In this document: in pieces, positions 1-64,000 of the stretch
Layout of the letters: every line of letters starts with the position of its first letter
Numbering within the stretch: the first letter of the stretch is position 1
Assembly: GCF_000219215.1 (NCBI RefSeq)
Contig: NC_015723.1
Location: 682,001-746,000, forward strand
Length of the DNA: 64,000 bases
Source: Cupriavidus necator N-1
GTDB lineage: Bacteria > Pseudomonadota > Gammaproteobacteria > Burkholderiales > Burkholderiaceae
Reading direction: 5' to 3'
Notes under the pieces: generated by a model
Databases searched by the model: none
What the model saw: the letters and a program-made list of their open reading frames with translations, nothing else
Told to the model about the DNA's origin: nothing
Program-made: the position numbers and the translations under genes

Positions 1-475
1 CGATCGCACCCTGGTGCGCGCCCCGCTTGCCGGCGTCATCAAGCAGATCAAGATCAATACCGTGGGCGGCGTGGTGCAGCCCGGCATGGACCTGCTGGAG
101 ATCGTCCCGCTGGAAGACACGCTGTTGGTCGAGGCGCGCGTGCGGCCTGCCGACATTGCCTTCCTGCGGCCCGGCCAGCCGGCGGTGGTCAAGCTGTCGG
201 CCTACGACTTTTCGATCTATGGCGGCTTTGCCGGCACCGTGGAGCATATCAGCGCCGATACGCTGACACCGGAGCGCCCGGGCGAGCGCCCGGAAAGCTA
301 CTACCTGGTGCGCGTGCGCACGCGCGACAACCGGCCAGGCGGCAGTGCCGTGCAGGTACCCATCCTGCCCGGCATGGTGGCCACGGTCGATGTGCTGACC
401 GGGCAGAAGACGGTGCTCCATTACCTGCTCAAGCCCATCATCAAGACCAGGGAACTGGCGTTCCGGGAACGATAA
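1..475 (+). CDS. Type I secretion membrane fusion protein (HlyD family), C-terminal part
   Basis: The reading frame is already open at the window edge, so only the last ~158 residues are present. The visible part starts with the lipoyl-like half motif (RAPLAGVIKQIKINTVGGVVQPG), followed by the beta-barrel section seen in HlyD/LapC-type adaptors (EIVPLEDTLLVEARVRPADIAFLRPGQ) and a short C-terminal helix. These periplasmic adaptors join an inner membrane ABC exporter to a TolC-type channel. The giant adhesin 75 bases downstream and the TolC homologue after it make this the adaptor of a dedicated type I system. The ABC transporter gene probably lies upstream, outside the window. Confidence 0.88.
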   Translation, partial: DRTLVRAPLAGVIKQIKINTVGGVVQPGMDLLEIVPLEDTLLVEARVRPADIAFLRPGQPAVVKLSAYDFSIYGGFAGTVEHISADTLTPERPGERPESYYLVRVRTRDNRPGGSAVQVPILPGMVATVDVLTGQKTVLHYLLKPIIKTRELAFRER

Positions 476-550
476 GAACGGGGCGGACTGCCCACGACGA
501 TAACAAGCAAGGCATGGCCGGCAGGCCGGCATTCAGGACGGAGAGTAATC

Positions 551-3500
551 ATGGCAACCCTGACAGGTAGCAACGGCAGCGACAGCATCAGCGGCACCAC
601 GTCCGCCGACACCATCCTGAGCGGCAATGGCAATGACTACGTCAGCGCCGGCGATGGCAACGACTATGTCGATGCCGGCAACGGCGACGATATCGTCGAA
701 GGCGGCAGCGGCGACGACACGCTGCTGGGCGCCAACGGCAAGGACCGCGTGTTCGGCGGGCTCGGCAATGACAACTTGTCGGGTGGCAACGGCACCGACG
801 CGGTCTATGGCGGCAGCGGCGATGACGTGATCGGCAGCATCGACGGCTCGTCGGCGCTTTACACCGGCGACAATGGCGGCGATACGCTGTATGGCGACGG
901 CTACGACAGCTACGCCGACTACCTGCTCGGTGCCGGCCATGAGTCAGCCCGGCCGGGTAACGACCGCATCTATGGCGGCAACGGCGACGACCTGATCTAC
1001 GGAGACAACGGCAACAATGCCGCCCTCGGCGGCGATGACATCATCGCCGGTGGCAACGGCAAGGACACCATCTACGGTGAAGGCGGCAACGACAAGATCT
1101 CCGGCGGGGCAGGCGGCGATACCCTGAGCGGCGGCAGCGGCGCTGACGTCTTTGTCTATAACGCCGTCTCCGACTCCACCGCGGCCGGCATGGATGTGAT
1201 CACCGACTTCCAGCGCGGCGTGGACCACCTCGACTTGCGGCCCGTGCTGGGCGACGCTGGCTTTGAATGGGGTGGCCGCCAGCCCACGGCCCACGGAGCC
1301 TGGTTCCAGCAATCGGGGGGCAATACCTATGTCTACGTGGATGTCGACGGCAATCCCGCCACGGCGGAAATGGTCATCAAGCTCAACGGACTGCACGAAC
1401 TGACCAAGTCGGACTTCGCTGGCTACGACAACCATGCGCCAACGGCAGTGGCCGATACCCACGCGATCGGCGAGAACAACTCTCCGAACCCGATCACCGG
1501 CAATGTGCTGTCGAACGACAGCGACGTCGATGCGGGGAACGTGCTGGCCGTGGCCAATCCCGGCACCTATGCCGGCCAGTACGGCACGCTGACGCTCCAC
1601 GCCGACGGCAGCTACAGCTATGAGCTGGACAACGGCAAAGGCCAGGTGCAGGCATTGCGGCAGGGCCAGCAAGTCCAGGACACGTTCAACTATGAGGTGT
1701 CCGACGGGCAGGCCGGTGCGGCTTCTTCGCTGAGCATCCGGATTACGGGTGCCAACGATGGAGCCACCATCACGGCCTCGGCCAGCGAGGACAAGGCAGT
1801 GACCGAAGCCGGCGGCGCAGGCAATGCTGAAACTGGCGACGCATCTGCCAGCGGCAAGCTGACGGTCACCGATGTCGACACCGGTGAAGCGCACTTCGCC
1901 GCGGTGGCGCCGGAGAGCCTGGCAGGACAGTACGGCACCTTCGCCTTCGACAGCAACACCGGGGCCTGGAGCTATACGCTCGACAACACCAAAGCGGATG
2001 CCCTGATCGCGGGCCAGCAGGTCAGCGATTCGCTGACGGTGTCCTCGGCCGACCAGAGCGCGCAGCAGACCATCAAGGTCGACATCACCGGTGCCAACGA
2101 TCACGCCACCATCTCGGCCTCGGCCAACGAAGACAAGGCAGTGACCGAATCCGGTGGCGCAGGCAACACCGACCCGGGCGACGCCTCCGCCAGCGGCAAG
2201 CTGACGGTCACCGATGTCGACACCGGTGAAGCGCACTTCGCCGCGGTGGCGCCGGAGAGCCTGGCAGGACAGTACGGCACCTTCGCCTTCGACAGCAACA
2301 CCGGGGCCTGGAGCTATACGCTCGACAACACCAAAGCGGATGCCCTGATCGCGGGCCAGCAGGTCAGCGATTCGCTGACGGTGTCCTCGGCCGACCAGAG
2401 CGCGCAGCAGACCATCAAGGTCGACATCACCGGTGCCAACGATCACGCCACCATCACAGCCTCGGCCAGTGAAGACAAGGCGGTGACCGAAGCCGGCGGC
2501 GCAGGCAACACCGACCCGGGCGACGCCTCCGCCAGCGGCAAGCTGACGGTCACCGATGTCGACACCGGTGAAGCGCACTTCGCCGCGGTGGCGCCGGAGA
2601 GCCTGGCAGGGCAGTACGGCACCTTCAGCTTCGACAGCAATACCGGGGCCTGGAGCTATACGCTCGACAACACCAAGGCGGATGCCCTGATCGCGGGCCA
2701 GCAGGTCAGTGATTCGCTGACGGTGTCCTCCGCCGACCAGACGGCGCAGCAGACCATCAAGGTCGACATCACTGGTGCCAACGACCACGCCACCATCACA
2801 GCCTCGGCCAACGAAGACAAGGCAGTGACCGAAGCCGGCGGCGCAGGCAACACCGACCTCGGCGACGCCTCCGCCAGCGGCAAGCTGACGGTCACTGACG
2901 TCGATACCGGTGAAGCGCACTTCGCCGCGGTGGCGCCGGAGAGCCTGGCCGGGCAGTACGGCACCTTCAGCTTCGACAGCAATACCGGGGCCTGGAGCTA
3001 TACGCTCGACAACACCAAGGCGGATGCCCTGATCGCGGGCCAGCAGGTCAGCGATTCGCTGACGGTGTCCTCGGCCGACCAGAGCGCGCAGCAGACCATC
3101 AAGGTTGACATCACCGGTGCCAACGATCACGCCACCATCACAGCCTCGGCCAGTGAAGACAAGGCGGTGACCGAGGCCGGCGGCGCCGGCAACACCGATC
3201 CCGGCGACGCCTCCGCCAGCGGCAAGCTGACGGTCACTGACGTCGATACCGGTGAAGCGCACTTCGCCGCGGTGGCGCCGGAGAGCCTGGCCGGGCAGTA
3301 CGGCACCTTCAGCTTCGACAGCAACACCGGCGCCTGGAGCTATACGCTGGACAACACCAAGGCCGATGCGCTGATCGCTGGCCAGCAGGTCAGTGATTCG
3401 CTGACGGTGTCCTCCGCCGACCAGACGGCGCAGCAGACCATCAAGGTCGACATCACTGGTGCCAACGACCACGCCACCATCTCGGCCTCAGCCAGTGAAG

Positions 3501-6500
3501 ACAAGGCGGTCACCGAAGCCGGCGGCGCAGGCAATGCTGAAACTGGCGACGCATCCGCCAGCGGCAAGCTGACGGTCACTGACGTCGATACCGGTGAAGC
3601 ACACTTCGCCGCGGTGGCGCCGGAGAGCCTGGCAGGGCAGTACGGCACCTTCGCCTTCGACAGCAATACCGGCGCCTGGAGCTATACGCTGGACAACACC
3701 AAGGCGGATGCCCTGATCGCGGGCCAGCAGGTCAGTGATTCGCTGACGGTGTCCTCCGCCGACCAGACGGCGCAGCAGACCATCAAGGTCGACATCACCG
3801 GTGCCAACGACCACGCCACCATCACAGCCTCGGCCAGTGAAGACAAGGCAGTGACCGAAGCCGGCGGCGCAGGCAACACCGACCTCGGCGACGCCTCCGC
3901 CAGCGGCAAGCTGACGGTTACCGATGTCGACACCGGTGAAGCGCACTTCGCCGCGGTGGCGCCGGAGAGCCTGGCAGGACAGTACGGCACCTTCGCCTTC
4001 GACAGCAACACCGGGGCCTGGAGCTATACGCTCGACAACACCAAAGCGGATGCCCTGATCGCGGGCCAGCAGGTCAGCGATTCGCTGACGGTGTCCTCGG
4101 CCGACCAGAGCGCGCAGCAGACCATCAAGGTCGACATCACCGGTGCCAACGATCACGCCACCATCTCGGCCTCGGCCAACGAAGACAAGGCAGTGACCGA
4201 ATCCGGTGGCGCAGGCAATACCGACCCGGGCGACGCCTCCGCCAGCGGCAAGCTGACGGTCACCGATGTCGACACCGGTGAAGCGCACTTCGCCGCGGTG
4301 GCGCCGGAGAGCCTGGCAGGACAGTACGGCACCTTCGCCTTCGACAGCAACACCGGGGCCTGGAGCTATACGCTCGACAACACCAAAGCGGATGCCCTGA
4401 TCGCGGGCCAGCAGGTCAGCGATTCGCTGACGGTGTCCTCGGCCGACCAGAGCGCGCAGCAGACCATCAAGGTCGACATCACCGGTGCCAACGATCACGC
4501 CACCATCACAGCCTCGGCCAGTGAAGACAAGGCGGTGACCGAAGCCGGCGGCGCAGGCAACACCGACCCGGGCGACGCCTCCGCCAGCGGCAAGCTGACG
4601 GTCACCGATGTCGACACCGGTGAAGCGCACTTCGCCGCGGTGGCGCCGGAGAGCCTGGCAGGGCAGTACGGCACCTTCAGCTTCGACAGCAATACCGGGG
4701 CCTGGAGCTATACGCTCGACAACACCAAGGCGGATGCCCTGATCGCGGGCCAGCAGGTCAGTGATTCGCTGACGGTGTCCTCCGCCGACCAGACGGCGCA
4801 GCAGACCATCAAGGTCGACATCACTGGTGCCAACGACCACGCCACCATCACAGCCTCGGCCAGCGAGGACAAGGCAGTGACCGAAGCCGGCGGCGCAGGC
4901 AACACCGACCTCGGCGACGCCTCCGCCAGCGGCAAGCTGACGGTTACCGATGTCGACACCGGTGAAGCGCACTTCGCCGCGGTGGCGCCGGAGAGCCTGG
5001 CCGGGCAGTACGGCACCTTCAGCTTCGACAGCAACACCGGCGCCTGGAGCTATACGCTGGACAACACCAAGGCCGATGCGCTGATCGCGGGCCAGCAGGT
5101 CAGTGATTCGCTGACGGTGTCCTCCGCCGACCAGACGGCGCAGCAGACCATCAAGGTCGACATCACTGGTGCCAACGACCACGCCACCATCTCGGCCTCA
5201 GCCAGTGAAGACAAGGCGGTCACCGAAGCCGGCGGCGCAGGCAATGCTGAAACTGGCGACGCATCCGCCAGCGGCAAGCTGACGGTTACCGATGTCGACA
5301 CCGGTGAAGCGCACTTCGCCGCGGTGGCGCCGGAGAGCCTGGCCGGACAGTACGGCACGTTCAACTTCGACAGCAACACCGGCGCCTGGAGCTATACGCT
5401 GGACAACACCAAGGCCGATGCGCTGATCGCGGGCCAGCAGGTCAGTGATTCGCTGACGGTGGCTTCGGCAGACCAGACGGCGCAGCAGATCATCAAGGTC
5501 AACATCACCGGTGCCAACGACCACGCCACCATCTCGGCCTCGGCCAACGAAGACAAGGCAGTGACCGAAGCCGGCGGCGCAGGCAACACCGACCTCGGCG
5601 ACGCATCTGCCAGCGGCAAGCTGACGGTTACCGATGTCGACACCGGTGAAGCACACTTCGCCGCGGTGGCGCCGGAGAGCCTGGCAGGACAGTACGGCAC
5701 CTTCACCTTCGACACCAACACCGGGGCCTGGACCTACACGCTCGACAACAGCAAGGTGCAGTTTCTCGCCGCAGGCCAGCATGTGACCGACTCGCTGTCC
5801 GTGCAATCGGCCGATCTCACCGCCACCCAGGCAATCACAGTCAACATCACCGGCGCCAATGATGCTGCTGTGAACGCCATGCCCACGGCACAGGTAGTCA
5901 ACGAAGACGCGCCGCTGGTATTCAGCACCACCAATGGCAACGCCCTCAGCATCTCTGACGTGGACAACGGCAGCCATACCGTGACGCTCAGTGCGACCTC
6001 CGGCACGATCAGCCTGAACGGCTTCGCGGGGCTGCAGTTCCTGGCGGGCGACGGCACCTCGGACAGCACCATGACGTTCACGGGCAGTGACGCGGCGATC
6101 AATGCCGCGCTGAACGGCCTGCGTTTCGTCGGTGACAAGGACTATGCGGGCGCAGCCACGCTGCAGATGCAGACCAGCGATGGCGCCTCGGTCGATAGCG
6201 ACTCGGTCGCGATTGCAATCAATCCGGTCAATGACGCACCAGTGGCGGCAGCGGACGTGATCTACGCCTCGAACAATACCAACGGCATCCTGATCCCTGT
6301 CAGCGCACTGCTTGGCAATGACGGCGATGTCGATGGCATGGCCTTGTCGGTGATTGCGCTGGGGTCTGCCACGGGCGCGGTCAGCAACCTGGCGTTCGCG
6401 CCGGGGACCAATAACAGCTACGTCATGTTCAACACCGACAACGGGGCGTCGGGCAGCTTCAGCTACACCATTTACGATGGTGCGGGCGGCACCAGTACGG

Positions 6501-7552
6501 CTACCGTCACGGTCAATGTCTCGTCGACCAACGGGTCGGCCGACGTGTCGCTGGCGGGCCTGAACTACCAGGCTTCCTACCTGGATGGCGGCAGCAACTC
6601 CGATGCGCTCACGGGCGGCGCCACCGGCGACGTCTTTATTGGCGGCAACGCCGCCGACACGCTCAAGGGCGGCACCGGCGACGACGTGCTGCGCGGTGGC
6701 ATAGGCGACGACACGCTCGACGGCGGCACCGGCATCGACATGCTGGACTTCTCGGATGCGAGCGGCGCTGTCACCTTTACCCTGACCCAGAGCGGCAGCG
6801 GCACCCTCGTCAACCTGACCAGCGTCGGCCTGGACCGGGATACCTACAGCAATATGGAAGGCGTGATCGGTTCGCGCTTCAGTGACACACTGACCGGCAG
6901 CTCGTCCGGCGACATCATTCGCGCCGGCGCGGGCAATGACACCATCGACGGCGGTGCAGGCATCGATCTGCTGGATTTCTCCGATGCCACCGGCGCGATC
7001 TCGCTCACTCTGACACAGAGCAGCAGTGCCACGGCGCTGAACCTGGTTGCGGTCGGCCTTGGCACCGACAGCTACAAGAACATGGAAGGCGTGATCGGTT
7101 CGGCTTTCAACGACAACCTGATTGGCTCGAGTGGCATCGACGTGCTGCGGGGCGGCGCCGGCGATGACAACCTGACTGGTGGCGGCGGCAACGACACCCT
7201 GATTGGCGGTGCGGGTGTCGACACCCTCACCGGCGGTGCAGGCAGTGATACGTTCGCCTTTCTCCGGGCCGACTCGGCCTCGGTGGACAAGGTCACCGAT
7301 TTTGACCGGGCGCCCGTGGCCGCGGGCGGCGATGTGCTGGATTTGTCCGACCTGCTTTCCGGCGTCACCGTCACAGCTGCCAATGCCGGGCAGTTCATTC
7401 GCCTGTCGGAAGTCGATGGCAACACCGTCGTCAGCCTGGATCGGGATGGCAGTGGCACGGCGGCTGCATTCCAGGACGTGGCGGTGCTGCAGGGCGTAGT
7501 CGGGCTCGATCTCAACACGTTGTTGAGCAACGGCAATATCCACACCGCCTGA
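551..7552 (+). CDS. Giant RTX/VCBS repeat adhesin secreted by a type I system
   Basis: This 2333-residue protein is probably a surface or biofilm adhesin. The ATG follows GGAGAG at a good distance. Domain order by eye: nonapeptide calcium-binding RTX repeats (GGXGXDX type) at residues ~1-200; a serralysin-like RTX closing region ~200-295; one divergent VCBS/cadherin-like domain ~296-400; twelve near-identical 114-residue VCBS units ~403-1770; two further Ig-like domains ~1775-1990; and a second RTX block ~2010-2280 containing two copies of a DFSDA-type module. The end is non-repetitive (~50 residues) and would carry the type I secretion signal. There is no Sec signal peptide. No LapA-type N-terminal retention module is apparent, because RTX repeats begin almost at residue 1. 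The flanking HlyD and TolC genes support type I export. The ligand is unknown. Confidence 0.9.
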   Translation: MATLTGSNGSDSISGTTSADTILSGNGNDYVSAGDGNDYVDAGNGDDIVEGGSGDDTLLGANGKDRVFGGLGNDNLSGGNGTDAVYGGSGDDVIGSIDGSSALYTGDNGGDTLYGDGYDSYADYLLGAGHESARPGNDRIYGGNGDDLIYGDNGNNAALGGDDIIAGGNGKDTIYGEGGNDKISGGAGGDTLSGGSGADVFVYNAVSDSTAAGMDVITDFQRGVDHLDLRPVLGDAGFEWGGRQPTAHGAWFQQSGGNTYVYVDVDGNPATAEMVIKLNGLHELTKSDFAGYDNHAPTAVADTHAIGENNSPNPITGNVLSNDSDVDAGNVLAVANPGTYAGQYGTLTLHADGSYSYELDNGKGQVQALRQGQQVQDTFNYEVSDGQAGAASSLSIRITGANDGATITASASEDKAVTEAGGAGNAETGDASASGKLTVTDVDTGEAHFAAVAPESLAGQYGTFAFDSNTGAWSYTLDNTKADALIAGQQVSDSLTVSSADQSAQQTIKVDITGANDHATISASANEDKAVTESGGAGNTDPGDASASGKLTVTDVDTGEAHFAAVAPESLAGQYGTFAFDSNTGAWSYTLDNTKADALIAGQQVSDSLTVSSADQSAQQTIKVDITGANDHATITASASEDKAVTEAGGAGNTDPGDASASGKLTVTDVDTGEAHFAAVAPESLAGQYGTFSFDSNTGAWSYTLDNTKADALIAGQQVSDSLTVSSADQTAQQTIKVDITGANDHATITASANEDKAVTEAGGAGNTDLGDASASGKLTVTDVDTGEAHFAAVAPESLAGQYGTFSFDSNTGAWSYTLDNTKADALIAGQQVSDSLTVSSADQSAQQTIKVDITGANDHATITASASEDKAVTEAGGAGNTDPGDASASGKLTVTDVDTGEAHFAAVAPESLAGQYGTFSFDSNTGAWSYTLDNTKADALIAGQQVSDSLTVSSADQTAQQTIKVDITGANDHATISASASEDKAVTEAGGAGNAETGDASASGKLTVTDVDTGEAHFAAVAPESLAGQYGTFAFDSNTGAWSYTLDNTKADALIAGQQVSDSLTVSSADQTAQQTIKVDITGANDHATITASASEDKAVTEAGGAGNTDLGDASASGKLTVTDVDTGEAHFAAVAPESLAGQYGTFAFDSNTGAWSYTLDNTKADALIAGQQVSDSLTVSSADQSAQQTIKVDITGANDHATISASANEDKAVTESGGAGNTDPGDASASGKLTVTDVDTGEAHFAAVAPESLAGQYGTFAFDSNTGAWSYTLDNTKADALIAGQQVSDSLTVSSADQSAQQTIKVDITGANDHATITASASEDKAVTEAGGAGNTDPGDASASGKLTVTDVDTGEAHFAAVAPESLAGQYGTFSFDSNTGAWSYTLDNTKADALIAGQQVSDSLTVSSADQTAQQTIKVDITGANDHATITASASEDKAVTEAGGAGNTDLGDASASGKLTVTDVDTGEAHFAAVAPESLAGQYGTFSFDSNTGAWSYTLDNTKADALIAGQQVSDSLTVSSADQTAQQTIKVDITGANDHATISASASEDKAVTEAGGAGNAETGDASASGKLTVTDVDTGEAHFAAVAPESLAGQYGTFNFDSNTGAWSYTLDNTKADALIAGQQVSDSLTVASADQTAQQIIKVNITGANDHATISASANEDKAVTEAGGAGNTDLGDASASGKLTVTDVDTGEAHFAAVAPESLAGQYGTFTFDTNTGAWTYTLDNSKVQFLAAGQHVTDSLSVQSADLTATQAITVNITGANDAAVNAMPTAQVVNEDAPLVFSTTNGNALSISDVDNGSHTVTLSATSGTISLNGFAGLQFLAGDGTSDSTMTFTGSDAAINAALNGLRFVGDKDYAGAATLQMQTSDGASVDSDSVAIAINPVNDAPVAAADVIYASNNTNGILIPVSALLGNDGDVDGMALSVIALGSATGAVSNLAFAPGTNNSYVMFNTDNGASGSFSYTIYDGAGGTSTATVTVNVSSTNGSADVSLAGLNYQASYLDGGSNSDALTGGATGDVFIGGNAADTLKGGTGDDVLRGGIGDDTLDGGTGIDMLDFSDASGAVTFTLTQSGSGTLVNLTSVGLDRDTYSNMEGVIGSRFSDTLTGSSSGDIIRAGAGNDTIDGGAGIDLLDFSDATGAISLTLTQSSSATALNLVAVGLGTDSYKNMEGVIGSAFNDNLIGSSGIDVLRGGAGDDNLTGGGGNDTLIGGAGVDTLTGGAGSDTFAFLRADSASVDKVTDFDRAPVAAGGDVLDLSDLLSGVTVTAANAGQFIRLSEVDGNTVVSLDRDGSGTAAAFQDVAVLQGVVGLDLNTLLSNGNIHTA
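1759..5862 (+). repeat. Twelve tandem 342-bp VCBS units inside the adhesin gene
   Basis: Units begin near 1759, 2101, 2443, 2785, 3127, 3469, 3811, 4153, 4495, 4837, 5179 and 5521, giving an exact 342-base (114-codon) period. Each unit encodes a ~100-residue bacterial Ig-like domain with conserved signatures such as SGKLTVTDVDTGEAHF, AGQYGTF and ITGANDHATI. The units differ mainly at a few diagnostic positions (NTDP, NTDL or NAET; SASA or SASAN). Long stretches are identical at multi-unit offsets, which points to recent unequal crossover or gene conversion. Short-read assemblies of this region may have the wrong copy number. Confidence 0.95.
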
Positions 7553-7718
7553 GGCGTGCGATCGGTGGCGGATTCAGAGAGGGAAATGCAGGGCAGCAGT
7601 AAAGCCGGAATCCGGCGCAGTTGAAAACCATAATAAACGGGTAGCGCACCGCTTCCCGTCTCGCGCAGGCGCCGGCCAGCGTGATACGCGGCAGCGGGTG
7701 CGCCCGAGTGGGGGAAGC

Positions 7719-9071
7719 ATGACAACGACATGGTGCCGGCTGGCACATGTACTGCTATGGGCCGCCATGGTGGTGCCGCATCACGCGGCAGCCCAGGCGC
7801 TGCGCCAGGCAGTCGAGCAAGCCGTGCATACCAATCCCGAAGTGCTGGCGGCGGGCAGCCGCCGGCTGGCCGCGGACGAGGGGCTGACGCAGGCGCGCGC
7901 CGGTTACCTGCCGCGGGTCGATGTCAATGCCGCCACCGGTCGCGTACGCCTGGACAGCCACAGCACCCGGCTGATGGGCCTGTCCGACTCTTCCTATGCC
8001 AGTCATGCGGCCGGCGTGACGATCTCGCAGATGCTGTTCGACGGCTTCGCCACCAGCAGCGATGTGGAGCGCCAGGGCGCACGGATCGACGGTGCGGCCT
8101 ACCGGGTCGGCGCGACTGCCGAAGACATCGCGCTGCGCACGGTCGGCGTCTATGTGGAGGTCCTGCGGCGTCAGGAAACGGTGGTCATCGGCCTGGCCAA
8201 TCTGGAAGCGCACCAGCACATCTATGACCAGATCCGGCTTGGCGCCGACAACGGGGTGCTGCGCCGCGCCGATCTCTATCAGGTCGAAAGCCGCCTGGCG
8301 CTGGCCAAGGCCAGCCTGCGGGCGGAGCAGGGCAGCTTGCAGGACGCCATGACAGCCTACTTGCGCGTGGTCGGCGCGCCGCCGGAGGCCTTGTCCAGGC
8401 CGGACTCGCTGTCGACGCTGCTGCCTGCCACCGAACGGGAGGCGCAGCAGGTGGCAAACGCCAATCACCCCGCGCTGGGTGCTGGGCAGGCCGATATCGC
8501 CGAAGCCCTGGCCGGACGTTCGCTGGCCAAGTCCGCGTTGTGGCCAAGGCTGGATCTCGAGGTCGGCGTGGCGCGCGACCGCGACCGCGTGCTCGGCACC
8601 ACCGACGAGCGCAGCGTGATGCTGCGCGTGCGCTACAACCTGTTTCGCGGCAACGCCGACAAGGCGCGCATCAACGAGGCCGGCTACCAGGTCCAGGAAG
8701 CAGAGCAGAACCTGGACCGGCTGCGCAGGCAGGTGCAGGAGGCCGTATCGCAGGCCTATAACGCCCACCTGACGGCGCAGGACCGGCTGGTGAGCCTCAA
8801 GCAATACGTGGAGGCCAGCGACGCCACGCGCGTCAGCTACGGCAAGCAATTCCGGATCGGGCAGCGCAGCCTGCTTGACCTGCTGAATGCCGAGAACGAG
8901 TACTTCAGCGCCCGCACGGCCTATGTGACCGGCCAGTACAACGAACTGGCCAGCCAGTACCGCATCCTTGCCGGCATGGGCTTGCTATTGGCGACCCTGC
9001 AGGTGCCGCCGCCTCAGACGGGGATGGTGCAGGTGGGGCAGTGGGCAGCGCCGCCGGTGGGACAGAGGTAG
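7719..9071 (+). CDS. TolC-family outer membrane efflux/secretion channel
   Basis: The 450-residue product starts with a Sec signal peptide (MTTTWCRLAHVLLWAAMVV...AAAQA), followed by the duplicated helical layout of outer membrane factors (PF02321-type repeats). A typical phrase is the ending YNELASQYRILAGMGLLLATL. I chose the ATG preceded by GGGGGAAG; a GTG seven codons upstream is also in frame but has no ribosome site. Its place after the HlyD adaptor and RTX adhesin makes it the outer membrane pore of that secretion system (LapE/AggA-like role) rather than a drug efflux channel. It lies 166 bases after the adhesin. Confidence 0.9.
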   Translation: MTTTWCRLAHVLLWAAMVVPHHAAAQALRQAVEQAVHTNPEVLAAGSRRLAADEGLTQARAGYLPRVDVNAATGRVRLDSHSTRLMGLSDSSYASHAAGVTISQMLFDGFATSSDVERQGARIDGAAYRVGATAEDIALRTVGVYVEVLRRQETVVIGLANLEAHQHIYDQIRLGADNGVLRRADLYQVESRLALAKASLRAEQGSLQDAMTAYLRVVGAPPEALSRPDSLSTLLPATEREAQQVANANHPALGAGQADIAEALAGRSLAKSALWPRLDLEVGVARDRDRVLGTTDERSVMLRVRYNLFRGNADKARINEAGYQVQEAEQNLDRLRRQVQEAVSQAYNAHLTAQDRLVSLKQYVEASDATRVSYGKQFRIGQRSLLDLLNAENEYFSARTAYVTGQYNELASQYRILAGMGLLLATLQVPPPQTGMVQVGQWAAPPVGQR

Positions 9072-9144
9072 GGGGGGACGGTACCGGGCAATCCGGCAGC
9101 CATGCTTCAGCCGCCGGCCACCGGAGATCCTGACCCGGCCCGCA

Positions 9145-10326
9145 TCAGCCGGGCACAGCCTCTCCCCGCAATCCCCGCATCCGATACTCTCCCGGCGCCA
9201 CGCCGGTCCATTTCTTGAAGGCCCGGTGGAACGTGCTCGGCTCGGAGAAGCCAAGCCGCAGCGCCACGTCCTGCAGCGTCATGCCGGGGCGCTCCATCAT
9301 GCCGATGGCCACGTCGCGGCGCAGGCTGTCCTTGATGCTCTGGTAGCCGCTGCCCTCGTCGCGCAGCCGGCGGCGCAGCGTCTGGGGCGTGAGCCGCAGC
9401 ACCTGCGCCATCTGTTCCAGCGACGGCAGTTCGTCATCCAGGTGGGAACGCAAGTGCTGCCGGATACGCTCGGCCAGGCAGCTGTTGTCGCGGTAGCGGA
9501 TCAGCAGGTTGCGCGGCGTCTCGCGCAGGAACGCGCGCAGGCTGGCGGCGTCCTGCATCACCGGCAGGCGCAGGCTGGCGGCATCGAAATGCAACACGGA
9601 GACAGGCTGCCCGTAATGCACCGCGGTCTTGAAGACGCGCTCGGTCTCTGGGCCGCCCTGCGACGGCGCGGCGCTCAGGTCGACCCGCGCCAGCGGGATA
9701 TGGCTGGCGACCAGCCAGCTGAGCAGTGCGTAGGCATGGAACACGAAAGTCGATTCGGCAAAGCTGCGGCAGGCCGAGGCCGGCGCGCGCGGATGCAGCA
9801 CCACTGAGGCGGTCTTGCCGTCGGCGCTGACATGCAGGCGTGGCGCGAAGGCGTCGATATGCAGCCGGTACAGGCGCAGCCCGGCGCGGATGGCGTCTTC
9901 CAGCGTGGCGCAATGGATCAGATTGCGGCACGCCTGCGCAAACACGCCCGGGGTCACGGGCCGGTCCAGCAGCCCCCACAGTTCATCGCGCATGACGCGG
10001 CGTAGCGTGCGGATCAGCGCCGCGTACTGGCCCTGGGTGACGCGCGCATTGGGCGAGGCCAGCAGCGCCGGTGAAATTCCGGCCCGGCGTAGCAGCGCGG
10101 CAATGTCGTGGCCCAGCCGGCGCGGGCCCAGCAGAATGTGATCCACATGCTGGATCGCAATGGTGTGGCGCGCCGAGGCCTGTGGCGCGGCCTGCGCCGG
10201 GGTCGCCGGGGCCTCGGCACAGCCTGGGGCATGGCCGTGCCCGAGCGCCGGCGGCAGTGCGCTGCCGGCGAGGTGCAGCTTGCCTGGCACGGGCGGGCGC
10301 AGCGATGACAGGACAGCGGTATGCAT
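9145..10326 (-). CDS. AraC-family transcriptional regulator
   Basis: The 393-residue protein has an N-terminal sensor region of the arabinose-binding-like type found in OruR/ArgR-like AraC proteins (HIDAFAPRLHVSADG, FVFHAYALLSWLV). A C-terminal double helix-turn-helix follows at ~295-380 (LEQMAQVLRLTPQTLRRRLRDEG ... LQDVALRLGFSEPSTFHRAFKKWTG). I chose the ATG after GAGGAG; another ATG four codons upstream lacks a ribosome site. The gene diverges from the Bug / acyl-CoA ligase operon across 318 bases, so it is the likely regulator of that operon. The effector is not identifiable from sequence. Confidence 0.88.
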   Translation of the reverse strand: MHTAVLSSLRPPVPGKLHLAGSALPPALGHGHAPGCAEAPATPAQAAPQASARHTIAIQHVDHILLGPRRLGHDIAALLRRAGISPALLASPNARVTQGQYAALIRTLRRVMRDELWGLLDRPVTPGVFAQACRNLIHCATLEDAIRAGLRLYRLHIDAFAPRLHVSADGKTASVVLHPRAPASACRSFAESTFVFHAYALLSWLVASHIPLARVDLSAAPSQGGPETERVFKTAVHYGQPVSVLHFDAASLRLPVMQDAASLRAFLRETPRNLLIRYRDNSCLAERIRQHLRSHLDDELPSLEQMAQVLRLTPQTLRRRLRDEGSGYQSIKDSLRRDVAIGMMERPGMTLQDVALRLGFSEPSTFHRAFKKWTGVAPGEYRMRGLRGEAVPG

Positions 10327-10644
10327 GGGTCTCCTCATCACGGTGACGCGTCGGCGCCGGCACCGCGGAACGGCTGGTTCCGCGGGCGTTCCCGGACGTT
10401 TCGCCACATCGTCTCGCCACCTTAGCAAGCCGCGACCGCGCCGCACAATCGGGATTTGCCAAAGGCTGCCTTCCATCTGAGCGATTCGGCCAATCATTTT
10501 GGCCTGTCTGGTCATTGTCCACGCACCGCAGCATCGCGCACTCTGCGGCTGATACCGATACAAGGCCGGCGCACCGGCCCGGACGGGACCAGAAACGGGG
10601 CAAAGACCCGTTCCCGCCTCAGAAAAAGACAATGGAGACAACAC
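10327..10644. promoter_or_regulatory. Divergent control region between the AraC gene and the Bug/CoA-ligase operon
   Basis: These 318 bases contain no convincing gene. A perfect interrupted inverted repeat, GGCCAA-N5-TTGGCC, lies at 10488-10504, followed directly by TGTCTGGTCATTGTCC. This is the best operator candidate, although AraC proteins more often bind direct repeats. The ribosome site of the rightward gene is GGAG near 10634. I could not assign -35/-10 boxes with confidence. Confidence 0.4.
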
Positions 10645-11637
10645 ATGCAGGCAGATCGTCGTAGTGCGTTGTGGCGCTTTGGCGCCGGGTTGCTGGCCGT
10701 GGCCGGGGTGCTCGGTGCAGGTGCCGCCTTCGCCCAGGGGCAATTCCCATCGAAGACGGTCCGGCTCGTCGTGCCATACCCGGCCGGCGGCGCCACCGAC
10801 GTGCTGGCGCGTGCCATTGCCGACGGGCTTGGCAAGGCCTGGTCGCGCCCGGTGGTGGTAGAGAACCGCCCCGGCGCGAGCAGCATGATCGGCTCCGAGG
10901 CCGTGGCCCGCGCCGAGCCTGACGGCCATACCGCGTTGCTGACGATCACCACCCTCGTGCAGGCACCCAGCCTGTATGCGAAGCCGCCGGTGGACCCGGT
11001 CAAGGACTTTGCCGCGGTGTCGGAGCTGGGCACCACCAACCTGGTCTTTGCCGTGCACAACTCGGTGCCGGTCACCAGCCTGAAGGAATTCATCGAGCTG
11101 GTCCGCGCCAAGCCCAGGCAGTTCTCCTACGGCTCCTACGGCACCGGCTCAAGCGGCCACCTGTACGGCGAGATCTTCAAGGAGTCCGCCAAGCTGGACA
11201 TGGTCCATGTGTCATACAAGGGTGAGGCGCCGGAGCTGAACGACCTGCTGGGCGGCCAGGTGCCCGCCGCCATCATCTCGGTGATGGGCGCCAAGCCGCA
11301 CAACGCCTCGGGCCGCCTGCGCGCGCTGGCCGTGACCGGCGGCGGCCGCTCGCCGCAGTTGCCGGATGTGCCGACCTTTCGCGAAGCGGGCGTTGCCGGC
11401 ATGGACGGGTTGGGATGGTTCGGCCTGTTCCTGCCTGCCGCCACGCCCCGGGCCATCGTCGACAAGTACTCGGCCGACGTCAATCGCGTCCTGACCCAGC
11501 CGGACATTCGCAAGCGCATGAACGACATGGGCATCGTCCTGACCGGCAGCACGCCGGATGCGTTCGCGCAGACCGTCCAGGCTGACTACGCACGCTGGGG
11601 TAAGGTCATCCGCACCAACAACATCCGCCTGGACTGA
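10645..11637 (+). CDS. Bug-family tripartite tricarboxylate receptor (TctC-like periplasmic binding protein)
   Basis: The 330-residue protein has a cleavable Sec signal (LLAVAGVLGAGAAFAQG). The usual Bug start of the mature protein follows (FPSKTVRLVVPYPAGGATDVLAR), then the ligand-loop motif ENRPGASSMIGSEAVARAEPDGHT and the family C-terminal layout. Bug proteins bind carboxylates such as aromatic acids, tricarboxylates or amino acids, with or without a TctAB permease; no permease gene is nearby. The ATG follows GGAG. It is first in an operon with an acyl-CoA ligase, which suggests that the bound acid is then CoA-activated. Confidence 0.9.
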   Translation: MQADRRSALWRFGAGLLAVAGVLGAGAAFAQGQFPSKTVRLVVPYPAGGATDVLARAIADGLGKAWSRPVVVENRPGASSMIGSEAVARAEPDGHTALLTITTLVQAPSLYAKPPVDPVKDFAAVSELGTTNLVFAVHNSVPVTSLKEFIELVRAKPRQFSYGSYGTGSSGHLYGEIFKESAKLDMVHVSYKGEAPELNDLLGGQVPAAIISVMGAKPHNASGRLRALAVTGGGRSPQLPDVPTFREAGVAGMDGLGWFGLFLPAATPRAIVDKYSADVNRVLTQPDIRKRMNDMGIVLTGSTPDAFAQTVQADYARWGKVIRTNNIRLD

Positions 11638-11671
11638 GTTCTTCCCGACTGACCCGTATCGATTGCTGCAA

Positions 11672-13384
11672 ATGAAGCCTGCTACAAGTACCAATCAGCC
11701 GTTCCGTTCCCCCGCCTGGCCGCCCGGCCTGCCGGCCGCGCTGCATACGCCGCGCACCAGCCTGTTCTACAACGTCGAGGCGGCGGCGCACCGCTATCCG
11801 GACAAGACCGCGATCCAGTATTTCGGCACCGCGATCTCCTACGCCCAGCTGCAGGACGAGATCGAGCGGATGGCGGGCTACCTGCAGCAGGCCTGCGGCA
11901 TCCAGCCGGGCGACCGGGTGCTGCTGTTCAGCCAGAACTGCCCGCAGTTCATCATTGCCTACTACGCGATCCTGCGCGCCGAAGGCGTGGTGGTCCCGGC
12001 CAACCCGATGTGGCTGGAGGTCGAACTTGCCCATGTGGTGCAGGACAGCAGCGCGGTGGCGGCCTTTGCCGGCAGCGAGCTGTACCAGCGCGTGGCGCCG
12101 CTGCACGGCCCGGCGCTGCGCCATGTGATCCTGCACGACTATGCCGGCATGCTGCGCGACGACGGCGGCCTGGCGGTGCCGGCCTGGCTGCGCGAACCGC
12201 TGCCCGCGCCGCAGGCTGCGCCGTCCGGCGCGATGCCGGTGGCCTGGGACGCGGCCAGCGCCGCCGGGCACCGGCCGCTGCCGCACCAGGCCGGCTACGA
12301 CACGCTGTGCATGCTGGCCTATACCTCCGGCACCACCGGACATCCCAAGGGCTGCATGCATAGCCACGGCACGCTGATGACCGCGGCGGCCGGATCGGTG
12401 ATCTGGCGCGGCGCCACACCCGAATCCGTGGTGCTGGCCGTGGCCCCGATGTTCCACCTGCTGGGCATGCAGAACTGCATGAACTCGCCGCTCTACCTGG
12501 GCGCCACCGTGGTGCTGATGCCGCGCTGGGACCGCGCGCTGGCCGCGGACCTGATCGAGCGCTACCGCGTCTCGGTCTGGGGCGCGCCGCCGGCGATGAT
12601 GGTGGACTTCTTCTCCCAGCCGGGCATCGATGCGCGTGACCTGTCGAGCCTGGCCTACGTGGGCGGCGGCGGCGCGGCCATGCCCGAAGCGGTGGCCAAT
12701 ATGCTGCAGGAGCGTTTCGGCCTGCCCTACGTCGAGGCCTACGGCATGACCGAGACCGCGGCCTTCATCCTGTCCAACCCGCGCAACCAGCCCAAGCGCG
12801 AATGCCTGGGCATCGCCACCTTCGGCGTGGACGCGCGCGTGGTCGATCCCGAGACGCTGCAGGAACTGCCCCACGGCGAGACCGGCGAGATCGTGGTCCA
12901 CGGCGGCCAGGTGATGCAGGGCTACTGGCACAACCCGGAAGCCAACGCGGCCACCTTCATCGAGATCGGCGGCAAGCGCTTCCTGCGCACCGGCGACCTC
13001 GGTTTCATGGATGAGGAAGGCTACTTCTTCATGCGCGACCGCCTCAAGCGCATGATCAACGCGTCCGGCTACAAGGTCTGGCCGGCGGAGGTGGAGAACC
13101 TGCTGTACGGGCACCCGGCCATCCACGAAGCCTGCGTGATCGCCGCCCGCGACCAGCGCCGCGGCGAGACCGTCAAGGCCGTCGTGGCGCTGCGCCCGGA
13201 AGCGCGCGGCACGGCCGAAGCCGACCCCGAACGCATCATGGCCTGGTGCCGCGAGCATATGGCCGCGTACAAGGTGCCGCGCATCGTCGACGTGGTCGAT
13301 GCGCTGCCCAAGTCGGCCACCGGCAAGATCCTGTGGCGCGCCTTGCAGGAGCGCGAGATGCAGGCGGACAACCCGAGCGCGTGA
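11672..13384 (+). CDS. AMP-dependent acyl-CoA synthetase (fatty/aryl acid CoA ligase)
   Basis: The 570-residue protein has all the ANL-superfamily landmarks: the P-loop YTSGTTGHPKGCMHSH, the AYGMTET adenine motif, the TGDLGFMDEEGYFFMRDR hinge, and the C-terminal lysine in the PKSATGKILWR motif. It forms an acyl-AMP and then an acyl-CoA from a carboxylic acid. The start is the ATG 35 bases after the upstream Bug stop; its ribosome site is weak, so translational coupling is possible. Between a Bug receptor and beta-oxidation-type enzymes, it is the likely entry enzyme of the pathway. Chain length or aromatic preference cannot be read from sequence. Confidence 0.9.
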   Translation: MKPATSTNQPFRSPAWPPGLPAALHTPRTSLFYNVEAAAHRYPDKTAIQYFGTAISYAQLQDEIERMAGYLQQACGIQPGDRVLLFSQNCPQFIIAYYAILRAEGVVVPANPMWLEVELAHVVQDSSAVAAFAGSELYQRVAPLHGPALRHVILHDYAGMLRDDGGLAVPAWLREPLPAPQAAPSGAMPVAWDAASAAGHRPLPHQAGYDTLCMLAYTSGTTGHPKGCMHSHGTLMTAAAGSVIWRGATPESVVLAVAPMFHLLGMQNCMNSPLYLGATVVLMPRWDRALAADLIERYRVSVWGAPPAMMVDFFSQPGIDARDLSSLAYVGGGGAAMPEAVANMLQERFGLPYVEAYGMTETAAFILSNPRNQPKRECLGIATFGVDARVVDPETLQELPHGETGEIVVHGGQVMQGYWHNPEANAATFIEIGGKRFLRTGDLGFMDEEGYFFMRDRLKRMINASGYKVWPAEVENLLYGHPAIHEACVIAARDQRRGETVKAVVALRPEARGTAEADPERIMAWCREHMAAYKVPRIVDVVDALPKSATGKILWRALQEREMQADNPSA

Positions 13385-13418
13385 CGCCAGCGGCGAATTC
13401 AGCAAAGAGAGAGACAGC

Positions 13419-14402
13419 ATGCAGCAAAGCAGACGCAACTGGCTGGCACAGGCCGGCACCCTGGCCGGCGCGGCCATCCTCGGCGGCGCGGGCAGCGCCT
13501 TCGCGCAGCAGCCGTATCCCGGCAAGCCGATCCGCATGATCGTGCCGTACCCGGCCGGCGGCGGCACCGACACCGTGGGCCGCCTGATCGGCCAGCGCCT
13601 GGCCGAAAGCCTGGGCCAGCCGGTGGTGGTGGAAAACAAGCCCGGCGCCAGCGGCATGCTGGGCAACGACACCGTCGCCAAGGCGCCGGCGGATGGCTAT
13701 ACCATCCTGCTGGCGATCACCGCGCTGATCCAGTCGCCGGCCCTGTACAAGCGCACGCCGTACGACGTGGCCAGGGACTTCACGCCGGTCTCGCTGATCG
13801 CCAAGTCGTCCGATCTGTTCGTGGTGCCCAACCGCGTGCCGGCCAGCAATATGCGCGAGTTCCTGGCGCTGGCCAAGGCCGGCAAGCTCAGCTATGGGTC
13901 CTACGGCAACGGCACCTCGTCGCACCTGCACGGCGAGTTGCTCAAGCAGCAGGCAGGCATCGACCTCGTACACATCCCTTACAAGGGCGCGGCGCCGCTG
14001 ATGAGCGACCTGCTCGGCGGCCAGGTGGACAGCGCCTTTGTCGATGTGACCTCGGCCAACCCGTACCTGGGCAGCAACAAGTTCAAGATCCTCGGCATCA
14101 CCGGCACCCAGCGCTACAAGGCGCTGCCCAATGTGGCGACCTTCACTGAACTGGGCCTGCCGGGGTTCGAGCCCAACGGCTGGTACGGGCTGTTCCTGCC
14201 GGCCAATGCGCCCAAGGATGTGACGGCGAAGCTGGCGGCCGAGACCGCGCGCATCGTGCGCCTGCCCGAAGTGACGCAGAAGCTGGCCGGCATGGGCCTG
14301 CAGCCGGTCGGGTCCACGCCGCAGGAACTGGCAGCCGTGGTCACCGGCGACACCCCCAAGTGGGCCAGGATCGTGCGAGACGCCAATATCCAGCTCGACT
14401 GA
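13419..14402 (+). CDS. Bug-family periplasmic receptor with twin-arginine-like signal
   Basis: The 327-residue protein begins MQQSRRNWLAQAG, which fits a Tat-type signal (S-R-R-x-W-L), followed by a hydrophobic stretch and AFAQQ cleavage. The mature part has the Bug motifs PYPGKPIRMIVPYPAGGGTDTVGRL and ENKPGASGMLGNDTVAKAPADGYT. A second Bug receptor in one operon is common in Cupriavidus and Bordetella, and the two may have different ligands. The ATG follows AGAGAGACAGC. It lies between the CoA ligase and the enoyl-CoA hydratase genes. Confidence 0.9.
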   Translation: MQQSRRNWLAQAGTLAGAAILGGAGSAFAQQPYPGKPIRMIVPYPAGGGTDTVGRLIGQRLAESLGQPVVVENKPGASGMLGNDTVAKAPADGYTILLAITALIQSPALYKRTPYDVARDFTPVSLIAKSSDLFVVPNRVPASNMREFLALAKAGKLSYGSYGNGTSSHLHGELLKQQAGIDLVHIPYKGAAPLMSDLLGGQVDSAFVDVTSANPYLGSNKFKILGITGTQRYKALPNVATFTELGLPGFEPNGWYGLFLPANAPKDVTAKLAAETARIVRLPEVTQKLAGMGLQPVGSTPQELAAVVTGDTPKWARIVRDANIQLD

Positions 14403-14426
14403 AACCCGCCCCCCTGGAGCCCACCG

Positions 14427-15206
14427 ATGGAAACCATCCGCTTTGCCGTCGAGGACGGCGTCGCGACGCTGACGCTGGACTCGCCGGCACGCAAGAACGC
14501 GCTGTCCTTGCCGATGCGCGACGAGATCGGCGAAGTGATTCGCCGGGTACGCGCCGACGACAGCGTGCGCGCGCTGATCCTGACCGCGGCCGGCACCGAT
14601 TTCTCGTCGGGCGGCGACATCAGCTCGATGCAGGTCGAGATCAACGCCGAGCAGGGCCGCAAGCGCCTGCACAAGGTGCACGGCTGGCTGGAAGACCTGA
14701 TCCAGCTCGACGTGCCGGTCATCGCCGCGGTGGACGGCGCGGCCTATGGCGCGGGCTTCAGCCTGGCGCTGACGGCCGACATCATCCTGGCCACGCCGCG
14801 CGCGCGCTTCGGGCTGCCATTCCTGCGCATGGGGCTGATCCCCGACTGTGGCGTGCTCTACACGCTGCCGCGGATGATCGGCCTGCAGCGGGCCAAGGCG
14901 CTGATGTTCTCGATGCGCGAGCTGAACGCCCAGGCCGCGCAAGACCTTGGCATCGTCATGGAAATCGTGCCGGCGGACAGCCTGCAGGAACGCGCGCGGG
15001 CGCTGGCGCAGGCCTTCACCGAGGCCTCGCCGGTGGCGGTGGGCCTGACCAAGCAGGCACTGAACGCCTCGCTGAACCAGGACCTGCACACCATGCTGGC
15101 GATGGAGGCGGACGGGCAGGGCATTGCCTTCTCGACCGCCTATCGCCGCGAGGCTGCCGACCGCTTCATGGCCAAGCAGCCGCTGCGCTACCGCTGGCCG
15201 GACTGA
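14427..15206 (+). CDS. Enoyl-CoA hydratase/isomerase family protein
   Basis: The 259-residue crotonase-fold protein has oxyanion-hole segments FSSGGDIS and DGAAYGAGFSLAL. The catalytic strand reads GLIPDCGVLYTLPRMIG, with Asp where classical hydratases have Glu/Gly-Gly. This is closer to PaaG-type isomerase/hydratases, so double-bond isomerization is as likely as hydration. It follows the second Bug gene by 24 bases and precedes an acyl-CoA dehydrogenase, so it should act on the CoA ester made by the upstream ligase. Confidence 0.87.
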   Translation: METIRFAVEDGVATLTLDSPARKNALSLPMRDEIGEVIRRVRADDSVRALILTAAGTDFSSGGDISSMQVEINAEQGRKRLHKVHGWLEDLIQLDVPVIAAVDGAAYGAGFSLALTADIILATPRARFGLPFLRMGLIPDCGVLYTLPRMIGLQRAKALMFSMRELNAQAAQDLGIVMEIVPADSLQERARALAQAFTEASPVAVGLTKQALNASLNQDLHTMLAMEADGQGIAFSTAYRREAADRFMAKQPLRYRWPD

Positions 15207-15332
15207 GCGGCGGCGCCGGTCATGCTGCCCCGCAGCATCCAGCTGCCGTCGTTTACTTATATAGGCGGGCGCCAGCCGGACGGCGTCGCGCGCCTGTTTT
15301 TCCTCTCGTTTACCCTGATATCCGCACACCAT

Positions 15333-16520
15333 ATGGGATCCCACGACCAGCACACGGCGCCCGCCGTACGCCAGACCCCCTGGATGACCGAAGACCTGGG
15401 GATGTTCCAGGAAACCGTGCGTCGCTTCATCGAGCGCGAACTGGCGCCCAACGAGGCCCGCTGGGCCGACCAGGGCTATATCGACCGCGAGGTCTGGCGC
15501 CGCGCCGGCCAGATCGGGCTGCTGTGCGCCAGCATCCCCGAGGAATACGGCGGCGGTGGCGGCACCTTTGCCCACGAGGCCGTCATCACCCAGGAAATGT
15601 CGCGCGCCGTCTGCACCAGCCTTGGCAATAATGTGCACAGCGGCATCGTGGCACATTACCTGCTCAACTACGGCACGGAAGCGCAGAAGAAGAAATGGCT
15701 GCCGCAAATGGCCAGCGGCGAAATGGTGGCGGCCATTGCCATGTCGGAACCTGGCGCCGGTTCTGACCTCAAAGCGATACGCACCCGCGCGGTGCGCGAA
15801 CAGACCGAAAACGGGGACTGCTATCGCATAAACGGTGCAAAGACCTTTATCACAAACGGGTATCACGCCGACCTGGTCTGCGTGGTGGCCAAGACCGATC
15901 CGGAAGCCGGTTCGCGCGGCGTGTCGCTGGTCATGGTCGAGACGCGCGACCTGCCGGGCTTCCGTCGTGGGCGCATTCTCGAGAAGATCGGGCAGAAAGG
16001 GCAGGACACCGCCGAGCTCTTCTTCGACGACGTGCTGGTGCCGTGCGCCAACCTGCTGGGCACGCAGGAAGGGCAGGGTTTCTACCAGCTTATGCAGCAA
16101 CTGCCGCAAGAGCGCATGATCATTGCGCTCGGTGCCGTGGCGACCATGCAGCGCGCCATCGAGCTGACCACCGAATACGTGCGCCAGCGCAAGGTGTTCG
16201 GCCAGCCGCTGGCCGATCTGCAGAACACACGCTTCAAGCTGGCGGAGTGCAAGACGGTCGCCACCATTGCCGCGACCTTTGTCGACGATTGCATGCTGCG
16301 CCTGATGGACGGCAAGCTCGACGCTGCCACGGCCGCCATGGCCAAGTGGTGGTGCACGCAGCAGAACTGCCAGGTCATCGACGAGTGCCTGCAGTTGCAC
16401 GGCGGCTACGGCTACATGCTTGAATACCCGATCGCGCGTATGTATGCGAACGCACGCGTGAGCAAGATCTTCGGCGGCTCCAACGAGATCATGAAGGAGC
16501 TGGTCGCGCGCACGCTTTGA
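15333..16520 (+). CDS. Acyl-CoA dehydrogenase
   Basis: The 395-residue flavoprotein (from the chosen start) has family motifs EEYGGGGGTFAHEAV, the FAD-contact region AIAMSEPGAGSDL, and a C-terminal GGYGYMLEYPIARMYANARVSKI segment leading to GGSNEIMKEL. It would introduce an alpha,beta double bond into the acyl-CoA. The start is uncertain: an in-frame ATG lies 37 codons earlier and another (MTEDLGMF) lies later, and none has a strong ribosome site. It is the last gene of the operon beginning at 10645, separated from the hydratase by ~126 bases. Confidence 0.86.
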   Translation: MGSHDQHTAPAVRQTPWMTEDLGMFQETVRRFIERELAPNEARWADQGYIDREVWRRAGQIGLLCASIPEEYGGGGGTFAHEAVITQEMSRAVCTSLGNNVHSGIVAHYLLNYGTEAQKKKWLPQMASGEMVAAIAMSEPGAGSDLKAIRTRAVREQTENGDCYRINGAKTFITNGYHADLVCVVAKTDPEAGSRGVSLVMVETRDLPGFRRGRILEKIGQKGQDTAELFFDDVLVPCANLLGTQEGQGFYQLMQQLPQERMIIALGAVATMQRAIELTTEYVRQRKVFGQPLADLQNTRFKLAECKTVATIAATFVDDCMLRLMDGKLDAATAAMAKWWCTQQNCQVIDECLQLHGGYGYMLEYPIARMYANARVSKIFGGSNEIMKELVARTL

Positions 16521-16946
16521 TGCGTCCGCTATCAGCAATGTCCGCGTGCTAGTGCGTGCAAACGCGTAAGAAAATGCGGAAAAACGAAAGCCGTCACCAG
16601 TGCCGGCCTTCGTGCGTATGGTTACAAAACCGGATGTGCACGGATGGCGGGAAAGGTGTAAGGTGTTTCACAAGCATGGTCAATGGCCCGTCGCGTGCGG
16701 GGGCAAGGCCCGAGCGGAAATCCAGCCAAAAGCTGAAGCGAAACATGCAGCAAATGCAGCAACGAAACAGCCGTTGCATCGATGCAAGATTCGTCAACTC
16801 GGACTCCACCATCGCCGTTATTTGACTATGATGAAGTAAAGACTTCGCAACATGACAGGTCGCCAGGCCGGGGTGGTGTGCCGCGAACGTTGCGCGAAGC
16901 CTTAGGGGTAGCACGCCTCGGACGTGAACTCTGACGGGAGTGAGGT
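16521..16946. promoter_or_regulatory. Leader/promoter region of the prkA operon
   Basis: These 426 bases hold no convincing gene. A perfect 14-base palindrome TTGCATCGATGCAA occurs near 16774-16787. Upstream, TGGCCCGTCGCGTGC (16684-16698) resembles a sigma-54 -24/-12 element, with the invariant GG and GC twelve bases apart but two mismatches elsewhere. Nearer the gene, CTATGAT at 16826-16832 resembles a stress-sigma -10 box. yeaG operons in enterobacteria are known to be stress-controlled, but which element works here is unproven. Confidence 0.35.
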
Positions 16947-18869
16947 ATGGACATTTTTGGCCATTACGCTACGCGCTTCGAAGCTCGCAAGGAAGAGGAA
17001 TACAGCATCCAGGAGTACCTGGAGATCTGCAAGAAGGATCCGACTGCCTACGCGACTGCTGCTGAGCGCATGCTTGCCGCCATCGGCCAGCCTGAGTTGG
17101 TGGATACCCACCACGACCCCAGGCTGTCCCGCCTGTTCTTCAACAAGGTCATCCGCATCTATCCGGCCTTCCGCGACTTCTACGGCATGGAGGACACGAT
17201 CGAACAGATCGTCTCGTTCTTCAAGCACGCGGCGCAGGGCCTGGAAGAGCGCAAGCAGATCCTCTACCTGCTCGGGCCCCCGGGCGGTGGCAAGTCCTCG
17301 CTCGCTGAAAAGCTCAAGGCGCTGATGGAGGAGATCCCCATCTACGCGCTCAAGGGTTCGCCGATCCATGAATCGCCGCTGGGGCTGTTCGCGCCAGAGG
17401 AAGACGGCAAGATCCTGGAAGAGGACTACGGCATTCCGCTCCGGTATCTGAACACCATTGCCTCGCCCTGGGCGGTCAAGCGCCTGCACGAGTTCAACGG
17501 CGATATCACCAGGTTCCGGGTGGTCAAGCTGCGCCCTTCGGTGCTGTCGCAGATTGCGATCTCGAAGACCGAGCCTGGCGACGAAAACAACCAGGATATT
17601 TCCTCGCTGGTCGGCAAGGTCGACATCCGCAAGCTGGAAGATTTTCCGCAGGACGATCCGGACGCCTACTCGTATTCCGGCGGGCTCTGCCTGGCCAACC
17701 GCGGCCTGCTTGAGTTCGTTGAAATGTTCAAGGCGCCGATCAAGGTCCTGCACCCGCTGCTGACGGCAACGCAGGAAGGCAACTACAAGGGCACCGAGGG
17801 CTTCGGCGCGATCCCGTTCGATGGCATCGTCCTGGCGCACTCGAACGAGGCGGAGTGGACGACCTTCAAGGCGGACAAGAACAACGAGGCTTTCCTGGAC
17901 CGGATCTATATCGTCAAGGTGCCGTACGTGCTGCGAGTGTCCGACGAGGTGAAGATCTACGACAAGCTGCTGCGCAGCAGTTCGCTGTCGGCCGCGCCGT
18001 GCGCGCCCAACACGCTGAAGATGATGGCGCAGTTCGCGGTGCTCACCCGCATCAAGGAGCCCGAGAACTCCAATGTCTTCTCGAAGATGCGCGTCTATGA
18101 CGGCGAGAGCCTGAAGGACGTGGATCCGAAAGCGAAGTCGTACCAGGAGTACCGCGACTACGCCGGCATCGACGAAGGCATGAACGGGCTGTCGACGCGC
18201 TTTGCGTTCAAGGTCCTGTCCAAGGTCTTCAACTTCGACAACACCGAAGTGGCGGCCAACCCGGTGCACCTGCTGTATGTGCTCGAACAGCAGATCGAGC
18301 GCGAGCAGTTCCCGCCGGAGCAGGAATCCAAGCTGCTGTCTTACATCAAGGAGTACCTGACCACGCCGTTCGTGGAGTTCATCGGCAAGGAGATCCAGAC
18401 TGCCTACCTGGAGTCGTATTCGGAGTATGGGCAGAACATCTTCGACCGCTATGTGGTGTTCGCCGACCTGTGGATCCAGGACCAGGAGTACCGTGATCCC
18501 AACACCGGCGAGATCCTCGACCGCAACGCGCTGAACGACGAGCTTGAGAAGGTGGAGAAGCCCGCGGGTATCTCGAACCCGAAGGACTTCCGCAACGAGA
18601 TCGTCAACTTCGTGCTGCGGGCACGGGCCAACAACAGTGGCAAGAATCCGGTCTGGACCAGCTATGAAAAGCTGCGGATGGTGATCGAGAAGCGCATGTT
18701 CTCCACTACGGAGGACCTGCTGCCGGTGATCTCGTTCAACGCCAAGTCTTCGCGCGAAGACCAGGACAAGCACGAGAACTTCGTCAACCGCATGGTCGAG
18801 AAGGGGTACACGCCCAAGCAAGTGAGACTTCTGGTGGAGTGGTATCTGCGCGTAAGAAAGTCATCGTAA
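16947..18869 (+). CDS. prkA: PrkA-type serine protein kinase (YeaG)
   Basis: The 640-residue protein has the PrkA AAA+ domain, with Walker A GPPGGGKS at residues 110-117, and the C-terminal PrkA domain. The product begins MDIFGHYATRFEARKEEEYS and is about the length of E. coli YeaG. Family members autophosphorylate and take part in starvation and nitrogen-stress responses; recent work also suggests protease-like activity in some. It forms a tight operon with yeaH (37 bases downstream) and spoVR, a highly conserved trio. The ATG is preceded by a GAGTGAGG ribosome site. Confidence 0.95.
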   Translation: MDIFGHYATRFEARKEEEYSIQEYLEICKKDPTAYATAAERMLAAIGQPELVDTHHDPRLSRLFFNKVIRIYPAFRDFYGMEDTIEQIVSFFKHAAQGLEERKQILYLLGPPGGGKSSLAEKLKALMEEIPIYALKGSPIHESPLGLFAPEEDGKILEEDYGIPLRYLNTIASPWAVKRLHEFNGDITRFRVVKLRPSVLSQIAISKTEPGDENNQDISSLVGKVDIRKLEDFPQDDPDAYSYSGGLCLANRGLLEFVEMFKAPIKVLHPLLTATQEGNYKGTEGFGAIPFDGIVLAHSNEAEWTTFKADKNNEAFLDRIYIVKVPYVLRVSDEVKIYDKLLRSSSLSAAPCAPNTLKMMAQFAVLTRIKEPENSNVFSKMRVYDGESLKDVDPKAKSYQEYRDYAGIDEGMNGLSTRFAFKVLSKVFNFDNTEVAANPVHLLYVLEQQIEREQFPPEQESKLLSYIKEYLTTPFVEFIGKEIQTAYLESYSEYGQNIFDRYVVFADLWIQDQEYRDPNTGEILDRNALNDELEKVEKPAGISNPKDFRNEIVNFVLRARANNSGKNPVWTSYEKLRMVIEKRMFSTTEDLLPVISFNAKSSREDQDKHENFVNRMVEKGYTPKQVRLLVEWYLRVRKSS

Positions 18870-18906
18870 CGGCGCCGCGGAACAGGTCTCTCAACGAGGG
18901 CAACTT

Positions 18907-20169
18907 ATGGCTACGGTCATCGATCGGCGCGAGAACGGCGGCAACAAGAGTGCCGTCAACCAGCAACGTTTCATCAAGCGCTACCGCGAGCAGATACGGC
19001 AGGCGGTGGCAAAGGCGGTGTCCGGCCGGAAGATCATGGACATCGAGCAGAGCGGCCAGGTGTCCATTCCGGTCAAGGACATCTCCGAACCGATCTTCCA
19101 CCACGGCCCGGGCGGGCGGCGCGAGTGGATTCACCCTGGCAACAAGAAGTTCGTCAAGGGTGATTCCTTCGACCGCCAGCAGCAGGGCGGTGGCGGGACC
19201 GGTTCGCGGGCCAGCGACAGCGGCGAAGGTGAAGACGATTTCGTCTTCACGCTGTCGCGCGAGGATTTCCTGAACTTCTTCTTCGAGGACATGGCGCTGC
19301 CGGACCTGGCCAAGCGCCACCTCGCCAAGATCGCCGAGGTGCGCAAGGTGCGCGCCGGCTTTTCCATCGACGGCACGCCTGCCAACCTGTCGGTCCTGCG
19401 CACCATGCGCAGTTCGCTGGGGCGGCGCATCGCCTTGTCCAGCCCTTACCAGAAGCGCCTGCGCGAACTGGAGCTGGAATACAGCGAAGCGCTGGAAAAG
19501 GACGGCCCCTATGCCGAAGGCACGCTCGAGGTGATGGAGAAGATGCGGCACCTGCGTGCCTGCATCGACCGCGTGCCCTTTATCGAGAAGCTCGACCTGC
19601 GCTACAACAACCGCGTGCTGAAGAAGCGCCCGCAGGCCCAGGCGGTGATGTTCTGCCTGATGGACGTGTCCGGCTCGATGGACGAGAGCCGCAAGGACCT
19701 GGCCAAGCGCTTCTTCATGCTGCTGTACCTGTTCCTGAAGCGCAACTACGAGCGCATCGACGTCGTGTTCATTCGCCATCACACGGTGGCGAAGGAAGTC
19801 GATGAGGAAGACTTCTTCCACTCGCGCGAGTCCGGTGGTACCGTGGTGTCCAGTGCGCTGAAGCTGATGGTGGAAGTGATCCACGACCGCTATCCGCCAA
19901 GCCAGTGGAACATCTACTGCGCGCAGGCGTCAGACGGGGATAACTGGGCTGGTGATTCCGAGTTGTGCGGACGCCTGCTGCGCGACTCGATCCTGCCACT
20001 GGTGCAGTACTATGCATATGTTGAAGTCGCATCGGAAGAGCCGCAGAACCTCTGGGAAGAGTATCTGACGGTCAAGGGACAGTTCGACCACTTTGCGATG
20101 CAGCGCATCATCGGCGCGGACGAGATCTACCCGGTGCTGCACGACCTGTTCCAGAAGCGCGCAGCATAG
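18907..20169 (+). CDS. yeaH: YeaH/YhbH family protein (DUF444, von Willebrand A-like)
   Basis: The 420-residue protein matches the YeaH family: an N-terminal basic region (DRRENGGNKSAVNQQRFIKRYREQI), a Gly/Ser-rich linker around residues 93-108, and a VWA-like domain with a MIDAS DxSxS motif (D253, S255, S257 in LMDVSGSMDES). The molecular function is unknown, but it is nearly always encoded between prkA and spoVR and is thought to work with the kinase in stress adaptation. The ATG has GAGGGCAACTT upstream. Confidence 0.93.
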   Translation: MATVIDRRENGGNKSAVNQQRFIKRYREQIRQAVAKAVSGRKIMDIEQSGQVSIPVKDISEPIFHHGPGGRREWIHPGNKKFVKGDSFDRQQQGGGGTGSRASDSGEGEDDFVFTLSREDFLNFFFEDMALPDLAKRHLAKIAEVRKVRAGFSIDGTPANLSVLRTMRSSLGRRIALSSPYQKRLRELELEYSEALEKDGPYAEGTLEVMEKMRHLRACIDRVPFIEKLDLRYNNRVLKKRPQAQAVMFCLMDVSGSMDESRKDLAKRFFMLLYLFLKRNYERIDVVFIRHHTVAKEVDEEDFFHSRESGGTVVSSALKLMVEVIHDRYPPSQWNIYCAQASDGDNWAGDSELCGRLLRDSILPLVQYYAYVEVASEEPQNLWEEYLTVKGQFDHFAMQRIIGADEIYPVLHDLFQKRAA

Positions 20170-20304
20170 GGTGGCGCCGGTCCTGGCCTTCCTTGCGGCG
20201 GGCCACAGTGAAGGCAAATGGCGAGGCAACGCGGACCACGCGGCGCGGCGATGCCGTGCGCGCCGGAGGGGTCTGGCGCCTTGCCCGGGCAACAAGGGGC
20301 GAAG

Positions 20305-21858
20305 ATGGCTTATCTCTCCACGGGTTCGGAATGGACCTTCGAGCTGATCAAACGGTATGACCGCGAGATCGCCCGCATCGCCGGCGAATTCGGGCTGGAT
20401 ACCTATCCCAACCAGATTGAGATCATCACCGCCGAGCAGATGCTCGACGCCTACGCGTCGGCAGGGCTGCCGGTCGGCTACAGCCACTGGTCCTACGGCA
20501 AGCACTTCCTGGCGTCCGAGCGCAGCTACCAGCGCGGCCACATGGGGCTGGCCTACGAGATCGTCATCAACTCCAATCCCTGCATCGCCTACCTGATGGA
20601 GGAGAACACCATGCCGATGCAGGCGCTGACGATCGCGCACGCCTGCTACGGCCACAACGCCTTCTTCAAGGGCAACTACCTGTTCCGCACCTGGACCAAC
20701 GCGGACGCCATCGTGGACTACCTGCTGTTTGCCAAGAACTACGTGGCCGAGTGCGAGCAGCGTTACGGCGAACGCGAGGTGGAACTGCTGCTGGACTCTT
20801 GCCACGCCTTGCAGAACTACGGCGTGGACCGCTACAAGCGCCCCAAGAAGCTGTCCATCACCGAAGAGAAGGCGCGCCAGGCCGATCGCGAGAACTACCT
20901 GCAGATGCAGGTCAACGACCTGTGGCGCACCCTGCCCAAGAGCCGGCCGCATGCGCTGGCGTCGGACGACGACGCGTCCGAGGGGGAAATCATCTTCCCG
21001 CCGGAGCCGCAGGAGAACCTGCTGTACTTCATCGAGAAGAACGCGCCCAAGCTGGCATCGTGGCAGCGCGAGATCGTGCGCATCGTGCGCAAGATCGCGC
21101 AGTACTTCTATCCGCAGCGCCAGACCAAGGTCATGAACGAAGGCTGGGCCACGTTCTGGCACTACACCATCATCAACCAGCTGTACGAGGAAAAGCTGGT
21201 CAACGATGCGTTCATGATGGAGCTGCTGCAGGCGCATACCAACGTGATTTACCAGCCGCCGTACAACAGCCCCTACTACAGCGGCATGAACCCCTACACG
21301 GTTGGTTTCCTGATGTTCCAGGACCTGCGCCGCATGTGCGAAAACCCGACCGAAGAGGACTACCGCTGGGCTCCGGAATTCGCCGGCAGCGACTGGCGCA
21401 AGACGCTGGACTTTGCCATGCGCAACTTCAAGGACGAGAGCTTCCTGCTGCAGTTCCTGTCGCCGCGCGTGATCCGCGAGCTGAAGCTGTTCTCGGTGCT
21501 GGACGATGACCGCGAAGGCAAGCTGCGCGTCACCGCGATCCACAACGATGAAGGCTACCGCGCGATCCGCCAGCTGATGGCGGCGCAATATGACCTCTCC
21601 AGCATGGAGCCCAATATCCAGGTCACCAATGTCGACGTCGGCGGCGACCGCTCGCTGACGCTGCGGCACCTGCAGAACGACCGCCGGCCGCTGGCGCACA
21701 ACTTCGACGAAGTGATCCGGCACGTGACCCGGCTGTGGGGCTTCACCGTTCGGCTCGAGGTGGCCTACGAGGACGGCCGCACCGAGCTGAAGTACGAGTG
21801 CAAGCCGGAACGGCGCCACCGCCGCCCACACGGCGGCGGCCTCAGCCTGGCCGCCTGA
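20305..21858 (+). CDS. SpoVR family protein (YcgB)
   Basis: The 517-residue protein is a full-length SpoVR/YcgB homologue (starts MAYLSTGSEWTFELIKRYDREI; conserved NEGWATFWHYTI and NPYTVGFLMFQDL segments). The name comes from a Bacillus spore cortex gene, but in non-sporulating proteobacteria it belongs to the prkA-yeaH stress operon; its biochemical role is unresolved. I chose the ATG preceded by AAGGGGCGAAG; an in-frame ATG 29 codons upstream opens a low-quality extension. It ends the operon, convergent with an acyl-CoA dehydrogenase gene. Confidence 0.93.
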   Translation: MAYLSTGSEWTFELIKRYDREIARIAGEFGLDTYPNQIEIITAEQMLDAYASAGLPVGYSHWSYGKHFLASERSYQRGHMGLAYEIVINSNPCIAYLMEENTMPMQALTIAHACYGHNAFFKGNYLFRTWTNADAIVDYLLFAKNYVAECEQRYGEREVELLLDSCHALQNYGVDRYKRPKKLSITEEKARQADRENYLQMQVNDLWRTLPKSRPHALASDDDASEGEIIFPPEPQENLLYFIEKNAPKLASWQREIVRIVRKIAQYFYPQRQTKVMNEGWATFWHYTIINQLYEEKLVNDAFMMELLQAHTNVIYQPPYNSPYYSGMNPYTVGFLMFQDLRRMCENPTEEDYRWAPEFAGSDWRKTLDFAMRNFKDESFLLQFLSPRVIRELKLFSVLDDDREGKLRVTAIHNDEGYRAIRQLMAAQYDLSSMEPNIQVTNVDVGGDRSLTLRHLQNDRRPLAHNFDEVIRHVTRLWGFTVRLEVAYEDGRTELKYECKPERRHRRPHGGGLSLAA

Positions 21859-21870
21859 TCCCGCAATTGC

Positions 21871-21900
21871 CGGGGTTAAAGCCCCGCCGCTCAGGCGGCG
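21871..21900. terminator. Paired GC-rich stem-loops between convergent genes
   Basis: Two adjacent hairpins, CGGGG-N6-CCCCG and CGCCGC-TCAG-GCGGCG, sit between the spoVR stop and the end of the reverse-strand acyl-CoA dehydrogenase; the second overlaps that stop codon. Neither has a U-tract, so an intrinsic terminator is only possible. They may protect both transcripts or act with Rho. Confidence 0.4.
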
Positions 21901-22889
21901 GGCGCGGGCTCGCACCATTCGCGCACCAGCTCCACCGCGTTGCGGCCGGCGCTGGCGCACACCGCCTCGCCCAGCACCCGGCTCCACCAGCGCTCCGACC
22001 CGTCCGCCATGCGCCACGCATGCAGCCGGCGCGTATAGAGCTGCAGGTCGTATTCCTCCGTGATCCCGATGGCGCCGTGCACGGCGTGGGCGATGGCGGC
22101 CACCGGCGTGACCGCGTCGCTGGCGCGCAGCTTGCCGATGGCCGCGCGCAGCCGGTCGGGCGTGCCGGTGCCGCTGTCGCAGGCAAGCTGCGCCGCCACG
22201 CGTGCCGCGGCAACGTGCTCGGCCATCTCGCTGACCTGGTGCTGGATCGCCTGGAACTTGCCGATGGCGCGCCCGAACTGCTGGCGGTCGTTGGCGTACT
22301 GCAGCGTGAGGTCGAGCACGTGCGACAGCGCGCCGGCCAGTTGCGCCGTGTGCAGGCAGGCGCCCAGCGTGCGCAGGGTGCCGGCGGGCAGTGCAAAGGC
22401 CGCTGGCGCCGAGGCGTCAGGGCGCGGCACGCGCAGCGTCAGGTCGTGATGGGCGCCGGTCGCTTCGGCGCGGGCGTCGGCCGCCGCCAGCAGCAGGCAA
22501 CGTTCGCCATCCTGCAGCAGGAACCACTGCGCATGGCGGGCGTCGGCCACCAGCGCCGCGCCGGCGCCGTCTTCAAAGCCGGCGAGTGCGACCGGGCCGG
22601 CGGGCAGGGCGATGCCATGCGCCTGCAGCAGCGCGCGCGCAAAGATGGTCTGCGCCAGCGGCAGCGGCAAGGCGTGGCGGCCGGTGACAAAGAGCACCGG
22701 CGCCAGCTCGCGCAGCGGCAGCGCGGCGCCGCCGGCGGATTCGGGCAGCAGGCAATCGGCAAAGCCGCTTTCCAGCAGCGCTTGCCACAGCGGCTGCGGG
22801 TCGGCCTGCTGTTCCAGCGCGCGCACGGTGGCGGGCGGGCAGCAGTCGCGCAGCAGCGCGTCGAGGGCGTCGGAGTAGGCGTTATGCAT
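21891..22889 (-). CDS. Acyl-CoA dehydrogenase-like protein, short subunit
   Basis: The 332-residue protein is shorter than a normal acyl-CoA dehydrogenase (about 380-400). It has a divergent N-terminal half and a recognizable C-terminal half (QLAGALSHVLDLTLQYANDRQQFGRAIGKFQAIQHQ; HGAIGITEEYDLQLYTRRLHAW). This pattern fits the smaller subunit of heteromeric acyl-CoA dehydrogenases known from steroid and some aromatic-acid pathways. The larger partner would be the next gene upstream, 38 bases away. The exact substrate is unknown. It is the last gene of a reverse-strand operon starting at 26850. Confidence 0.83.
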   Translation of the reverse strand: MHNAYSDALDALLRDCCPPATVRALEQQADPQPLWQALLESGFADCLLPESAGGAALPLRELAPVLFVTGRHALPLPLAQTIFARALLQAHGIALPAGPVALAGFEDGAGAALVADARHAQWFLLQDGERCLLLAAADARAEATGAHHDLTLRVPRPDASAPAAFALPAGTLRTLGACLHTAQLAGALSHVLDLTLQYANDRQQFGRAIGKFQAIQHQVSEMAEHVAAARVAAQLACDSGTGTPDRLRAAIGKLRASDAVTPVAAIAHAVHGAIGITEEYDLQLYTRRLHAWRMADGSERWWSRVLGEAVCASAGRNAVELVREWCEPAPAA

Positions 22890-22927
22890 GGGTATCTCGT
22901 TCAGGATGGCGGTCGACGGAGGCGGAT

Positions 22928-24088
22928 TCAGCGCAGGCCGAGTCCGCGCGCGATCATGCCGCGCAGGATTTCGCGGGTGCCGCCGCGCAACGAGTACGAC
23001 GGCGCGATCTGCGTGACATAGGCCAGGGTGCGGTACAGCGCCCCATCGGCCGCCAGCGCGGGTTCATCGCCGAGCGCGGCTTCCACCAGTGCCGGAATCG
23101 ACTGCTCGAAGGTTGTGCCCAGGTCCTTCACCAGCGCGGCCTCCACCACCGGGCTTTCGCCGGCGGCGAGCCGCGACGTGACGGCCAGCGACATGGCGCG
23201 CAGCACCGCCAGGTGGCCGGCGAGCCGGCCCGCGGTCACCGTGTCGCGCCGTGCCGGCGGCAGCCGGCGCATGGCGTCGAGCCAGGTGTCGAGCAGCACC
23301 ACGCTGGAATAGAGGCGCTCGGGGCCGCTGCGCTCGAACGCCAGCTCCGCGTTGACCTGCTCCCAGCCGCTGCCTTCCTGGCCGACCAGCGTGTCCGGGG
23401 CCAGCGCCACGTCGTCGAAGGTGACTTCGGAGAAGTGCGCATCGCCCGCCAGGTCGTGGATCGGCCGCACCGTGACGCCCGGTGCGTGCAGGTCGACGAT
23501 GAACTGCGACAGCCCGGTCTGCCGGTCCTGCGGCGTGCCCGAGGTGCGCACCAGCGCGATCATGAGGTGGCAGCGGTCGGCATTGGTCGTCCAGATCTTG
23601 CGGCCGTTGAGGCGCCAGCTGCCGTCCGCCTGGCGCACCGCGCGCGTGGCCACGCTGGCCAGGTCCGAGCCGGAGTTGGGCTCGCTCATGCCAATGCAGA
23701 AGAAGGCCTCGCCGCGGCTGATCGCCGGCAGGTAGCGCGCCTTCTGCGCGTCGTTGCCGTAGCGCAGGATCAGCGGGCCGCTCTGGCGGTCGGCGATCCA
23801 GTGCGCCGACACCGGCGCGCCGCAGGCCAGCAGTTCTTCCACCAGCACGAAACGCGAAAACGGGTCCAGGCCCGCGCCGCCGAACTGCGCCGGCAGCGTG
23901 ATGCCGACCCAGCCGCGCGCGGCCAGTGCCCGGCTGAAGGCGGCATCGAACCCCATCCACGAGCGCGCGCGCGTTTCCGGCGGCAGCGCGGGCAGGTGTG
24001 CATCGAGAAAGGCACGCACCTTGCCGCGGAACGCCACGGCGTGCGGCGGCAGGGAGGTCAGGCTGAAGGTGGAAAGCAATGCGGTCAC
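22928..24088 (-). CDS. Acyl-CoA dehydrogenase, large subunit type
   Basis: The 386-residue protein has the standard layout: PAQFGGAGLDPFSRFVLVEEL, the FAD-binding FCIGMSEPNSGSDLASVATRAV, NGRKIWTTNADRCHLMIALVRT, and the C-terminal YSLRGGTREILRGMIARGLGL. It starts with GTG, preceded by AGGA at a proper distance. Together with the short acyl-CoA dehydrogenase just downstream it probably forms a heteromeric enzyme. Its operon partners (CoA-transferase and MaoC hydratase) imply dehydrogenation of an acyl-CoA made by CoA transfer. Confidence 0.88.
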   Translation of the reverse strand: MTALLSTFSLTSLPPHAVAFRGKVRAFLDAHLPALPPETRARSWMGFDAAFSRALAARGWVGITLPAQFGGAGLDPFSRFVLVEELLACGAPVSAHWIADRQSGPLILRYGNDAQKARYLPAISRGEAFFCIGMSEPNSGSDLASVATRAVRQADGSWRLNGRKIWTTNADRCHLMIALVRTSGTPQDRQTGLSQFIVDLHAPGVTVRPIHDLAGDAHFSEVTFDDVALAPDTLVGQEGSGWEQVNAELAFERSGPERLYSSVVLLDTWLDAMRRLPPARRDTVTAGRLAGHLAVLRAMSLAVTSRLAAGESPVVEAALVKDLGTTFEQSIPALVEAALGDEPALAADGALYRTLAYVTQIAPSYSLRGGTREILRGMIARGLGLR

Positions 24089-24128
24089 GGTGAAATCCTG
24101 TGTCTGGTATTGGCTGGTGGCAGTGGTC

Positions 24129-25118
24129 TCAGTCCAGCGTCGCGCCTGAATCCTTCACGACCTTCTGCCAGCGCGTCATTTCCGCGCTGAGGTAGGCGGC
24201 GTAGGCCTCCGGGGTCGACCCGCGCGGCTCCGCACCCTGCGCGGCCAGGCTTGCGCGCGTCTCGGGGTGGGCCAGCGCCTTGGTGGCGGCGGCATTGAGC
24301 TTGCGCACGATCTCGGCCGGTGTCCTGGCCGGCACCATCATGCCCTGCCAGGCGCCGACCTCGAAGCCCGGCTGCACGGTTTCGGCAAGGGTCGGCACGT
24401 CCGACAACTGGGCGCTGCGCGTGGTGCTGGTGACTGCCAGCGCGCGCATGCGCTTGTCGCGGATGAAGGGCAGCGATGAATTGATGGTGTCGGCCATGAA
24501 CTGCACCTGTCCGCTGGCCAGGTCGGTCAGCGCCGGTGCGCTGCCCTTGTAGGGCGCGTGCACCGCCGACAGACCGTTGGCCTGCAGGAACATGAAGGCC
24601 GCCAGGTGCGTCACGTTGCCGTTGCCGGCCGAGCCATAGGTGAGCTTGTCGGGGTTGGCCTTCAGGTACTGGATGAACTCTTTCACGTTCTGTACCGGCA
24701 GCTGCGCGTTGACCTCCAGCACCAGCGGCACCATCGCCGTCAGCGCCACCGGCGCGAAATCGCGTTTCACGTCGTAGCTGAGCTTGTGGTAGAGCGCCGG
24801 GCTCAGCGCGATCGACGAGGTGTTGTACAGCACCGTATAGCCGTCGGGCGGCGCCTTGGCGACAATCTCCGCGCCGATATTGCCGTTGGCGCCGGGCCGG
24901 TTGTCGACCAGCACCTGCTGGCCGAGCGCCTCGCTCATGCGCCGTGCGATCACGCGCGACACCAGGTCGGTCGGGCCGCCCGGCGGGAACGGCACCACCA
25001 TGCGGATCGGGTGCGACGGATAGGCGGCATCGGCGGCCGCCGCCGGCTGCGCCAGCACCGCCGGCAATACGATGGCTGCCGCGGCAGCCAGTGTCGTGAT
25101 GAAAGTCTTTGCCTTCAT
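24129..25118 (-). CDS. Bug-family periplasmic receptor
   Basis: The 329-residue protein has a Sec signal peptide (MKAKTFITTLAAAAAIVLP...AAAAD). Bug motifs follow: YPSHPIRMVVPFPPGGPTDLVSR and DNRPGANGNIGAEIVAKAPPDGYT. The chosen ATG has an excellent GGAGGAG site; an upstream in-frame ATG does not. It lies between the acyl-CoA dehydrogenases and the MaoC hydratase, so its ligand is probably the carboxylate that the operon's CoA-transferase activates. Confidence 0.9.
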   Translation of the reverse strand: MKAKTFITTLAAAAAIVLPAVLAQPAAAADAAYPSHPIRMVVPFPPGGPTDLVSRVIARRMSEALGQQVLVDNRPGANGNIGAEIVAKAPPDGYTVLYNTSSIALSPALYHKLSYDVKRDFAPVALTAMVPLVLEVNAQLPVQNVKEFIQYLKANPDKLTYGSAGNGNVTHLAAFMFLQANGLSAVHAPYKGSAPALTDLASGQVQFMADTINSSLPFIRDKRMRALAVTSTTRSAQLSDVPTLAETVQPGFEVGAWQGMMVPARTPAEIVRKLNAAATKALAHPETRASLAAQGAEPRGSTPEAYAAYLSAEMTRWQKVVKDSGATLD

Positions 25119-25168
25119 GTGCTTGTCTCCTCCGTCCATGCAGCCACGCGGCGGGTGCCGCCGTGGGT

Positions 25169-25630
25169 TCAGCGTCCCGCCAGCAACCGGCGCGCGGTGT
25201 AGGTCATGACCTGCTCACCGCGCTGGTTGAATACCTCGATGCGCGAATCCACCACAGCGCGGCCGCTGCGCGAGGTCGGGCGGATGCCGGTCACGGTCAC
25301 GGTGGCGTGGATGGTGTCGCCCACCATCACGGGCGCGTGGATCTGTTGTGTCAGTTCCAGCATGGCCAGCCCGGTGCCCTGGATCATGGTCTGCAGGATA
25401 AAGCCCTCGATCAGCGTGTAGGTCAGCGCCGCCGGTACCGGCCGGCCCTGGATGGCGCCACCGTCATAGCCGGCTTCGATGAAGATGGCCTCGACCATGC
25501 CGGTGACGGAGATGAAATTGACCAGGTCGGTCTCGGTCACGGTGCGGGCGAAGGTGCGGAAGGCCTGGCCTTCCTGCAGGTCTTGCCAGTAGAAGCCCTG
25601 GCCGAGGCGGGGCAGTTCTGCATGCGTCAT
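25169..25630 (-). CDS. MaoC-like acyl dehydratase
   Basis: The 153-residue single hot-dog-domain protein has MaoC features: RTVTETDLVNFISVTGM, where the usual catalytic Asp/His segment lies, and a VGDTIHATVTVTGIRPTSRSGRAVVDSRIEVFNQRGE strand region. These proteins hydrate enoyl-CoA or dehydrate hydroxyacyl-CoA. The start follows AAGGAGACACC, and the first four bases of the gene overlap the stop of the CoA-transferase (ATGA), so the two are translationally coupled. Confidence 0.87.
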   Translation of the reverse strand: MTHAELPRLGQGFYWQDLQEGQAFRTFARTVTETDLVNFISVTGMVEAIFIEAGYDGGAIQGRPVPAALTYTLIEGFILQTMIQGTGLAMLELTQQIHAPVMVGDTIHATVTVTGIRPTSRSGRAVVDSRIEVFNQRGEQVMTYTARRLLAGR

Positions 25631-26850
25631 GGTGTCTCCTTGGCGGGTGCGCAGCGTGCGGCACCGCTTTGTTGCAATTGCGCGATCGCTTCTGCGGATA
25701 GTCCCGCCTGCGCCAGCACGCTCCCGGTGTGCTCGCCCAGCCGCGGCGGGATGCCCAGCGGCGCGCGCTGGCTGTCGAAGCGCACCGGCGCGCCGGGAAA
25801 ACGCAACGTGCCCATGGCCGGGTCTTCGACGGTTTCGAAGAAGCCGGTGGCGACCAGGTGCGGATCGGCCGGCAGATCGTCGAGTTCATTGATGCGCGCC
25901 ACCGGGATCTGCAGGCGTTCGCACAGTTCCACCCAGTGCGCAGTGGTCTGTCCCAGCACGATTTCGCCGGTGAGCTCGTACAGCGTTTCGATATGCCGCG
26001 TGCGTGCCGCGATATCGGCAAAGCGCGCATCGGCGGCCAGCCCGGGGCGATCGGCGGCGTGAAAGAAGTCGCGCCAATGCACATCGGTGTACGGCATCAT
26101 GCAGACATAGCCGTCGGCGCTGCGGTACGGGCGGCGCAGCGGCGCCAGCACGCGGGGGTAGCCGCTGGGGCCGCGCGGCGGCTCGAAATGGCGGCCGTAG
26201 AAGTGCTCGACCAGGTTGAAGGCGACCATGGATTCGAACATCGGCACCTCGACCAGCGTGCCGTGGCCGGTGCTGCCGTCGGCATTGCGCCTGGCGCGCC
26301 CGGCCAGCGCCGCGCAGACCGATAGCGCTGCCACCAGCCCGCTGGTCTTGTCCGCGGCGATGGTGGGGAAGTAGCGGCTGTCGCCGGTTTGCGCCGCCAT
26401 CAGCGCGGCATTGCCGGACAGGCCCTGGATGATGTCGTCGTACGCTGGCCGGCCGCCATAGGGGCCATCCTCGGCAAAGCCGAGCAGGCTGACAAAGACC
26501 AGCTCCGGGTGGCGCGCCCGCACGTCGTCAGGCGCCAGCCCCAGCGCGGCCAGCTTCTGCGGGCGCATGCTGTGCATCAGCACGTCGGCGCCGGCCAGCA
26601 CGCGGTCCAGAGCGGCCTGCGCAGCCGGCTGCTTCAGGTCCAGGACCACGCTGCGCTTGCTGCGGTTCACGCCCAGGAAAATGGCCGCCATGCCGGGCTC
26701 GGCGGCGGGGCCGGTGCGGCGCGTGGAATCGCCCTCGGGCGGCTCGACCTTGATCACCTCTGCGCCAAGGTCGGCCAGCCACTGGCTGGCATACGGCCCC
26801 ATCACCACCGTGGACAGGTCGACCACGCGGATGCCTGCAAGCGGCAGCAT
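25627..26850 (-). CDS. Family III CoA-transferase (CaiB/BaiF type)
   Basis: The 407-residue protein begins with the family signature LAGIRVVDLSTVVMGPYASQWLADLGAEVIKVE. It carries the GRPAYDDIIQGLSG motif, whose first Asp (about D138) is the expected catalytic residue. It transfers CoA between carboxylic acids. It is the first gene of the reverse-strand operon with MaoC, Bug and two acyl-CoA dehydrogenases, and would activate the substrate for a beta-oxidation-like route. It diverges from a LysR gene 106 bases away, its probable regulator. Confidence 0.9.
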   Translation of the reverse strand: MLPLAGIRVVDLSTVVMGPYASQWLADLGAEVIKVEPPEGDSTRRTGPAAEPGMAAIFLGVNRSKRSVVLDLKQPAAQAALDRVLAGADVLMHSMRPQKLAALGLAPDDVRARHPELVFVSLLGFAEDGPYGGRPAYDDIIQGLSGNAALMAAQTGDSRYFPTIAADKTSGLVAALSVCAALAGRARRNADGSTGHGTLVEVPMFESMVAFNLVEHFYGRHFEPPRGPSGYPRVLAPLRRPYRSADGYVCMMPYTDVHWRDFFHAADRPGLAADARFADIAARTRHIETLYELTGEIVLGQTTAHWVELCERLQIPVARINELDDLPADPHLVATGFFETVEDPAMGTLRFPGAPVRFDSQRAPLGIPPRLGEHTGSVLAQAGLSAEAIAQLQQSGAARCAPAKETP

Positions 26851-26956
26851 GTTGTCCCCGATCTTGTTGACTGTGGGGCACAGGGTAGTTCAGCAGGCGA
26901 GGCTTGGTCTAATATTAGTTTTTTAGAAATCGATATTCAGAGGATATTAACGAGCC
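26851..26956. promoter_or_regulatory. Divergent LysR / CoA-transferase promoter with palindrome
   Basis: This AT-rich 106-base gap contains the perfect palindrome CTAATATTAG at 26909-26918 and two GATATT repeats closer to the LysR start. Palindromes of the T-N11-A class in such a gap are the usual binding sites of the divergent LysR regulator. Binding is inferred. Confidence 0.5.
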
Positions 26957-27847
26957 ATGGACTTCCGCCAGCTGCAGCAGTTTGTCGCCCTGGCTGAGAC
27001 GGGCAACTTCCACCGCGCCGCCGAACGCCTGCACATGGCGCAGCCGCCGCTTTCCATTTCCATCCGCAAGCTCGAGGACCAGCTTGGGACGGCGCTGTTC
27101 GTGCGCACTTCGCGCGGGGTGCGGCTGACACAGGCGGGCGAGGCCGCGCTGCACGATGCGCGCCGTGCGCTGTTTCATGCACAACAGGCACGTGCCGCGG
27201 CAATCGCTGCAGGGCAGGGCGAGCGCGGCGCGCTGCGCATCGGCTTTATCGGGTCGGCGACGTATGCGCTGCTGCCCAAGCTGATCCCGGCGTTCCGCGC
27301 GGCGCATCCCGGCATCGAGCTGATCCTGCATGAATCCACCACCGCCGCGATTCTGGACCGCCTGGAAAAGCACCAGATCGACGCCGGCCTGGTGCGCTTC
27401 CCGATCCTGAACACGGGCAACTATTCGCTGACGCCGCTGGAAAACGACGTCTTTGTCGCGGCGGTGCCGGCTGACAGCCCGCTGGCAAGCGCAGACGCCA
27501 TCCCGCTGCGCGCGCTCGCGGACGAGCCTTTCATCATGTATCCGGCGGCGCAGGTGCCCAATCTGCACGCGGTGGCCATGCTGCTGTGCCAGCAGGCGGG
27601 CTTTGTGCCGCGCGTCACGCAGGAGGCGGTGCAGGTGCAGACCCAGGTCAGCCTGGTCGAGAGTGGGCTTGGCGTGGCCCTGGTGCCGAGCGTGGCGGCA
27701 CGCTACGCCAACCGGCGCGTGCGCTTCCTGCCATTGTCCAGCCCGCGTCCGGCCGGGCGCATCGGCATTGCGCTGGCGGCGCGGCCCGACGACGGCGACC
27801 GCCAGGTGCAGCGCTTCCTGGCGGCGGCGCAGGCGGCGGTGAACTGA
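26957..27847 (+). CDS. LysR-family transcriptional regulator
   Basis: The 296-residue protein has the N-terminal winged helix-turn-helix (MDFRQLQQFVALAETGNFHRAAERLHMAQPPLSISIRKLEDQLG) and a type 2 periplasmic-binding-like effector domain (RIGFIGSATYALLPKLIPAFRAAHPGIELIL). It diverges from the CoA-transferase operon and most likely activates it in response to the substrate or its CoA ester. A small gap separates it from the convergent LuxR gene. Confidence 0.92.
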   Translation: MDFRQLQQFVALAETGNFHRAAERLHMAQPPLSISIRKLEDQLGTALFVRTSRGVRLTQAGEAALHDARRALFHAQQARAAAIAAGQGERGALRIGFIGSATYALLPKLIPAFRAAHPGIELILHESTTAAILDRLEKHQIDAGLVRFPILNTGNYSLTPLENDVFVAAVPADSPLASADAIPLRALADEPFIMYPAAQVPNLHAVAMLLCQQAGFVPRVTQEAVQVQTQVSLVESGLGVALVPSVAARYANRRVRFLPLSSPRPAGRIGIALAARPDDGDRQVQRFLAAAQAAVN

Positions 27848-27871
27848 TGGGAAGGCGGGTGGTGCAGCGTC

Positions 27872-29068
27872 TCAGGCGGCGCGCGTGCGCGGCGTGCGCG
27901 GCCGCGCGGGCGGGGTCACGCCGGCGCGCTCCAGGTTCACGCCCGGCAGCAGGTGCAGCAGCCGCACCAATTCCGACTGGCGATGCGTGCCGGTCTTGCG
28001 CAGCGTGTCGCGGATATGCACGCGCACGGTGTGGGGCGAGAGAAATTCGCGCTCGGCAATTTCGTTGAGGGTTTCGCCGGCAGCCAGGCGGATCGCGATA
28101 ATGCTTTCCTTGCGCGACAGCCCGAACAGCGAGGTCAGCACGCCGGCATCCAGCACCGAGCGCGATTCCGAGTTGCCGAACAGCATCATCGCGGCCGGCA
28201 ATTGCCACGGGCCTTCCACCGGCTGGCGCGACACCAGCGGCGTGACGATGATCGGCACCGGCTGTCCGCCCGAGGTGATGTGCATCCACGAGCCGGAGGC
28301 CGCCTCAGTGCCGCGGGCACGCATGGCACCGTCGAGCAGCTTGCGCAGCACCGCCTGCAGCGTGTCGCTGTGGGCGCGCAGCACGCCGCCCTGCAGCGAC
28401 AGGTGGCCGTCGGCCTGCACCAGCGCCTCGGCCCAGCTGTTGGCGTAGCGCACGCGCAGGTCCGCCTGCAGCACCATCACGCCGAAATCCAACGTATCCA
28501 GCCCGGCCAGGCCCAGGCTGGCCAGCCCGCTCAGCTCGAAGTTGCGCTGCTGCATCCGTGCCGCGCGCACCCAGTGCGGCATCACGTGGGCCAGGCGCCG
28601 CTCGCGCTGGCCTGTGCTGATGCTGCCCGCGCTGGTGCCGCTCATCAGCACGCAAACCTCGGCGTTCTCAATCAGGCGGATGCCTTGTTCCAGTCCGCTG
28701 CAGGCCAGCGCAGCCGTGGCTGCGTCCGTCATGCCGCCATTGTGCGACGCCGCCAGCGCGGACGTGCCGTCGCAGGCCAGCGCGGGGGCGTCATTGGGGG
28801 GGCAGCAAGCGCCCGGATGGGGCAGGTCGAGCGGACCGGGCAGCCAGTCGGGCATGCTGACGCCGCTGGTGAAGCAGCCGTGCGGGGTCACGCCAAGGCG
28901 GGCATGGCCGGCAAGCTTGTCCCAGATCAGGTAACGCGGGCTGCCTGTGCAGGTGTAACGGGAAAAGAGGTCGAGGGCGGCGGGCATGACCGCAACGTCC
29001 AGCGCGGACTCGTAGATTGAGTCGACCAGACGATGGAAGTCCTCGTCCGTAGTCGGGTGTTCGCCCAT
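27872..29068 (-). CDS. Orphan LuxR-family (GerE HTH) regulator
   Basis: The 398-residue protein has a C-terminal LuxR-type helix-turn-helix (FGLSRKESIIAIRLAAGETLNEIAEREFLSPHTVRVHIRDTLRKTGTHRQSELVRLL), after which about 25 residues rich in Pro and Arg remain. The long N-terminal part resembles neither an acyl-homoserine-lactone domain nor a receiver domain; a PAS-like fold around residues 200-290 (LDFGVMVLQADLRVRYANSWAEALV) is plausible. The chosen ATG follows GGGGAT. No partner gene suggests its targets. Confidence 0.82.
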   Translation of the reverse strand: MGEHPTTDEDFHRLVDSIYESALDVAVMPAALDLFSRYTCTGSPRYLIWDKLAGHARLGVTPHGCFTSGVSMPDWLPGPLDLPHPGACCPPNDAPALACDGTSALAASHNGGMTDAATAALACSGLEQGIRLIENAEVCVLMSGTSAGSISTGQRERRLAHVMPHWVRAARMQQRNFELSGLASLGLAGLDTLDFGVMVLQADLRVRYANSWAEALVQADGHLSLQGGVLRAHSDTLQAVLRKLLDGAMRARGTEAASGSWMHITSGGQPVPIIVTPLVSRQPVEGPWQLPAAMMLFGNSESRSVLDAGVLTSLFGLSRKESIIAIRLAAGETLNEIAEREFLSPHTVRVHIRDTLRKTGTHRQSELVRLLHLLPGVNLERAGVTPPARPRTPRTRAA

Positions 29069-29513
29069 GTTCAGATCCCCCCGGTGGCAAACGCCTATTG
29101 CTCTGCGCCACGGCAAGTGGCTACATCTCTTTGTGTTATCGGTTCCGTTCTGGCGTTCTGTACTGCGCCGATACGGATGCTGCTGGCGGCGCGCATTGTC
29201 CCGTCATGTCCGCCGTAACGCAATCATGCCAAACAATGTTGTTTGTTTTATCCCCCGTATCGGGGGGGGAAACCCGGATTGCGCGACGTAACTCCCCGCC
29301 AGGCCGGGCAGGGGCGTGATCATGTCGCGGCGCGATGGTAATACCCGAGAAGAAAAGAAATTTCCAGCGCTGAAATAGTGCGCGACGTTCCACATGCGCC
29401 ACGAATCTGTTGGCGCTTGCGCCACAGGTTCGACCCAGCAAGGCCACAGCATTTGTTTGAATGACAGCATTGGTGTAATAATGCAGTCATTGACTGCATC
29501 CATGGAGGCGATC
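29069..29513. promoter_or_regulatory. Gap between the LuxR gene and the toxin-antitoxin pair
   Basis: These 445 bases hold no convincing gene and are less GC-rich than the surroundings. A near-palindrome AAACAA-TG-TTGTTT lies at about 29231-29244, and a perfect CCCCCG-TAT-CGGGGG at 29252-29266. The G-rich hairpin has no U-tract on either strand, so it is not an obvious terminator. The right end holds the toxin-antitoxin promoter described separately. Confidence 0.4.
29453..29499 (+). promoter_or_regulatory. Toxin-antitoxin promoter and operator
   Basis: A perfect inverted repeat, ATGCAGTCA-T-TGACTGCAT (29481-29499), lies 14 bases before the antitoxin start. A plausible promoter overlaps it: -35 TTGTTT at 29453-29458 and -10 AATAAT at 29477-29482 with an 18-base spacer. 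This is the expected arrangement for autorepression by the antitoxin-toxin complex. Confidence 0.7.
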
Positions 29514-29768
29514 ATGCCGATCCTGACCGTTAGAAATGTGCCCGACGACGTGCACCGTGCGCTGCGGGTCCGTGCCGCCCAGAACGGACGCAGCACTGAA
29601 GCTGAGGTGCGTGAGATCCTGGCCAGCGCGGTGATGCCGCAGAAGCGCGTGCGCCTGGGCGATGCGCTGGCGATGCTTGGCCGCGAGATCGGCTTGTCGA
29701 ATGCGGACGTTGAAGCGATCGAGCAGGGCAAGGACAAGGCAGCGGCCGAGCCGGTGAGGTTTGAATGA
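29514..29768 (+). CDS. FitA/VapB-like ribbon-helix-helix antitoxin
   Basis: The 84-residue protein has an N-terminal ribbon-helix-helix (MPILTVRNVPDDVHRALRVRAAQNGRSTEAEVREIL), typical of FitA-type antitoxins that bind DNA as dimers. Its C-terminal half would wrap around the toxin. The start follows GGAGG at six bases; longer in-frame starts upstream would run through the operator and are unlikely. Its stop overlaps the toxin start by four bases (ATGA). Confidence 0.9.
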   Translation: MPILTVRNVPDDVHRALRVRAAQNGRSTEAEVREILASAVMPQKRVRLGDALAMLGREIGLSNADVEAIEQGKDKAAAEPVRFE

Positions 29769-30193
29769 TCGTCCTGGATACGAATGTCATTTCCGAGGCC
29801 ATGAAGCCGGAACCGGCTGACTCCGTGCGCTGCTGGCTCAACGACCAGGCCGCCGAGACCTTGTACCTGTCCAGTGTGACGCTGGCCGAACTGCTGTTCG
29901 GCATCGGCGCGCTGCCCGCGGGCAGGCGCCGCGCCATGCTGGCCGCTGCGCTGGACGGCCTGGTGACGCTGTTCGAAGGGCGCATCTTGCCGTTCGACAC
30001 GAATGCGGCCCGGCACTATGCGGAACTCGCCACTGCCGCCAGAAGCCGTGGCCGCGGCCTTCCCACGCCGGATGGCTACATCGCCGCGATTGCCGCGGCC
30101 AACGGCATGATAGTCGCGACGCGGGATGTGTCGCCCTTTGAAGCGGCCGGGCTGCAGGTGCTCAACCCGTGGCTGGCGCCGCCTCCGTCGTGA
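29765..30193 (+). CDS. PIN-domain toxin (FitB/VapC family ribonuclease)
   Basis: The 142-residue PIN-domain protein has the acidic metal-binding set in the expected places: D5 (MIVLDTNVISEAM), E42 (LAELLFGIG), D103 (PTPDGYIAAIA) and D121 (ATRDVSPFE). These proteins are Mg2+-dependent RNases held in check by the partner antitoxin. The ATGA overlap with the antitoxin gene indicates coupled translation. The module stands alone between unrelated genes. Confidence 0.92.
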   Translation: MIVLDTNVISEAMKPEPADSVRCWLNDQAAETLYLSSVTLAELLFGIGALPAGRRRAMLAAALDGLVTLFEGRILPFDTNAARHYAELATAARSRGRGLPTPDGYIAAIAAANGMIVATRDVSPFEAAGLQVLNPWLAPPPS

Positions 30194-30220
30194 AGAGGAA
30201 CGCCCGCGCCAACCGCATTG

Positions 30221-32590
30221 CTACTGTCCCTGAATCGTCGGATCAGTCGCCCGCTGGGTCGCTTTTTCGTTGGCGCTTTCCGGATCCAGTAGTTGCGCTG
30301 CGCCGCCACCCACCTGAATCGTCAGGCTCGGCGATGCCATGCGGATGCCGCTGGCGTCGAAATTGCGCTTGAGCCGCGCATTGAAGGCGCGCGTGATCTC
30401 GGCCTGCATCAGGGGCCGGGTCTTGAACTGTGCCATCACCACCGGCCCGTTGGGGTCGAAACGGTCCAGCCCCAGGATGTCCAGCCCAGACATTAGGTTG
30501 CGCGCGTAGCGATGGTCGCGCGCCAGTTCGGCGCCGGTGGTGCGGATCAGCTCCAGCGCCTGGTCCAGGTCGCTCTGGTAGGTGATGCCGATGTTGAACA
30601 CCGCGTAGGCATAGCCGCGCGACAGGTTCTTGACTGCCTTGATCTGGCTGTACGGCAGCGTGTGCAGCGCGCCGCGGCCGTCGCGCAGCCTGACCGTGCG
30701 GATGGTCATGGCTTCGACCACGCCGGCGTGGTCCGGCAGTTCGATCGAGTCGCCGATGGCGATGGAGTCCTCGACCACGATGAACAGCCCCGTGATCAGG
30801 TCCTGCACCAGGCTTTGCGCGCCGAAGCCGATGGCCAGGCCGACCACGCCCGCGCCGGCCAGCAGCGGCGTCACATTGACGCCCAGGTTGGCCAGCACCG
30901 CGATCACCGTGATCACCAGCAGGCCGATGAGCGAGGCGTTGCGCACCAGCGGCAGGATGGTCTTGACCCGCAGGCTGGGCTGCGCGCCGCGCCCGTGCGC
31001 CGGCGACAGTGATTGCATGATGGCGGTGTCGATCAGCAGCCAGACCAGCCAGGCCAGCAGCACGGTGCTGGTGACGCTGAAGACCGTCTCGGTGAGATGG
31101 CGGCCCGCGGCGGACGACTCGGCCAGGCGCACCAGCGACGTGCCCCAGATGCGCATCACCATCTCAATGAAGACCGCCCAGATCAGCACGCGCACCAGTG
31201 CCAGCGCAAAGCGCCCGAAGCGCTGCAGGTAGGCCGAGCGGCGGCGGTCGCGGATGCGCGGCGGCCGCGCGGTGGCCTTGGGCGAGTGCCCCGCCACCAT
31301 CGTCAGCAGCAGCCCGGCGAGGAACAATGCCACCGATGCCACCGTGCGGCGCAGGAACACATCCGCATGGCCGGTGGCCAGGATGGTGCCGACCACCGAT
31401 GCCACTACCACCGCCAGCACCGGCAGGTGCCAGGCCTGCCCGGCCAGCCGCAGCAGGTCGGTCGCGGCCGGGTGGGCCTGGCGGAAGGCCAGCGGCCGCT
31501 GGCTGATCAGCTGGCCGATCTGCCGGCGGAAACACAGCGCGAACGCGCCGATGCCCAGGGCTGCGGCGATATTGGCCACGGTGGCCACCAGCGCGCACAG
31601 GTTGGTGCCGAGCACGGCGATCACGCGGCTGTCGGTGGCGCCGTCGCCCAGCGCCGCCAGCGCCCCCGTGCAGATCAGCAGCCACGGTGAGCGCGCCAGC
31701 AGCTGCCGCACCGCCAGCTGCCGGTGCGCGCTGCGGAACAGCGTGAAGATGACCTGGCACACCGCTGCCGCGATCGCTCCCGCCACGATTGCATACGCTA
31801 CCAGCACGGCGGCGACGCTGGCCGGCGATTGGGCAAATACGCGTTGGGCCAGCAGCGAGGTCAGCCCGAATGCCACCACCCAGGGCCCGATATGGCGCAG
31901 CATGAAGACGCCGACGTCGACCCACGATGGCAGTTCGGGCAGCTTGCCGCGCTCGGCGCGCGTGGGTTTGCGCGCGCGCCGGCGCCGGATGCGGTGGCCG
32001 ATCTCCCACAAGACCCCGCCGCTCACTGCCCAGGCTGCCAGCACCAGCGCGAATTCACGCAGCGAGGCCAGCGTCGTGCGGGCGCCGTTGTGGGTGAGCG
32101 CGGCGTGCCATTCCTCGCCCGCGAAGCGCGTGCGCCAGCGCCAGAACTGCCACGGGCCGCGATCCTTGCGCAGATGGGTATCGACTTCGTCCAGCACTTC
32201 AGCGACGGCACCGATCAGGCCGGGCGCGGAGGCACCGGCCGGGGCTGCCGCGGCGGAGGCGGGCGCGGCCCCGGAGTCACCCAGCCCCTGGCGCATGGTT
32301 TGCAGCTGGCCCACCAGGGCGCGCCGCTCGCCGTCGTTCTGCAGCGTGGCGATCACCTGGTCCAGCGACTGCGCCAGCGGCACGCTGGCGGCGGGTGCGC
32401 TGGCCGGCGCCGCGGGCTTATCCGCCTTGCCCAGCAGTGCGGCGAGGGAGCCGGCCGGGGCGGCGTGCGCCGGAATGGCGCACAGCAGCGTCAACAGCGC
32501 GGCCAGCACGGCGAACGCACGCAGCACCGGCCGCAGTGCGGCATGCCAGCGGGGCGCAGGGGTGGGGGCGTGGTGTTCGGGTTTGTGCAT
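30221..32590 (-). CDS. Mechanosensitive ion channel protein (MscS/MscK-like, large)
   Basis: The 789-residue membrane protein has a signal peptide and a periplasmic region, then many predicted membrane segments (~170-560). The MscS core follows at ~580-680, with the pore helix LGVNVTPLLAGAGVVGLAIGFGAQSLVQDLITGLFIVVEDSIAIGD and the beta domain VVEAMTIRTVRLRDGRG. It should release solutes on hypo-osmotic shock. The chosen ATG (MHKPEHH) has only a weak ribosome site; an in-frame start lies 34 codons upstream but gives a poor signal peptide. It is convergent with the toxin gene. Confidence 0.88.
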   Translation of the reverse strand: MHKPEHHAPTPAPRWHAALRPVLRAFAVLAALLTLLCAIPAHAAPAGSLAALLGKADKPAAPASAPAASVPLAQSLDQVIATLQNDGERRALVGQLQTMRQGLGDSGAAPASAAAAPAGASAPGLIGAVAEVLDEVDTHLRKDRGPWQFWRWRTRFAGEEWHAALTHNGARTTLASLREFALVLAAWAVSGGVLWEIGHRIRRRRARKPTRAERGKLPELPSWVDVGVFMLRHIGPWVVAFGLTSLLAQRVFAQSPASVAAVLVAYAIVAGAIAAAVCQVIFTLFRSAHRQLAVRQLLARSPWLLICTGALAALGDGATDSRVIAVLGTNLCALVATVANIAAALGIGAFALCFRRQIGQLISQRPLAFRQAHPAATDLLRLAGQAWHLPVLAVVVASVVGTILATGHADVFLRRTVASVALFLAGLLLTMVAGHSPKATARPPRIRDRRRSAYLQRFGRFALALVRVLIWAVFIEMVMRIWGTSLVRLAESSAAGRHLTETVFSVTSTVLLAWLVWLLIDTAIMQSLSPAHGRGAQPSLRVKTILPLVRNASLIGLLVITVIAVLANLGVNVTPLLAGAGVVGLAIGFGAQSLVQDLITGLFIVVEDSIAIGDSIELPDHAGVVEAMTIRTVRLRDGRGALHTLPYSQIKAVKNLSRGYAYAVFNIGITYQSDLDQALELIRTTGAELARDHRYARNLMSGLDILGLDRFDPNGPVVMAQFKTRPLMQAEITRAFNARLKRNFDASGIRMASPSLTIQVGGGAAQLLDPESANEKATQRATDPTIQGQ

Positions 32591-32854
32591 GGTTCGTAGT
32601 CGGTTGCCGGTGCCGGGCGGCGCCGGAATGGCCGTCGATCGCGTCACTGTAGCGCATTGGTCGCGCCGGGTGCCGGAGCGCGCCGCAGGCACGCGCCATC
32701 CTCATTCGTCGCTTCGGACGATGCGTTGCAACGGCCGATCCACGAATCTCGACCCTACTCCGGTACAGGCGATTCTTGCGCCTGCCGGCTTCATCAAACC
32801 GCGGGGCCGCGCTGGATCCGGCCGGGCCAGGAACAAGAGACAAGGGAAGACGAT

Positions 32855-33637
32855 ATGGAACTCAATGCATCGGTATCGGCAGTGGTGACGGGTGGCGCTT
32901 CGGGCCTGGGCGCGGCGACGGCACGTGCGCTGGCAGCGCAGGGCGTGCGCGTCGCATTGTTCGACCTCAACGTGGAGAAGGGCGAAGCGCTGGCGCGTGA
33001 ACTGGGCGGCGTGTTCTGTCAGGTCAACGTCACCTCGGAGGCCGAGGTCGAGGCCGGCTTTGCCAAGGCGCGCGCCGCCATCGGCCAGGAACGCATCCTG
33101 GTCAACTGCGCCGGCACCGGCAACGCCATCAAGACCGCCTCGCGTTCCAAGGAAGCGCCGGACCAGATCAAGCATTTCCCGACCGATGCCTTCGAGCGCA
33201 TCATCCAGATCAACCTGATCGGCACCTTCCGCTGCATCGCACGCTCGGCCGCGGGCATGCTGACGCTGGACAGCGCCGGCGGCGAGCGCGGCGTGATCGT
33301 CAATACCGCGTCGGTGGCGGCGCAGGACGGCCAGATGGGCCAGGCCGCGTACTCGGCATCGAAGGCCGGCGTGGTCGGCATGACGCTGCCGATCGCGCGA
33401 GACCTGGCGGGTGAAGGCATCCGCGTCAACACCATCTTGCCGGGCATCTTCAATACGCCGCTGCTGCAGGGTGCGGCAGAGAACGTCAAGGCCGCGCTGG
33501 CCGCTTCGGTGCCGTTCCCCAAGCGCCTGGGGCAGCCGGAAGAGTTTGCCTCGCTGGCCGTCGAGATGTGCCGCAACGGCTATTTCAACGGCGAGTCGGT
33601 GCGCCTGGACGGCGCCATCCGCATGGCGCCGCGCTGA
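32855..33637 (+). CDS. Short-chain dehydrogenase (3-hydroxyacyl-CoA dehydrogenase type 2-like)
   Basis: The 260-residue classical SDR has the cofactor motif TGGASGLG, NCAG, and the active site S-x12-Y-x3-K (SVAAQDGQMGQAAYSASK) intact. The insert TASRSKEAPDQIKHFPTDAFERIIQINLIGTF and the overall pattern resemble type II 3-hydroxyacyl-CoA dehydrogenases. The start follows AAGGGAAGACG. The following CoA ligase gene (75 bases on) suggests an acyl-CoA oxidation step. Confidence 0.88.
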   Translation: MELNASVSAVVTGGASGLGAATARALAAQGVRVALFDLNVEKGEALARELGGVFCQVNVTSEAEVEAGFAKARAAIGQERILVNCAGTGNAIKTASRSKEAPDQIKHFPTDAFERIIQINLIGTFRCIARSAAGMLTLDSAGGERGVIVNTASVAAQDGQMGQAAYSASKAGVVGMTLPIARDLAGEGIRVNTILPGIFNTPLLQGAAENVKAALAASVPFPKRLGQPEEFASLAVEMCRNGYFNGESVRLDGAIRMAPR

Positions 33638-33712
33638 GCGTAGCGCCAGCACATCGTCGTGTCCGGGCCCGCGCACCGCTGGTCCGGACACTATCAGAAT
33701 CAGGAGGCGCGG

Positions 33713-35296
33713 ATGGACTTCAGCTATCTGACGACATTGCCCCACGCGGTACGCCACTTCGCGCGCCTGCGGCCCGAGGCGGTGGCGTATGCGTTCGAAG
33801 GCCGGCAGACCACCTATGCCGAGTTCGAGCGGAACACCAATCGCGTGGCACAGGCCCTGCTGGCTGAAGGCGCCGGGGTCGGCGAGCGCATCGGCTATAT
33901 CGGCAAGAACAGCGACCACTATTTCGAGCTGCTGCTTGGCGCGTCCAAGATCGGCGCGGTGATGACGCCGGCCAGCTGGCGCCTGGCGCCGCCCGAGGTG
34001 GAGTTCATCCTCGGCCATTGCGATGCCGTGGTGCTCTTCGTCGGGGCGGAATCGGCGGCAATGGTCCGGAACCTGCTGCCCGCGCTGCCGATGGTGCGCA
34101 AGGTGGTGGTGATGGAGCCGTGCGCCGAGCAAGGCGACTGGCAGTGCTACACCGGCTGGCGCGACGCGCAGCCGGATACGCCGCCCGCGCACCAGCCCGC
34201 CGCGCATGACGTGCTGCTGCAGCTGTACACATCCGGCACCACCGGCCGGCCCAAGGGCGCGATGCTCACGCACCGCAACCTGACCATCGGCACCGAAGTC
34301 AGCGAGCGCGAGAACGTGCGCTGGTCGCACTGGGTCGCCGACGATGTTTCGCTGGTGGCGATGCCGGTGGCGCATATCGGCGGCTCCGGCTGGGGCCTGC
34401 GCAACCTGCTGTCCGGTGCCAAGGGCGTGGTAGCGCGCGAGTTCGATCCGCGCGCGGTGCTCGACTTTATCGAGAAGGAACGCATCAGCAAGCTGTTCCT
34501 GGTGCCGGCCGCGATGCAGATCGTGCTGCGCGACCCGCGCGCGCGCCAGGTGGACTACTCGCGCCTGAAGTACCTGCTGTACGGCGCCGCGCCGATTCCG
34601 GCGGCGCTGCTGCGCGAGGGCATCGAGGTGTTCGGCTGCGGCTTCGTGCAGCAGTACGGCATGACCGAGACCACCGGCACCATCGTGGCGCTGCCGCCCG
34701 AGGACCACACCACCGAGGAAGTGCCGCGCATGCGTGCCGCGGGCAAGCCGCTGCCTGGCGTGGAGATCAAGGTGGTCGACTATGAAGGCCGCCAGCTCGC
34801 GCCCGGCGAGGTCGGCGAACTCGTGGTGCGCTCGCAGCACAACATGGCCGGCTACTGGAAGCAGCCCGAAGAGACCGCGCGCACCATCGACGCCGAAGGC
34901 TGGCTGCGCACCGGCGACGCGGGCTACATGGATGCCGACGGCTACCTGTACATCCATGACCGCGTCAAGGACATGATCATCAGCGGCGGCGAGAACGTCT
35001 ATCCGGCCGAGGTTGAAAGCGCGATCTACGGCCACCCGCAAGTGGCGGACGTGGCGGTGATCGGCGTGCCCGACGAGAAGTGGGGCGAGGCGGTCAAGGC
35101 CATCGTCGTGCTCAAGCCCGGGCAGGCGCCGGACCAGGCCGGCATCATCGCGTGGACGCGCCAGCGGCTGGCGGGCTTCAAGGTGCCCAAGAGCATCGAG
35201 TTTGTCGAAGCGCTGCCGCGCAACCCATCGGGCAAACTGCTGCGGCGCAAGCTGCGCGAGCCGTTCTGGGAAGGGATGAACCGGCGGGTGAACTGA
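33713..35296 (+). CDS. AMP-dependent acyl-CoA synthetase
   Basis: The 527-residue ANL enzyme has the motifs LYTSGTTGRPKGAMLTH, QQYGMTETTG, TGDAGYMDADGYLYIHDRVKDMIISGGENVYPAEVE and the C-terminal PRNPSGKLLRRKLR with the catalytic Lys. The start has a perfect AGGAGG site. It probably acts with the preceding SDR on the same carboxylic acid. A strong intrinsic terminator follows ~30 bases after the stop. Confidence 0.92.
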   Translation: MDFSYLTTLPHAVRHFARLRPEAVAYAFEGRQTTYAEFERNTNRVAQALLAEGAGVGERIGYIGKNSDHYFELLLGASKIGAVMTPASWRLAPPEVEFILGHCDAVVLFVGAESAAMVRNLLPALPMVRKVVVMEPCAEQGDWQCYTGWRDAQPDTPPAHQPAAHDVLLQLYTSGTTGRPKGAMLTHRNLTIGTEVSERENVRWSHWVADDVSLVAMPVAHIGGSGWGLRNLLSGAKGVVAREFDPRAVLDFIEKERISKLFLVPAAMQIVLRDPRARQVDYSRLKYLLYGAAPIPAALLREGIEVFGCGFVQQYGMTETTGTIVALPPEDHTTEEVPRMRAAGKPLPGVEIKVVDYEGRQLAPGEVGELVVRSQHNMAGYWKQPEETARTIDAEGWLRTGDAGYMDADGYLYIHDRVKDMIISGGENVYPAEVESAIYGHPQVADVAVIGVPDEKWGEAVKAIVVLKPGQAPDQAGIIAWTRQRLAGFKVPKSIEFVEALPRNPSGKLLRRKLREPFWEGMNRRVN

Positions 35297-35327
35297 CGCT
35301 GGCAAGCAGCAAGCCAAAGCACCAAAG

Positions 35328-35359
35328 CAAAACCCGCCGTGACTGGCGGGTTTTGTTTT
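35328..35359 (+). terminator. Intrinsic terminator after the SDR/CoA-ligase pair
   Basis: An 11-base perfect stem (CAAAACCCGCC, loop GTGACT, GGCGGGTTTTG) is followed by TTTTG. The A-rich left side also lets it work on the reverse strand for the convergent Bug gene. Confidence 0.9.
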
Positions 35360-35381
35360 GCCTGCCGGCATTGCTCCGGCC

Positions 35382-36374
35382 TCAGTCGGCCTGGATGCCG
35401 AACTCCTTGACCACCTTGGTATAGCGGGCCGTGTCGGCTGCGATCAGCTTTGACAGCACCGCGGGCTCGCCGCCCGAAGGCGTGACCGCGATGGTGGCCA
35501 TGCGCGCCACCACGTCGGGCATCTTCAGGATCTCGTTGACGTGCGTGTTGAGCGTGCGCACCAGGTCGGCCGGCATGCCCTTGGGCCCGAGCAGGGCCTG
35601 CCAGGCGCCGATTTCCACGTCCTTGTAGCCCAGCTCGGCCAGCGTCGGCACGTTGGGCGCGAACGGCGAGCGCTTCTGGTCCGCCACCGCCAGCGGCACC
35701 AGGCTGCCGTTGCCGACGTACTGCGAGATCGCGCCGTAGGTGATGTAGGTCACCGGCACCTGCCCGCCGATCACGTCGACGATGGCGGGCGCCAGGCCGC
35801 GGTAGGGCACCTGGCTGATCTTGATGCCGGCGGACTTGTTGAACAGTTCGCCCATGATGTGCATCGGCGAGCCATTGCCGGGCGTGGCATAGGTTTCCAC
35901 CTTGCCGGCCTTGGCGCGTGCCACCAGGTCGCTGACCTTGGTGATGCCGGTGCCCTTGTTGACGACCACGAACAGCGACTGCGTGCCGATCTGGCTGATG
36001 GGCGTGAAATCGTGCTGCACGTCATAGCTGGCGCCGGCGCCGGCCTTGAGCACCAGCGGCGCGATGGCGACGGTGTTGGGGGCCAGCAGCAGAGTGTAGC
36101 CGTCCGGGTTGGCGCGCGCCACGTAGGCGCTGCCGATGGTGCCGGCGGCGCCGGTGCGGTTTTCCACCACCACCGACTGCTTCAGGCGCGGGGCGAGCTT
36201 TTCGGCGAACATGCGCGCCAGCACGTCGACGTCGCCGCCGGCCGGGTAGGCCACAACGATGGTGATGGGCTTGTTCGGGTACGCACCCTGGGCCAGGGCG
36301 GTGCCGCCGGTGGCAGCGACCAGGGCGGTCGCGGCGGCCAGCGTGGCGAGTACTTTGCGGCGTACGGACTTCAT
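35382..36374 (-). CDS. Bug-family periplasmic receptor (porin-linked)
   Basis: The 330-residue protein has a Sec signal (MKSVRRKVLATLAAATALVAATGGTALAQG), then AYPNKPITIVVAYPAGGDVDVLARMF and ENRTGAAGTIGSAYVARANPDGYT. Of the Bug proteins here it most resembles the one at 56337-57329 (shared YPxGGDxD, LPNVPTLAELGYKDV-type and PVPYKG-type stretches). It lies 112 bases downstream of the porin on the same strand and is probably co-transcribed with it. Both would then be controlled from the promoter carrying the partial composite operator. Confidence 0.9.
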   Translation of the reverse strand: MKSVRRKVLATLAAATALVAATGGTALAQGAYPNKPITIVVAYPAGGDVDVLARMFAEKLAPRLKQSVVVENRTGAAGTIGSAYVARANPDGYTLLLAPNTVAIAPLVLKAGAGASYDVQHDFTPISQIGTQSLFVVVNKGTGITKVSDLVARAKAGKVETYATPGNGSPMHIMGELFNKSAGIKISQVPYRGLAPAIVDVIGGQVPVTYITYGAISQYVGNGSLVPLAVADQKRSPFAPNVPTLAELGYKDVEIGAWQALLGPKGMPADLVRTLNTHVNEILKMPDVVARMATIAVTPSGGEPAVLSKLIAADTARYTKVVKEFGIQAD

Positions 36375-36434
36375 GATGTTCAGACCTCTGTAAGACGCGG
36401 CGCCCGGACGGGCCGGGGCCAATGGCTGTGTTGG

Positions 36435-36461
36435 CGTCCGGCGCGTTGCATGCGCCGGACG
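36435..36461 (-). other. Intercistronic hairpin between porin and Bug
   Basis: A perfect 10-base stem, CGTCCGGCGC / GCGCCGGACG, with the 7-base loop GTTGCAT lies between the porin stop and the Bug start. It lacks a U-tract, so it more likely sets differential expression (porin above Bug) or mRNA stability than full termination. Confidence 0.5.
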
Positions 36462-36486
36462 GTACCGCCGGGGGGCGCGGAGGAAA

Positions 36487-37581
36487 TCAGAAAACGTGCT
36501 TGATGCCGATCATCGAGCCCCACTGGTTCTCGCCCGGGCGCGGGTTCGAGCCAGGCGAGCCGCCGCTGACTGACATGGCCAGCTGGCCGCCGTTGTTGAT
36601 AAAGCCGGCGGTGGCGTACACCGAGGTGCGCTTGCTGAAGCTGTACATCGCGCGCAGCGTATAGAGCATGGCCTGGTTGTCGCTGCCGTGGTAGTTCAGG
36701 AAGTAGACCTGGCCCGCCAGGTTGACCGCGGGGGTGATGTCGTAGGACGCGCCGGCGTAGTACAGGTCGCTGATCGGCGTGCGGCTGCCCTCGTTGTCGC
36801 GGCGGATCCAGCCGGCGCCGATCTTGGCGCGCTGGAACAGCATGTAGCCGCCCAGCGACAGGCGGTCGTCGGTCAGGTTGCTGTTGGTCAGGCCACCGAA
36901 GGCGCCCGGGCCGCCGCGCTGCGAGTCATACGCGGCGGTGACGCCCCAGGTCTTGTTGTCGTAGCCGAGCATGGCCGACCACTCGCGGCACGCCTTCTTG
37001 TCGGCGGCGTTCTCGCCGGCGCAGTTGGTGCCCGAGGGGCTGGGGCCGGCGTTGACCGCGTCGCGCCCGAAGCTGTAGGTGGCGCCCACCACGAAGCCGT
37101 TGAAGTTGGCCTTGTACGACACCGCGTTGTCGGCGCGCGTATTGGGCAGGTAGCTGTCGAGCGAGCCCGAGCCGTACACGTTGGGCCCCAGGACGTCGCT
37201 GTCGAGCGTGGCCCAGAACAGCATGGTGTACTGCCGGCCGAACGACAGCGTCCCGTACTGGTTGGTCAGCCCGACCAGAGCCTGGCGCCCGAACAGGCGG
37301 CCGCCCTGATTGGAGGTGCCCGAATCCGGCGAGAAGCCCGACTCCAGCACGAAGATGCTCTTCAGGCCGCCGCCCAGGTCTTCGGTGCCGCGGATGCCCC
37401 AGCGCGAGGGCACGGTCGCGGTCAGGTTGGGCATGCGCACCAGGCCGTTGCCGTTGGCGCCGACATTGCTCACATACTCGACGCCCGTGTCGATGACCCC
37501 GTACAGGGTGACCGAAGATTGTGCCGAGGCCAGCAGGGGGAGAGCCGCGGCCAGGCCTGCGGCAATTCGTGCAAGTTTCAT
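36487..37581 (-). CDS. Gram-negative trimeric porin (Burkholderiales type)
   Basis: The 364-residue outer membrane protein has a signal peptide (MKLARIAAGLAAALPLLASAQS) and the typical porin start SVTLYGVIDTGVEY. The loop-3 region and the C-terminal WGSMIGIKHVF, ending in aromatic Phe, fit BAM-assembled porins. It would admit small anionic substrates. The ribosome site is GGAAGG. It leads a probable porin-Bug operon divergent from the alpha/beta hydrolase gene, which suggests substrate-specific uptake for the neighbouring catabolic genes. Confidence 0.93.
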   Translation of the reverse strand: MKLARIAAGLAAALPLLASAQSSVTLYGVIDTGVEYVSNVGANGNGLVRMPNLTATVPSRWGIRGTEDLGGGLKSIFVLESGFSPDSGTSNQGGRLFGRQALVGLTNQYGTLSFGRQYTMLFWATLDSDVLGPNVYGSGSLDSYLPNTRADNAVSYKANFNGFVVGATYSFGRDAVNAGPSPSGTNCAGENAADKKACREWSAMLGYDNKTWGVTAAYDSQRGGPGAFGGLTNSNLTDDRLSLGGYMLFQRAKIGAGWIRRDNEGSRTPISDLYYAGASYDITPAVNLAGQVYFLNYHGSDNQAMLYTLRAMYSFSKRTSVYATAGFINNGGQLAMSVSGGSPGSNPRPGENQWGSMIGIKHVF

Positions 37582-37895
37582 CTACCAGTTTCCTTCCGTT
37601 TTCCGTTTTGTCGTCTTGTTGTCCGCTGCCACTACGGATGGCGGCCGCGAATGCTGTTTCGGTCTCTTTTGTGTTTTATATATGAAACATCAAACAACAT
37701 AAGAAACGTTAGGCAAAATATAGCCGTGAGTTTCCACAAGATGTGAGGAGGGTTATCCCTAGTGAGGCGGCGCCACGACGGCTAACGCCGGCTCTGCGCA
37801 CAGGTTTTCGCTCTCCCTATCGTTAACCCTCATCCCGGTTGGACCCCGACACGCCTATGCTTCAAAAGTTTTATTCTCAAACCTAAGTTTTATAT
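37582..37895. other. Divergent gap between porin and hydrolase
   Basis: These 314 bases hold no gene. The left half is AT-rich, with the partial composite operator facing the porin; the right end holds a full composite operator that overlaps the hydrolase start. The middle shows no clear promoter boxes. Confidence 0.5.
37673..37707 (-). promoter_or_regulatory. Partial composite operator before the porin-Bug operon
   Basis: GTTTTATATATGAAAC (37673-37688) is a GTTY-N8-RAAC palindrome. Read toward the porin, a GTTT half-site lies exactly 19 bases upstream, but its partner AAC half is missing, so three of the four half-sites of the composite operator are present. It lies about 92-126 bases before the porin ATG, within promoter range. 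Confidence 0.6.
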
Positions 37896-37902
37896 ATGGA
37901 AC
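37868..37902 (+). promoter_or_regulatory. Composite operator overlapping the hydrolase start codon
   Basis: Two palindromes stand in tandem: GTTTTATTCTCAAAC (37868-37882) and GTTTTATATATGGAAC (37887-37902). The layout GTTY-N7-RAAC-N4-GTTY-N8-RAAC is the same as before the Rieske operon and before the Bug at 56337. The second palindrome contains the hydrolase ATG (37896). An IclR-type protein (from 41776 or 61843) is the likely binder. Confidence 0.72.
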
Positions 37903-38780
37903 AAAATCAGCCTCGCAAGCCAACTGAGCCAGACCGGCAGTTGCTGGAAGCCCTCGACAGCGGGTTTGCCCAGCGCGTGGTGCAGGTGGGCGCGGGCGGC
38001 GAGCGCGTGGCCTACCGCTGCGGCGGGGGCACTGGCCCGGCGGTCGTGCTGCTGCACGGCATCAGTTCCGGCGCGGCGTCGTGGCTGCCGTGCGCGAGCC
38101 TGCTGGCCGCGCACGCGCGGGTGATCGCCTGGGATGCGCCGGGCTATGGCGATTCGTCGCCGCTGGCGCAGGCGCGGCCATTGGCATCTGACTACGCGCA
38201 GCGGCTGGACGGACTGCTGCAGGCCCTGGGCGTGCAGCCGGCGCTGATCGTCGGGCATTCGCTGGGCGCGCTGATGGCGGCGGCCTATGTCGCCAACGCG
38301 CGCCAGCTGCCCGCGCGCCTGCTGTTGCTCAGCGTGGCGCAAGGCTACGGCGGCGCGGGAAGGGAAGCCCAGGCAAGGGAGGTTGCGCGCCAGCGGCTGG
38401 AGGCGCTGGAATCCCTGGGCGTCGATGGCCTGGCGCAACGCGGGCCGGCCCGGCTGCTGAGCGAAGAGGCCGACCCCGGCGCACAGGCATGGGTGCGCTG
38501 GAACATGCAACGGCTGAACCCGGACGGCTACCGGCAGGCGGTGGCGATGCTGTGCGGCGACGACATCCACGCCTACCTGGCGCAGCGCCCCGATGCCTTG
38601 CCCACGCAGATTGCCTGCGGCAGCCATGACGTGGTCACCACGCCGCCCGCCTGCGGCACGCTGGCCGAACGCTTCGGCCTGCCGTTCTCGCTGATCCCCG
38701 ATGCCGGCCACGCCTGCTATATCGACCAGGCCGCCGCCACCGCGCGGCTGATCCGCTCGGTGCTGGACGACATCACCTGA
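37896..38780 (+). CDS. Alpha/beta hydrolase
   Basis: The 294-residue serine hydrolase has the HG oxyanion region (LLHGISSGAASWLP), the nucleophile elbow GHSLG (S122), and acid and base segments IACGSHDVVTTP and DAGHACYID. Members include C-C bond hydrolases of meta-cleavage pathways, lactonases and esterases. The assigned ATG has no ribosome site and lies inside an operator palindrome, so the mRNA may be leaderless or the real start may lie downstream (for example a GTG near residue 31). It faces the Rieske operon and is separated from it by ~250 bases. Confidence 0.82.
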   Translation: MEQNQPRKPTEPDRQLLEALDSGFAQRVVQVGAGGERVAYRCGGGTGPAVVLLHGISSGAASWLPCASLLAAHARVIAWDAPGYGDSSPLAQARPLASDYAQRLDGLLQALGVQPALIVGHSLGALMAAAYVANARQLPARLLLLSVAQGYGGAGREAQAREVARQRLEALESLGVDGLAQRGPARLLSEEADPGAQAWVRWNMQRLNPDGYRQAVAMLCGDDIHAYLAQRPDALPTQIACGSHDVVTTPPACGTLAERFGLPFSLIPDAGHACYIDQAAATARLIRSVLDDIT

Positions 38781-38816
38781 AGCCACCGCGGCGGCGCCTG
38801 CCGCCGCATCCCACGT

Positions 38817-38839
38817 GGTGGCGCGCACCTTGCGCCACC
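38817..38839 (+). terminator. Possible terminator after the hydrolase
   Basis: GGTGGCGC-N7-GCGCCACC forms a strong 8-base stem 36 bases after the stop codon. The following CCTTCCAGATTT is only weakly U-rich, so termination would be partial or Rho-assisted. Confidence 0.4.
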
Positions 38840-38917
38840 CCTTCCAGATTTCGTAGTGCCGATCGCGGGTTAACCCCAGTCAATTTTTGTGGCCGCGTTG
38901 TCTATAGTCGTACCTGT

Positions 38918-38952
38918 GTTCAATATCTAAACCAGTGTTTCATTAGTAAAAC
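38918..38952 (+). promoter_or_regulatory. Composite operator before the Rieske oxygenase operon
   Basis: GTTCAATATCTAAAC (38918-38932) and GTTTCATTAGTAAAAC (38937-38952) repeat the GTTY-N7-RAAC-N4-GTTY-N8-RAAC layout. A possible -10 box TATAGT at 38903-38908 lies just upstream, which would place the operator at or just after the transcription start. The remaining ~80 bases lead to the first gene. Confidence 0.72.
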
Positions 38953-39031
38953 GTAGCCAGGCGATCGCAATACCGGTCGACGCGGCACGCGGAACACGGT
39001 CCCCCCGCTGCAAGACATGGAGCAAAGCGCA

Positions 39032-39337
39032 ATGGAAAGCCTCACGTACAACCCGAACCTGGTGCCCTGGGAGCGTCCGGCGCCGAACAACGTGGCAGGC
39101 AAGGGCCATATCGAGCAACCCGGCAAGGTCGCCAACATCGTCTGGCAGACCCGCGCCGCCGCACCGACCGCCTATGAGAACGCGCTGGGCGATGCCCTGG
39201 AAGCCGCGTTCGAAGGCGGCGCGCAGAACCCGCAGGACATCGTGCGCGCCTTCAACGACGCCGGTTTCCTGGGCGTGGACGGCCAGCGCTGGACCGAAGA
39301 GCGCTTCCTGTCCGAAATGCGCCGGCTGGGTGCCTGA
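39032..39337 (+). CDS. Small conserved protein preceding the Rieske oxygenase
   Basis: The 101-residue soluble protein has no signal peptide. Its first half is Pro/Asn-rich (TYNPNLVPWERPAPNN); the second half is helical and ends QDIVRAFNDAGFLGVDGQRWTEERFLSEMRRLGA. That end resembles the recombinase-type helix-turn-helix seen in small proteins next to ring-hydroxylating oxygenases. I chose the ATG with GGAG nine bases before it; an ATG five codons upstream is possible. It is the first gene of the long operon. It could be a regulator, a chaperone or a small oxygenase subunit; its function is unknown. Confidence 0.75.
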   Translation: MESLTYNPNLVPWERPAPNNVAGKGHIEQPGKVANIVWQTRAAAPTAYENALGDALEAAFEGGAQNPQDIVRAFNDAGFLGVDGQRWTEERFLSEMRRLGA

Positions 39338-39377
39338 GCCCGCCCCAGTCCAAGTCCAGCCTCGAAGCGAGAAAACC

Positions 39378-40439
39378 ATGGAATCGAACAAGCAAGCCCG
39401 CACCGAAGCCCGCCTGAACACCGGCCTGCGCAACTACTGGTACCCGGTCGCCGCCTCGTGGGCGGTGTCCCATGCCCCGATCGGCATCACCCGCCTGAGC
39501 CAGAACATCGTGCTGTGGCGCGACGGCGAAGGCCAGGTCCACGCCCTGGAAGACCGCTGCCCGCACCGAGGCGCGCGCCTGTCGATGGGCTGGAACCTGG
39601 GCGACCGCGTTGCCTGCTGGTACCACGGCGTCGAGGTCGGCGGCGACGGCCAGGTCAAGAGCGTGCCGGCGGTGGAAAGCTGCCCGCTGGAAGGCCGCAC
39701 CTGCGTGCGCAGCTACCCGGTGCAGGAAAAGGCCGGCGCCATCTTCCTGTGGTTCGGCGACCAGGCCCCGCAAGGCGAGGGCAGCCCCGACGAACTGCGC
39801 CTGCCGGAAGAACTGGTCAGCGAAGAACACAGCAACTTCCTGTGCGTGGCGCACTGGGACTGCAACTACCGCTACGCCATCGACAACGTGATGGACCCGA
39901 TGCACGGTGCCTACCTGCATGCGGTGTCGCACTCGATGGCCAGCGGCGAGAAGTCCGCCGTGATGCAGGTGCGCGAGACCGAGCATGGCCTGGTGTTCGA
40001 GAAGACCGGCCAGCGCGGCGTCAATTTCGACTGGGTGGAATTTGGCGAGACCGGCACGCTGTGGCTGCGCCTGGCGATTCCGTACCGCGCCAGTGTCGGC
40101 CCGGGCGGCCCGTTCGGCATCGTCGGCATGGCCACGCCGGTGGATGAAGACCACTGCATGGTGTTCTTCTGGCGTACCCGCCACGTGCAGGCCTGGGAGC
40201 GCGACGTGTGGCGCTTCCTGTATCGCAACCGCCTGGAGCAGCTGCACTGGGACGTGCTGGAGCAGGACCGCGTGGTGCTGGAAATGATGGCCCCGAACGC
40301 GCGCGACCACGAGATGCTGTACCAGCACGACGCCGGCATCACCCGCGTGCGCCGCCTGCTCAAGCGCCGCGCCGAGCAGGAAGTGGCCGACGAGCCCGTC
40401 GCCATGCTGCAACCCGCCGGAGCCGCCAGCCATGCCTGA
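39378..40439 (+). CDS. Rieske non-heme iron oxygenase, alpha subunit (phthalate/vanillate type)
   Basis: The 353-residue protein has the Rieske [2Fe-2S] ligands C61/H63 (CPHRG) and C80/H83 (CWYHG). The mononuclear iron site follows in the DNVMDPMHGAYLH motif (H176 and H181, with a bridging Asp at D173). Length and layout match single-component alpha3 oxygenases of the VanA/phthalate dioxygenase group, which use a VanB-type reductase; one is encoded at 48543-49499. It hydroxylates or O/N-demethylates an aromatic acid. The next gene overlaps its end by 8 bases. Confidence 0.92.
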   Translation: MESNKQARTEARLNTGLRNYWYPVAASWAVSHAPIGITRLSQNIVLWRDGEGQVHALEDRCPHRGARLSMGWNLGDRVACWYHGVEVGGDGQVKSVPAVESCPLEGRTCVRSYPVQEKAGAIFLWFGDQAPQGEGSPDELRLPEELVSEEHSNFLCVAHWDCNYRYAIDNVMDPMHGAYLHAVSHSMASGEKSAVMQVRETEHGLVFEKTGQRGVNFDWVEFGETGTLWLRLAIPYRASVGPGGPFGIVGMATPVDEDHCMVFFWRTRHVQAWERDVWRFLYRNRLEQLHWDVLEQDRVVLEMMAPNARDHEMLYQHDAGITRVRRLLKRRAEQEVADEPVAMLQPAGAASHA

Positions 40440-41205
40440 GGCAAACACCAACAACACCTTGCTGGCCGGGCGCAAGGTGCTGGTCACAGGCGCCGCGCGC
40501 GGACTGGGCCTGGCCTTCGTCAAGGCGCTGGCCGAAGCCGGCGCCACCGTGGCCATGGCCGACATCCTGGCCGAGCGCCTGCAGCAGGAAGCCGACGCCC
40601 TGCGCGCCCGCGGCCTGAAGGTGGTGCCGGTCACGCTGGACCTGTCCGATCCGGCCTCGGTGCAGGCTTGCGCCGAGGCCGCGGTCAAGGCGCTGGGCGG
40701 GCTCGACGGCCTGGTCAACAACGCCGCGGTGACGGATTCCGGCGGCCGTGACGCCGCCACCATCGACATCGCCACCTGGGACCGCGTGATGAACGTCAAC
40801 GTGCGCGGCACCTGGCTGATGACCACCGCCTGCCTGCCGGCGCTGCGCGCCAGCGGCCGCGGCGCCATCGTCAACCTGGCTTCGGACACGCCGCTGTGGG
40901 GCGCGCCCAACCTGCTGGCCTACGTGGCGAGCAAGAGCGCCATCATCGGCATGACCCGGTCGCTGGCGCGTGAACTGGGCAAGGACCAGATCACGGTGAA
41001 CGCCGTGGCCCCGGGCCTGACGCTGGTGGAAGCCACCGAATACGTGCCGCAGCACCGGCACGACCTGTACCGCGAGCAGCGCGCGATCACGCGCGAGCAA
41101 CTGCCCGACGATGTTTGCGGCGCGGTGCTGTTTGCACTGTCCGACCTCGCCCGTTTCGTGACCGGCCAGACGCTGGCGGTCAACGGCGGCTTTGTCATGC
41201 ATTGA
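40432..41205 (+). CDS. Short-chain dehydrogenase/reductase
   Basis: The 257-residue classical SDR has TGAARGLG, NNAA and an intact catalytic set S151-Y164-K168 (SDTPLWGAPNLLAYVASK). Its start lies inside the end of the Rieske gene, so translation is coupled. It may oxidize the cis-diol or alcohol product of the oxygenase. It is followed by a cupin gene 34 bases downstream. Confidence 0.9.
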   Translation: MPEANTNNTLLAGRKVLVTGAARGLGLAFVKALAEAGATVAMADILAERLQQEADALRARGLKVVPVTLDLSDPASVQACAEAAVKALGGLDGLVNNAAVTDSGGRDAATIDIATWDRVMNVNVRGTWLMTTACLPALRASGRGAIVNLASDTPLWGAPNLLAYVASKSAIIGMTRSLARELGKDQITVNAVAPGLTLVEATEYVPQHRHDLYREQRAITREQLPDDVCGAVLFALSDLARFVTGQTLAVNGGFVMH

Positions 41206-41239
41206 ACCAACCGATCCACTGAAAACAGAAGGAATCCAA

Positions 41240-41776
41240 ATGAGCGATCTTTCTCAACCACAAAACATCAAGCGTTCCTGGGACCAGCCGGAGGACGCCT
41301 CGTTCGACCAGTGGATGGAAAGCCGCGTGGCGCGCTTCTCCACGCGCAAGTACGACTGGGACGCGCTGAAGTTCCAGGCCGACTACGACCCCAAGTACCG
41401 CCGCGCGCAGATGCGCTACCTGGGCACCGGCGGCACCGGCGTGGCCGCCGACACCAACACCGTGCCGAGCGAGCATTTCACCTTCTCCACGATGATCATC
41501 CCGGCCGGCCATGAAGGCCCGTCGCATATCCACACCGATGTGGAAGAGGTGTTCTTCATCCTGCGCGGCAAGGTCAAGCTGATCCTGGAAAAGGACGGCG
41601 AGCGCTTCGAGACCATCCTGACCGACCGTGACCTGGTCTCGGTGCCCCCTGGCGTCTACCGCGAGGAAATCAACATCGGCGAGGAAGACGCGCTGATGTG
41701 CGTGATGCTGGGTGCCAAGAAGCCGATCACGCCGACCTACCCGCCCGAGCATCCGCTGACGAAGATCAAGCGCTAA
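41240..41776 (+). CDS. Cupin-domain protein
   Basis: The 178-residue protein has a single cupin core. Motif 1 (G-N5-H96-x-H98-x3-E102-x6-G110) is present in GPSHIHTDVEEVFFILRG. In motif 2 (PPGVYREEIN) the usual His ligand is Arg141. It could be a metal-dependent isomerase or dioxygenase, or a metal-poor binding protein. The ribosome site is GAAGGAATCCAA. The IclR gene begins at its stop codon (TAATG). Confidence 0.83.
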   Translation: MSDLSQPQNIKRSWDQPEDASFDQWMESRVARFSTRKYDWDALKFQADYDPKYRRAQMRYLGTGGTGVAADTNTVPSEHFTFSTMIIPAGHEGPSHIHTDVEEVFFILRGKVKLILEKDGERFETILTDRDLVSVPPGVYREEINIGEEDALMCVMLGAKKPITPTYPPEHPLTKIKR

Positions 41777-42669
41777 TGCCGGCGAACGTCCGTCAGCACG
41801 CATCCACCGAAGCCATGAGCAGCAACCCCATCCCGGCCACGCCCGCCGCCAACGAGACCCCGGACAAGTACATCGTTCCGGGCCTGGAGCGCGGCCTGCG
41901 CCTGCTGAGCGAGTTCAGCAGCAAGGACCGCACCATGTCGGCAGCGGAACTGGCGCGCCGTCTGAAGGTGCCGCGCTCGACCGTGTTCCGCCTGCTGGCC
42001 ACGCTGGAAATGCTGGGCTTTGTGGAACGCGCCGATGGCGGCCGGGATTTCCGGCTGGGCATGGCCGTGCTGCGCCTGGGGTTTGAATACCTGGCGTCGC
42101 TGGAGCTGACCGAGCTGGGCCGCCCGCTGCTGGAGCGGCTGCGCGACGAGATCGGCTACCCCAGCAACCTGGTGGTGCGCGACGGGCGTTCGATCGTCTA
42201 CGTGGCCAAGGCGGTGTCGCCGCGGCCGTTTGCCAGCTCGGTCAACGTCGGCACGCGCCTGCCCGCGCATGCCACGGTGCTGGGGCGCGTGCTGCTGGAA
42301 GACCTGTCGCTGGCGGAGCTGCGCACGCTGTACCCGGAAACGCACCTTGCGGTGTTCTCCGAGAGCACGCCGCGCACGGTCGACGAGCTGCACGAGATCG
42401 TCCAGCGCGACCGCGAGCGAGGCTACGTGTTGCAGGAAGGCTTCTTCGAAGCCAGCATTTCGACCATTGCCGCGCCGGTGCGCGACCGCACCGGCAAGGT
42501 GGTGGCGGCGCTGGGCGCAACCATCCCCGCCGCGCATATCGATCCGGCGCAGCTGGATGCGATGGTGGAGAAGGTCAGGGATACCGCGGGCGAGCTGTCG
42601 CGCCTGCTCGACTACCGCCCGTCGCTGCACAGCAGCGGCGCCAAGGTGGTGAATCTGTATCGGGAGTGA
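41776..42669 (+). CDS. IclR-family regulator of the Rieske operon (paralog 1)
   Basis: The 297-residue protein has an N-terminal winged helix (MSAAELARRLKVPRSTVFRLLATLEMLGFVER) and the IclR effector domain (NVGTRLPAHATVLGRVLL ... GYVLQEGFFEASISTIAAPVRDRTGKVVAALGATIP). By eye it differs at only about 36 of 250 aligned positions from the IclR protein at 61843-62694, and the recognition helix is identical. It is co-transcribed within the operon it probably controls through the composite operator. The start is taken at the TAATG junction; an ATG 13 codons on is an alternative. Confidence 0.92.
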   Translation: MPANVRQHASTEAMSSNPIPATPAANETPDKYIVPGLERGLRLLSEFSSKDRTMSAAELARRLKVPRSTVFRLLATLEMLGFVERADGGRDFRLGMAVLRLGFEYLASLELTELGRPLLERLRDEIGYPSNLVVRDGRSIVYVAKAVSPRPFASSVNVGTRLPAHATVLGRVLLEDLSLAELRTLYPETHLAVFSESTPRTVDELHEIVQRDRERGYVLQEGFFEASISTIAAPVRDRTGKVVAALGATIPAAHIDPAQLDAMVEKVRDTAGELSRLLDYRPSLHSSGAKVVNLYRE

Positions 42670-42674
42670 GGACA

Positions 42675-43478
42675 ATGTCCATGATTGAACTCGGCGGCAA
42701 GGTTGCCGTCGTTACCGGCGGGTCCTCCGGCATCGGGCTGGCGACCGTCGAGCTGCTGCTCGAAGCGGGTGCCGCCGTGGCCATGTGCGGCCGCGACGAG
42801 AGCCGCCTGCGCAGCGCCGAGGCGCAGTTGCGCGAGAAATTCCCCGGATGCCGGCTCTATGCCGCCACCTGCGACGTGCTCAAGCCTGAACAGGTCGCCG
42901 CCTTTGCCGCTGCCGTGCAGGCCACGCTGGGCAACGTCGACATGCTGGTCAACAATGCCGGCCAGGGTCGGGTGTCGACCTTCGCCAACACCGAAGACGC
43001 TGCCTGGATGGAAGAGCTGCAGCTCAAGTTCTTCTCCGTGATCCACCCGACGCGCGCCTTCCTGCCGCAACTGGAGAAGTCAGGCCAGGGCGCCATCGTC
43101 TGCGTCAACTCGCTGCTGGCGCAGCAGCCGGAGCCGCACATGGTGGCGACCTCCGCCGCGCGTGCCGGCGTGCTCAACCTGGTGCGCTCGATGGCCACCG
43201 AGTTTGCGCCCAAGGGCGTCCGCGTCAACGGCATCCTGATCGGGCTGGTCGAATCGGGCCAGTGGCGCCGCCGCTTCGAGGCGCGCCCCGAAGCAGACCG
43301 CCACCTGGACTGGGCCGCATGGACCGCGCGCCTGGCCCAGCAGAAACATATTCCCCTTGGCCGCCTGGGCCTGCCGGTCGAGGCAGCCCGCGCCATCCTG
43401 TTCCTTGCCTCGCCGTTGTCTTCGTACACCACGGGCAGCCATTTCGATATCTCCGGAGGACACTCCCGTCATGCCTAA
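42675..43478 (+). CDS. Divergent SDR-family protein lacking the canonical Tyr/Lys
   Basis: The 267-residue SDR-fold protein has TGGSSGIG and NNAG for NAD(P) binding. The active-site segment reads NSLLAQQPEPHMVATSAARAG, so where Tyr159 and Lys163 are expected there are Thr159 and Arg163; Ser146 remains. A standard alcohol/ketone oxidoreduction is therefore doubtful. It could catalyse a different reaction (for example dehydration or isomerization), or be a binding subunit. It lies between IclR and the ThDP gene, whose start overlaps its stop. Confidence 0.85.
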   Translation: MSMIELGGKVAVVTGGSSGIGLATVELLLEAGAAVAMCGRDESRLRSAEAQLREKFPGCRLYAATCDVLKPEQVAAFAAAVQATLGNVDMLVNNAGQGRVSTFANTEDAAWMEELQLKFFSVIHPTRAFLPQLEKSGQGAIVCVNSLLAQQPEPHMVATSAARAGVLNLVRSMATEFAPKGVRVNGILIGLVESGQWRRRFEARPEADRHLDWAAWTARLAQQKHIPLGRLGLPVEAARAILFLASPLSSYTTGSHFDISGGHSRHA

Positions 43479-45186
43479 TCAACACCAGTACGAACAACAG
43501 CAGGTCACCGTCGGCTGCGCCATCACGGCGTTTCTCGAGCAGTGCGGCGTCAAGGCCGCCTTCGGCGTGATCTCGATCCACAATATGCCGATCCTCGATG
43601 CCATGGGCGAGCGCGGCAAGATCCGCTTCGTGCCGGCGCGCGGCGAAGCGGGCGGCACCAATATGGCCGACGCCTATGCCCGCACCACCGGCGGCCTGGG
43701 CGTATGCCTGACCAGCACCGGCACCGCCGCGGGCAACGCCGCCGGCGCCATGGTCGAAGCGCTGACCGCCGGCACGCCGATGCTGCACATCACCGGCCAG
43801 ATCGAAACGCCGTACCTGGACCAGAGCCTCGCCTACATCCACGAAGCCCCGGACCAGCTCACCATGCTCAAGGCTGTGTCCAAGGCCGCCTTCCGCATCC
43901 GCAGTGCCGACACCGCCATCAGCACCATCAAGCTGGCCGTGCAGACCGCGCTGACGGCGCCGACCGGCCCGGTCAGCGTGGAGATCCCCATCGACATCCA
44001 GGCCGCGCTGATCGACATGCCGGCCGACCTGCAGCCGCTGCCGGTGCCGCAGCACGTGCCGTCGGCGCACGCGCTGGACGCGCTGGCCGAGCGCCTGGTC
44101 AAGGCCAAGCGCCCGCTGCTGTGGCTGGGCGGCGGTGCGCGCCACGCCAGCAAGCAGGTGCAGCGCCTGCTGGACCTGGGCTTCGGCGTGGTCACCAGCA
44201 CGCAGGGCCGCGGCATTGTGCCGGAAGACGATCCCCGCTCGCTGGGTGCCTTCAACCTGCACAAGCCGGTCGAAAACTTCTACCAGACCTGCGATGCGAT
44301 GCTGGTGGTGGGTTCGCGCCTGCGCGGCAATGAAACCCTGAAGTACGAACTGAAGCTGCCGCGCCCGCTGCTGCGCATCGACGCCGACCCAGCCGCCGAA
44401 GGCCGCTGCTACCTGAGCGACTACTTTGTCAGCGGCGACGCCGCGCTGGCGCTGGACGCCCTGGCGGATCGGCTCGAAAAGCGCATGCAGATCGATCCGG
44501 CCTTCGCCGCCGACCTGCGCCGCGCGCACGACACCGCCGTCAACAGCCTGGTCGACGGCCTGGGCCCGTACTCGGCGCTGGTGCAGGCGCTGCAGGGCGC
44601 GGTCGGCCGCAGCTTCAACTGGGTGCGCGACGTGACCGTGTCGAACAGCACCTGGGGCAACCGCCATCTGCGCATCTTCGATTCGCGTGCCGGCGTGCAT
44701 GCGCTGGGCGGCGGCATCGGCCAGGGCCTGGCGATGGGCATCGGCGCCGCGATCGGTGCTGCGGCGACCGCTTCGGGCAAGAAGACGTTCACGCTGGCCG
44801 GCGACGGCGGCTTCATCCTGAACCTGGGCGAACTGGCCACCGCGGTGCAGGAACGCGCCGACATGGTGATCGTGCTGATGAACGACAAGGGCTACGGCGT
44901 GATCAAGAACATCCAGGACGCGCAGTACGGCGGCCGCCGCCACTACGTGGACCTGCATACGCCGGACTACGCCACGCTGGCAAAGTCGCTGTCGCTGCGC
45001 CATGCCCGCGTGAGCAACCTGGCCGAGGTCGACGCCGCGCTGGAAGCGGCCACGGCCGAGTCCGGCCCGTTCCTGCTTGAAATCGACATGCTGTCGATCG
45101 GTTCCTTCAAGACCATCTTTGCCGGCCCCCCGGTGAACAAGGACAACGAAGAGCCGGCGCGCGAACAAACCACTGTCACCGCCTGA
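43471..45186 (+). CDS. Thiamine diphosphate-dependent enzyme (acetolactate synthase/benzoylformate decarboxylase type)
   Basis: The 571-residue three-domain ThDP protein has the cofactor-activating Glu59 (PARGEAGGTNMADAYAR) and the ThDP/Mg motif GDGGFILNLGELATAVQERADMVIVLMND. The central domain (LGGGARHASKQ) fits the ALS/POX family. It could decarboxylate a 2-oxo acid to an aldehyde, which the downstream aldehyde dehydrogenase would oxidize, or cleave or form a C-C bond. It overlaps the preceding SDR by 8 bases and lies 12 bases before the aspartate-dehydrogenase-like gene. Confidence 0.88.
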   Translation: MPNQHQYEQQQVTVGCAITAFLEQCGVKAAFGVISIHNMPILDAMGERGKIRFVPARGEAGGTNMADAYARTTGGLGVCLTSTGTAAGNAAGAMVEALTAGTPMLHITGQIETPYLDQSLAYIHEAPDQLTMLKAVSKAAFRIRSADTAISTIKLAVQTALTAPTGPVSVEIPIDIQAALIDMPADLQPLPVPQHVPSAHALDALAERLVKAKRPLLWLGGGARHASKQVQRLLDLGFGVVTSTQGRGIVPEDDPRSLGAFNLHKPVENFYQTCDAMLVVGSRLRGNETLKYELKLPRPLLRIDADPAAEGRCYLSDYFVSGDAALALDALADRLEKRMQIDPAFAADLRRAHDTAVNSLVDGLGPYSALVQALQGAVGRSFNWVRDVTVSNSTWGNRHLRIFDSRAGVHALGGGIGQGLAMGIGAAIGAAATASGKKTFTLAGDGGFILNLGELATAVQERADMVIVLMNDKGYGVIKNIQDAQYGGRRHYVDLHTPDYATLAKSLSLRHARVSNLAEVDAALEAATAESGPFLLEIDMLSIGSFKTIFAGPPVNKDNEEPAREQTTVTA

Positions 45187-45198
45187 GGGAGACCGGAG

Positions 45199-45999
45199 AT
45201 GCTGCATGTGTCCATGGTTGGCTGCGGCGCGATCGGCCGCGGCGTGATGGAATTGCTCAAGAGCGATCCTGACGTGGTGTTCGACGTGGTGATCGTGCCG
45301 GAGCACACGATGGACGAGGCACGCGACGCGGTCTGCGCGCTGGCGCCGGGCGCCCGCGTGGCGACGCACCTGGACGACCAGCGTCCCGACCTGCTGGTCG
45401 AGTGTGCCGGCCACCATGCGCTGGAAGAGCACATCGTGCCGGCGCTGGAGCGCGGCATCCCGTGCATGGTGGTGTCGGTGGGCGCGCTGTCCGAGCCCGG
45501 CATGGCCGAGCGGCTGGAAGCGGCGGCGCGCCGCGGCGGCACGCAGGTGCAGCTGTTGTCGGGTGCGATCGGCGCGATCGATGCGCTGGCCGCGGCGCGT
45601 GTCGGCGGGCTGGATGAAGTGATCTACACCGGCCGCAAGCCGGCTCGCGCCTGGGCCGGCACGCCGGCCGAGCAGCTCTTCGACCTGAATGCGCTGACCG
45701 AGGCGACCGTGATCTTCGAAGGCACGGCACGCGACGCGGCGCGCCTGTATCCCAAGAACGCCAACGTGGCCGCCACTGTGTCGCTGGCAGGCCTGGGGCT
45801 GGACCGCACGTCGGTGAAGCTGCTGGCCGACCCGCATGCGGTGGAGAACGTGCATCACGTGGAGGCGCGAGGCGCTTTCGGCGGCTTCGAGCTGACCATG
45901 CGCGGCAAGCCGCTCGCGGCCAACCCCAAGACTTCCGCGCTGACGGTGTTCAGCGTGGTGCGCGCACTGGGCAACCGCGCGCACGCGGTATCGATCTAG
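45199..45999 (+). CDS. L-aspartate dehydrogenase-like protein
   Basis: The 266-residue protein has an N-terminal Rossmann motif GCGAIGRG (residues 8-15) and the aspartate dehydrogenase domain (LLSGAIGAIDALAAARVGGLDEVIYTGRKP; PKNANVAATVSLAGLGLD). Characterized homologues interconvert L-aspartate and oxaloacetate plus ammonia using NAD(P). Here it sits inside a ring-oxidation operon rather than with NAD synthesis genes (nadA/nadC), so it may handle an amino- or imino-acid intermediate or release ammonia from the ring substrate. The ribosome site GGGAGACCGGAG is very strong. Confidence 0.86.
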   Translation: MLHVSMVGCGAIGRGVMELLKSDPDVVFDVVIVPEHTMDEARDAVCALAPGARVATHLDDQRPDLLVECAGHHALEEHIVPALERGIPCMVVSVGALSEPGMAERLEAAARRGGTQVQLLSGAIGAIDALAAARVGGLDEVIYTGRKPARAWAGTPAEQLFDLNALTEATVIFEGTARDAARLYPKNANVAATVSLAGLGLDRTSVKLLADPHAVENVHHVEARGAFGGFELTMRGKPLAANPKTSALTVFSVVRALGNRAHAVSI

Positions 46000-46039
46000 T
46001 CCCGGCAGCCACGCCCTACAGACTTAGCAGGCAACGACA

Positions 46040-47518
46040 ATGAAGACGCAAGAAGTACTCCCCATCTGCATCGCGGGCGAATGGCGCCTGGGGACCGGCG
46101 ACCGCTATGGCACGCGCTACCCGGCTACCGGCGAAGTGGTGGCCGAACTCAACGCCGCCAACCTGTCGGACGTGGAAGAAGCGGTGCAGGGCGCCCACCA
46201 GGCCTTCCTCACCAGCGGCTGGGCCCAGCGCAAGCCGCATGAGCGCGCCGCGGTCCTGTACCGCGTGGCCGAACTGATCCGCGCCCAGGGCGAGCAACTG
46301 GCCCAGCGCCAGCGCCTGGACAACGGCAAGCCGATCAGCGAGACGCGCGCCCTGGTGGCCAGTGCCGCCGGCACCTTCCAGTTCTTTGCCGCCGCCTGCG
46401 AGACGCTGGAAGAAACCATCACGCCGCAGCGCGGCGACTGCCTGACCATGAGCGTGTACGAGCCCATGGGCGTGGTCGCGGCGATCACGCCGTGGAACTC
46501 GCCGATCGCCAGCGAGGCGCAGAAGATGGCGCCGGCGCTGGCCGCGGGCAACGCCGTGGTGGTCAAGCCCGCTGAAGTCACCCCGCTGATGGCGCTGGAA
46601 CTGGCGCGCATCTGCGAAGAGGCCGGCGTGCCCAAGGGCCTGGTCAGCGTGCTGCCGGGCAAGGGCTCGGTGATCGGCGACGCCATCACCAAGCATCCGC
46701 TGGTGCGGCGCGTGTCGTTCACCGGCGGCACCACCACCGGCAAGCACATCGCCCATATCGCCGCCGACAAGATGATGCCGGTGTCGCTGGAACTGGGCGG
46801 CAAGTCGCCGACCATGGTGTTCGACGATGCCGACCTGGACCATGCGGTCAACGGCGTGCTGTACGGAATCTTCAGCTCGTCGGGCGAGTCGTGCATCGCC
46901 GGCTCGCGCCTGTTCGTGGCACGCTCGCAGTACGAAGCCTTTATCGACCGCCTGGCCGCGGGCGCCGCGCACCTGCGCGTGGGCGACCCCGCCGATGAGC
47001 GCACCCAGATGGGCCCGCTGATCACCGACCGCCATCGCGACAGCATCGAGTCGTACGTCGCCGCCGGCGTGGAAGAGGGCGGCCAGCTGCGCACCGGCGG
47101 CCTGCGCCCCGACGTGGCCGGCCTGCCCAACGGCTATTTCTACACGCCGACCATCATCGAAGGGCTGGATAACAACGCCCGTATCTGCCAGGAAGAGATC
47201 TTCGGGCCGGTGCTGGTGGCGATCCCGTTCGACGACGAGGACGACCTGATCGCGCAGGCCAACGACAGCGTCTATGCGCTCGCCGCCGGCATCTGGACGC
47301 GTGACTACAAACGCGCCTGGCGCGTGGCACGGGCCGTGCAGGCGGGCAACGTGTGGATCAACACCTACAAGCAGTTCTCGATCGCGACGCCGTTCGGCGG
47401 CTGGCGCGACAGTGGCCTGGGCCGCGAGAAGGGACGGCTTGGCATCCTGCAGTACATGGAGCAGAAGAGCGTGTACTGGGGCCTGAACGAACAACCGCTG
47501 CCGTGGGCCAACCACTGA
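46040..47518 (+). CDS. NAD(P)-dependent aldehyde dehydrogenase
   Basis: The 492-residue protein has all ALDH landmarks: the ITPWNSP segment with N153, FTGG, the general base E251 (LELGGKSP) and the nucleophile C285 (SSGESCIAGSR). It is similar in type to 2-hydroxymuconic semialdehyde and betaine aldehyde dehydrogenases. It probably oxidizes the aldehyde produced by the ThDP enzyme or by ring cleavage. It lies 40 bases after the aspartate-dehydrogenase-like gene. Confidence 0.92.
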   Translation: MKTQEVLPICIAGEWRLGTGDRYGTRYPATGEVVAELNAANLSDVEEAVQGAHQAFLTSGWAQRKPHERAAVLYRVAELIRAQGEQLAQRQRLDNGKPISETRALVASAAGTFQFFAAACETLEETITPQRGDCLTMSVYEPMGVVAAITPWNSPIASEAQKMAPALAAGNAVVVKPAEVTPLMALELARICEEAGVPKGLVSVLPGKGSVIGDAITKHPLVRRVSFTGGTTTGKHIAHIAADKMMPVSLELGGKSPTMVFDDADLDHAVNGVLYGIFSSSGESCIAGSRLFVARSQYEAFIDRLAAGAAHLRVGDPADERTQMGPLITDRHRDSIESYVAAGVEEGGQLRTGGLRPDVAGLPNGYFYTPTIIEGLDNNARICQEEIFGPVLVAIPFDDEDDLIAQANDSVYALAAGIWTRDYKRAWRVARAVQAGNVWINTYKQFSIATPFGGWRDSGLGREKGRLGILQYMEQKSVYWGLNEQPLPWANH

Positions 47519-47541
47519 ACCCGGCAGGCTGGAGAGAAGCA

Positions 47542-48516
47542 ATGATCAAGGTATTGGGGATCGACGAGATCGTCTACGGCGCGGATGACTTTGACGCCTG
47601 CCGTGGCTTTTTCACCGACTGGGGCCTGGCCATCAAGCGCGACGACGCGCAGGGCCTGGATTTCGAAACGCTCAACGGCTGCCGCGTGCTGGTGCGCCGC
47701 ATCGACGACGCCACGCTGCCGCCCGCGATCGAAGCCGGCCCGACGCTGCGCGAAGTGGTGTGGGGCGTGGACTCGCAGGCCTCGCTGGACCAGCTCGCCA
47801 AGACGATTGCCGACGCACCGGGCTTCGTGAAGCAAGGCGAGGGCGATACGATGCGCATCGGCTGCACCGACCCGAACGGCCTGGCCGTGCGTTTCCAGGC
47901 CACGCGCAAGCATGACGTGCAGGTCGAATGCGCACTGATGAACACGTGGAACGACAAGCCGCGCCTGAACCAGCGCAGCCCGATCTACGACCACGCCACC
48001 CCGATCGAAGTGGGCCACGTGGTGTTCTTCGTCAAGGACGTCAAGGCCACGGAGCGCTTCTATGTCGAGAAGTTCGGCTTCGTGCCGTCGGACCGCTATC
48101 CGGACCGCGGCGCCTTCCTGCGCTGCACGCCCGAAGGCGGCCACCACGACCTGTTCCTGCTGCAGCTGCCGGAACCCAAAAGCGGCCTGAACCACGTCGC
48201 CTTCACCGTGCGCGACATCCATGAAGTCTTCGGCGGCGGCATGCATGTCTCGCGCAAGGGGTGGGACACGCAGCTCGGCCCGGGCCGGCACCCGATCTCG
48301 TCGGCCTACTTCTGGTACTTCAGGAACCCGGCCGGCGGCCTGATCGAGTACTACGCCGACGAAGACCAGCTGGACGAACACTGGGAGCCGCGCGCTTTCG
48401 AGCCGGGGCCGACCATGTTCGCCGAATGGGCGATCGAAGGCGGCATCGACGGCAACACCCGCCGCCAGAAGAACGCGGGCGGACCGGCAGGCAAGTTCCT
48501 GACCGAGAAGCGGTAA
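47542..48516 (+). CDS. Vicinal oxygen chelate (extradiol-type) dioxygenase
   Basis: The 324-residue protein has two VOC modules. The second keeps the type I extradiol iron ligands H159 (IEVGHVVFF), H218 (LNHVAF) and E269 (GGLIEYYAD), plus a conserved HPISSAYFWYFRNPAGG segment. The first module lacks the ligands, as in catechol 2,3-dioxygenases. It is the likely ring-cleavage enzyme of the operon, acting on a catechol or a hydroxylated hetero-ring. The start follows GGAGAGAAGCA. Confidence 0.87.
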   Translation: MIKVLGIDEIVYGADDFDACRGFFTDWGLAIKRDDAQGLDFETLNGCRVLVRRIDDATLPPAIEAGPTLREVVWGVDSQASLDQLAKTIADAPGFVKQGEGDTMRIGCTDPNGLAVRFQATRKHDVQVECALMNTWNDKPRLNQRSPIYDHATPIEVGHVVFFVKDVKATERFYVEKFGFVPSDRYPDRGAFLRCTPEGGHHDLFLLQLPEPKSGLNHVAFTVRDIHEVFGGGMHVSRKGWDTQLGPGRHPISSAYFWYFRNPAGGLIEYYADEDQLDEHWEPRAFEPGPTMFAEWAIEGGIDGNTRRQKNAGGPAGKFLTEKR

Positions 48517-48542
48517 GTCAGCAGCAATCGAAGGAAGCAGCA

Positions 48543-49499
48543 ATGAGTGCCCACCAGTCCCTGACCCTGCGCGTCCACGCCATGCGCTATGAAGCGCGCG
48601 GCGTGGTCAGCATCGAACTGCAAGATCCCGAAGGGAAGACCCTGCCCGAGTACAGCCCGGGCGCCCATATCGACCTGCACCTGGGCAACGGCCTGGTGCG
48701 CAGCTACTCGCTGTGCGGCGCGCCCGAAGCGCGCCAGCGCTATACCGTGGGCGTGCTGCTGGACCGCGGCAGCCGCGGCGGTTCGCGCTACGTGCATGAG
48801 CAGCTGCGCGTTGGCACCACGCTGACCGTGGGGGCGCCGCGCAACAACTTCGCCCTGGACGAAAGCGCCGCGCACACCGTGCTGGTCGCCGGCGGCATCG
48901 GCGTGACGCCGATCGTCTGCATGGCGCGCCGGCTGGCCGAACTGGGCAAGTCGTTCACGCTGATCTACTGCGCCCGTTCGCGTGCCGAGGCCGCATTCGT
49001 CGAACAGCTGTCGGCCCATGGCGATGCAGTGCGCTTTCACTTCGACGACGAGGCCGGCGTGCCGCCGGACTTGAACGCGATGCTGGCCGGCCAGGACCCG
49101 CAGACGCACTTCTACTGCTGCGGCCCCGGCCCGATGCTGAAGGCGTTCGAGGCTGCCTGCGAAGCGCATAGCTACCCGAACGTGCACATCGAGCGCTTTG
49201 CCGCCGATCCCTCGACCGAGGCGGTGCAGGAAGGCGAGTACACCGTGTCGCTGTCGCGCACCGGCACCACCGTCAAGGTGCCGTCCGGCAAGTCGCTGCT
49301 GGACGCGCTGCTCGATGCCGGCGTACAGATGGACTACAGCTGCCGCGAAGGCGTGTGCGGCTCGTGCGAGACCGCGGTGCTGGAAGGCTGCCCCGACCAT
49401 CGCGACAGCGTGCTCAGCAGCAGCGAGCGCGCCAGCAACAAGACCATGATGGTGTGCGTGTCGGGGTGCAAGGGCAGCAAGCTGGTGCTCGACCTGTAA
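48543..49499 (+). CDS. VanB-type oxygenase reductase (FMN/NADH/2Fe-2S)
   Basis: The 318-residue electron-transfer protein has the flavin motif RSYSLCG (~53-59), the NAD motif VLVAGGIGVTPI (~114-124) and a C-terminal plant-type ferredoxin with C267, C272, C275 and C305. It is the expected partner of the single-component Rieske oxygenase at 39378-40439. It has the phthalate dioxygenase reductase domain order. The start follows GAAGGAAGCAGCA. Confidence 0.93.
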   Translation: MSAHQSLTLRVHAMRYEARGVVSIELQDPEGKTLPEYSPGAHIDLHLGNGLVRSYSLCGAPEARQRYTVGVLLDRGSRGGSRYVHEQLRVGTTLTVGAPRNNFALDESAAHTVLVAGGIGVTPIVCMARRLAELGKSFTLIYCARSRAEAAFVEQLSAHGDAVRFHFDDEAGVPPDLNAMLAGQDPQTHFYCCGPGPMLKAFEAACEAHSYPNVHIERFAADPSTEAVQEGEYTVSLSRTGTTVKVPSGKSLLDALLDAGVQMDYSCREGVCGSCETAVLEGCPDHRDSVLSSSERASNKTMMVCVSGCKGSKLVLDL

Positions 49500-49533
49500 T
49501 CCTGCCGCACAGCCTTTGGACACCGATGGTGTT

Positions 49534-49645
49534 CCCCTCTCCCCTCATGGGGAGAGGGCAGGGTGAGGGGTGGTTTGGCAAGGCACCACGCCACCAGAAC
49601 CGCCGCCCCTCACCCCTGGCCCCTCTCCCGCATGCGGGAGAGGGG
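49534..49645. repeat. REP-like compound palindrome
   Basis: Two strong palindromes bracket the element: CCCTCTCCCC-TCAT-GGGGAGAGGG (49535-49558) and a 26-base perfect palindrome at 49620-49645 centred on GCATGC. Inside, AGGGTGAGGGG and CCCCTCACCC are inverted copies of each other. This is the layout of a BIME/REP-type extragenic repeat. It lies between the reductase and permease genes and may reduce downstream expression or stabilize the upstream mRNA. Confidence 0.75.
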
Positions 49646-49696
49646 AGCAAACCTCCCGCATGCCGGGCCGCCCCAAGAATCAAACCGAGACATCCC

Positions 49697-51157
49697 GTGC
49701 TGACCCAGAGACAAGACGCAGCGTCCCCCGGCGCACCGGTGGCCGCCACCGCAGGTATCGTGACCACGGCTGACAGCGCCGGCCAGAGCGCAGCGGCGGC
49801 CCGCAGCGGCCCGCTCACGCGCGGCAATATCGTTGCCCGCATCGAGCGCATGCCGGGAAACGCCATGCATATCCGCGCCCGGTTGCTGATCGGCCTGGCC
49901 ACCTTCTTCGATGGCTTCGACGTGATCGCCATCGCCGCCACGCTGCCGCTGCTGATCGCGCAGTGGTCGCTCACGCCGGGCCAGATCGGCTTTCTGATCG
50001 CGGCGCCGTCGGTCGGCCAGTTGGTCGGGGCGCTGCTGTTCCCGGGGCTGGCCGAGCGCTTCGGCCGGCTGCGCTCGATCGGCTGGAGCGCGGGCATCAT
50101 CGGGCTGATGAGCCTGGCCTGCGGCTTTGCCCCGTCGTTCGAGATCTTCGCGCTGCTGCGCATCGTGCAGGGCCTGGGCCTGGGCGGCGAACTGCCGGTG
50201 GCGGCCACCTATATCAACGAGGTCACGCGCGCCCATGGGCGCGGGCGCTTCGTGCTGCTGTACGAGGTGGTGTTCCCGATCGGGCTGATGGTGTCCAACG
50301 GCATCGGCGCCTGGCTGGTGCCGCACTACGGCTGGGAGCTGATGTATTTCATCGGCGGCGTGCCGCTGGTGCTGTTCTTCATCCTGCGCCGCGTGATCCC
50401 GGAATCGCCGCGCTGGCTGGCCGAGAAGGGCCGGCTGGACGAGGCCGATGCCGCGCTGTGGGCCTTCGAGGCGCGCGCCAGGACGCCGCTGCCGCCGCTG
50501 GGCGACACCAGCGCCTACGAACGCATGGCACAGCACCCGCGCCGCCGCGTGCGCGACCTGGTCAGCAAGCCCTATATCGGCCGCACGCTGGCGGTGTGGA
50601 TGCTGTGGGCAACCTGCGGCTTTATCCAGTACGGGCTGTCGACGTGGCTGCCCACGGTCTACAAGACCGTCTACCACGCGCCGCTGCAGCTGGCGCTGAA
50701 CCTCGCCGCCGGCGCCTCGGTGCTGGGCGTGGTCGGTTCGCTGGTGTGCGCGATGATTGTGGACAAGGTCGGGCGCAAGCCGGTGATCAATGTGTCGTTC
50801 CTGCTGTGCGCGCTGTCGCTGGTGCTGGCGGGGGTGTTCCACGCGTCGAACGTGTATGTGGTCGCGACCCTGTGCGCGCTGGCGATGGGGTTCCTGGCCA
50901 GCGGCTTCATCACCGCCTATGTCTATACGCCGGAACTGTATCCGACCAGCGTGCGGGCGATGGGGTGTGGGCTGGGTGGGGCGTGGCTCAAGCTGGCGGC
51001 GATCTTCGCGCCGGGGCTGATTGCCAGCACCATCGGCAGTGGTGATCTCAGCATTGCCTTCTTCGCGCTGTCCGTGGTGCCCGCGCTGGCGGCTGTCACG
51101 GTACATTTCCTTGGGATTGAGACCAAGGGCCGCGTGCTGGAGGAGCTGGAGGTCTGA
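49697..51157 (+). CDS. MFS aromatic-acid:H+ symporter (AAHS family)
   Basis: The 486-residue permease has twelve predicted membrane spans after a ~55-residue cytoplasmic leader. The diagnostic DGFDVIAIAATLPLL lies in span 1, and R-F-G-R-L-R and ESPRWLAEKGR/ETKGR-type motifs recur, as in PcaK/BenK-like carriers. The start is probably the GTG after GAGACATCCC; reading further upstream would run through the REP element. It is the last gene of the catabolic operon and would import the aromatic substrate. Confidence 0.87.
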   Translation: MLTQRQDAASPGAPVAATAGIVTTADSAGQSAAAARSGPLTRGNIVARIERMPGNAMHIRARLLIGLATFFDGFDVIAIAATLPLLIAQWSLTPGQIGFLIAAPSVGQLVGALLFPGLAERFGRLRSIGWSAGIIGLMSLACGFAPSFEIFALLRIVQGLGLGGELPVAATYINEVTRAHGRGRFVLLYEVVFPIGLMVSNGIGAWLVPHYGWELMYFIGGVPLVLFFILRRVIPESPRWLAEKGRLDEADAALWAFEARARTPLPPLGDTSAYERMAQHPRRRVRDLVSKPYIGRTLAVWMLWATCGFIQYGLSTWLPTVYKTVYHAPLQLALNLAAGASVLGVVGSLVCAMIVDKVGRKPVINVSFLLCALSLVLAGVFHASNVYVVATLCALAMGFLASGFITAYVYTPELYPTSVRAMGCGLGGAWLKLAAIFAPGLIASTIGSGDLSIAFFALSVVPALAAVTVHFLGIETKGRVLEELEV

Positions 51158-51185
51158 ACGGGCGTTGCTCGTCCCGTTCCCTTGG

Positions 51186-51220
51186 GGGCTGCACCGTGAT
51201 CCGGTGCAGCCCTTTTTCTT
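51186..51220 (+). terminator. Intrinsic terminator of the catabolic operon
   Basis: GGGCTGCACC, loop GTGATCC, GGTGCAGCCC form a perfect 10-base stem directly followed by TTTTTCTT. It lies ~30 bases after the MFS stop and faces the convergent Bug pseudogene. Confidence 0.92.
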
Positions 51221-51232
51221 TGCGCCGGAAGC

Positions 51233-52190
51233 TCAGCTCATCCGCGCCCCGGTAACCGCCACCACCTTCGCCCAACGCGCGATTTCCCCCTGCAGGAACT
51301 GCGTGAACTGCGCGGCATCATTGCCCACCGGCATCAGCCCTTCGCCGGCCAGGCGCTTGCGCATTGCCGGCGACGCGACCGCGGCGCGCACGGCTTTCTC
51401 CAGCTGTGCAACCACGTCCGCCGACATGCCGGCCGGCCCGAGCAGGCCGTACCACGAGCTGTAGTCGAAATTGGGCACCACGTCGGCGATCGGCGCGATC
51501 TGCGGGAACGCGGGCAGGCGCTTCAGGCTGCTGACGCCCAGCCCCTTGACCTTGCCGGCCCGCAACAGCGGCTGCACCGTGGCGACGTTGCCCAGCAGCA
51601 AGTCGGCCTGGCCGGCGACCACGTCGGCGATCGCGGGGGACGCGCCTTTGTAAGGCACGCTGACCAGGTCAATGCGCGCCTCTTGCTTGAACATCTCGCC
51701 GGCCAGGTGGTTGGCGCTGCCGAGGCCGGCCACGGCGATGCTGAGCTTGCCGGGCCTGGACTTGGCCAGCGCGATCAGCTCGCGCACGTTGTTCGCGCCC
51801 AGGTCGGGGCGTGACACCAGCAGCAGCGGCGAGGTGGCGATCAGCGAAATCGGCGTGAAGTCCTTGATCGGGTCGAACGGCTTCTTGTCGAACAGCGCGG
51901 GATTGATGGCGTGGCTGGTGTAGCTGAGCAGCAGCGTGCCGCCGTCCGGATCGGCCTTGGCCACCGCGCGCGCTCGCCGCGATGTTGCCGGCTGCGCCGC
52001 CGCGGTTCTCGACGATATAGGGGTGCTTCAGGCGTTGCTCCAGTTCAGCGGCCAGCGCGCGCGCCACCAGGTCAGTGCCGCCGCCGGGCGTGGCGCCGAC
52101 CAGCAACTTGGTCACGGCCGGGGCGGCCTGCAGGGTGCCGGGCAGCATTGTGCTGGCCGCCAGCAGCGCCAGGAATTCGCGTCGTTGCAT
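51233..52190 (-). pseudogene. Bug-family receptor gene broken by a frameshift
   Basis: The start (MQRREFLALLAASTMLPGTLQAAPA, with an RR signal and a GGAGACAACCC ribosome site) runs in frame as far as IVENRGGAAGNIAAS. The rest of a normal Bug protein (VAKADPDGGTLLLSYTSHAINP ... KVVAVTGARMS) continues in another frame. The switch lies in a GCGCGCG tract at about 51963-51975. The span is 958 bases; removing one base gives 318 codons plus stop, the normal size. It may be a true pseudogene, a phase-variable tract or a sequencing error. Confidence 0.85.
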
Positions 52191-52315
52191 GGGTTGTCTC
52201 CGTTTCTCTCTTTATGTACCTGGACGATGGGGGCATCGTTGCGGGGGCTTCTGGCCTGCCTCTGGTGGGCGGAATGCCTTACAGCATGTGCGGGGCAACG
52301 TGGCGGCGCGTGCCG

Positions 52316-53203
52316 TTAGTCGTCGTCCGCATAGCGGCGGCCGGCGTCGAGCAGCTGGGGCGTGCCGATCAGCCGGTTCAGTGCGTCGAAATCGTTCATT
52401 TCCTCCATGAATGCGCGTGTGCTGCCGTCGGCCCTGAGGCCGGCGAAGTAGCGCTGCAGCTGGCGCGAGGCGAAGCGCACGGTGCCGCCCGGGTAGATCA
52501 CGATGCGGTAGCCGCGCCCGCCCAGTTCGGCCGCGCTCTGGATCGGGGTCTTGCCGCCCTCGACCATATTGGCCAGCAGCGGCACGCGTGCGGCGAAGCG
52601 GCCGCAGACGCGGTCCATGTCGGCGGCTGACACTACTGCCTCGATAAACAGCGCGTCGACGCCGCAGGCCAGATAGGCTTCGGCGCGCTCGATGGCGGCG
52701 TCCAGGCCTTCCACGGCGACGGCGTCGGTGCGCGCCAGGATCAGTGTGTCGGCGCTATGGCGCGCGTCGAGAGCGGCACGCAGCTTGCCGCACATCTCGC
52801 GCACCGTGACCAGCGACTTGCCGGCGAGGTGGCCGCAACGCTTGGGAAAGCCCTGGTCCTCGAGCTGGATCATCGCCGCGCCGGCGCGCTCGAAAGCGCG
52901 CACCGTGCGCTGCGTGTTGAGCGCGTTGCCGTAGCCGGTGTCGCCGTCGACGATCACCGGCAGCGACACGCGGTCGGTGATGCGCGCCAGCACGTCGGCG
53001 GTCTCGGTGGCCGTGGTCAGGCCCACGTCGGAGTGGCCCAGCAGCGTGTAGGCGACCGCGCCGCCCGACAGGTACAGCGCCTCGAAGCCGGCCTGCTCGG
53101 CCAGCAGCGCGCTGAGGGCATCGTAGACGCCGGGCGCCAGCACCGGCTCGGGCCGGCGCAGGCGTTCCTTCAGCGAAGGGGAGTGCGTGCTGTCGCCGCT
53201 CAT
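52316..53203 (-). CDS. Isocitrate lyase/PEP mutase superfamily lyase
   Basis: The 295-residue (beta/alpha)8 enzyme has the metal motif VDGDTGYGN (D86, D88) and the lyase motif KRCGH (residues 121-125) with catalytic Cys123. This points to a C-C lyase such as 2-methylisocitrate, dimethylmalate or oxaloacetate-type cleavage rather than a phosphonomutase. Its start overlaps the upstream dioxygenase stop by four bases, so the two are coupled. The broken Bug gene follows ~125 bases downstream. Confidence 0.87.
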   Translation of the reverse strand: MSGDSTHSPSLKERLRRPEPVLAPGVYDALSALLAEQAGFEALYLSGGAVAYTLLGHSDVGLTTATETADVLARITDRVSLPVIVDGDTGYGNALNTQRTVRAFERAGAAMIQLEDQGFPKRCGHLAGKSLVTVREMCGKLRAALDARHSADTLILARTDAVAVEGLDAAIERAEAYLACGVDALFIEAVVSAADMDRVCGRFAARVPLLANMVEGGKTPIQSAAELGGRGYRIVIYPGGTVRFASRQLQRYFAGLRADGSTRAFMEEMNDFDALNRLIGTPQLLDAGRRYADDD

Positions 53204-54372
53204 GCCGTGGCGCCCGCGGCCGCCTTGGCCGCATGCCCGGCCAGGATGCGCACCATGTCTTCCTGGCGCAGCTGTGGGCGCCAGGTCTCGAACAGCATGC
53301 CGAGCGCCGCCGCCTGGCGCTTCTCATAGTCAAGGAATTCCTGCGTGATCTCACTGCCGCGCACGCCGCCGCGCACCGATCCGGCACGCACGTCGCCGTA
53401 ATATTCCTTCCAGTCTTCGGGCAGCGGCTGCGAACCCGGCACGGCCAGCCACAGGCGGAACAGGTGGCGCTTGCGGTCCGGCTCCTCATGGTCCTCGAAC
53501 GGCGTGCGCGAATGCAGCGTGACGTAGTTGTTCAGCAGCTGCATGTCGCCTTGCTCCAGTTCCATGGTGAAGCACAGCAGCTCGCTCGGCATCAGCTCGT
53601 CGAGCAGGTCCAGCGCCTCGACCTGCGCCGGCGTCAGGCGCGGCAGCTCGGCAAAGTCGCGCTGCGCGGCGTCGGTGTTCTTGCGGTTGGTGCGCGCGGA
53701 GAAATACTCGGGATGGCTGCCGAAGACCGGGCAGCGGTAGTACGGCGGCTGGCTGGGGTCCTGCGTGCCTTGGTAGCTGTGGAAGAAGGTGTCCTTGAGC
53801 ACCGGGATCAGGTCGGGGCGGCGGCGCTGCACTTCCTCATACAGCGCTATCGAACTGGTCACCTTGCTGGTGCCGCCCGCGCGCGCGGTGCGCCGGCACA
53901 GCAGGCCGACCACGTCGCACGAGTCCTGGTGAAAATCCAGCCCGGCATTGGTGTTGTAGCCGCGGCCGCCCTTGACCTTGTATTCGCCGCCTTCATTGCG
54001 CACGTCGTTCATGAACTGGCTGGCGCGGTTCTGCGTGCGGCCCACGCCCATGTACAGGCTCATGCCCCAGTAGGCCAGGCGCGATTCCTCCTCGGTCCAT
54101 TCGTCGACCGGAAAGCCCTTGAGCAGGCACATGCCCCAGCCGCCCTGGGTGATGTCGATGGCGCGCCTGAGCACGGCGCGGGCGGCGTCATTGAGCGGAA
54201 AGTCGGCCTGCTGCATTGCCAGCAGCGGCTTGTTCAGTGTCCTGGCGTGGTCGAGCGCGTCACGCATGCCCTGGACTTCGGCCTCGTTCATGCGCAGTAC
54301 CCAGGAGCGGTCCTCGCGGGCTTGCTGGGCGGTCCAGGCGACGGGGCGTTGCGATGCGGCGATGACTGACAT
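53200..54372 (-). CDS. TauD/TfdA-family Fe(II)/2-oxoglutarate dioxygenase
   Basis: The 390-residue protein has the facial triad: H148 and D150 (GLDFHQDSCDVV), and distal H287 (YVTLHSRTPF), with R306 (HLFRLWL) placed to bind 2-oxoglutarate. It is longer than TauD (~283 aa), like gamma-butyrobetaine-type members of the family. The start has a GGAGGAG site. It is coupled to the lyase gene and diverges from a LysR gene 136 bases away. The substrate is unknown; hydroxylation followed by C-C cleavage is the natural reading of the pair. Confidence 0.87.
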   Translation of the reverse strand: MSVIAASQRPVAWTAQQAREDRSWVLRMNEAEVQGMRDALDHARTLNKPLLAMQQADFPLNDAARAVLRRAIDITQGGWGMCLLKGFPVDEWTEEESRLAYWGMSLYMGVGRTQNRASQFMNDVRNEGGEYKVKGGRGYNTNAGLDFHQDSCDVVGLLCRRTARAGGTSKVTSSIALYEEVQRRRPDLIPVLKDTFFHSYQGTQDPSQPPYYRCPVFGSHPEYFSARTNRKNTDAAQRDFAELPRLTPAQVEALDLLDELMPSELLCFTMELEQGDMQLLNNYVTLHSRTPFEDHEEPDRKRHLFRLWLAVPGSQPLPEDWKEYYGDVRAGSVRGGVRGSEITQEFLDYEKRQAAALGMLFETWRPQLRQEDMVRILAGHAAKAAAGATA

Positions 54373-54508
54373 GTCGGGGGCTCCTCCGTGTTTTGCGTAG
54401 CGTGCAGTGGTTGGGTTCGATCTGTGTTCGATCCCGTGAGCCCAGTCTAGCGGCGTGCCCTATCATTAGAAAAGCGAACTTATTTGAGTTACTTCATAAG
54501 ATTTTTTG
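54373..54508. promoter_or_regulatory. Divergent LysR / dioxygenase promoter
   Basis: This 136-base gap is AT-rich near the LysR start. The inverted repeat CTTAT-N12-ATAAG at 54479-54500 ends eight bases before the LysR ATG, which is a suitable place for autoregulation. No ribosome site is visible before that ATG, so the LysR mRNA may be leaderless or poorly translated. Confidence 0.45.
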
Positions 54509-55408
54509 ATGAAAATTGAGACCTTCCATACGCTTGAGGGCGTGCTGCAGACCGGCACCTTCGCCGGCGCCGCGCGTCAGGCCAACGTCACCCCCAGCGC
54601 TGTCAGCATGCAGATGAAGCAGCTTGAGCAGTACCTGGGCAAGCCGCTGTTCGACCGCTCCGGGCTGCAGGCGCGGCCCAACCAGCTCGCGCGCGAGGTG
54701 GCCGACACCATGCGCCAGGCACTGCAGAACCTGGAAGCGCTGCGCTCCGGAAGTGGACTGGCGGTGGAGGGGGTAGTGCGGCTGGGGGTGATCGAGTCGC
54801 TGCAACCGGTCGTGCTGCCCGGCATCGTGCGCTATGTGCGCGAGCGCCATCCCAGGCTGGAACTGCGGCTGGTGCGCGGGCGCAGCAGCACGCTGACGGC
54901 ATCGGTCAAGGCAGGCGACATCGATGCGGCGCTCGTGGCGCAGCCGGCAGCCGGCGGTTCGGCGCGGCTGCGCTGGACCCCGATGATGCGGCGCGAACTG
55001 ATGCTGATCGCACCACCCGCGTCCACCGAGACCAACGTGGCCTCGCTGTTCCGCCTGTACGACTGGATCCGCTACGACCGCAATACCGTGTCCGGGGCGA
55101 TGGCGGCGCAGTACGTGCATGCGCACGTGTCCGAAATCCGCGGCACGCTGGAGTTCGACAGTGCGCCGGCGATCGTGGCAATGGTCAGTGCCGGGCTGGG
55201 GGTGTCGATCCTGCAGGGGCCCGACCCGACGCTGGTGCAAAACTACCCGGTGCGGCTGGTGCGGCTGGGCCGCTCGGCGCCGGTGCTGACCCTGTCGCTG
55301 GTGACGCGCAAGGGGGATGACGACAACCGCTCGGTGGCGGCTGTGCGTGACGCCATGCGGCTGACGCTGGCCTCGTACCAGCGCCAGAGCGTGGCAGCGC
55401 GCCACTGA
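54509..55408 (+). CDS. LysR-family transcriptional regulator
   Basis: The 299-residue protein has the LysR winged helix (MKIETFHTLEGVLQTGTFAGAARQANVTPSAVSMQMKQLEQYLG) and an effector domain of the CysB/BenM fold. It diverges from the TauD / lyase / Bug operon and is its likely activator. The upstream sequence lacks a ribosome site. It is followed by ~90 bases and then a convergent MarR gene. Confidence 0.9.
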   Translation: MKIETFHTLEGVLQTGTFAGAARQANVTPSAVSMQMKQLEQYLGKPLFDRSGLQARPNQLAREVADTMRQALQNLEALRSGSGLAVEGVVRLGVIESLQPVVLPGIVRYVRERHPRLELRLVRGRSSTLTASVKAGDIDAALVAQPAAGGSARLRWTPMMRRELMLIAPPASTETNVASLFRLYDWIRYDRNTVSGAMAAQYVHAHVSEIRGTLEFDSAPAIVAMVSAGLGVSILQGPDPTLVQNYPVRLVRLGRSAPVLTLSLVTRKGDDDNRSVAAVRDAMRLTLASYQRQSVAARH

Positions 55409-55500
55409 GGCGGCGGGAGTGAAGGCCGGGTTGGGGTGCCCGGCAAACGCTGGCTGTGGCGGCTCCGGGCGAGCAAGTCGTCCGGAAGCCGCTTTCCTTG

Positions 55501-56019
55501 TCAGGCCTGCGCGCGCAACAGCTTGCGCAGCCCCTGGTAGACCGCTTCGCGCTCCTCTGGCGACAACTGCCGTATCACCTGCGCCTGCCCCCGCCGCGCC
55601 AGCGGCATCACCTGGTCGTGCAGTGCCGCACCAGCTTCGCTGATCGCACAGATCAGCTTCTTGCGCGGCGTGTTGCCGGCCGAAGTCAGCTGCACTAGCC
55701 CCCGTTCCTCCAGCAGCCGCAGCGTGCGGCTCACCAGCGCCTTGTCCGAGGTCGATTGCGTCACCAGCTCGGCAAACGGCAGCTCGCGCGCGTGCGCCAG
55801 CAGCGCCAGGATGCGCCACTCCGGCACGGTCAGGCCGAACTGTTCCGCATAGGGCTTGGTCACCGTGCTGCGCAGCGCGGTGACCAGCTGGCTCAGCATC
55901 GTGGTCAGGAAATTGTCGACGGTCAGGCCGCTGCCGGCCTCGTCGAGGTCGGTCCACGGGCTGGTGATGTCGGTGTCTGGCGCGGGCTGGCCCTTGGCGG
56001 GCGCGGCGTCACGGGGCAT
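55501..56019 (-). CDS. MarR-family transcriptional regulator
   Basis: The 172-residue protein has the MarR winged helix (VPEWRILALLAHARELPFAELVTQSTSDKALVSRTLRLLEERGLVQ) and flanking dimerization helices. I chose the ATG after AAGAGGA. It diverges from the Bug/molybdenum-hydroxylase operon; a perfect palindrome GTCAATATTGAC lies in the shared gap. It is a candidate second regulator of that promoter, besides the IclR proteins. Confidence 0.9.
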   Translation of the reverse strand: MPRDAAPAKGQPAPDTDITSPWTDLDEAGSGLTVDNFLTTMLSQLVTALRSTVTKPYAEQFGLTVPEWRILALLAHARELPFAELVTQSTSDKALVSRTLRLLEERGLVQLTSAGNTPRKKLICAISEAGAALHDQVMPLARRGQAQVIRQLSPEEREAVYQGLRKLLRAQA

Positions 56020-56180
56020 GCGTTCCTCTTGATCGGGTCTGCCGGCCGTCATGCGGGGCCGGTTTGCGGGCCAGATTGTCTCACAGCCGCTAGCCAATTC
56101 CGCCACCGTGTGTCGCTTTCACGGCAACGGGCAAGTCTAAAAAATTACCATGTCAATTGGTATTTAACGTAAGTTGAGTT

Positions 56181-56192
56181 GTCAATATTGAC
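56181..56192. promoter_or_regulatory. Palindrome GTCAATATTGAC, candidate MarR operator
   Basis: A perfect 12-base palindrome lies 18 bases before the composite operator and ~160 bases from the MarR start. The short perfect palindrome in the shared divergent promoter fits MarR dimer binding; this is inferred. Confidence 0.5.
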
Positions 56193-56209
56193 GACCTAGG
56201 ATTAATAAC

Positions 56210-56244
56210 GTTCCTGATGTGAACGTACGTTTTACTAATAAAAC
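56210..56244 (+). promoter_or_regulatory. Composite operator before the Bug/molybdenum-hydroxylase operon
   Basis: GTTCCTGATGTGAAC (56210-56224) and GTTTTACTAATAAAAC (56229-56244) repeat the GTTY-N7-RAAC-N4-GTTY-N8-RAAC layout. The second palindrome matches the reverse complement of that at 38937-38952 at 15 of 16 positions. It lies ~92 bases before the Bug ATG. Confidence 0.74.
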
Positions 56245-56336
56245 AACCAAAAGTGTTGTAACCCGAGCCAACCCTGTTTTCGCGGTGCGCAAAACAGCCC
56301 ACTCCAACCGCGAATGCGCCCCCACAGGAGCTGTTG

Positions 56337-57329
56337 ATGAGACACGAACGCCCCCGCCGCCTTTTCCTTGCCGCCACTGCCATGGCCGCGCTCGCGCTTG
56401 CCGCGGGCAGCGCGCTGGCCACCGCCGCGTATCCGGCCAAGACCGTGACCATGGTCGTGGCCTATCCGCCCGGCGGCGACACCGACGCCATGGCCCGGCT
56501 CTATGCCGATAAGCTGTCGGCGCGCCTGAAGCAGCCGGTCATTGTCGAGAACCGCCCCGGCGCCGGCGGCGTGGTCGGCGCCAGCTTTGTCAGCCGCGCG
56601 CCGGCGGACGGCTACACGCTGCTGTACACGCCCAACCCTTTCACGCTGGCGCCGATGGTGCTCAGGCTGGCGCCGTCGGCCAGCTATGACCCGCTGTACG
56701 GCTTCACCCCCGTGATCCAGACCGCGGTGCAGGCGGTGCTGCTGGTGGCCAACCCGCAGGCGGGCATCAAGACCGTGGGCGAGATGATTGCCGCGGCCAA
56801 GGGCGGCAAGACGCTGACCTATGGCAGCCCGGGCGCGGGTTCGCCGATGCATATCGCCGGCGAGATGCTGAACCGCGCCGCGGGCGTGAAGATCCAGCAC
56901 GTGCCGTACAAGGGCGTGGCGCCGGCGGTCAACGACGTGGTGGCGGGGCACGTGAACTTTGCCTACGTCACGCTGGGCCCGGTGGCGCAGTACATCAACA
57001 CCGGCCGGCTGATCCCGCTGGCGATCACGGACGCAAAGCGCTCGCCGCTGCTGCCCAACGTGCCGACGCTGGCCGAGCTTGGCTACAAGGACGTGGTGGT
57101 CGGCGCCTGGCATGGCGTGATGGCGCCCAAGGGCACGCCGCCCGAGGTGGTCAAGGTGCTGAACCAGCAGCTCAACGACGTGCTGCGCTTGCCCGACGTG
57201 ACCGAGAAGATGGCCACCTTCGGCGCCAGCCCGGTGGGCGGCGTCCCGGCCGCGCTGGAAAAGGTCAACGCGGCCGACTACGAGCGGCTGGGCAAGGTGA
57301 TCCGCGACCTCGCGATCGCGGCGGAATGA
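56337..57329 (+). CDS. Bug-family periplasmic receptor (first gene of the hydroxylase operon)
   Basis: The 330-residue protein has a Sec signal (LFLAATAMAALALAAGSALATA) and Bug motifs AYPAKTVTMVVAYPPGGDTDAMARL and ENRPGAGGVVGASFVSRAPADGYT. It is closest in this window to the porin-linked Bug at 35382-36374 (same length; shared GSPMHI, LPNVPTLAELGYKDV-like and SYD-region segments), as expected if both bind related ligands. The ribosome site is ACAGGAG. A molybdenum hydroxylase follows. Confidence 0.9.
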   Translation: MRHERPRRLFLAATAMAALALAAGSALATAAYPAKTVTMVVAYPPGGDTDAMARLYADKLSARLKQPVIVENRPGAGGVVGASFVSRAPADGYTLLYTPNPFTLAPMVLRLAPSASYDPLYGFTPVIQTAVQAVLLVANPQAGIKTVGEMIAAAKGGKTLTYGSPGAGSPMHIAGEMLNRAAGVKIQHVPYKGVAPAVNDVVAGHVNFAYVTLGPVAQYINTGRLIPLAITDAKRSPLLPNVPTLAELGYKDVVVGAWHGVMAPKGTPPEVVKVLNQQLNDVLRLPDVTEKMATFGASPVGGVPAALEKVNAADYERLGKVIRDLAIAAE

Positions 57330-57373
57330 CGCACCGCATCGCATTCATGCAACCAGACAAGCAGGAGGCCGGC

Positions 57374-59665
57374 ATGAGCAAGGCCATCGTGGGAAGCTCC
57401 ACGCCGCAGGTGACCGCGCGGGAAAAGGTCATGGGGCGCGCGCGGTATGCCGGCGACATCAAGTTGCCCGGCATGCTGCACGCCAAGGTGCTGCGCAGCC
57501 CGCACCCGCACGCGCGTATCGTGCGCATCGACACCGCCGCGGCGAAGGCGCTGCCCGGCGTCAAGCTGGTGGTGACCGGGCAGGATGTGCCCACCCGCAA
57601 CTGGGGCCCGCACCGCAAGGAGCAGCGCATCCTGGCCTGCGGCGTGGTGCGCCACGTCGGCGAGGAAGTGGCCGCGGTGGTGGCGGTCAGCGAGGAAATC
57701 GCGCGCGACGCGCTGGACCTGGTCCGCATCGAGTATGAGGCGCAGCCCGCGCTGCTGACGCCCGCAGCGGCGCTGGCCGAGGGCGCACCCGAGATCCATG
57801 CCGGCACGCGCAATATCGGCCATGAGATGCACATCGTGCGGGGCGACGTGGATGCCGCGTTCGAAGCCTGCGCCGCGGTGTATGAGGCCACCTACGACAT
57901 GCACTCGCAGTATCCGGGCTACCTGGAGCCGATGGCCTCGGTGGCGGCGCAGGACGGCAACGGGCGGCTCACGCTGTGGGCCTCGACCCAGTCCGTGTTC
58001 CTGGCGCGCGCGCGGCTGGCCGAGGCGCTGGACCGGCCGGTCTCGACCATCCGCGTGGTGCAGGCCACCACCGGCGGCGGCTTCGGCGCCAAGATCGTCG
58101 AGGAGAACAACAGCCTGATCTGCGCCTTCCTGGCCAGCCGGCTGGAGCGCCCGGTGCGGCTGGTCAACAACCGGCTGGAAGACTTCCAGGGCGCGCGCGC
58201 CAGCGTGCCGATGAAAGTGTGGCTGCGCATGGGGCTGTCGGCGGACGGGGTGATCCTGGCCAAGGATGTGCGCATCACGGCCGAATGCGGCGCTTACTCC
58301 GGGCTTGCCGGTGACGTGATGCACGTCACCGTCATGCGCAGCGACAATATGCACCGCGTGCAGAACGTGCGCTCGCACGCGGTCATGGCCTATACCAACA
58401 ACCCGCCGCGCGGCGCCTTCCGCGGCTTTGGCGGGCAGCAGATGCAGTTTCCGCTGAACTGCCACCTGACGGTGCTGGCCGGCATGGTCGGCATGGACCC
58501 GGTGGAGGTGCACAAGCGCAATGCGATCGGCGCCGGCGAGACCAGCGTGCATGGCTGGAAGATCAGCAGCACCGGCATGGCCGAGTGCCTGGACATGACC
58601 CGCAAGGCCATCGGCTGGGACGAGAATCGCGCCGCCCCGCGCAGCACCGGCACGCGCCGGCGCGGCGTGGGCATTGCCGCGGCCATGCACGTCAGCGGCA
58701 ACCGCACGCTGGGCAACTGGGACGGCTCGACCATCCTGCTCAAGGTCAACGAGGACGGCCGCGTAATGCTGCAGACCAGCGAATGCGACATGGGGCAGGG
58801 CGCCAACACCATGCTCAGCCAGATCTGCGCGCAGGAGCTGGGCATCCCGCTGTCGCACATCACCGTGATGGCGCCGGATACCGATACCGCGCCGTTCTGC
58901 CTGGGCTCGCTGGCGTCGCGCGTGACCATCATCGCCGGCAATGCAGTGCTGCGTGCCGCGCGCGAGGCGCGGCAGAAGCTGCTGGCACTCGCGGCGGAGA
59001 AGCTCGGCGTGGACGCGGAACAACTGGAGATTGCCGATGGCCGCATCGCCGCGCCGGACCAGCCCGACAAGTCCGCCACGCTGGCGGAGATCGCGCGGCT
59101 GCATATCTTCCGCCACGGCGGCGAGGGCATCCATGTTCGCGCCACCTATGACGCGCCCACGGTGATGCACGATGCCGACTACTACGGCAACGTCGCGCCC
59201 GCGCACTCCTTCGCGGCACAGGCGGTGGAAGTGGAAGTCGACACCAGCACCGGCCAGGTTACCGTGATCGACAGCTTTGTCGCCGACGACTGCGGCAAGG
59301 CCATCAACCCGCTCGCCGTGCACGGCCAGACCCACGGCGCGACCGTGCAGGCGATCGGCTGGACCCTGTACGAGAACCTGCAATATGAGGATGGCCGCCT
59401 GATGAACGGCAACTTTGCCGACTACACCATGCCTACCGCCGACGCAGTGCCGATGCTGCGCACTGACGTGGTGGAATCGAACGATCCCAACGGCCCCTAT
59501 GGTGCCAAGGGCGCCAGCGAAACCGCGATCCTGCCGGGCGCGGCGGCGATCGCCAATGCCGTGTTCGACGCCGTGGGCGTGCGCATCCAGTCGCTGCCGA
59601 TCACGCCGGAGAAGGTGCTGGCTGGCCTGCGCGAACTGAAGCAGAAGGAGGCCGCCCATGCGTGA
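57374..59665 (+). CDS. Xanthine dehydrogenase-family molybdopterin-binding subunit (CoxL-like)
   Basis: The 763-residue large subunit has the N-terminal a/b hammerhead domain (VMGRARYAGDIKLPGMLHAKVLRSPHPHARI), the cofactor motif GGGFGAK (~234-240) and the C-terminal GAKGASE with the catalytic Glu at ~716. It lacks the CO-dehydrogenase active-site Cys loop in an obvious form, so it is more like an aromatic or N-heteroaromatic hydroxylase or aldehyde oxidoreductase. I chose the ATG with AGGAGG; an earlier ATG overlaps the Bug stop. The FAD subunit gene overlaps its end by 8 bases. Confidence 0.92.
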   Translation: MSKAIVGSSTPQVTAREKVMGRARYAGDIKLPGMLHAKVLRSPHPHARIVRIDTAAAKALPGVKLVVTGQDVPTRNWGPHRKEQRILACGVVRHVGEEVAAVVAVSEEIARDALDLVRIEYEAQPALLTPAAALAEGAPEIHAGTRNIGHEMHIVRGDVDAAFEACAAVYEATYDMHSQYPGYLEPMASVAAQDGNGRLTLWASTQSVFLARARLAEALDRPVSTIRVVQATTGGGFGAKIVEENNSLICAFLASRLERPVRLVNNRLEDFQGARASVPMKVWLRMGLSADGVILAKDVRITAECGAYSGLAGDVMHVTVMRSDNMHRVQNVRSHAVMAYTNNPPRGAFRGFGGQQMQFPLNCHLTVLAGMVGMDPVEVHKRNAIGAGETSVHGWKISSTGMAECLDMTRKAIGWDENRAAPRSTGTRRRGVGIAAAMHVSGNRTLGNWDGSTILLKVNEDGRVMLQTSECDMGQGANTMLSQICAQELGIPLSHITVMAPDTDTAPFCLGSLASRVTIIAGNAVLRAAREARQKLLALAAEKLGVDAEQLEIADGRIAAPDQPDKSATLAEIARLHIFRHGGEGIHVRATYDAPTVMHDADYYGNVAPAHSFAAQAVEVEVDTSTGQVTVIDSFVADDCGKAINPLAVHGQTHGATVQAIGWTLYENLQYEDGRLMNGNFADYTMPTADAVPMLRTDVVESNDPNGPYGAKGASETAILPGAAAIANAVFDAVGVRIQSLPITPEKVLAGLRELKQKEAAHA

Positions 59666-60524
59666 CTTTGCATTCCTTGAGCCGGCCACGGTGGCCGAGG
59701 CCAGCCAGATGCTGGCCGACCTGGGCGACAGTTGCCGCATCCTTGCCGGCGGCACCGCGCTGATGCTCGGCATGCGCCAGCGCATGCTGACGCCCGGCCA
59801 CCTGGTCTCGCTGGGCCGGCTTGATGCGCTGCGCGGCATCACCTTCGATGCGCGCGAGGGCCTGCGCATCGGCGCGCTGACCTTGCATGCCGAGGTGGCG
59901 CGCTCGCCGCTGGTGCAGGCGCACTACCCCATGCTGGCCAGCATGGCCTCGCGCGTGGCCAATCCGCAGGTGCGCAACCAGGGCACCATCGGCGGCAACC
60001 TCTGCTATGCCGACCCCGCCACCGATCCGCCGGGCTGCATGATGGCGCTGGGCGCGCGGATTGTGGTCAGCGGCCGAGGCGGCGAGCGCGAGATCGATAT
60101 CGAGGACTTCCTGGTCGACTACTACGTCACGGCGCTGGCGCCCGACGAGATCCTCACGCAGATCCGCGTGCCGGCGCCGGGTGCCGGCGCCGATGGCCGC
60201 TATGCGCGCTTCCTGCGCACCGCCGCCGAGCACCGGCCGCTCGCCAGCGTGGCGCTGGCGGTGCGGCGCGAGGGCGCGTTCTGCGTCGAGGCCCACCTGG
60301 CGGTAGGCGCGTCCACGCCGATTCCGGCCCGGCTGCGCCGCGCCGAAGCGCTACTGGCCGGCAAGGCCGTCACCGCGGAACTGGCCGAGGAAGCGGCCGC
60401 CATTGTCGCCGCGGACATCAACGCGGTCTCGGACATGCGCGGGTCCGAAAGCTACCGGCGCGAGATGGTGCGGGTAGTCGCGCGCCGCACCATTGCCGAG
60501 CTGTTCGGCGTGGCATCGGAGTAA
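59658..60524 (+). CDS. Xanthine dehydrogenase-family FAD-binding subunit (CoxM-like)
   Basis: The 288-residue FAD subunit has the family motifs ILAGGTALMLGMRQRM and NQGTIGGNLCYADPATDPP, and a C-terminal CO-dehydrogenase flavoprotein domain. It passes electrons from the [2Fe-2S] subunit to the final acceptor. The ribosome site AGAAGGAGG lies in the end of the large-subunit gene, giving coupled translation. The [2Fe-2S] gene follows 9 bases later. Confidence 0.93.
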   Translation: MRDFAFLEPATVAEASQMLADLGDSCRILAGGTALMLGMRQRMLTPGHLVSLGRLDALRGITFDAREGLRIGALTLHAEVARSPLVQAHYPMLASMASRVANPQVRNQGTIGGNLCYADPATDPPGCMMALGARIVVSGRGGEREIDIEDFLVDYYVTALAPDEILTQIRVPAPGAGADGRYARFLRTAAEHRPLASVALAVRREGAFCVEAHLAVGASTPIPARLRRAEALLAGKAVTAELAEEAAAIVAADINAVSDMRGSESYRREMVRVVARRTIAELFGVASE

Positions 60525-60533
60525 GGAGTCCTC

Positions 60534-61010
60534 ATGAACCAAGTCAGCATCGAACTCACCGTCAACGGCGAAGAACACCAGGTGGAGGTGCCGGCGCGGC
60601 GCCTGCTGTCCGACCTGCTGCGCGACGACCTGAACCTGACCGGCACCAAGCGCGGCTGCGAGACCGGCATCTGTGGTGCCTGCTCCGTGCTGGTCGACGG
60701 CGAGGTGGTCAAGTCCTGCCTGATGCTCGCCGTGCAGGCACGCGGGCGCCATGTGATGACCGTGGAGGGGCTGGCCGCCGACGGCCAGCTGCATCCGCTG
60801 CAGCAGTGCTTCATGGACAACGGCGGGCTGCAGTGCGGCTATTGCACCCCGGGCTTCCTGATGGCCTCGTGCGCGCTGCTTGCCAACAACCCCAACCCTA
60901 CCGAAGACGAGGTCCGCCACGGCCTGAACGGCAACCTGTGCCGTTGCACGGGCTATGTCGGCATCGTTGAATCGGTCCTGTCCGCCGCGGAGAAAATGCG
61001 TGGAAATTGA
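60534..61010 (+). CDS. Xanthine dehydrogenase-family [2Fe-2S] subunit (CoxS-like)
   Basis: The 158-residue protein has both iron-sulfur clusters: the plant-type C42, C47, C50, C62 and the C-terminal C101, C104, C136, C138 (CGYC ... NLCRCTGY). It completes the LMS heterotrimer, although the gene order here is L-M-S rather than the M-S-L of classic cox operons. The ribosome site is AAGGAG. The CoxG-like gene begins 11 bases before its stop. Confidence 0.94.
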   Translation: MNQVSIELTVNGEEHQVEVPARRLLSDLLRDDLNLTGTKRGCETGICGACSVLVDGEVVKSCLMLAVQARGRHVMTVEGLAADGQLHPLQQCFMDNGGLQCGYCTPGFLMASCALLANNPNPTEDEVRHGLNGNLCRCTGYVGIVESVLSAAEKMRGN

Positions 61011-61740
61011 AAAGACCCTGGTCACCGCGGCGCCGCCGGCGCGCGTGTGGGAGCTGCTGCTCGACCCCAACGTGATGGGCGCGTGCGTGCCCGGCATGGA
61101 ATCGATCGAGGTGCTGAGCGATGTCGAGTACATCGCCCATATGGCGGTCAAGATCGCCTTCATCAACGCGCGCTTCCGTCTGCATACCAAGATTGTCGAG
61201 ACACGCGCGCCGCATTACCTGCGCACCGAGGGCACCGGCGAGGATGCTTCGGTGGCCAGCTCGCTGCGCCAGTCGAGCGAGCTCTTCCTGACCGCGCTGG
61301 ACGATGGCGGCACGCAGGTGCGTATCAAGGTGCAGGTGGACGTGCTGGGCCGGCTGGGCACGTTCGGCCTGAGCGTGATGAAGACCAAGGCCGACCGCAT
61401 GTGGGACGAGTTCGGCGCCAACCTGCTGGCACGGCTGTCGCCGCAGGAGGCGCAAGCAGCGCCCGAGCCGGCGGCGAAGTCCGCACCTGCGGCACCGGTG
61501 GCATCGGCCGCGGCGGTCAACGGCCATGCGGTGCTGCCGGCGCAGTCCACGCCGCCGGCACCCGCCGCCGCCGGGCTGTTCTCGCGGCTGTTCGGGCGCG
61601 GCGAGGCCGCGCGCGGGCCGCTGTCGGACATCTGCGTCGAGCTGCGCCGCCGCGACGAGACCATCGTGGTGCGCTGGCCCGCCGCCCAGGGCGAGCAATG
61701 CGCGGCCTGGCTGCGCGACTACCTGCGCCCAGGGGCATAG
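61000..61740 (+). CDS. CoxG-like SRPBCC protein
   Basis: The 246-residue protein has an SRPBCC/CoxG domain (~1-145; VWELLLDPNVMGACVPGMESIEVL, GEDASVASSLRQSSELFLTALDDGGTQV). An Ala/Pro-rich linker and a ~45-residue tail follow. CoxG proteins help recruit or mature molybdenum hydroxylases at the membrane. The likely start is GTG after GGAG, overlapping the [2Fe-2S] gene. A later ATG would remove the first strand. Confidence 0.85.
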   Translation: MEIEKTLVTAAPPARVWELLLDPNVMGACVPGMESIEVLSDVEYIAHMAVKIAFINARFRLHTKIVETRAPHYLRTEGTGEDASVASSLRQSSELFLTALDDGGTQVRIKVQVDVLGRLGTFGLSVMKTKADRMWDEFGANLLARLSPQEAQAAPEPAAKSAPAAPVASAAAVNGHAVLPAQSTPPAPAAAGLFSRLFGRGEAARGPLSDICVELRRRDETIVVRWPAAQGEQCAAWLRDYLRPGA

Positions 61741-61842
61741 GCGGGCCCGGGGCGGGGTCTGCCGGCAATACGGGTACCCTACGGGGTGCAGGCGTGATAT
61801 ATGAGAGCGTTACGCCAAGACCGAATATTGCAGAGACAGACC

Positions 61843-62694
61843 ATGACGACCGATTCGCCGCAGGAAGACACGCAGGAAAGCGGCCAGGAGGGCGCCCAAG
61901 AGAGCGCCCAGGACAAGTACATCGTGCCGGGGCTGGAGCGCGGCCTGCGGCTGCTGGCCGAATTCAGCAGCCGTGAGCGCACCTTGTCGGCGGCCGAGCT
62001 GGCGCGCCGGCTCAAGGTGCCGCGTTCGACCGTGTTCCGGCTGCTGGCCACGCTGGAAATGATGGGCTTCGTCGAGCGCACCGACGGCGGGCGCGAGTTC
62101 CGCCTGGGCATGGCGGTGCTGCGGCTGGGCTTTGACTACCTGGCTTCGCTGGAGCTGACCGAGCTGGGCCGCCCGCTGCTGGACCGGCTGCGCGACGAGA
62201 TCCACTATCCGTGCAACCTGGTGGTGCGCGACGGGCGCTCCATCGTCTATGTGGCCAAGTCGGTGGCCTCGCGCCCGTTTGCCAGCACGGTCAATGTCGG
62301 CACGCGGCTGCCGGCGCATGCCACCGTGCTGGGCCGCGTGCTGCTGGAGGATCTGTCGCTGGCGGAGTTGCGCGCGCTGTATCCGGAGGAGCGCCTGGAG
62401 GTGTATTCCGAAAGCACCCCGCGCACCGTCGAAGAGCTGTACGACATGGTCCAGCGCGACCGCCAGCGCGGCTATGTGCTGCATGAAGGGTTCTTCGAGG
62501 CCAGCATCTCCACCATCGCGGCGCCGGTGCGCGACCGCAGCGGCAAGGTGGTGGCGGCGCTGGGCGCGACCATCCCGGCCTCGCGCATCGATCCGGACCA
62601 GCTCGACAACGTGGTGGAACAGGTCAGGCGGGCGGCGGCCGAGCTGTCGCGACTGCTCGACTACCGGCCGGAGGTGCCGAAGCCGTTCGCGTGA
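61843..62694 (+). CDS. IclR-family regulator (paralog 2)
   Basis: The 283-residue IclR protein shares an identical recognition region, SAAELARRLKVPRSTVFRLLATLEM, with the protein at 41776-42669, and about 86% of ~250 aligned residues by eye. Only the N-terminal 30-odd residues are unrelated (Gln/Glu/Ser-rich here). I chose the ATG before TTDSPQ; an ATG 14 codons upstream is possible. It lies within the hydroxylase operon and probably binds the same composite operator as its paralog. Confidence 0.92.
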   Translation: MTTDSPQEDTQESGQEGAQESAQDKYIVPGLERGLRLLAEFSSRERTLSAAELARRLKVPRSTVFRLLATLEMMGFVERTDGGREFRLGMAVLRLGFDYLASLELTELGRPLLDRLRDEIHYPCNLVVRDGRSIVYVAKSVASRPFASTVNVGTRLPAHATVLGRVLLEDLSLAELRALYPEERLEVYSESTPRTVEELYDMVQRDRQRGYVLHEGFFEASISTIAAPVRDRSGKVVAALGATIPASRIDPDQLDNVVEQVRRAAAELSRLLDYRPEVPKPFA

Positions 62695-62732
62695 CGGCAA
62701 CGCGCGCCGCCTGCCATCCGATGGGAAGCAAT

Positions 62733-63749
62733 ATGCAGCAATGCAAGAGATACAACAGGTCGCCGCGCCGGCGGCAATGGCTGGTTGGCACGGCGCTGGC
62801 CGCTGCGGTGGCGGCGTGCGTGCCGTGGCAGGCGGTACAGGCCGCCGGTTGTGCGAACGTGCGCATCGTGGTGCCGTTCCCCGCCGGCGGCCCGGCAGAC
62901 CAGCTCGCGCGCACGCTGGCGCACGGGCTGCAGCAGCGGCGCGGCACGCCGTTCGTGGTCGACAACAAGCCTGGCGCCAACGGCAATATCGGCATTGACA
63001 CGGTGCGGCGCGCACCGGGCGACGGCTGCACGCTGCTGGTGGCCCCGGCGGGCAACCTGACCATCAACCCGACGCTGATGCCGGCGCTGACCTACAACGT
63101 CGAGCGTGATTTCCGGCCGGTGTCGCTGCTGGCGGGCTCGCCCAACGTGCTGGCGGTGCATCCGTCAGTGAAAGCGAATTCCGTGCAGGAGCTGGTCAGG
63201 CTGGCCCAGCAGGCAGAGAAGTCCGGCAAGCCGCTGGGCTACGCCAGCCCGGGCGTCGGCAGCGGCCTGCACCTGGCCGGCGAACTGTTCCGCAACAAGG
63301 CCGGCATCACGCTGCTGCACGTGCCCTACAAAGGCACCACGCAGGCGCTCAACGACGTGGTGGGCGGGCAGGTGCCGGTACTGTTCGGCACATGGCCGAC
63401 GCTGGCGCCGTTCATCCAGTCCGGCGCGCTGCGCGCGCTGGCGGTGACGCAGCCCAGGCGCTCGCCGGCCGCGCCGAACGTGCCGTCGCTGGCCGAGCAG
63501 GGCGTGCCCGGCATCGACGTCAGTTCCTGGTATGCGCTGCTGGTGCCCAAGGCCACGCCGCAGCCGGCGGCCGATGCGCTCAGCGCCGACGTGCGCGCGC
63601 TGCTGGCAACGCCCGCGGTGCGTGCCGAGCTGCAGCGCCAGGGTATGGAGCCGGTGGGCAGCACGCCGCAGGCGCTCGAGGCCCGCATCCGCGAGGAAAC
63701 CGCGGCGTGGGCGAAGCTGATCAAGGCGTACGGGATTACCGCGGAGTAG
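62733..63749 (+). CDS. Bug-family periplasmic receptor
   Basis: The 338-residue protein has a long basic leader (QQCKRYNRSPRRRQWLVG), then a hydrophobic stretch and AVQAAG cleavage. The Bug motifs are VRIVVPFPAGGPADQLARTL and DNKPGANGNIGIDTVRRAPGDGCT. The chosen ATG has GGGAAG upstream; a GTG overlapping the IclR stop and another ATG are alternatives. It is the second Bug receptor of the hydroxylase operon. The 3' end overlaps a convergent IclR gene by 14 bases. Confidence 0.88.
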   Translation: MQQCKRYNRSPRRRQWLVGTALAAAVAACVPWQAVQAAGCANVRIVVPFPAGGPADQLARTLAHGLQQRRGTPFVVDNKPGANGNIGIDTVRRAPGDGCTLLVAPAGNLTINPTLMPALTYNVERDFRPVSLLAGSPNVLAVHPSVKANSVQELVRLAQQAEKSGKPLGYASPGVGSGLHLAGELFRNKAGITLLHVPYKGTTQALNDVVGGQVPVLFGTWPTLAPFIQSGALRALAVTQPRRSPAAPNVPSLAEQGVPGIDVSSWYALLVPKATPQPAADALSADVRALLATPAVRAELQRQGMEPVGSTPQALEARIREETAAWAKLIKAYGITAE

Positions 63750-64000
63750 TGGCACAGCGGTACCCCATCAGGCCCGACAGGTCGCGCGCGGCCTGCCTGA
63801 CTTCCTTCGCCACGCGCTCGCGCAGCGCGCCATCGGCTTCAAAGCGCTGCTGCGGTCCCGCCACGCTGATGGCGGCGATCACGTCGCCGTCGGCGCCGCG
63901 CACCGGTGCCGCGCAGGAATCGATGCCCGGTTCATAGGCGGAGAAGCTCCAGGCGCAGCCGCGTTCGCGGTCGGCGGCAAGGATATCGGCCAGCCGCGCG
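63736..64000 (-). CDS. IclR-family regulator, C-terminal part (cut by the window end)
   Basis: Translating the reverse strand from the right edge gives an open frame of 87 residues to a TAA at 63736. It reads RLADILAADRERGCAWSF, then EPGIDSCAAPVRGADGDVIAAISVAGPQQRF, and ends DLSGLMGYRCATTPR. This matches the end of an IclR effector domain (compare SISTIAAPVRDRSGKVVAALGATIP in the window's other IclR proteins). The DNA-binding part lies outside the window. It overlaps the end of the convergent Bug gene by 14 bases. Confidence 0.82.
   Translation of the reverse strand, partial: ARLADILAADRERGCAWSFSAYEPGIDSCAAPVRGADGDVIAAISVAGPQQRFEADGALRERVAKEVRQAARDLSGLMGYRCATTPR

Follow-up and report, generated by a model that had tools for sequence, protein, structure and literature searches.

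Tandem palindromes of the spacing considered here have been described for 94 groups of IclR-family regulators, the reported spacing being 18-22 nt and mainly 19-21 (Suvorova and Gelfand 2021, PMC8222616). Within the family, that article describes TtgV (Lu et al. 2010, as cited there), which controls efflux pumps, as a tetramer on its operator; PcaU is said there to need three boxes. We describe a catabolic locus of Cupriavidus necator N-1 in which a composite of two tandem palindromes is very probably the docking site of two near-twin regulators, which would govern a single pathway for the breakdown of ring compounds. It resembles the operators of PMC8222616 in its GTTY...RAAC half-sites, its palindromes of 15-16 bp with centres 19-19.5 bp apart, its location near start codons and its place in a catabolic regulon of one to a few operons, and it differs from them in that two paralogous regulators probably share one operator set. 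On comparison with the text of the article, the locus is a new and well-supported case of a type of bacterial regulation already known.

The window, a 64,000-nt stretch of contig NC_015723.1, had been noted to contain the composite GTTY-N7-RAAC-N4-GTTY-N8-RAAC at three places, and exact matches are found at all three, each on the plus strand (sites A, B and C, Table 1); 100 shuffles of the window gave a mean of 0.00 exact matches. A scan of the complete genome (8,480,857 bases, 8.48 Mb), a check named beforehand, returned the same three matches and no other, and none for the reversed pattern. With up to two mismatches allowed, the genome-wide search is at noise level, with 12 matches (including A-C and re-readings of two of them) against 14 for controls. 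Palindrome centres are 19.5 nt apart in Cupriavidus and 19 nt in Pseudomonas, within the 18-22 nt by which tandem operators are recognized (PMC8222616). Of the fixed geometry first proposed, the 19-bp register proved general; the asymmetry of a 15-bp followed by a 16-bp palindrome did not. Across the loci compared, the inner half-site of the first palindrome moves by one base while the register stays fixed, unlike the operators of PMC8222616. The outer GTTY and RAAC bases match the Group 1 consensus of that article, GKTYCRYW3-4RYGRAMC; by eye, its inner CR/YG step is mostly missing here and the centre is A/T-rich.

Three promoters had been expected and four are found, since a weaker copy, site D, precedes the divergent porin-Bug operon. 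Its second palindrome is intact and its first lacks the inner half-site, so that three half-sites remain; a matrix built without D gives it a score of 33.5, compared with a maximum of 6.1 in 12 random 64-kb sequences. A -10-like hexamer ends 6-9 nt ahead of each of the four composites, which would make them cover roughly +1 to +35. A sigma-70 consensus scan at A, B and C found no full promoter match; hexamers resembling the pair before C were noticed by eye in relatives and are absent from the column footprint. The three targets named in the original prediction, the hydrolase, the Rieske operon and the Bug/molybdenum-hydroxylase operon, hold with two amendments: site A contains the hydrolase ATG, and a small HTH gene comes first after B.

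Table 1. Features of the locus, in window coordinates
Feature	Position	Strand	Remarks
Bug/TctC-type binding protein	35382..36422	-	PF03401, synteny; downstream of porin
Gram-negative porin	36487..37581	-	PF13609, synteny; first gene after operator D
Operator D (putative, new)	37673..37707	-	weaker copy
-10-like hexamer TATATT	37717..37722	-	9 nt before D; read in D-type sequences
-10-like hexamer TATGCT	37856..37861	+	6 nt before A; conserved CTAT..T
Operator A (putative)	37868..37902	+	15-bp + 16-bp palindromes, 19-bp register; contains hydrolase ATG (37896-37898)
Alpha/beta hydrolase	37896..38780	+	PF00561
-10-like hexamer TATAGT	38903..38908	+	9 nt before B; conserved CGTTGTCTATAGTCGTACCTGT
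Operator B (putative)	38918..38952	+	exact match; before Rieske/ring-cleavage operon
Small HTH_62 (recombinase-like HTH) protein	39017..39337	+	PF20552; first gene of operon B, followed by Rieske oxygenase
Rieske oxygenase, VanA-type C-terminal domain	39375..40439	+	PF00355, PF19112; start estimated within ORF 39174-40439
Short-chain dehydrogenase 1	40432..41205	+	PF13561
Cupin-domain protein	41192..41776	+	PF07883
IclR1 transcription regulator	41698..42669	+	PF09339, PF01614; true start probably internal
Short-chain dehydrogenase 2	42666..43478	+	PF00106
Thiamine-diphosphate-dependent enzyme	43468..45186	+	NF005470; start estimated within ORF 43357-45186
Aspartate-dehydrogenase family protein	45199..45999	+	NF009827 above cut-off
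Aldehyde dehydrogenase	46040..47518	+	
Extradiol-dioxygenase-like protein	47353..48516	+	Glyoxalase/dioxygenase superfamily
Flavin/[2Fe-2S] oxidoreductase	48261..49499	+	likely partner to the Rieske oxygenase; true start probably internal
MFS transporter	49355..51157	+	true start probably internal
Block without site	51233-55408		Bug, ICL-like, TauD, LysR
LysR-type regulator	54506-55408		between operons B and C
MarR-family regulator	55501-56019	-	PF12802, PF01047; divergent from operon C, adjoins site C
-35/-10-like pair TTGAGT-N17-TAGGAT	56174..56202	+	7 nt before C
Operator C (putative)	56210..56244	+	exact match; before Bug/molybdenum-hydroxylase/IclR2 operon
Bug/TctC binding protein	56334..57329	+	first gene of operon C
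Molybdenum hydroxylase	57326..61010	+	large, FAD and [2Fe-2S] subunits
CoxG-like protein	60955..61740	+	PF06240
IclR2 transcription regulator	61801..62694	+	
Bug/TctC binding protein	62691..63749	+	last gene of operon C

The Rieske oxygenase, whose best match among solved structures is dicamba O-demethylase, together with the extradiol-like dioxygenase, aldehyde dehydrogenase and hydrolase, plausibly fits ring cleavage of an aromatic compound, and this set of enzymes makes a single aromatic substrate plausible. No named pathway matching them was recognized among the papers listed by literature searches, and no beta-ketoadipate genes were recognized in the regulon. The genes of the block at 51233-55408 were seen in 3 of 21 relatives examined. 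The molybdenum-hydroxylase module is optional, standing between operator and IclR2 in 10 of the 21; among 10 relatives lacking molybdenum genes, seven have site C within about 150 nt before IclR2. One regulon of about 20 genes had been foreseen; its linkage to IclR is supported, with the revision that it has four promoters, a siteless block and an optional molybdenum operon.

Two IclR paralogs lie inside two of the operons, as noted before, IclR1 in the Rieske operon and IclR2 in the molybdenum-hydroxylase operon. IclR1 belongs to the family by its N-terminal PF09339 and C-terminal PF01614 domains, both above cut-off; IclR2 does so by its identity to IclR1 (83-84% over the core), by matches to IclR subfamily models and by similarity to solved IclR-family chains (TtgV chain 2xrn, E 1.3e-10). 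The helix PRSTVFRLL is unchanged in all 41 copies taken from 21 genomes of the genus, and 12 of the 16 outgroup copies have it too; by the TtgV positions given in PMC8222616, its P, R, S, T and R correspond to TtgV Pro46, Arg47, Ser48, Thr49 and Arg52, and its Phe replaces Gln51. TtgV further differs from the present proteins, which are tied to a degradation pathway, in its efflux targets. The locus resembles the PcaR/PcaU/PobR systems in its plausible role in aromatic catabolism, in GTTC-type half-sites and in the best NCBIfam model for both proteins, TIGR02431. Their scores (IclR2 184.6 bits, IclR1 177.2 bits) are below its curated cut-off of 284.75 bits, so PcaU-type membership is not supported for them. 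Unlike PcaU with its three boxes (PMC8222616), the composite has four half-sites, or three in site D.

Within the genus the site tracks these regulators. Exact composites number 80, in 43 of 60 Cupriavidus-genus genomes, with none for controls; 79 lie at most 7 kb from an IclR1/IclR2-type gene, and the other is on a contig without an IclR gene in a 78%-complete genome. The exact site occurs in 43 of 48 genomes with these IclRs and in 0 of 12 without (Fisher p = 4e-9, on genomes of one genus that are not independent evidence); two of the five IclR-bearing genomes without it carry one-mismatch sites. Of the 48 genomes that have at least one copy, 45 keep both paralogs; of the three that do not, two are incomplete. 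In 23/23 named Cupriavidus-group loci, sites A, B and D reach a score of 20 or more, compared with a maximum of -4.9 in 230 plus-strand control windows, where the named species overlap the 60 genomes and the matrix included A-C of several, not D; one copy of A is degenerate. Site C is present in 5/5 named loci where promoter C could be scored.

Beyond the genus, the site in its 19-bp register precedes orthologous operons in 23 of 24 Variovorax and 4 of 4 Pseudomonas loci, with one IclR seen in the stretches examined, and in 29 of 53 assessable loci over all outgroups. None of the 21 Herbaspirillum-group loci that have orthologous operons shows the strict form; 10 of the 21 have a variant within one mismatch, with other spacing or orientation. 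Commonness at unrelated loci and lack of conservation before orthologous operons, two of the three findings that the original prediction had named as counting against it, are thus contradicted by the co-occurrence in the genus and by this conservation.

We consider it very likely that the composite is the operator of an IclR-family regulator encoded inside this locus, and that an IclR tetramer most likely represses four units. The regulator gene is duplicated in Cupriavidus, as IclR1 and IclR2. Two dimers, one per palindrome, would sit about two helical turns apart on the same face of the DNA as a tetramer, which over roughly +1 to +35 would most likely block transcription of porin-Bug, the hydrolase, the Rieske/ring-cleavage operon (12 genes, IclR1 among them) and the Bug/molybdenum-hydroxylase operon that includes IclR2. 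We count 22 genes in these units, within putative operon limits. A pathway substrate or intermediate would release IclR, and both IclR genes would be autoregulated.

Repression is read from site position only, since IclR proteins can be activators, and an IclR whose main action is activation or dual regulation, as with PcaU, PobR or BhcR, is a possible though unlikely alternative. The family member BhcR is an activator of its catabolic genes (PMC11323563). No good -35 is seen at sites A and B, and both have a second conserved element, GTTWACCC, whose first base lies 34 nt ahead of the -10-like hexamer. Activators usually bind upstream, whereas a tetramer on any of these sites would cover the start of transcription. 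The original prediction did not mention the MarR gene that adjoins site C. Ownership of the sites by this regulator is improbable: it shows weak HpaR similarity (34.6 bits against a cut-off of 121.2) and its gene occurs in 19 of 21 relatives' stretches examined and 48 of 60 genus genomes, but three genomes with MarR and without the IclRs have no site even at one mismatch, two one-mismatch sites occur in one genome that has IclR but gave no match to MarR, and a 78%-complete genome, likewise without a MarR match, carries an exact site. In four more the MarR gene is elsewhere and the sites remain by the IclR genes, and it was found in 0 of 57 outgroup loci, although the site is present in 29 of these.

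The LysR gene between operons B and C, or another regulator outside the locus, is a very improbable owner. Two other genera do have a site of this pattern, in 19 genomes; in the two loci read it is flanked by pobA and a divergent LysR gene, so the pattern alone is not IclR-specific. Against this, LysR was found in 3 of 21 relatives and in 2 of 80 named loci (several stop short of where it would lie), A, B and D are in all 23 named Cupriavidus-group loci, and presence of the site follows the IclR genes. We give similarly little credence to action in RNA as two small 5'-leader hairpins. Lying just downstream of the -10-like hexamer, the composite would be transcribed, and one terminator-like match overlaps site C (0.6 expected); yet it is bases that are conserved, not pairings (C stands against A at the fourth pair of the first palindrome in the B sequences listed), the inner half-site shifts with the register kept, and the hairpin arms are short and A/T-rich. 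That the similarity reflects only recent common ancestry or chance is hardly credible: the genus examples all descend from one locus, but the site B composite holds 1.82 bits per position against 0.43 downstream, A-D differ in sequence and keep the register, which recurs before the Variovorax and Pseudomonas operons, and in 248 genomes from other genera of the order the pattern matches 10, against 17 for the reversed control.

Under the preferred IclR operator reading, all four operators might be common to both paralogs, which are near-identical and have one and the same recognition helix, and the two effector domains of a mixed tetramer might sense different metabolites, a single 35-bp operator thereby combining two signals; we rate this as rather unlikely. 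Candidate signals would be the molybdenum-hydroxylase substrate and a ring-cleavage intermediate, and the 19-bp register would be rigid, whereas one inner half-site could move by a base or disappear.

These results do not overturn present understanding; what began as a guess from reading is now a regulon open to testing, in which some 22 genes, four putative operators and two candidate regulators are joined by a defined arrangement of promoters. That the register is fixed while an inner half-site floats gives a usable rule for finding IclR sites. Cupriavidus, Variovorax, Pseudomonas and bacteria of the Herbaspirillum type all have relatives of the degradation cluster, and the hydrolase under its own operator copy, the duplicated regulator and the molybdenum module standing between an autoregulatory operator and its regulator gene in 10/21 relatives suggest a regulon that is being rebuilt.

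The composite GTTY-N7-RAAC-N4-GTTY-N8-RAAC, two tandem palindromes of 15 and 16 bp whose starts are 19 bp apart, has exact matches at three places in the window (sites A, B and C) and at no others (window shuffles, 0.00). The same three are the only exact matches in the 8.48 Mb of the C. necator N-1 genome, where the reversed pattern has none, so the sites and geometry of the original prediction stand. Allowing up to two mismatches gave 12 matches in that genome (counting the three sites, two of them also in alternative readings) versus 14 controls; the signal is thus carried by the exact form, and near-matches outside the locus were rejected as further sites, their number being at the control level.

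Scoring with a weight matrix derived from 26 different exact sites gave 33.5 at a further place, site D, before the divergent porin gene, while the best of 12 random 64-kb sequences reached 6.1. To the three target promoters originally named this adds a fourth, which had been missed. Site D keeps its second palindrome whole, but its first has lost the inner half-site. A score of at least 20 is reached by each of sites A, B and D in all 23 named Cupriavidus-group loci (21 named Cupriavidus, one Ralstonia sp. and one Burkholderiaceae bacterium), and by site C in the five whose promoter could be scored; the maximum among 230 plus-strand control windows was -4.9. The species concerned overlap the 60 genus genomes used below, and the A-C sites of several, not their D sites, are in the matrix.

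Features of the locus, with the -10-like hexamer preceding each site
Feature	Position	Strand	Details
Site A	37868-37902	+	TATGCT, 6 nt before site
Site B	38918-38952	+	TATAGT, 9 nt before site
Site C	56210-56244	+	TAGGAT, 7 nt before site
Site D	37673-37707	-	TATATT, 9 nt before site
GTTWACCC elements	37822-37829; 38869-38876		upstream of promoters A and B
AMP-binding enzyme	33659-35296	+	
ORF opposite AMP-binding gene	32702-35371	-	
Porin, Bug protein		-	
Alpha/beta hydrolase			between porin-Bug pair and operon B
Operon B, first part			small HTH_62 protein (39017-39337), Rieske oxygenase, two short-chain dehydrogenases, cupin, IclR1
Operon B, rest			thiamine-diphosphate enzyme, aspartate-dehydrogenase family protein, aldehyde dehydrogenase, extradiol-like dioxygenase, flavin/[2Fe-2S] reductase, MFS transporter
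Block between operons	51233-55408		Bug, ICL-like, TauD genes (-); LysR gene (+)
LysR regulator	54506-55408	+	
ORF opposite LysR gene	54494-55957	-	
MarR gene	55501-56019	-	divergent from operon C, beside site C
Operon C			Bug, three molybdenum-hydroxylase subunits, CoxG, IclR2, Bug
Third IclR gene	G000:C1:745757-746578		across right window end

Operon limits were deduced from strand and spacing. The start codon of the hydrolase ORF falls inside site A. Operon B opens with the gene for a 106-aa protein of the 'recombinase-like helix-turn-helix' type (PF20552), which is conserved in the fetched relatives. The block between the operons was rejected as a member of the regulon: the weight-matrix scan found no site in it, and its presence in relatives is patchy. 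The two long minus-strand ORFs gave no Pfam match opposite the LysR and AMP-binding genes and are probably spurious there; the upper end of the former overlaps the real MarR gene. Operon C is closely followed, on the other strand, by a more distantly related IclR gene, the third here (35% identity to IclR2); several relatives have similar genes there.

IclR1 and IclR2 were found in 48 of 60 genus genomes (E up to 1e-40; core identity 83-84%). All 43 genomes bearing an exact site are among these 48 and none of the other 12 has one (Fisher p = 4e-9); reversed-control matches occurred in no genome. An IclR1 or IclR2 gene is no more than 7 kb away from 79 of the 80 sites; the exception is on a contig lacking both, in a genome 78% complete. 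Five IclR-bearing genomes are without an exact site: G053 and G016 have one-mismatch sites, G009 and G012 degenerate sites only, and G047 is 54% complete. The proposed link of the sites to IclR is thus upheld, and we judge the claim of a single regulon to be right. Three relatives without the IclR pair (loci L075-L077, in G026, G029 and G034) contain a conserved one-mismatch composite, GTTTCTGCGTCAAAC-N4-GTTTCAGCRATGCAAC, among whose neighbours no clear regulator was recognised.

The original prediction overlooked the MarR gene, which adjoins site C and could be the reader of the sites. It too is present in 48 of the 60 genus genomes, but in a different 48 from the IclR set. Three genomes with MarR and without the IclRs (G017, G021, G041) have no site even at one mismatch. 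Conversely, no MarR match was obtained in G016, where two sites with one mismatch are present, or in the 78%-complete G045, which has an exact site. In four more (G027, G028, G046, G053) the MarR gene is elsewhere in the genome and the sites are still by the IclR genes; no MarR match was found in any of 57 outgroup loci. Since MarR and site are uncoupled in distribution, the site follows IclR, and MarR was rejected as its regulator, though it could supply a further input to operon C. Among the 21 relatives, 19 have the MarR gene within the fetched stretch.

Two other readings fared no better. The LysR regulator was rejected because few relatives have it: we found it in 3 of the 21 relatives fetched and in 2 of the 80 named loci, a number of which stop short of its position. 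RNA hairpins were rejected because the pairs are not conserved in site B. IclR1 and IclR2 themselves scored below the cut-off for membership of the PcaR/PcaU/PobR group.

A -10-like hexamer precedes every site, so the composites would span about +1 to +35. The hexamer is conserved at A, B and D; for site C, similar hexamers can be picked out by eye in relatives at variable spacing, and the column footprint (18 sequences) contained no conserved -10. A consensus promoter scan found no full sigma-70 promoter. Conservation is concentrated in the composite, at 1.82 bits per position versus 0.43 downstream for site B (26 distinct sequences), 1.41 versus 0.60 for site C (18 sequences) and 1.73 versus 0.93 for site A (16 sequences), where the downstream part is coding. 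The GTTWACCC motif is a second conserved element; at A and at B alike its first base lies exactly 34 nt ahead of the -10-like hexamer, and it could be an activator site.

Outside the genus, a thiamine-enzyme alignment scan turned up 198 relatives, of which the best 80 loci were kept; these held 34 exact and 56 one-mismatch matches versus 0 and 1 for the reversed control (both strands). In the outgroup loci (n = 57, of which four could not be assessed) we looked ahead of the orthologous operon for a site that keeps the 19-bp register, allowing N7 or N8 for the first palindrome and no more than one mismatch. It was found in 4/4 Pseudomonas, 23/24 Variovorax and 2/4 Acidovorax/Polaromonas/Xylophilus/Lampropedia loci, but in none of 21 from the Herbaspirillum group (Herbaspirillum, 12; Collimonas, Massilia, Duganella-type and others, 9), ten of which have a variant within one mismatch in other spacing or orientation. 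Conservation before orthologous operons, as predicted, therefore holds for Pseudomonas and Variovorax and fails for the Herbaspirillum group. The Pseudomonas sites consist of two 16-bp palindromes separated by 3 bp, and both forms occur in Variovorax; the constant of the composite is the 19-bp step and 35-bp length, and the 15+16 asymmetry had been over-generalised.

The pattern by itself is not common, given its low counts in wider scans. Of the 398 genomes of the family, 25 that lie outside the genus have the pattern; 19 of these share one related sequence, leaving 6 versus 22 control genomes. In the order, a slightly relaxed pattern matched 10 of 248 genomes outside the genus versus 17 for the control, bearing out the expected rarity at unrelated loci. 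The shared sequence, GTTCGTCTCCTGAACATTGGTTCGAGTAATGGAAC and variants, is a same-pattern site in two other genera (L033 and L042 in g11; similar in g13); in the two loci read it lies between pobA (4-hydroxybenzoate 3-monooxygenase) and a divergent LysR gene, with model scores for L042 only. The sole one-mismatch site elsewhere in the C. necator N-1 genome (L072; G000:C1:1708760-1708794, minus strand) directly precedes a TIGR00366-like transporter gene, whose model score is below the cut-off, and G009 has a similar site about 230 nt after another IclR gene (L090). These are possibly a second IclR regulon of the same geometry.

Most outgroup loci have one IclR in the fetched stretch, in the order SDR1-cupin-hydrolase-IclR-SDR2-thiamine enzyme; Pigmentiphaga has two. 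Cupriavidus differs in having a separate operator for the hydrolase and a duplicated IclR, with G016 retaining a single-copy arrangement. The tree places the two copies within the Cupriavidus clade, and in it IclR1 and IclR2 each need two label changes, not one; a single duplication would be compatible with these sequences. The helix PRSTVFRLL is present in 41/41 aligned IclR copies from 21 genus genomes and 12/16 outgroup copies, and in C. necator N-1 the two paralogs agree at 67/75 positions of the DNA-binding part and 151/185 of the rest. Molybdenum-hydroxylase genes are in the stretch in 10 of 21 fetched relatives and not in 10, G016 being different: its second site precedes the gene for a different molybdenum-hydroxylase-type [2Fe-2S] subunit (L055, 6095-6619; 39% identity), from which we read that such enzymes may have been recruited into the regulon more than once. 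In 7 of the 10 relatives without the molybdenum genes, site C lies at most about 150 nt from IclR2, which points to putative autoregulation of IclR2; the other three had no site before IclR2 among the six best matches listed per stretch.

The simplest reading of the composite would be an IclR tetramer with one dimer per palindrome, lying on one DNA face over the transcription start and released by a pathway metabolite. This agrees with Suvorova and Gelfand 2021 (PMC8222616), where 94 IclR groups are reported to have tandem palindromes whose centres are 18-22 nt apart. Repression is predicted from position only, and IclR proteins are also capable of activation (PMC11323563). The enzymes encoded are in keeping with hydroxylation and cleavage of a ring, and the molybdenum hydroxylase would suit an aromatic or N-heteroaromatic compound. 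Among the literature matches listed we recognised neither a named pathway or gene cluster combining these enzymes nor a description of this regulon, and a literature search by P. aeruginosa locus tags likewise gave no description that we recognised. Neither 'Rieske' nor 'aspartate dehydrogenase' occurs in the main text of PMC6449761, on Betaproteobacteria aromatic regulons. The riboflavin/lumichrome pathway (PMC12746152) has by description a similar enzyme mix, but it comes from Nocardioides and relies on a P450 and on a thiamine enzyme made of two proteins. The regulon is real and well conserved; the kind of control is already known, and this regulon is an added case of it.
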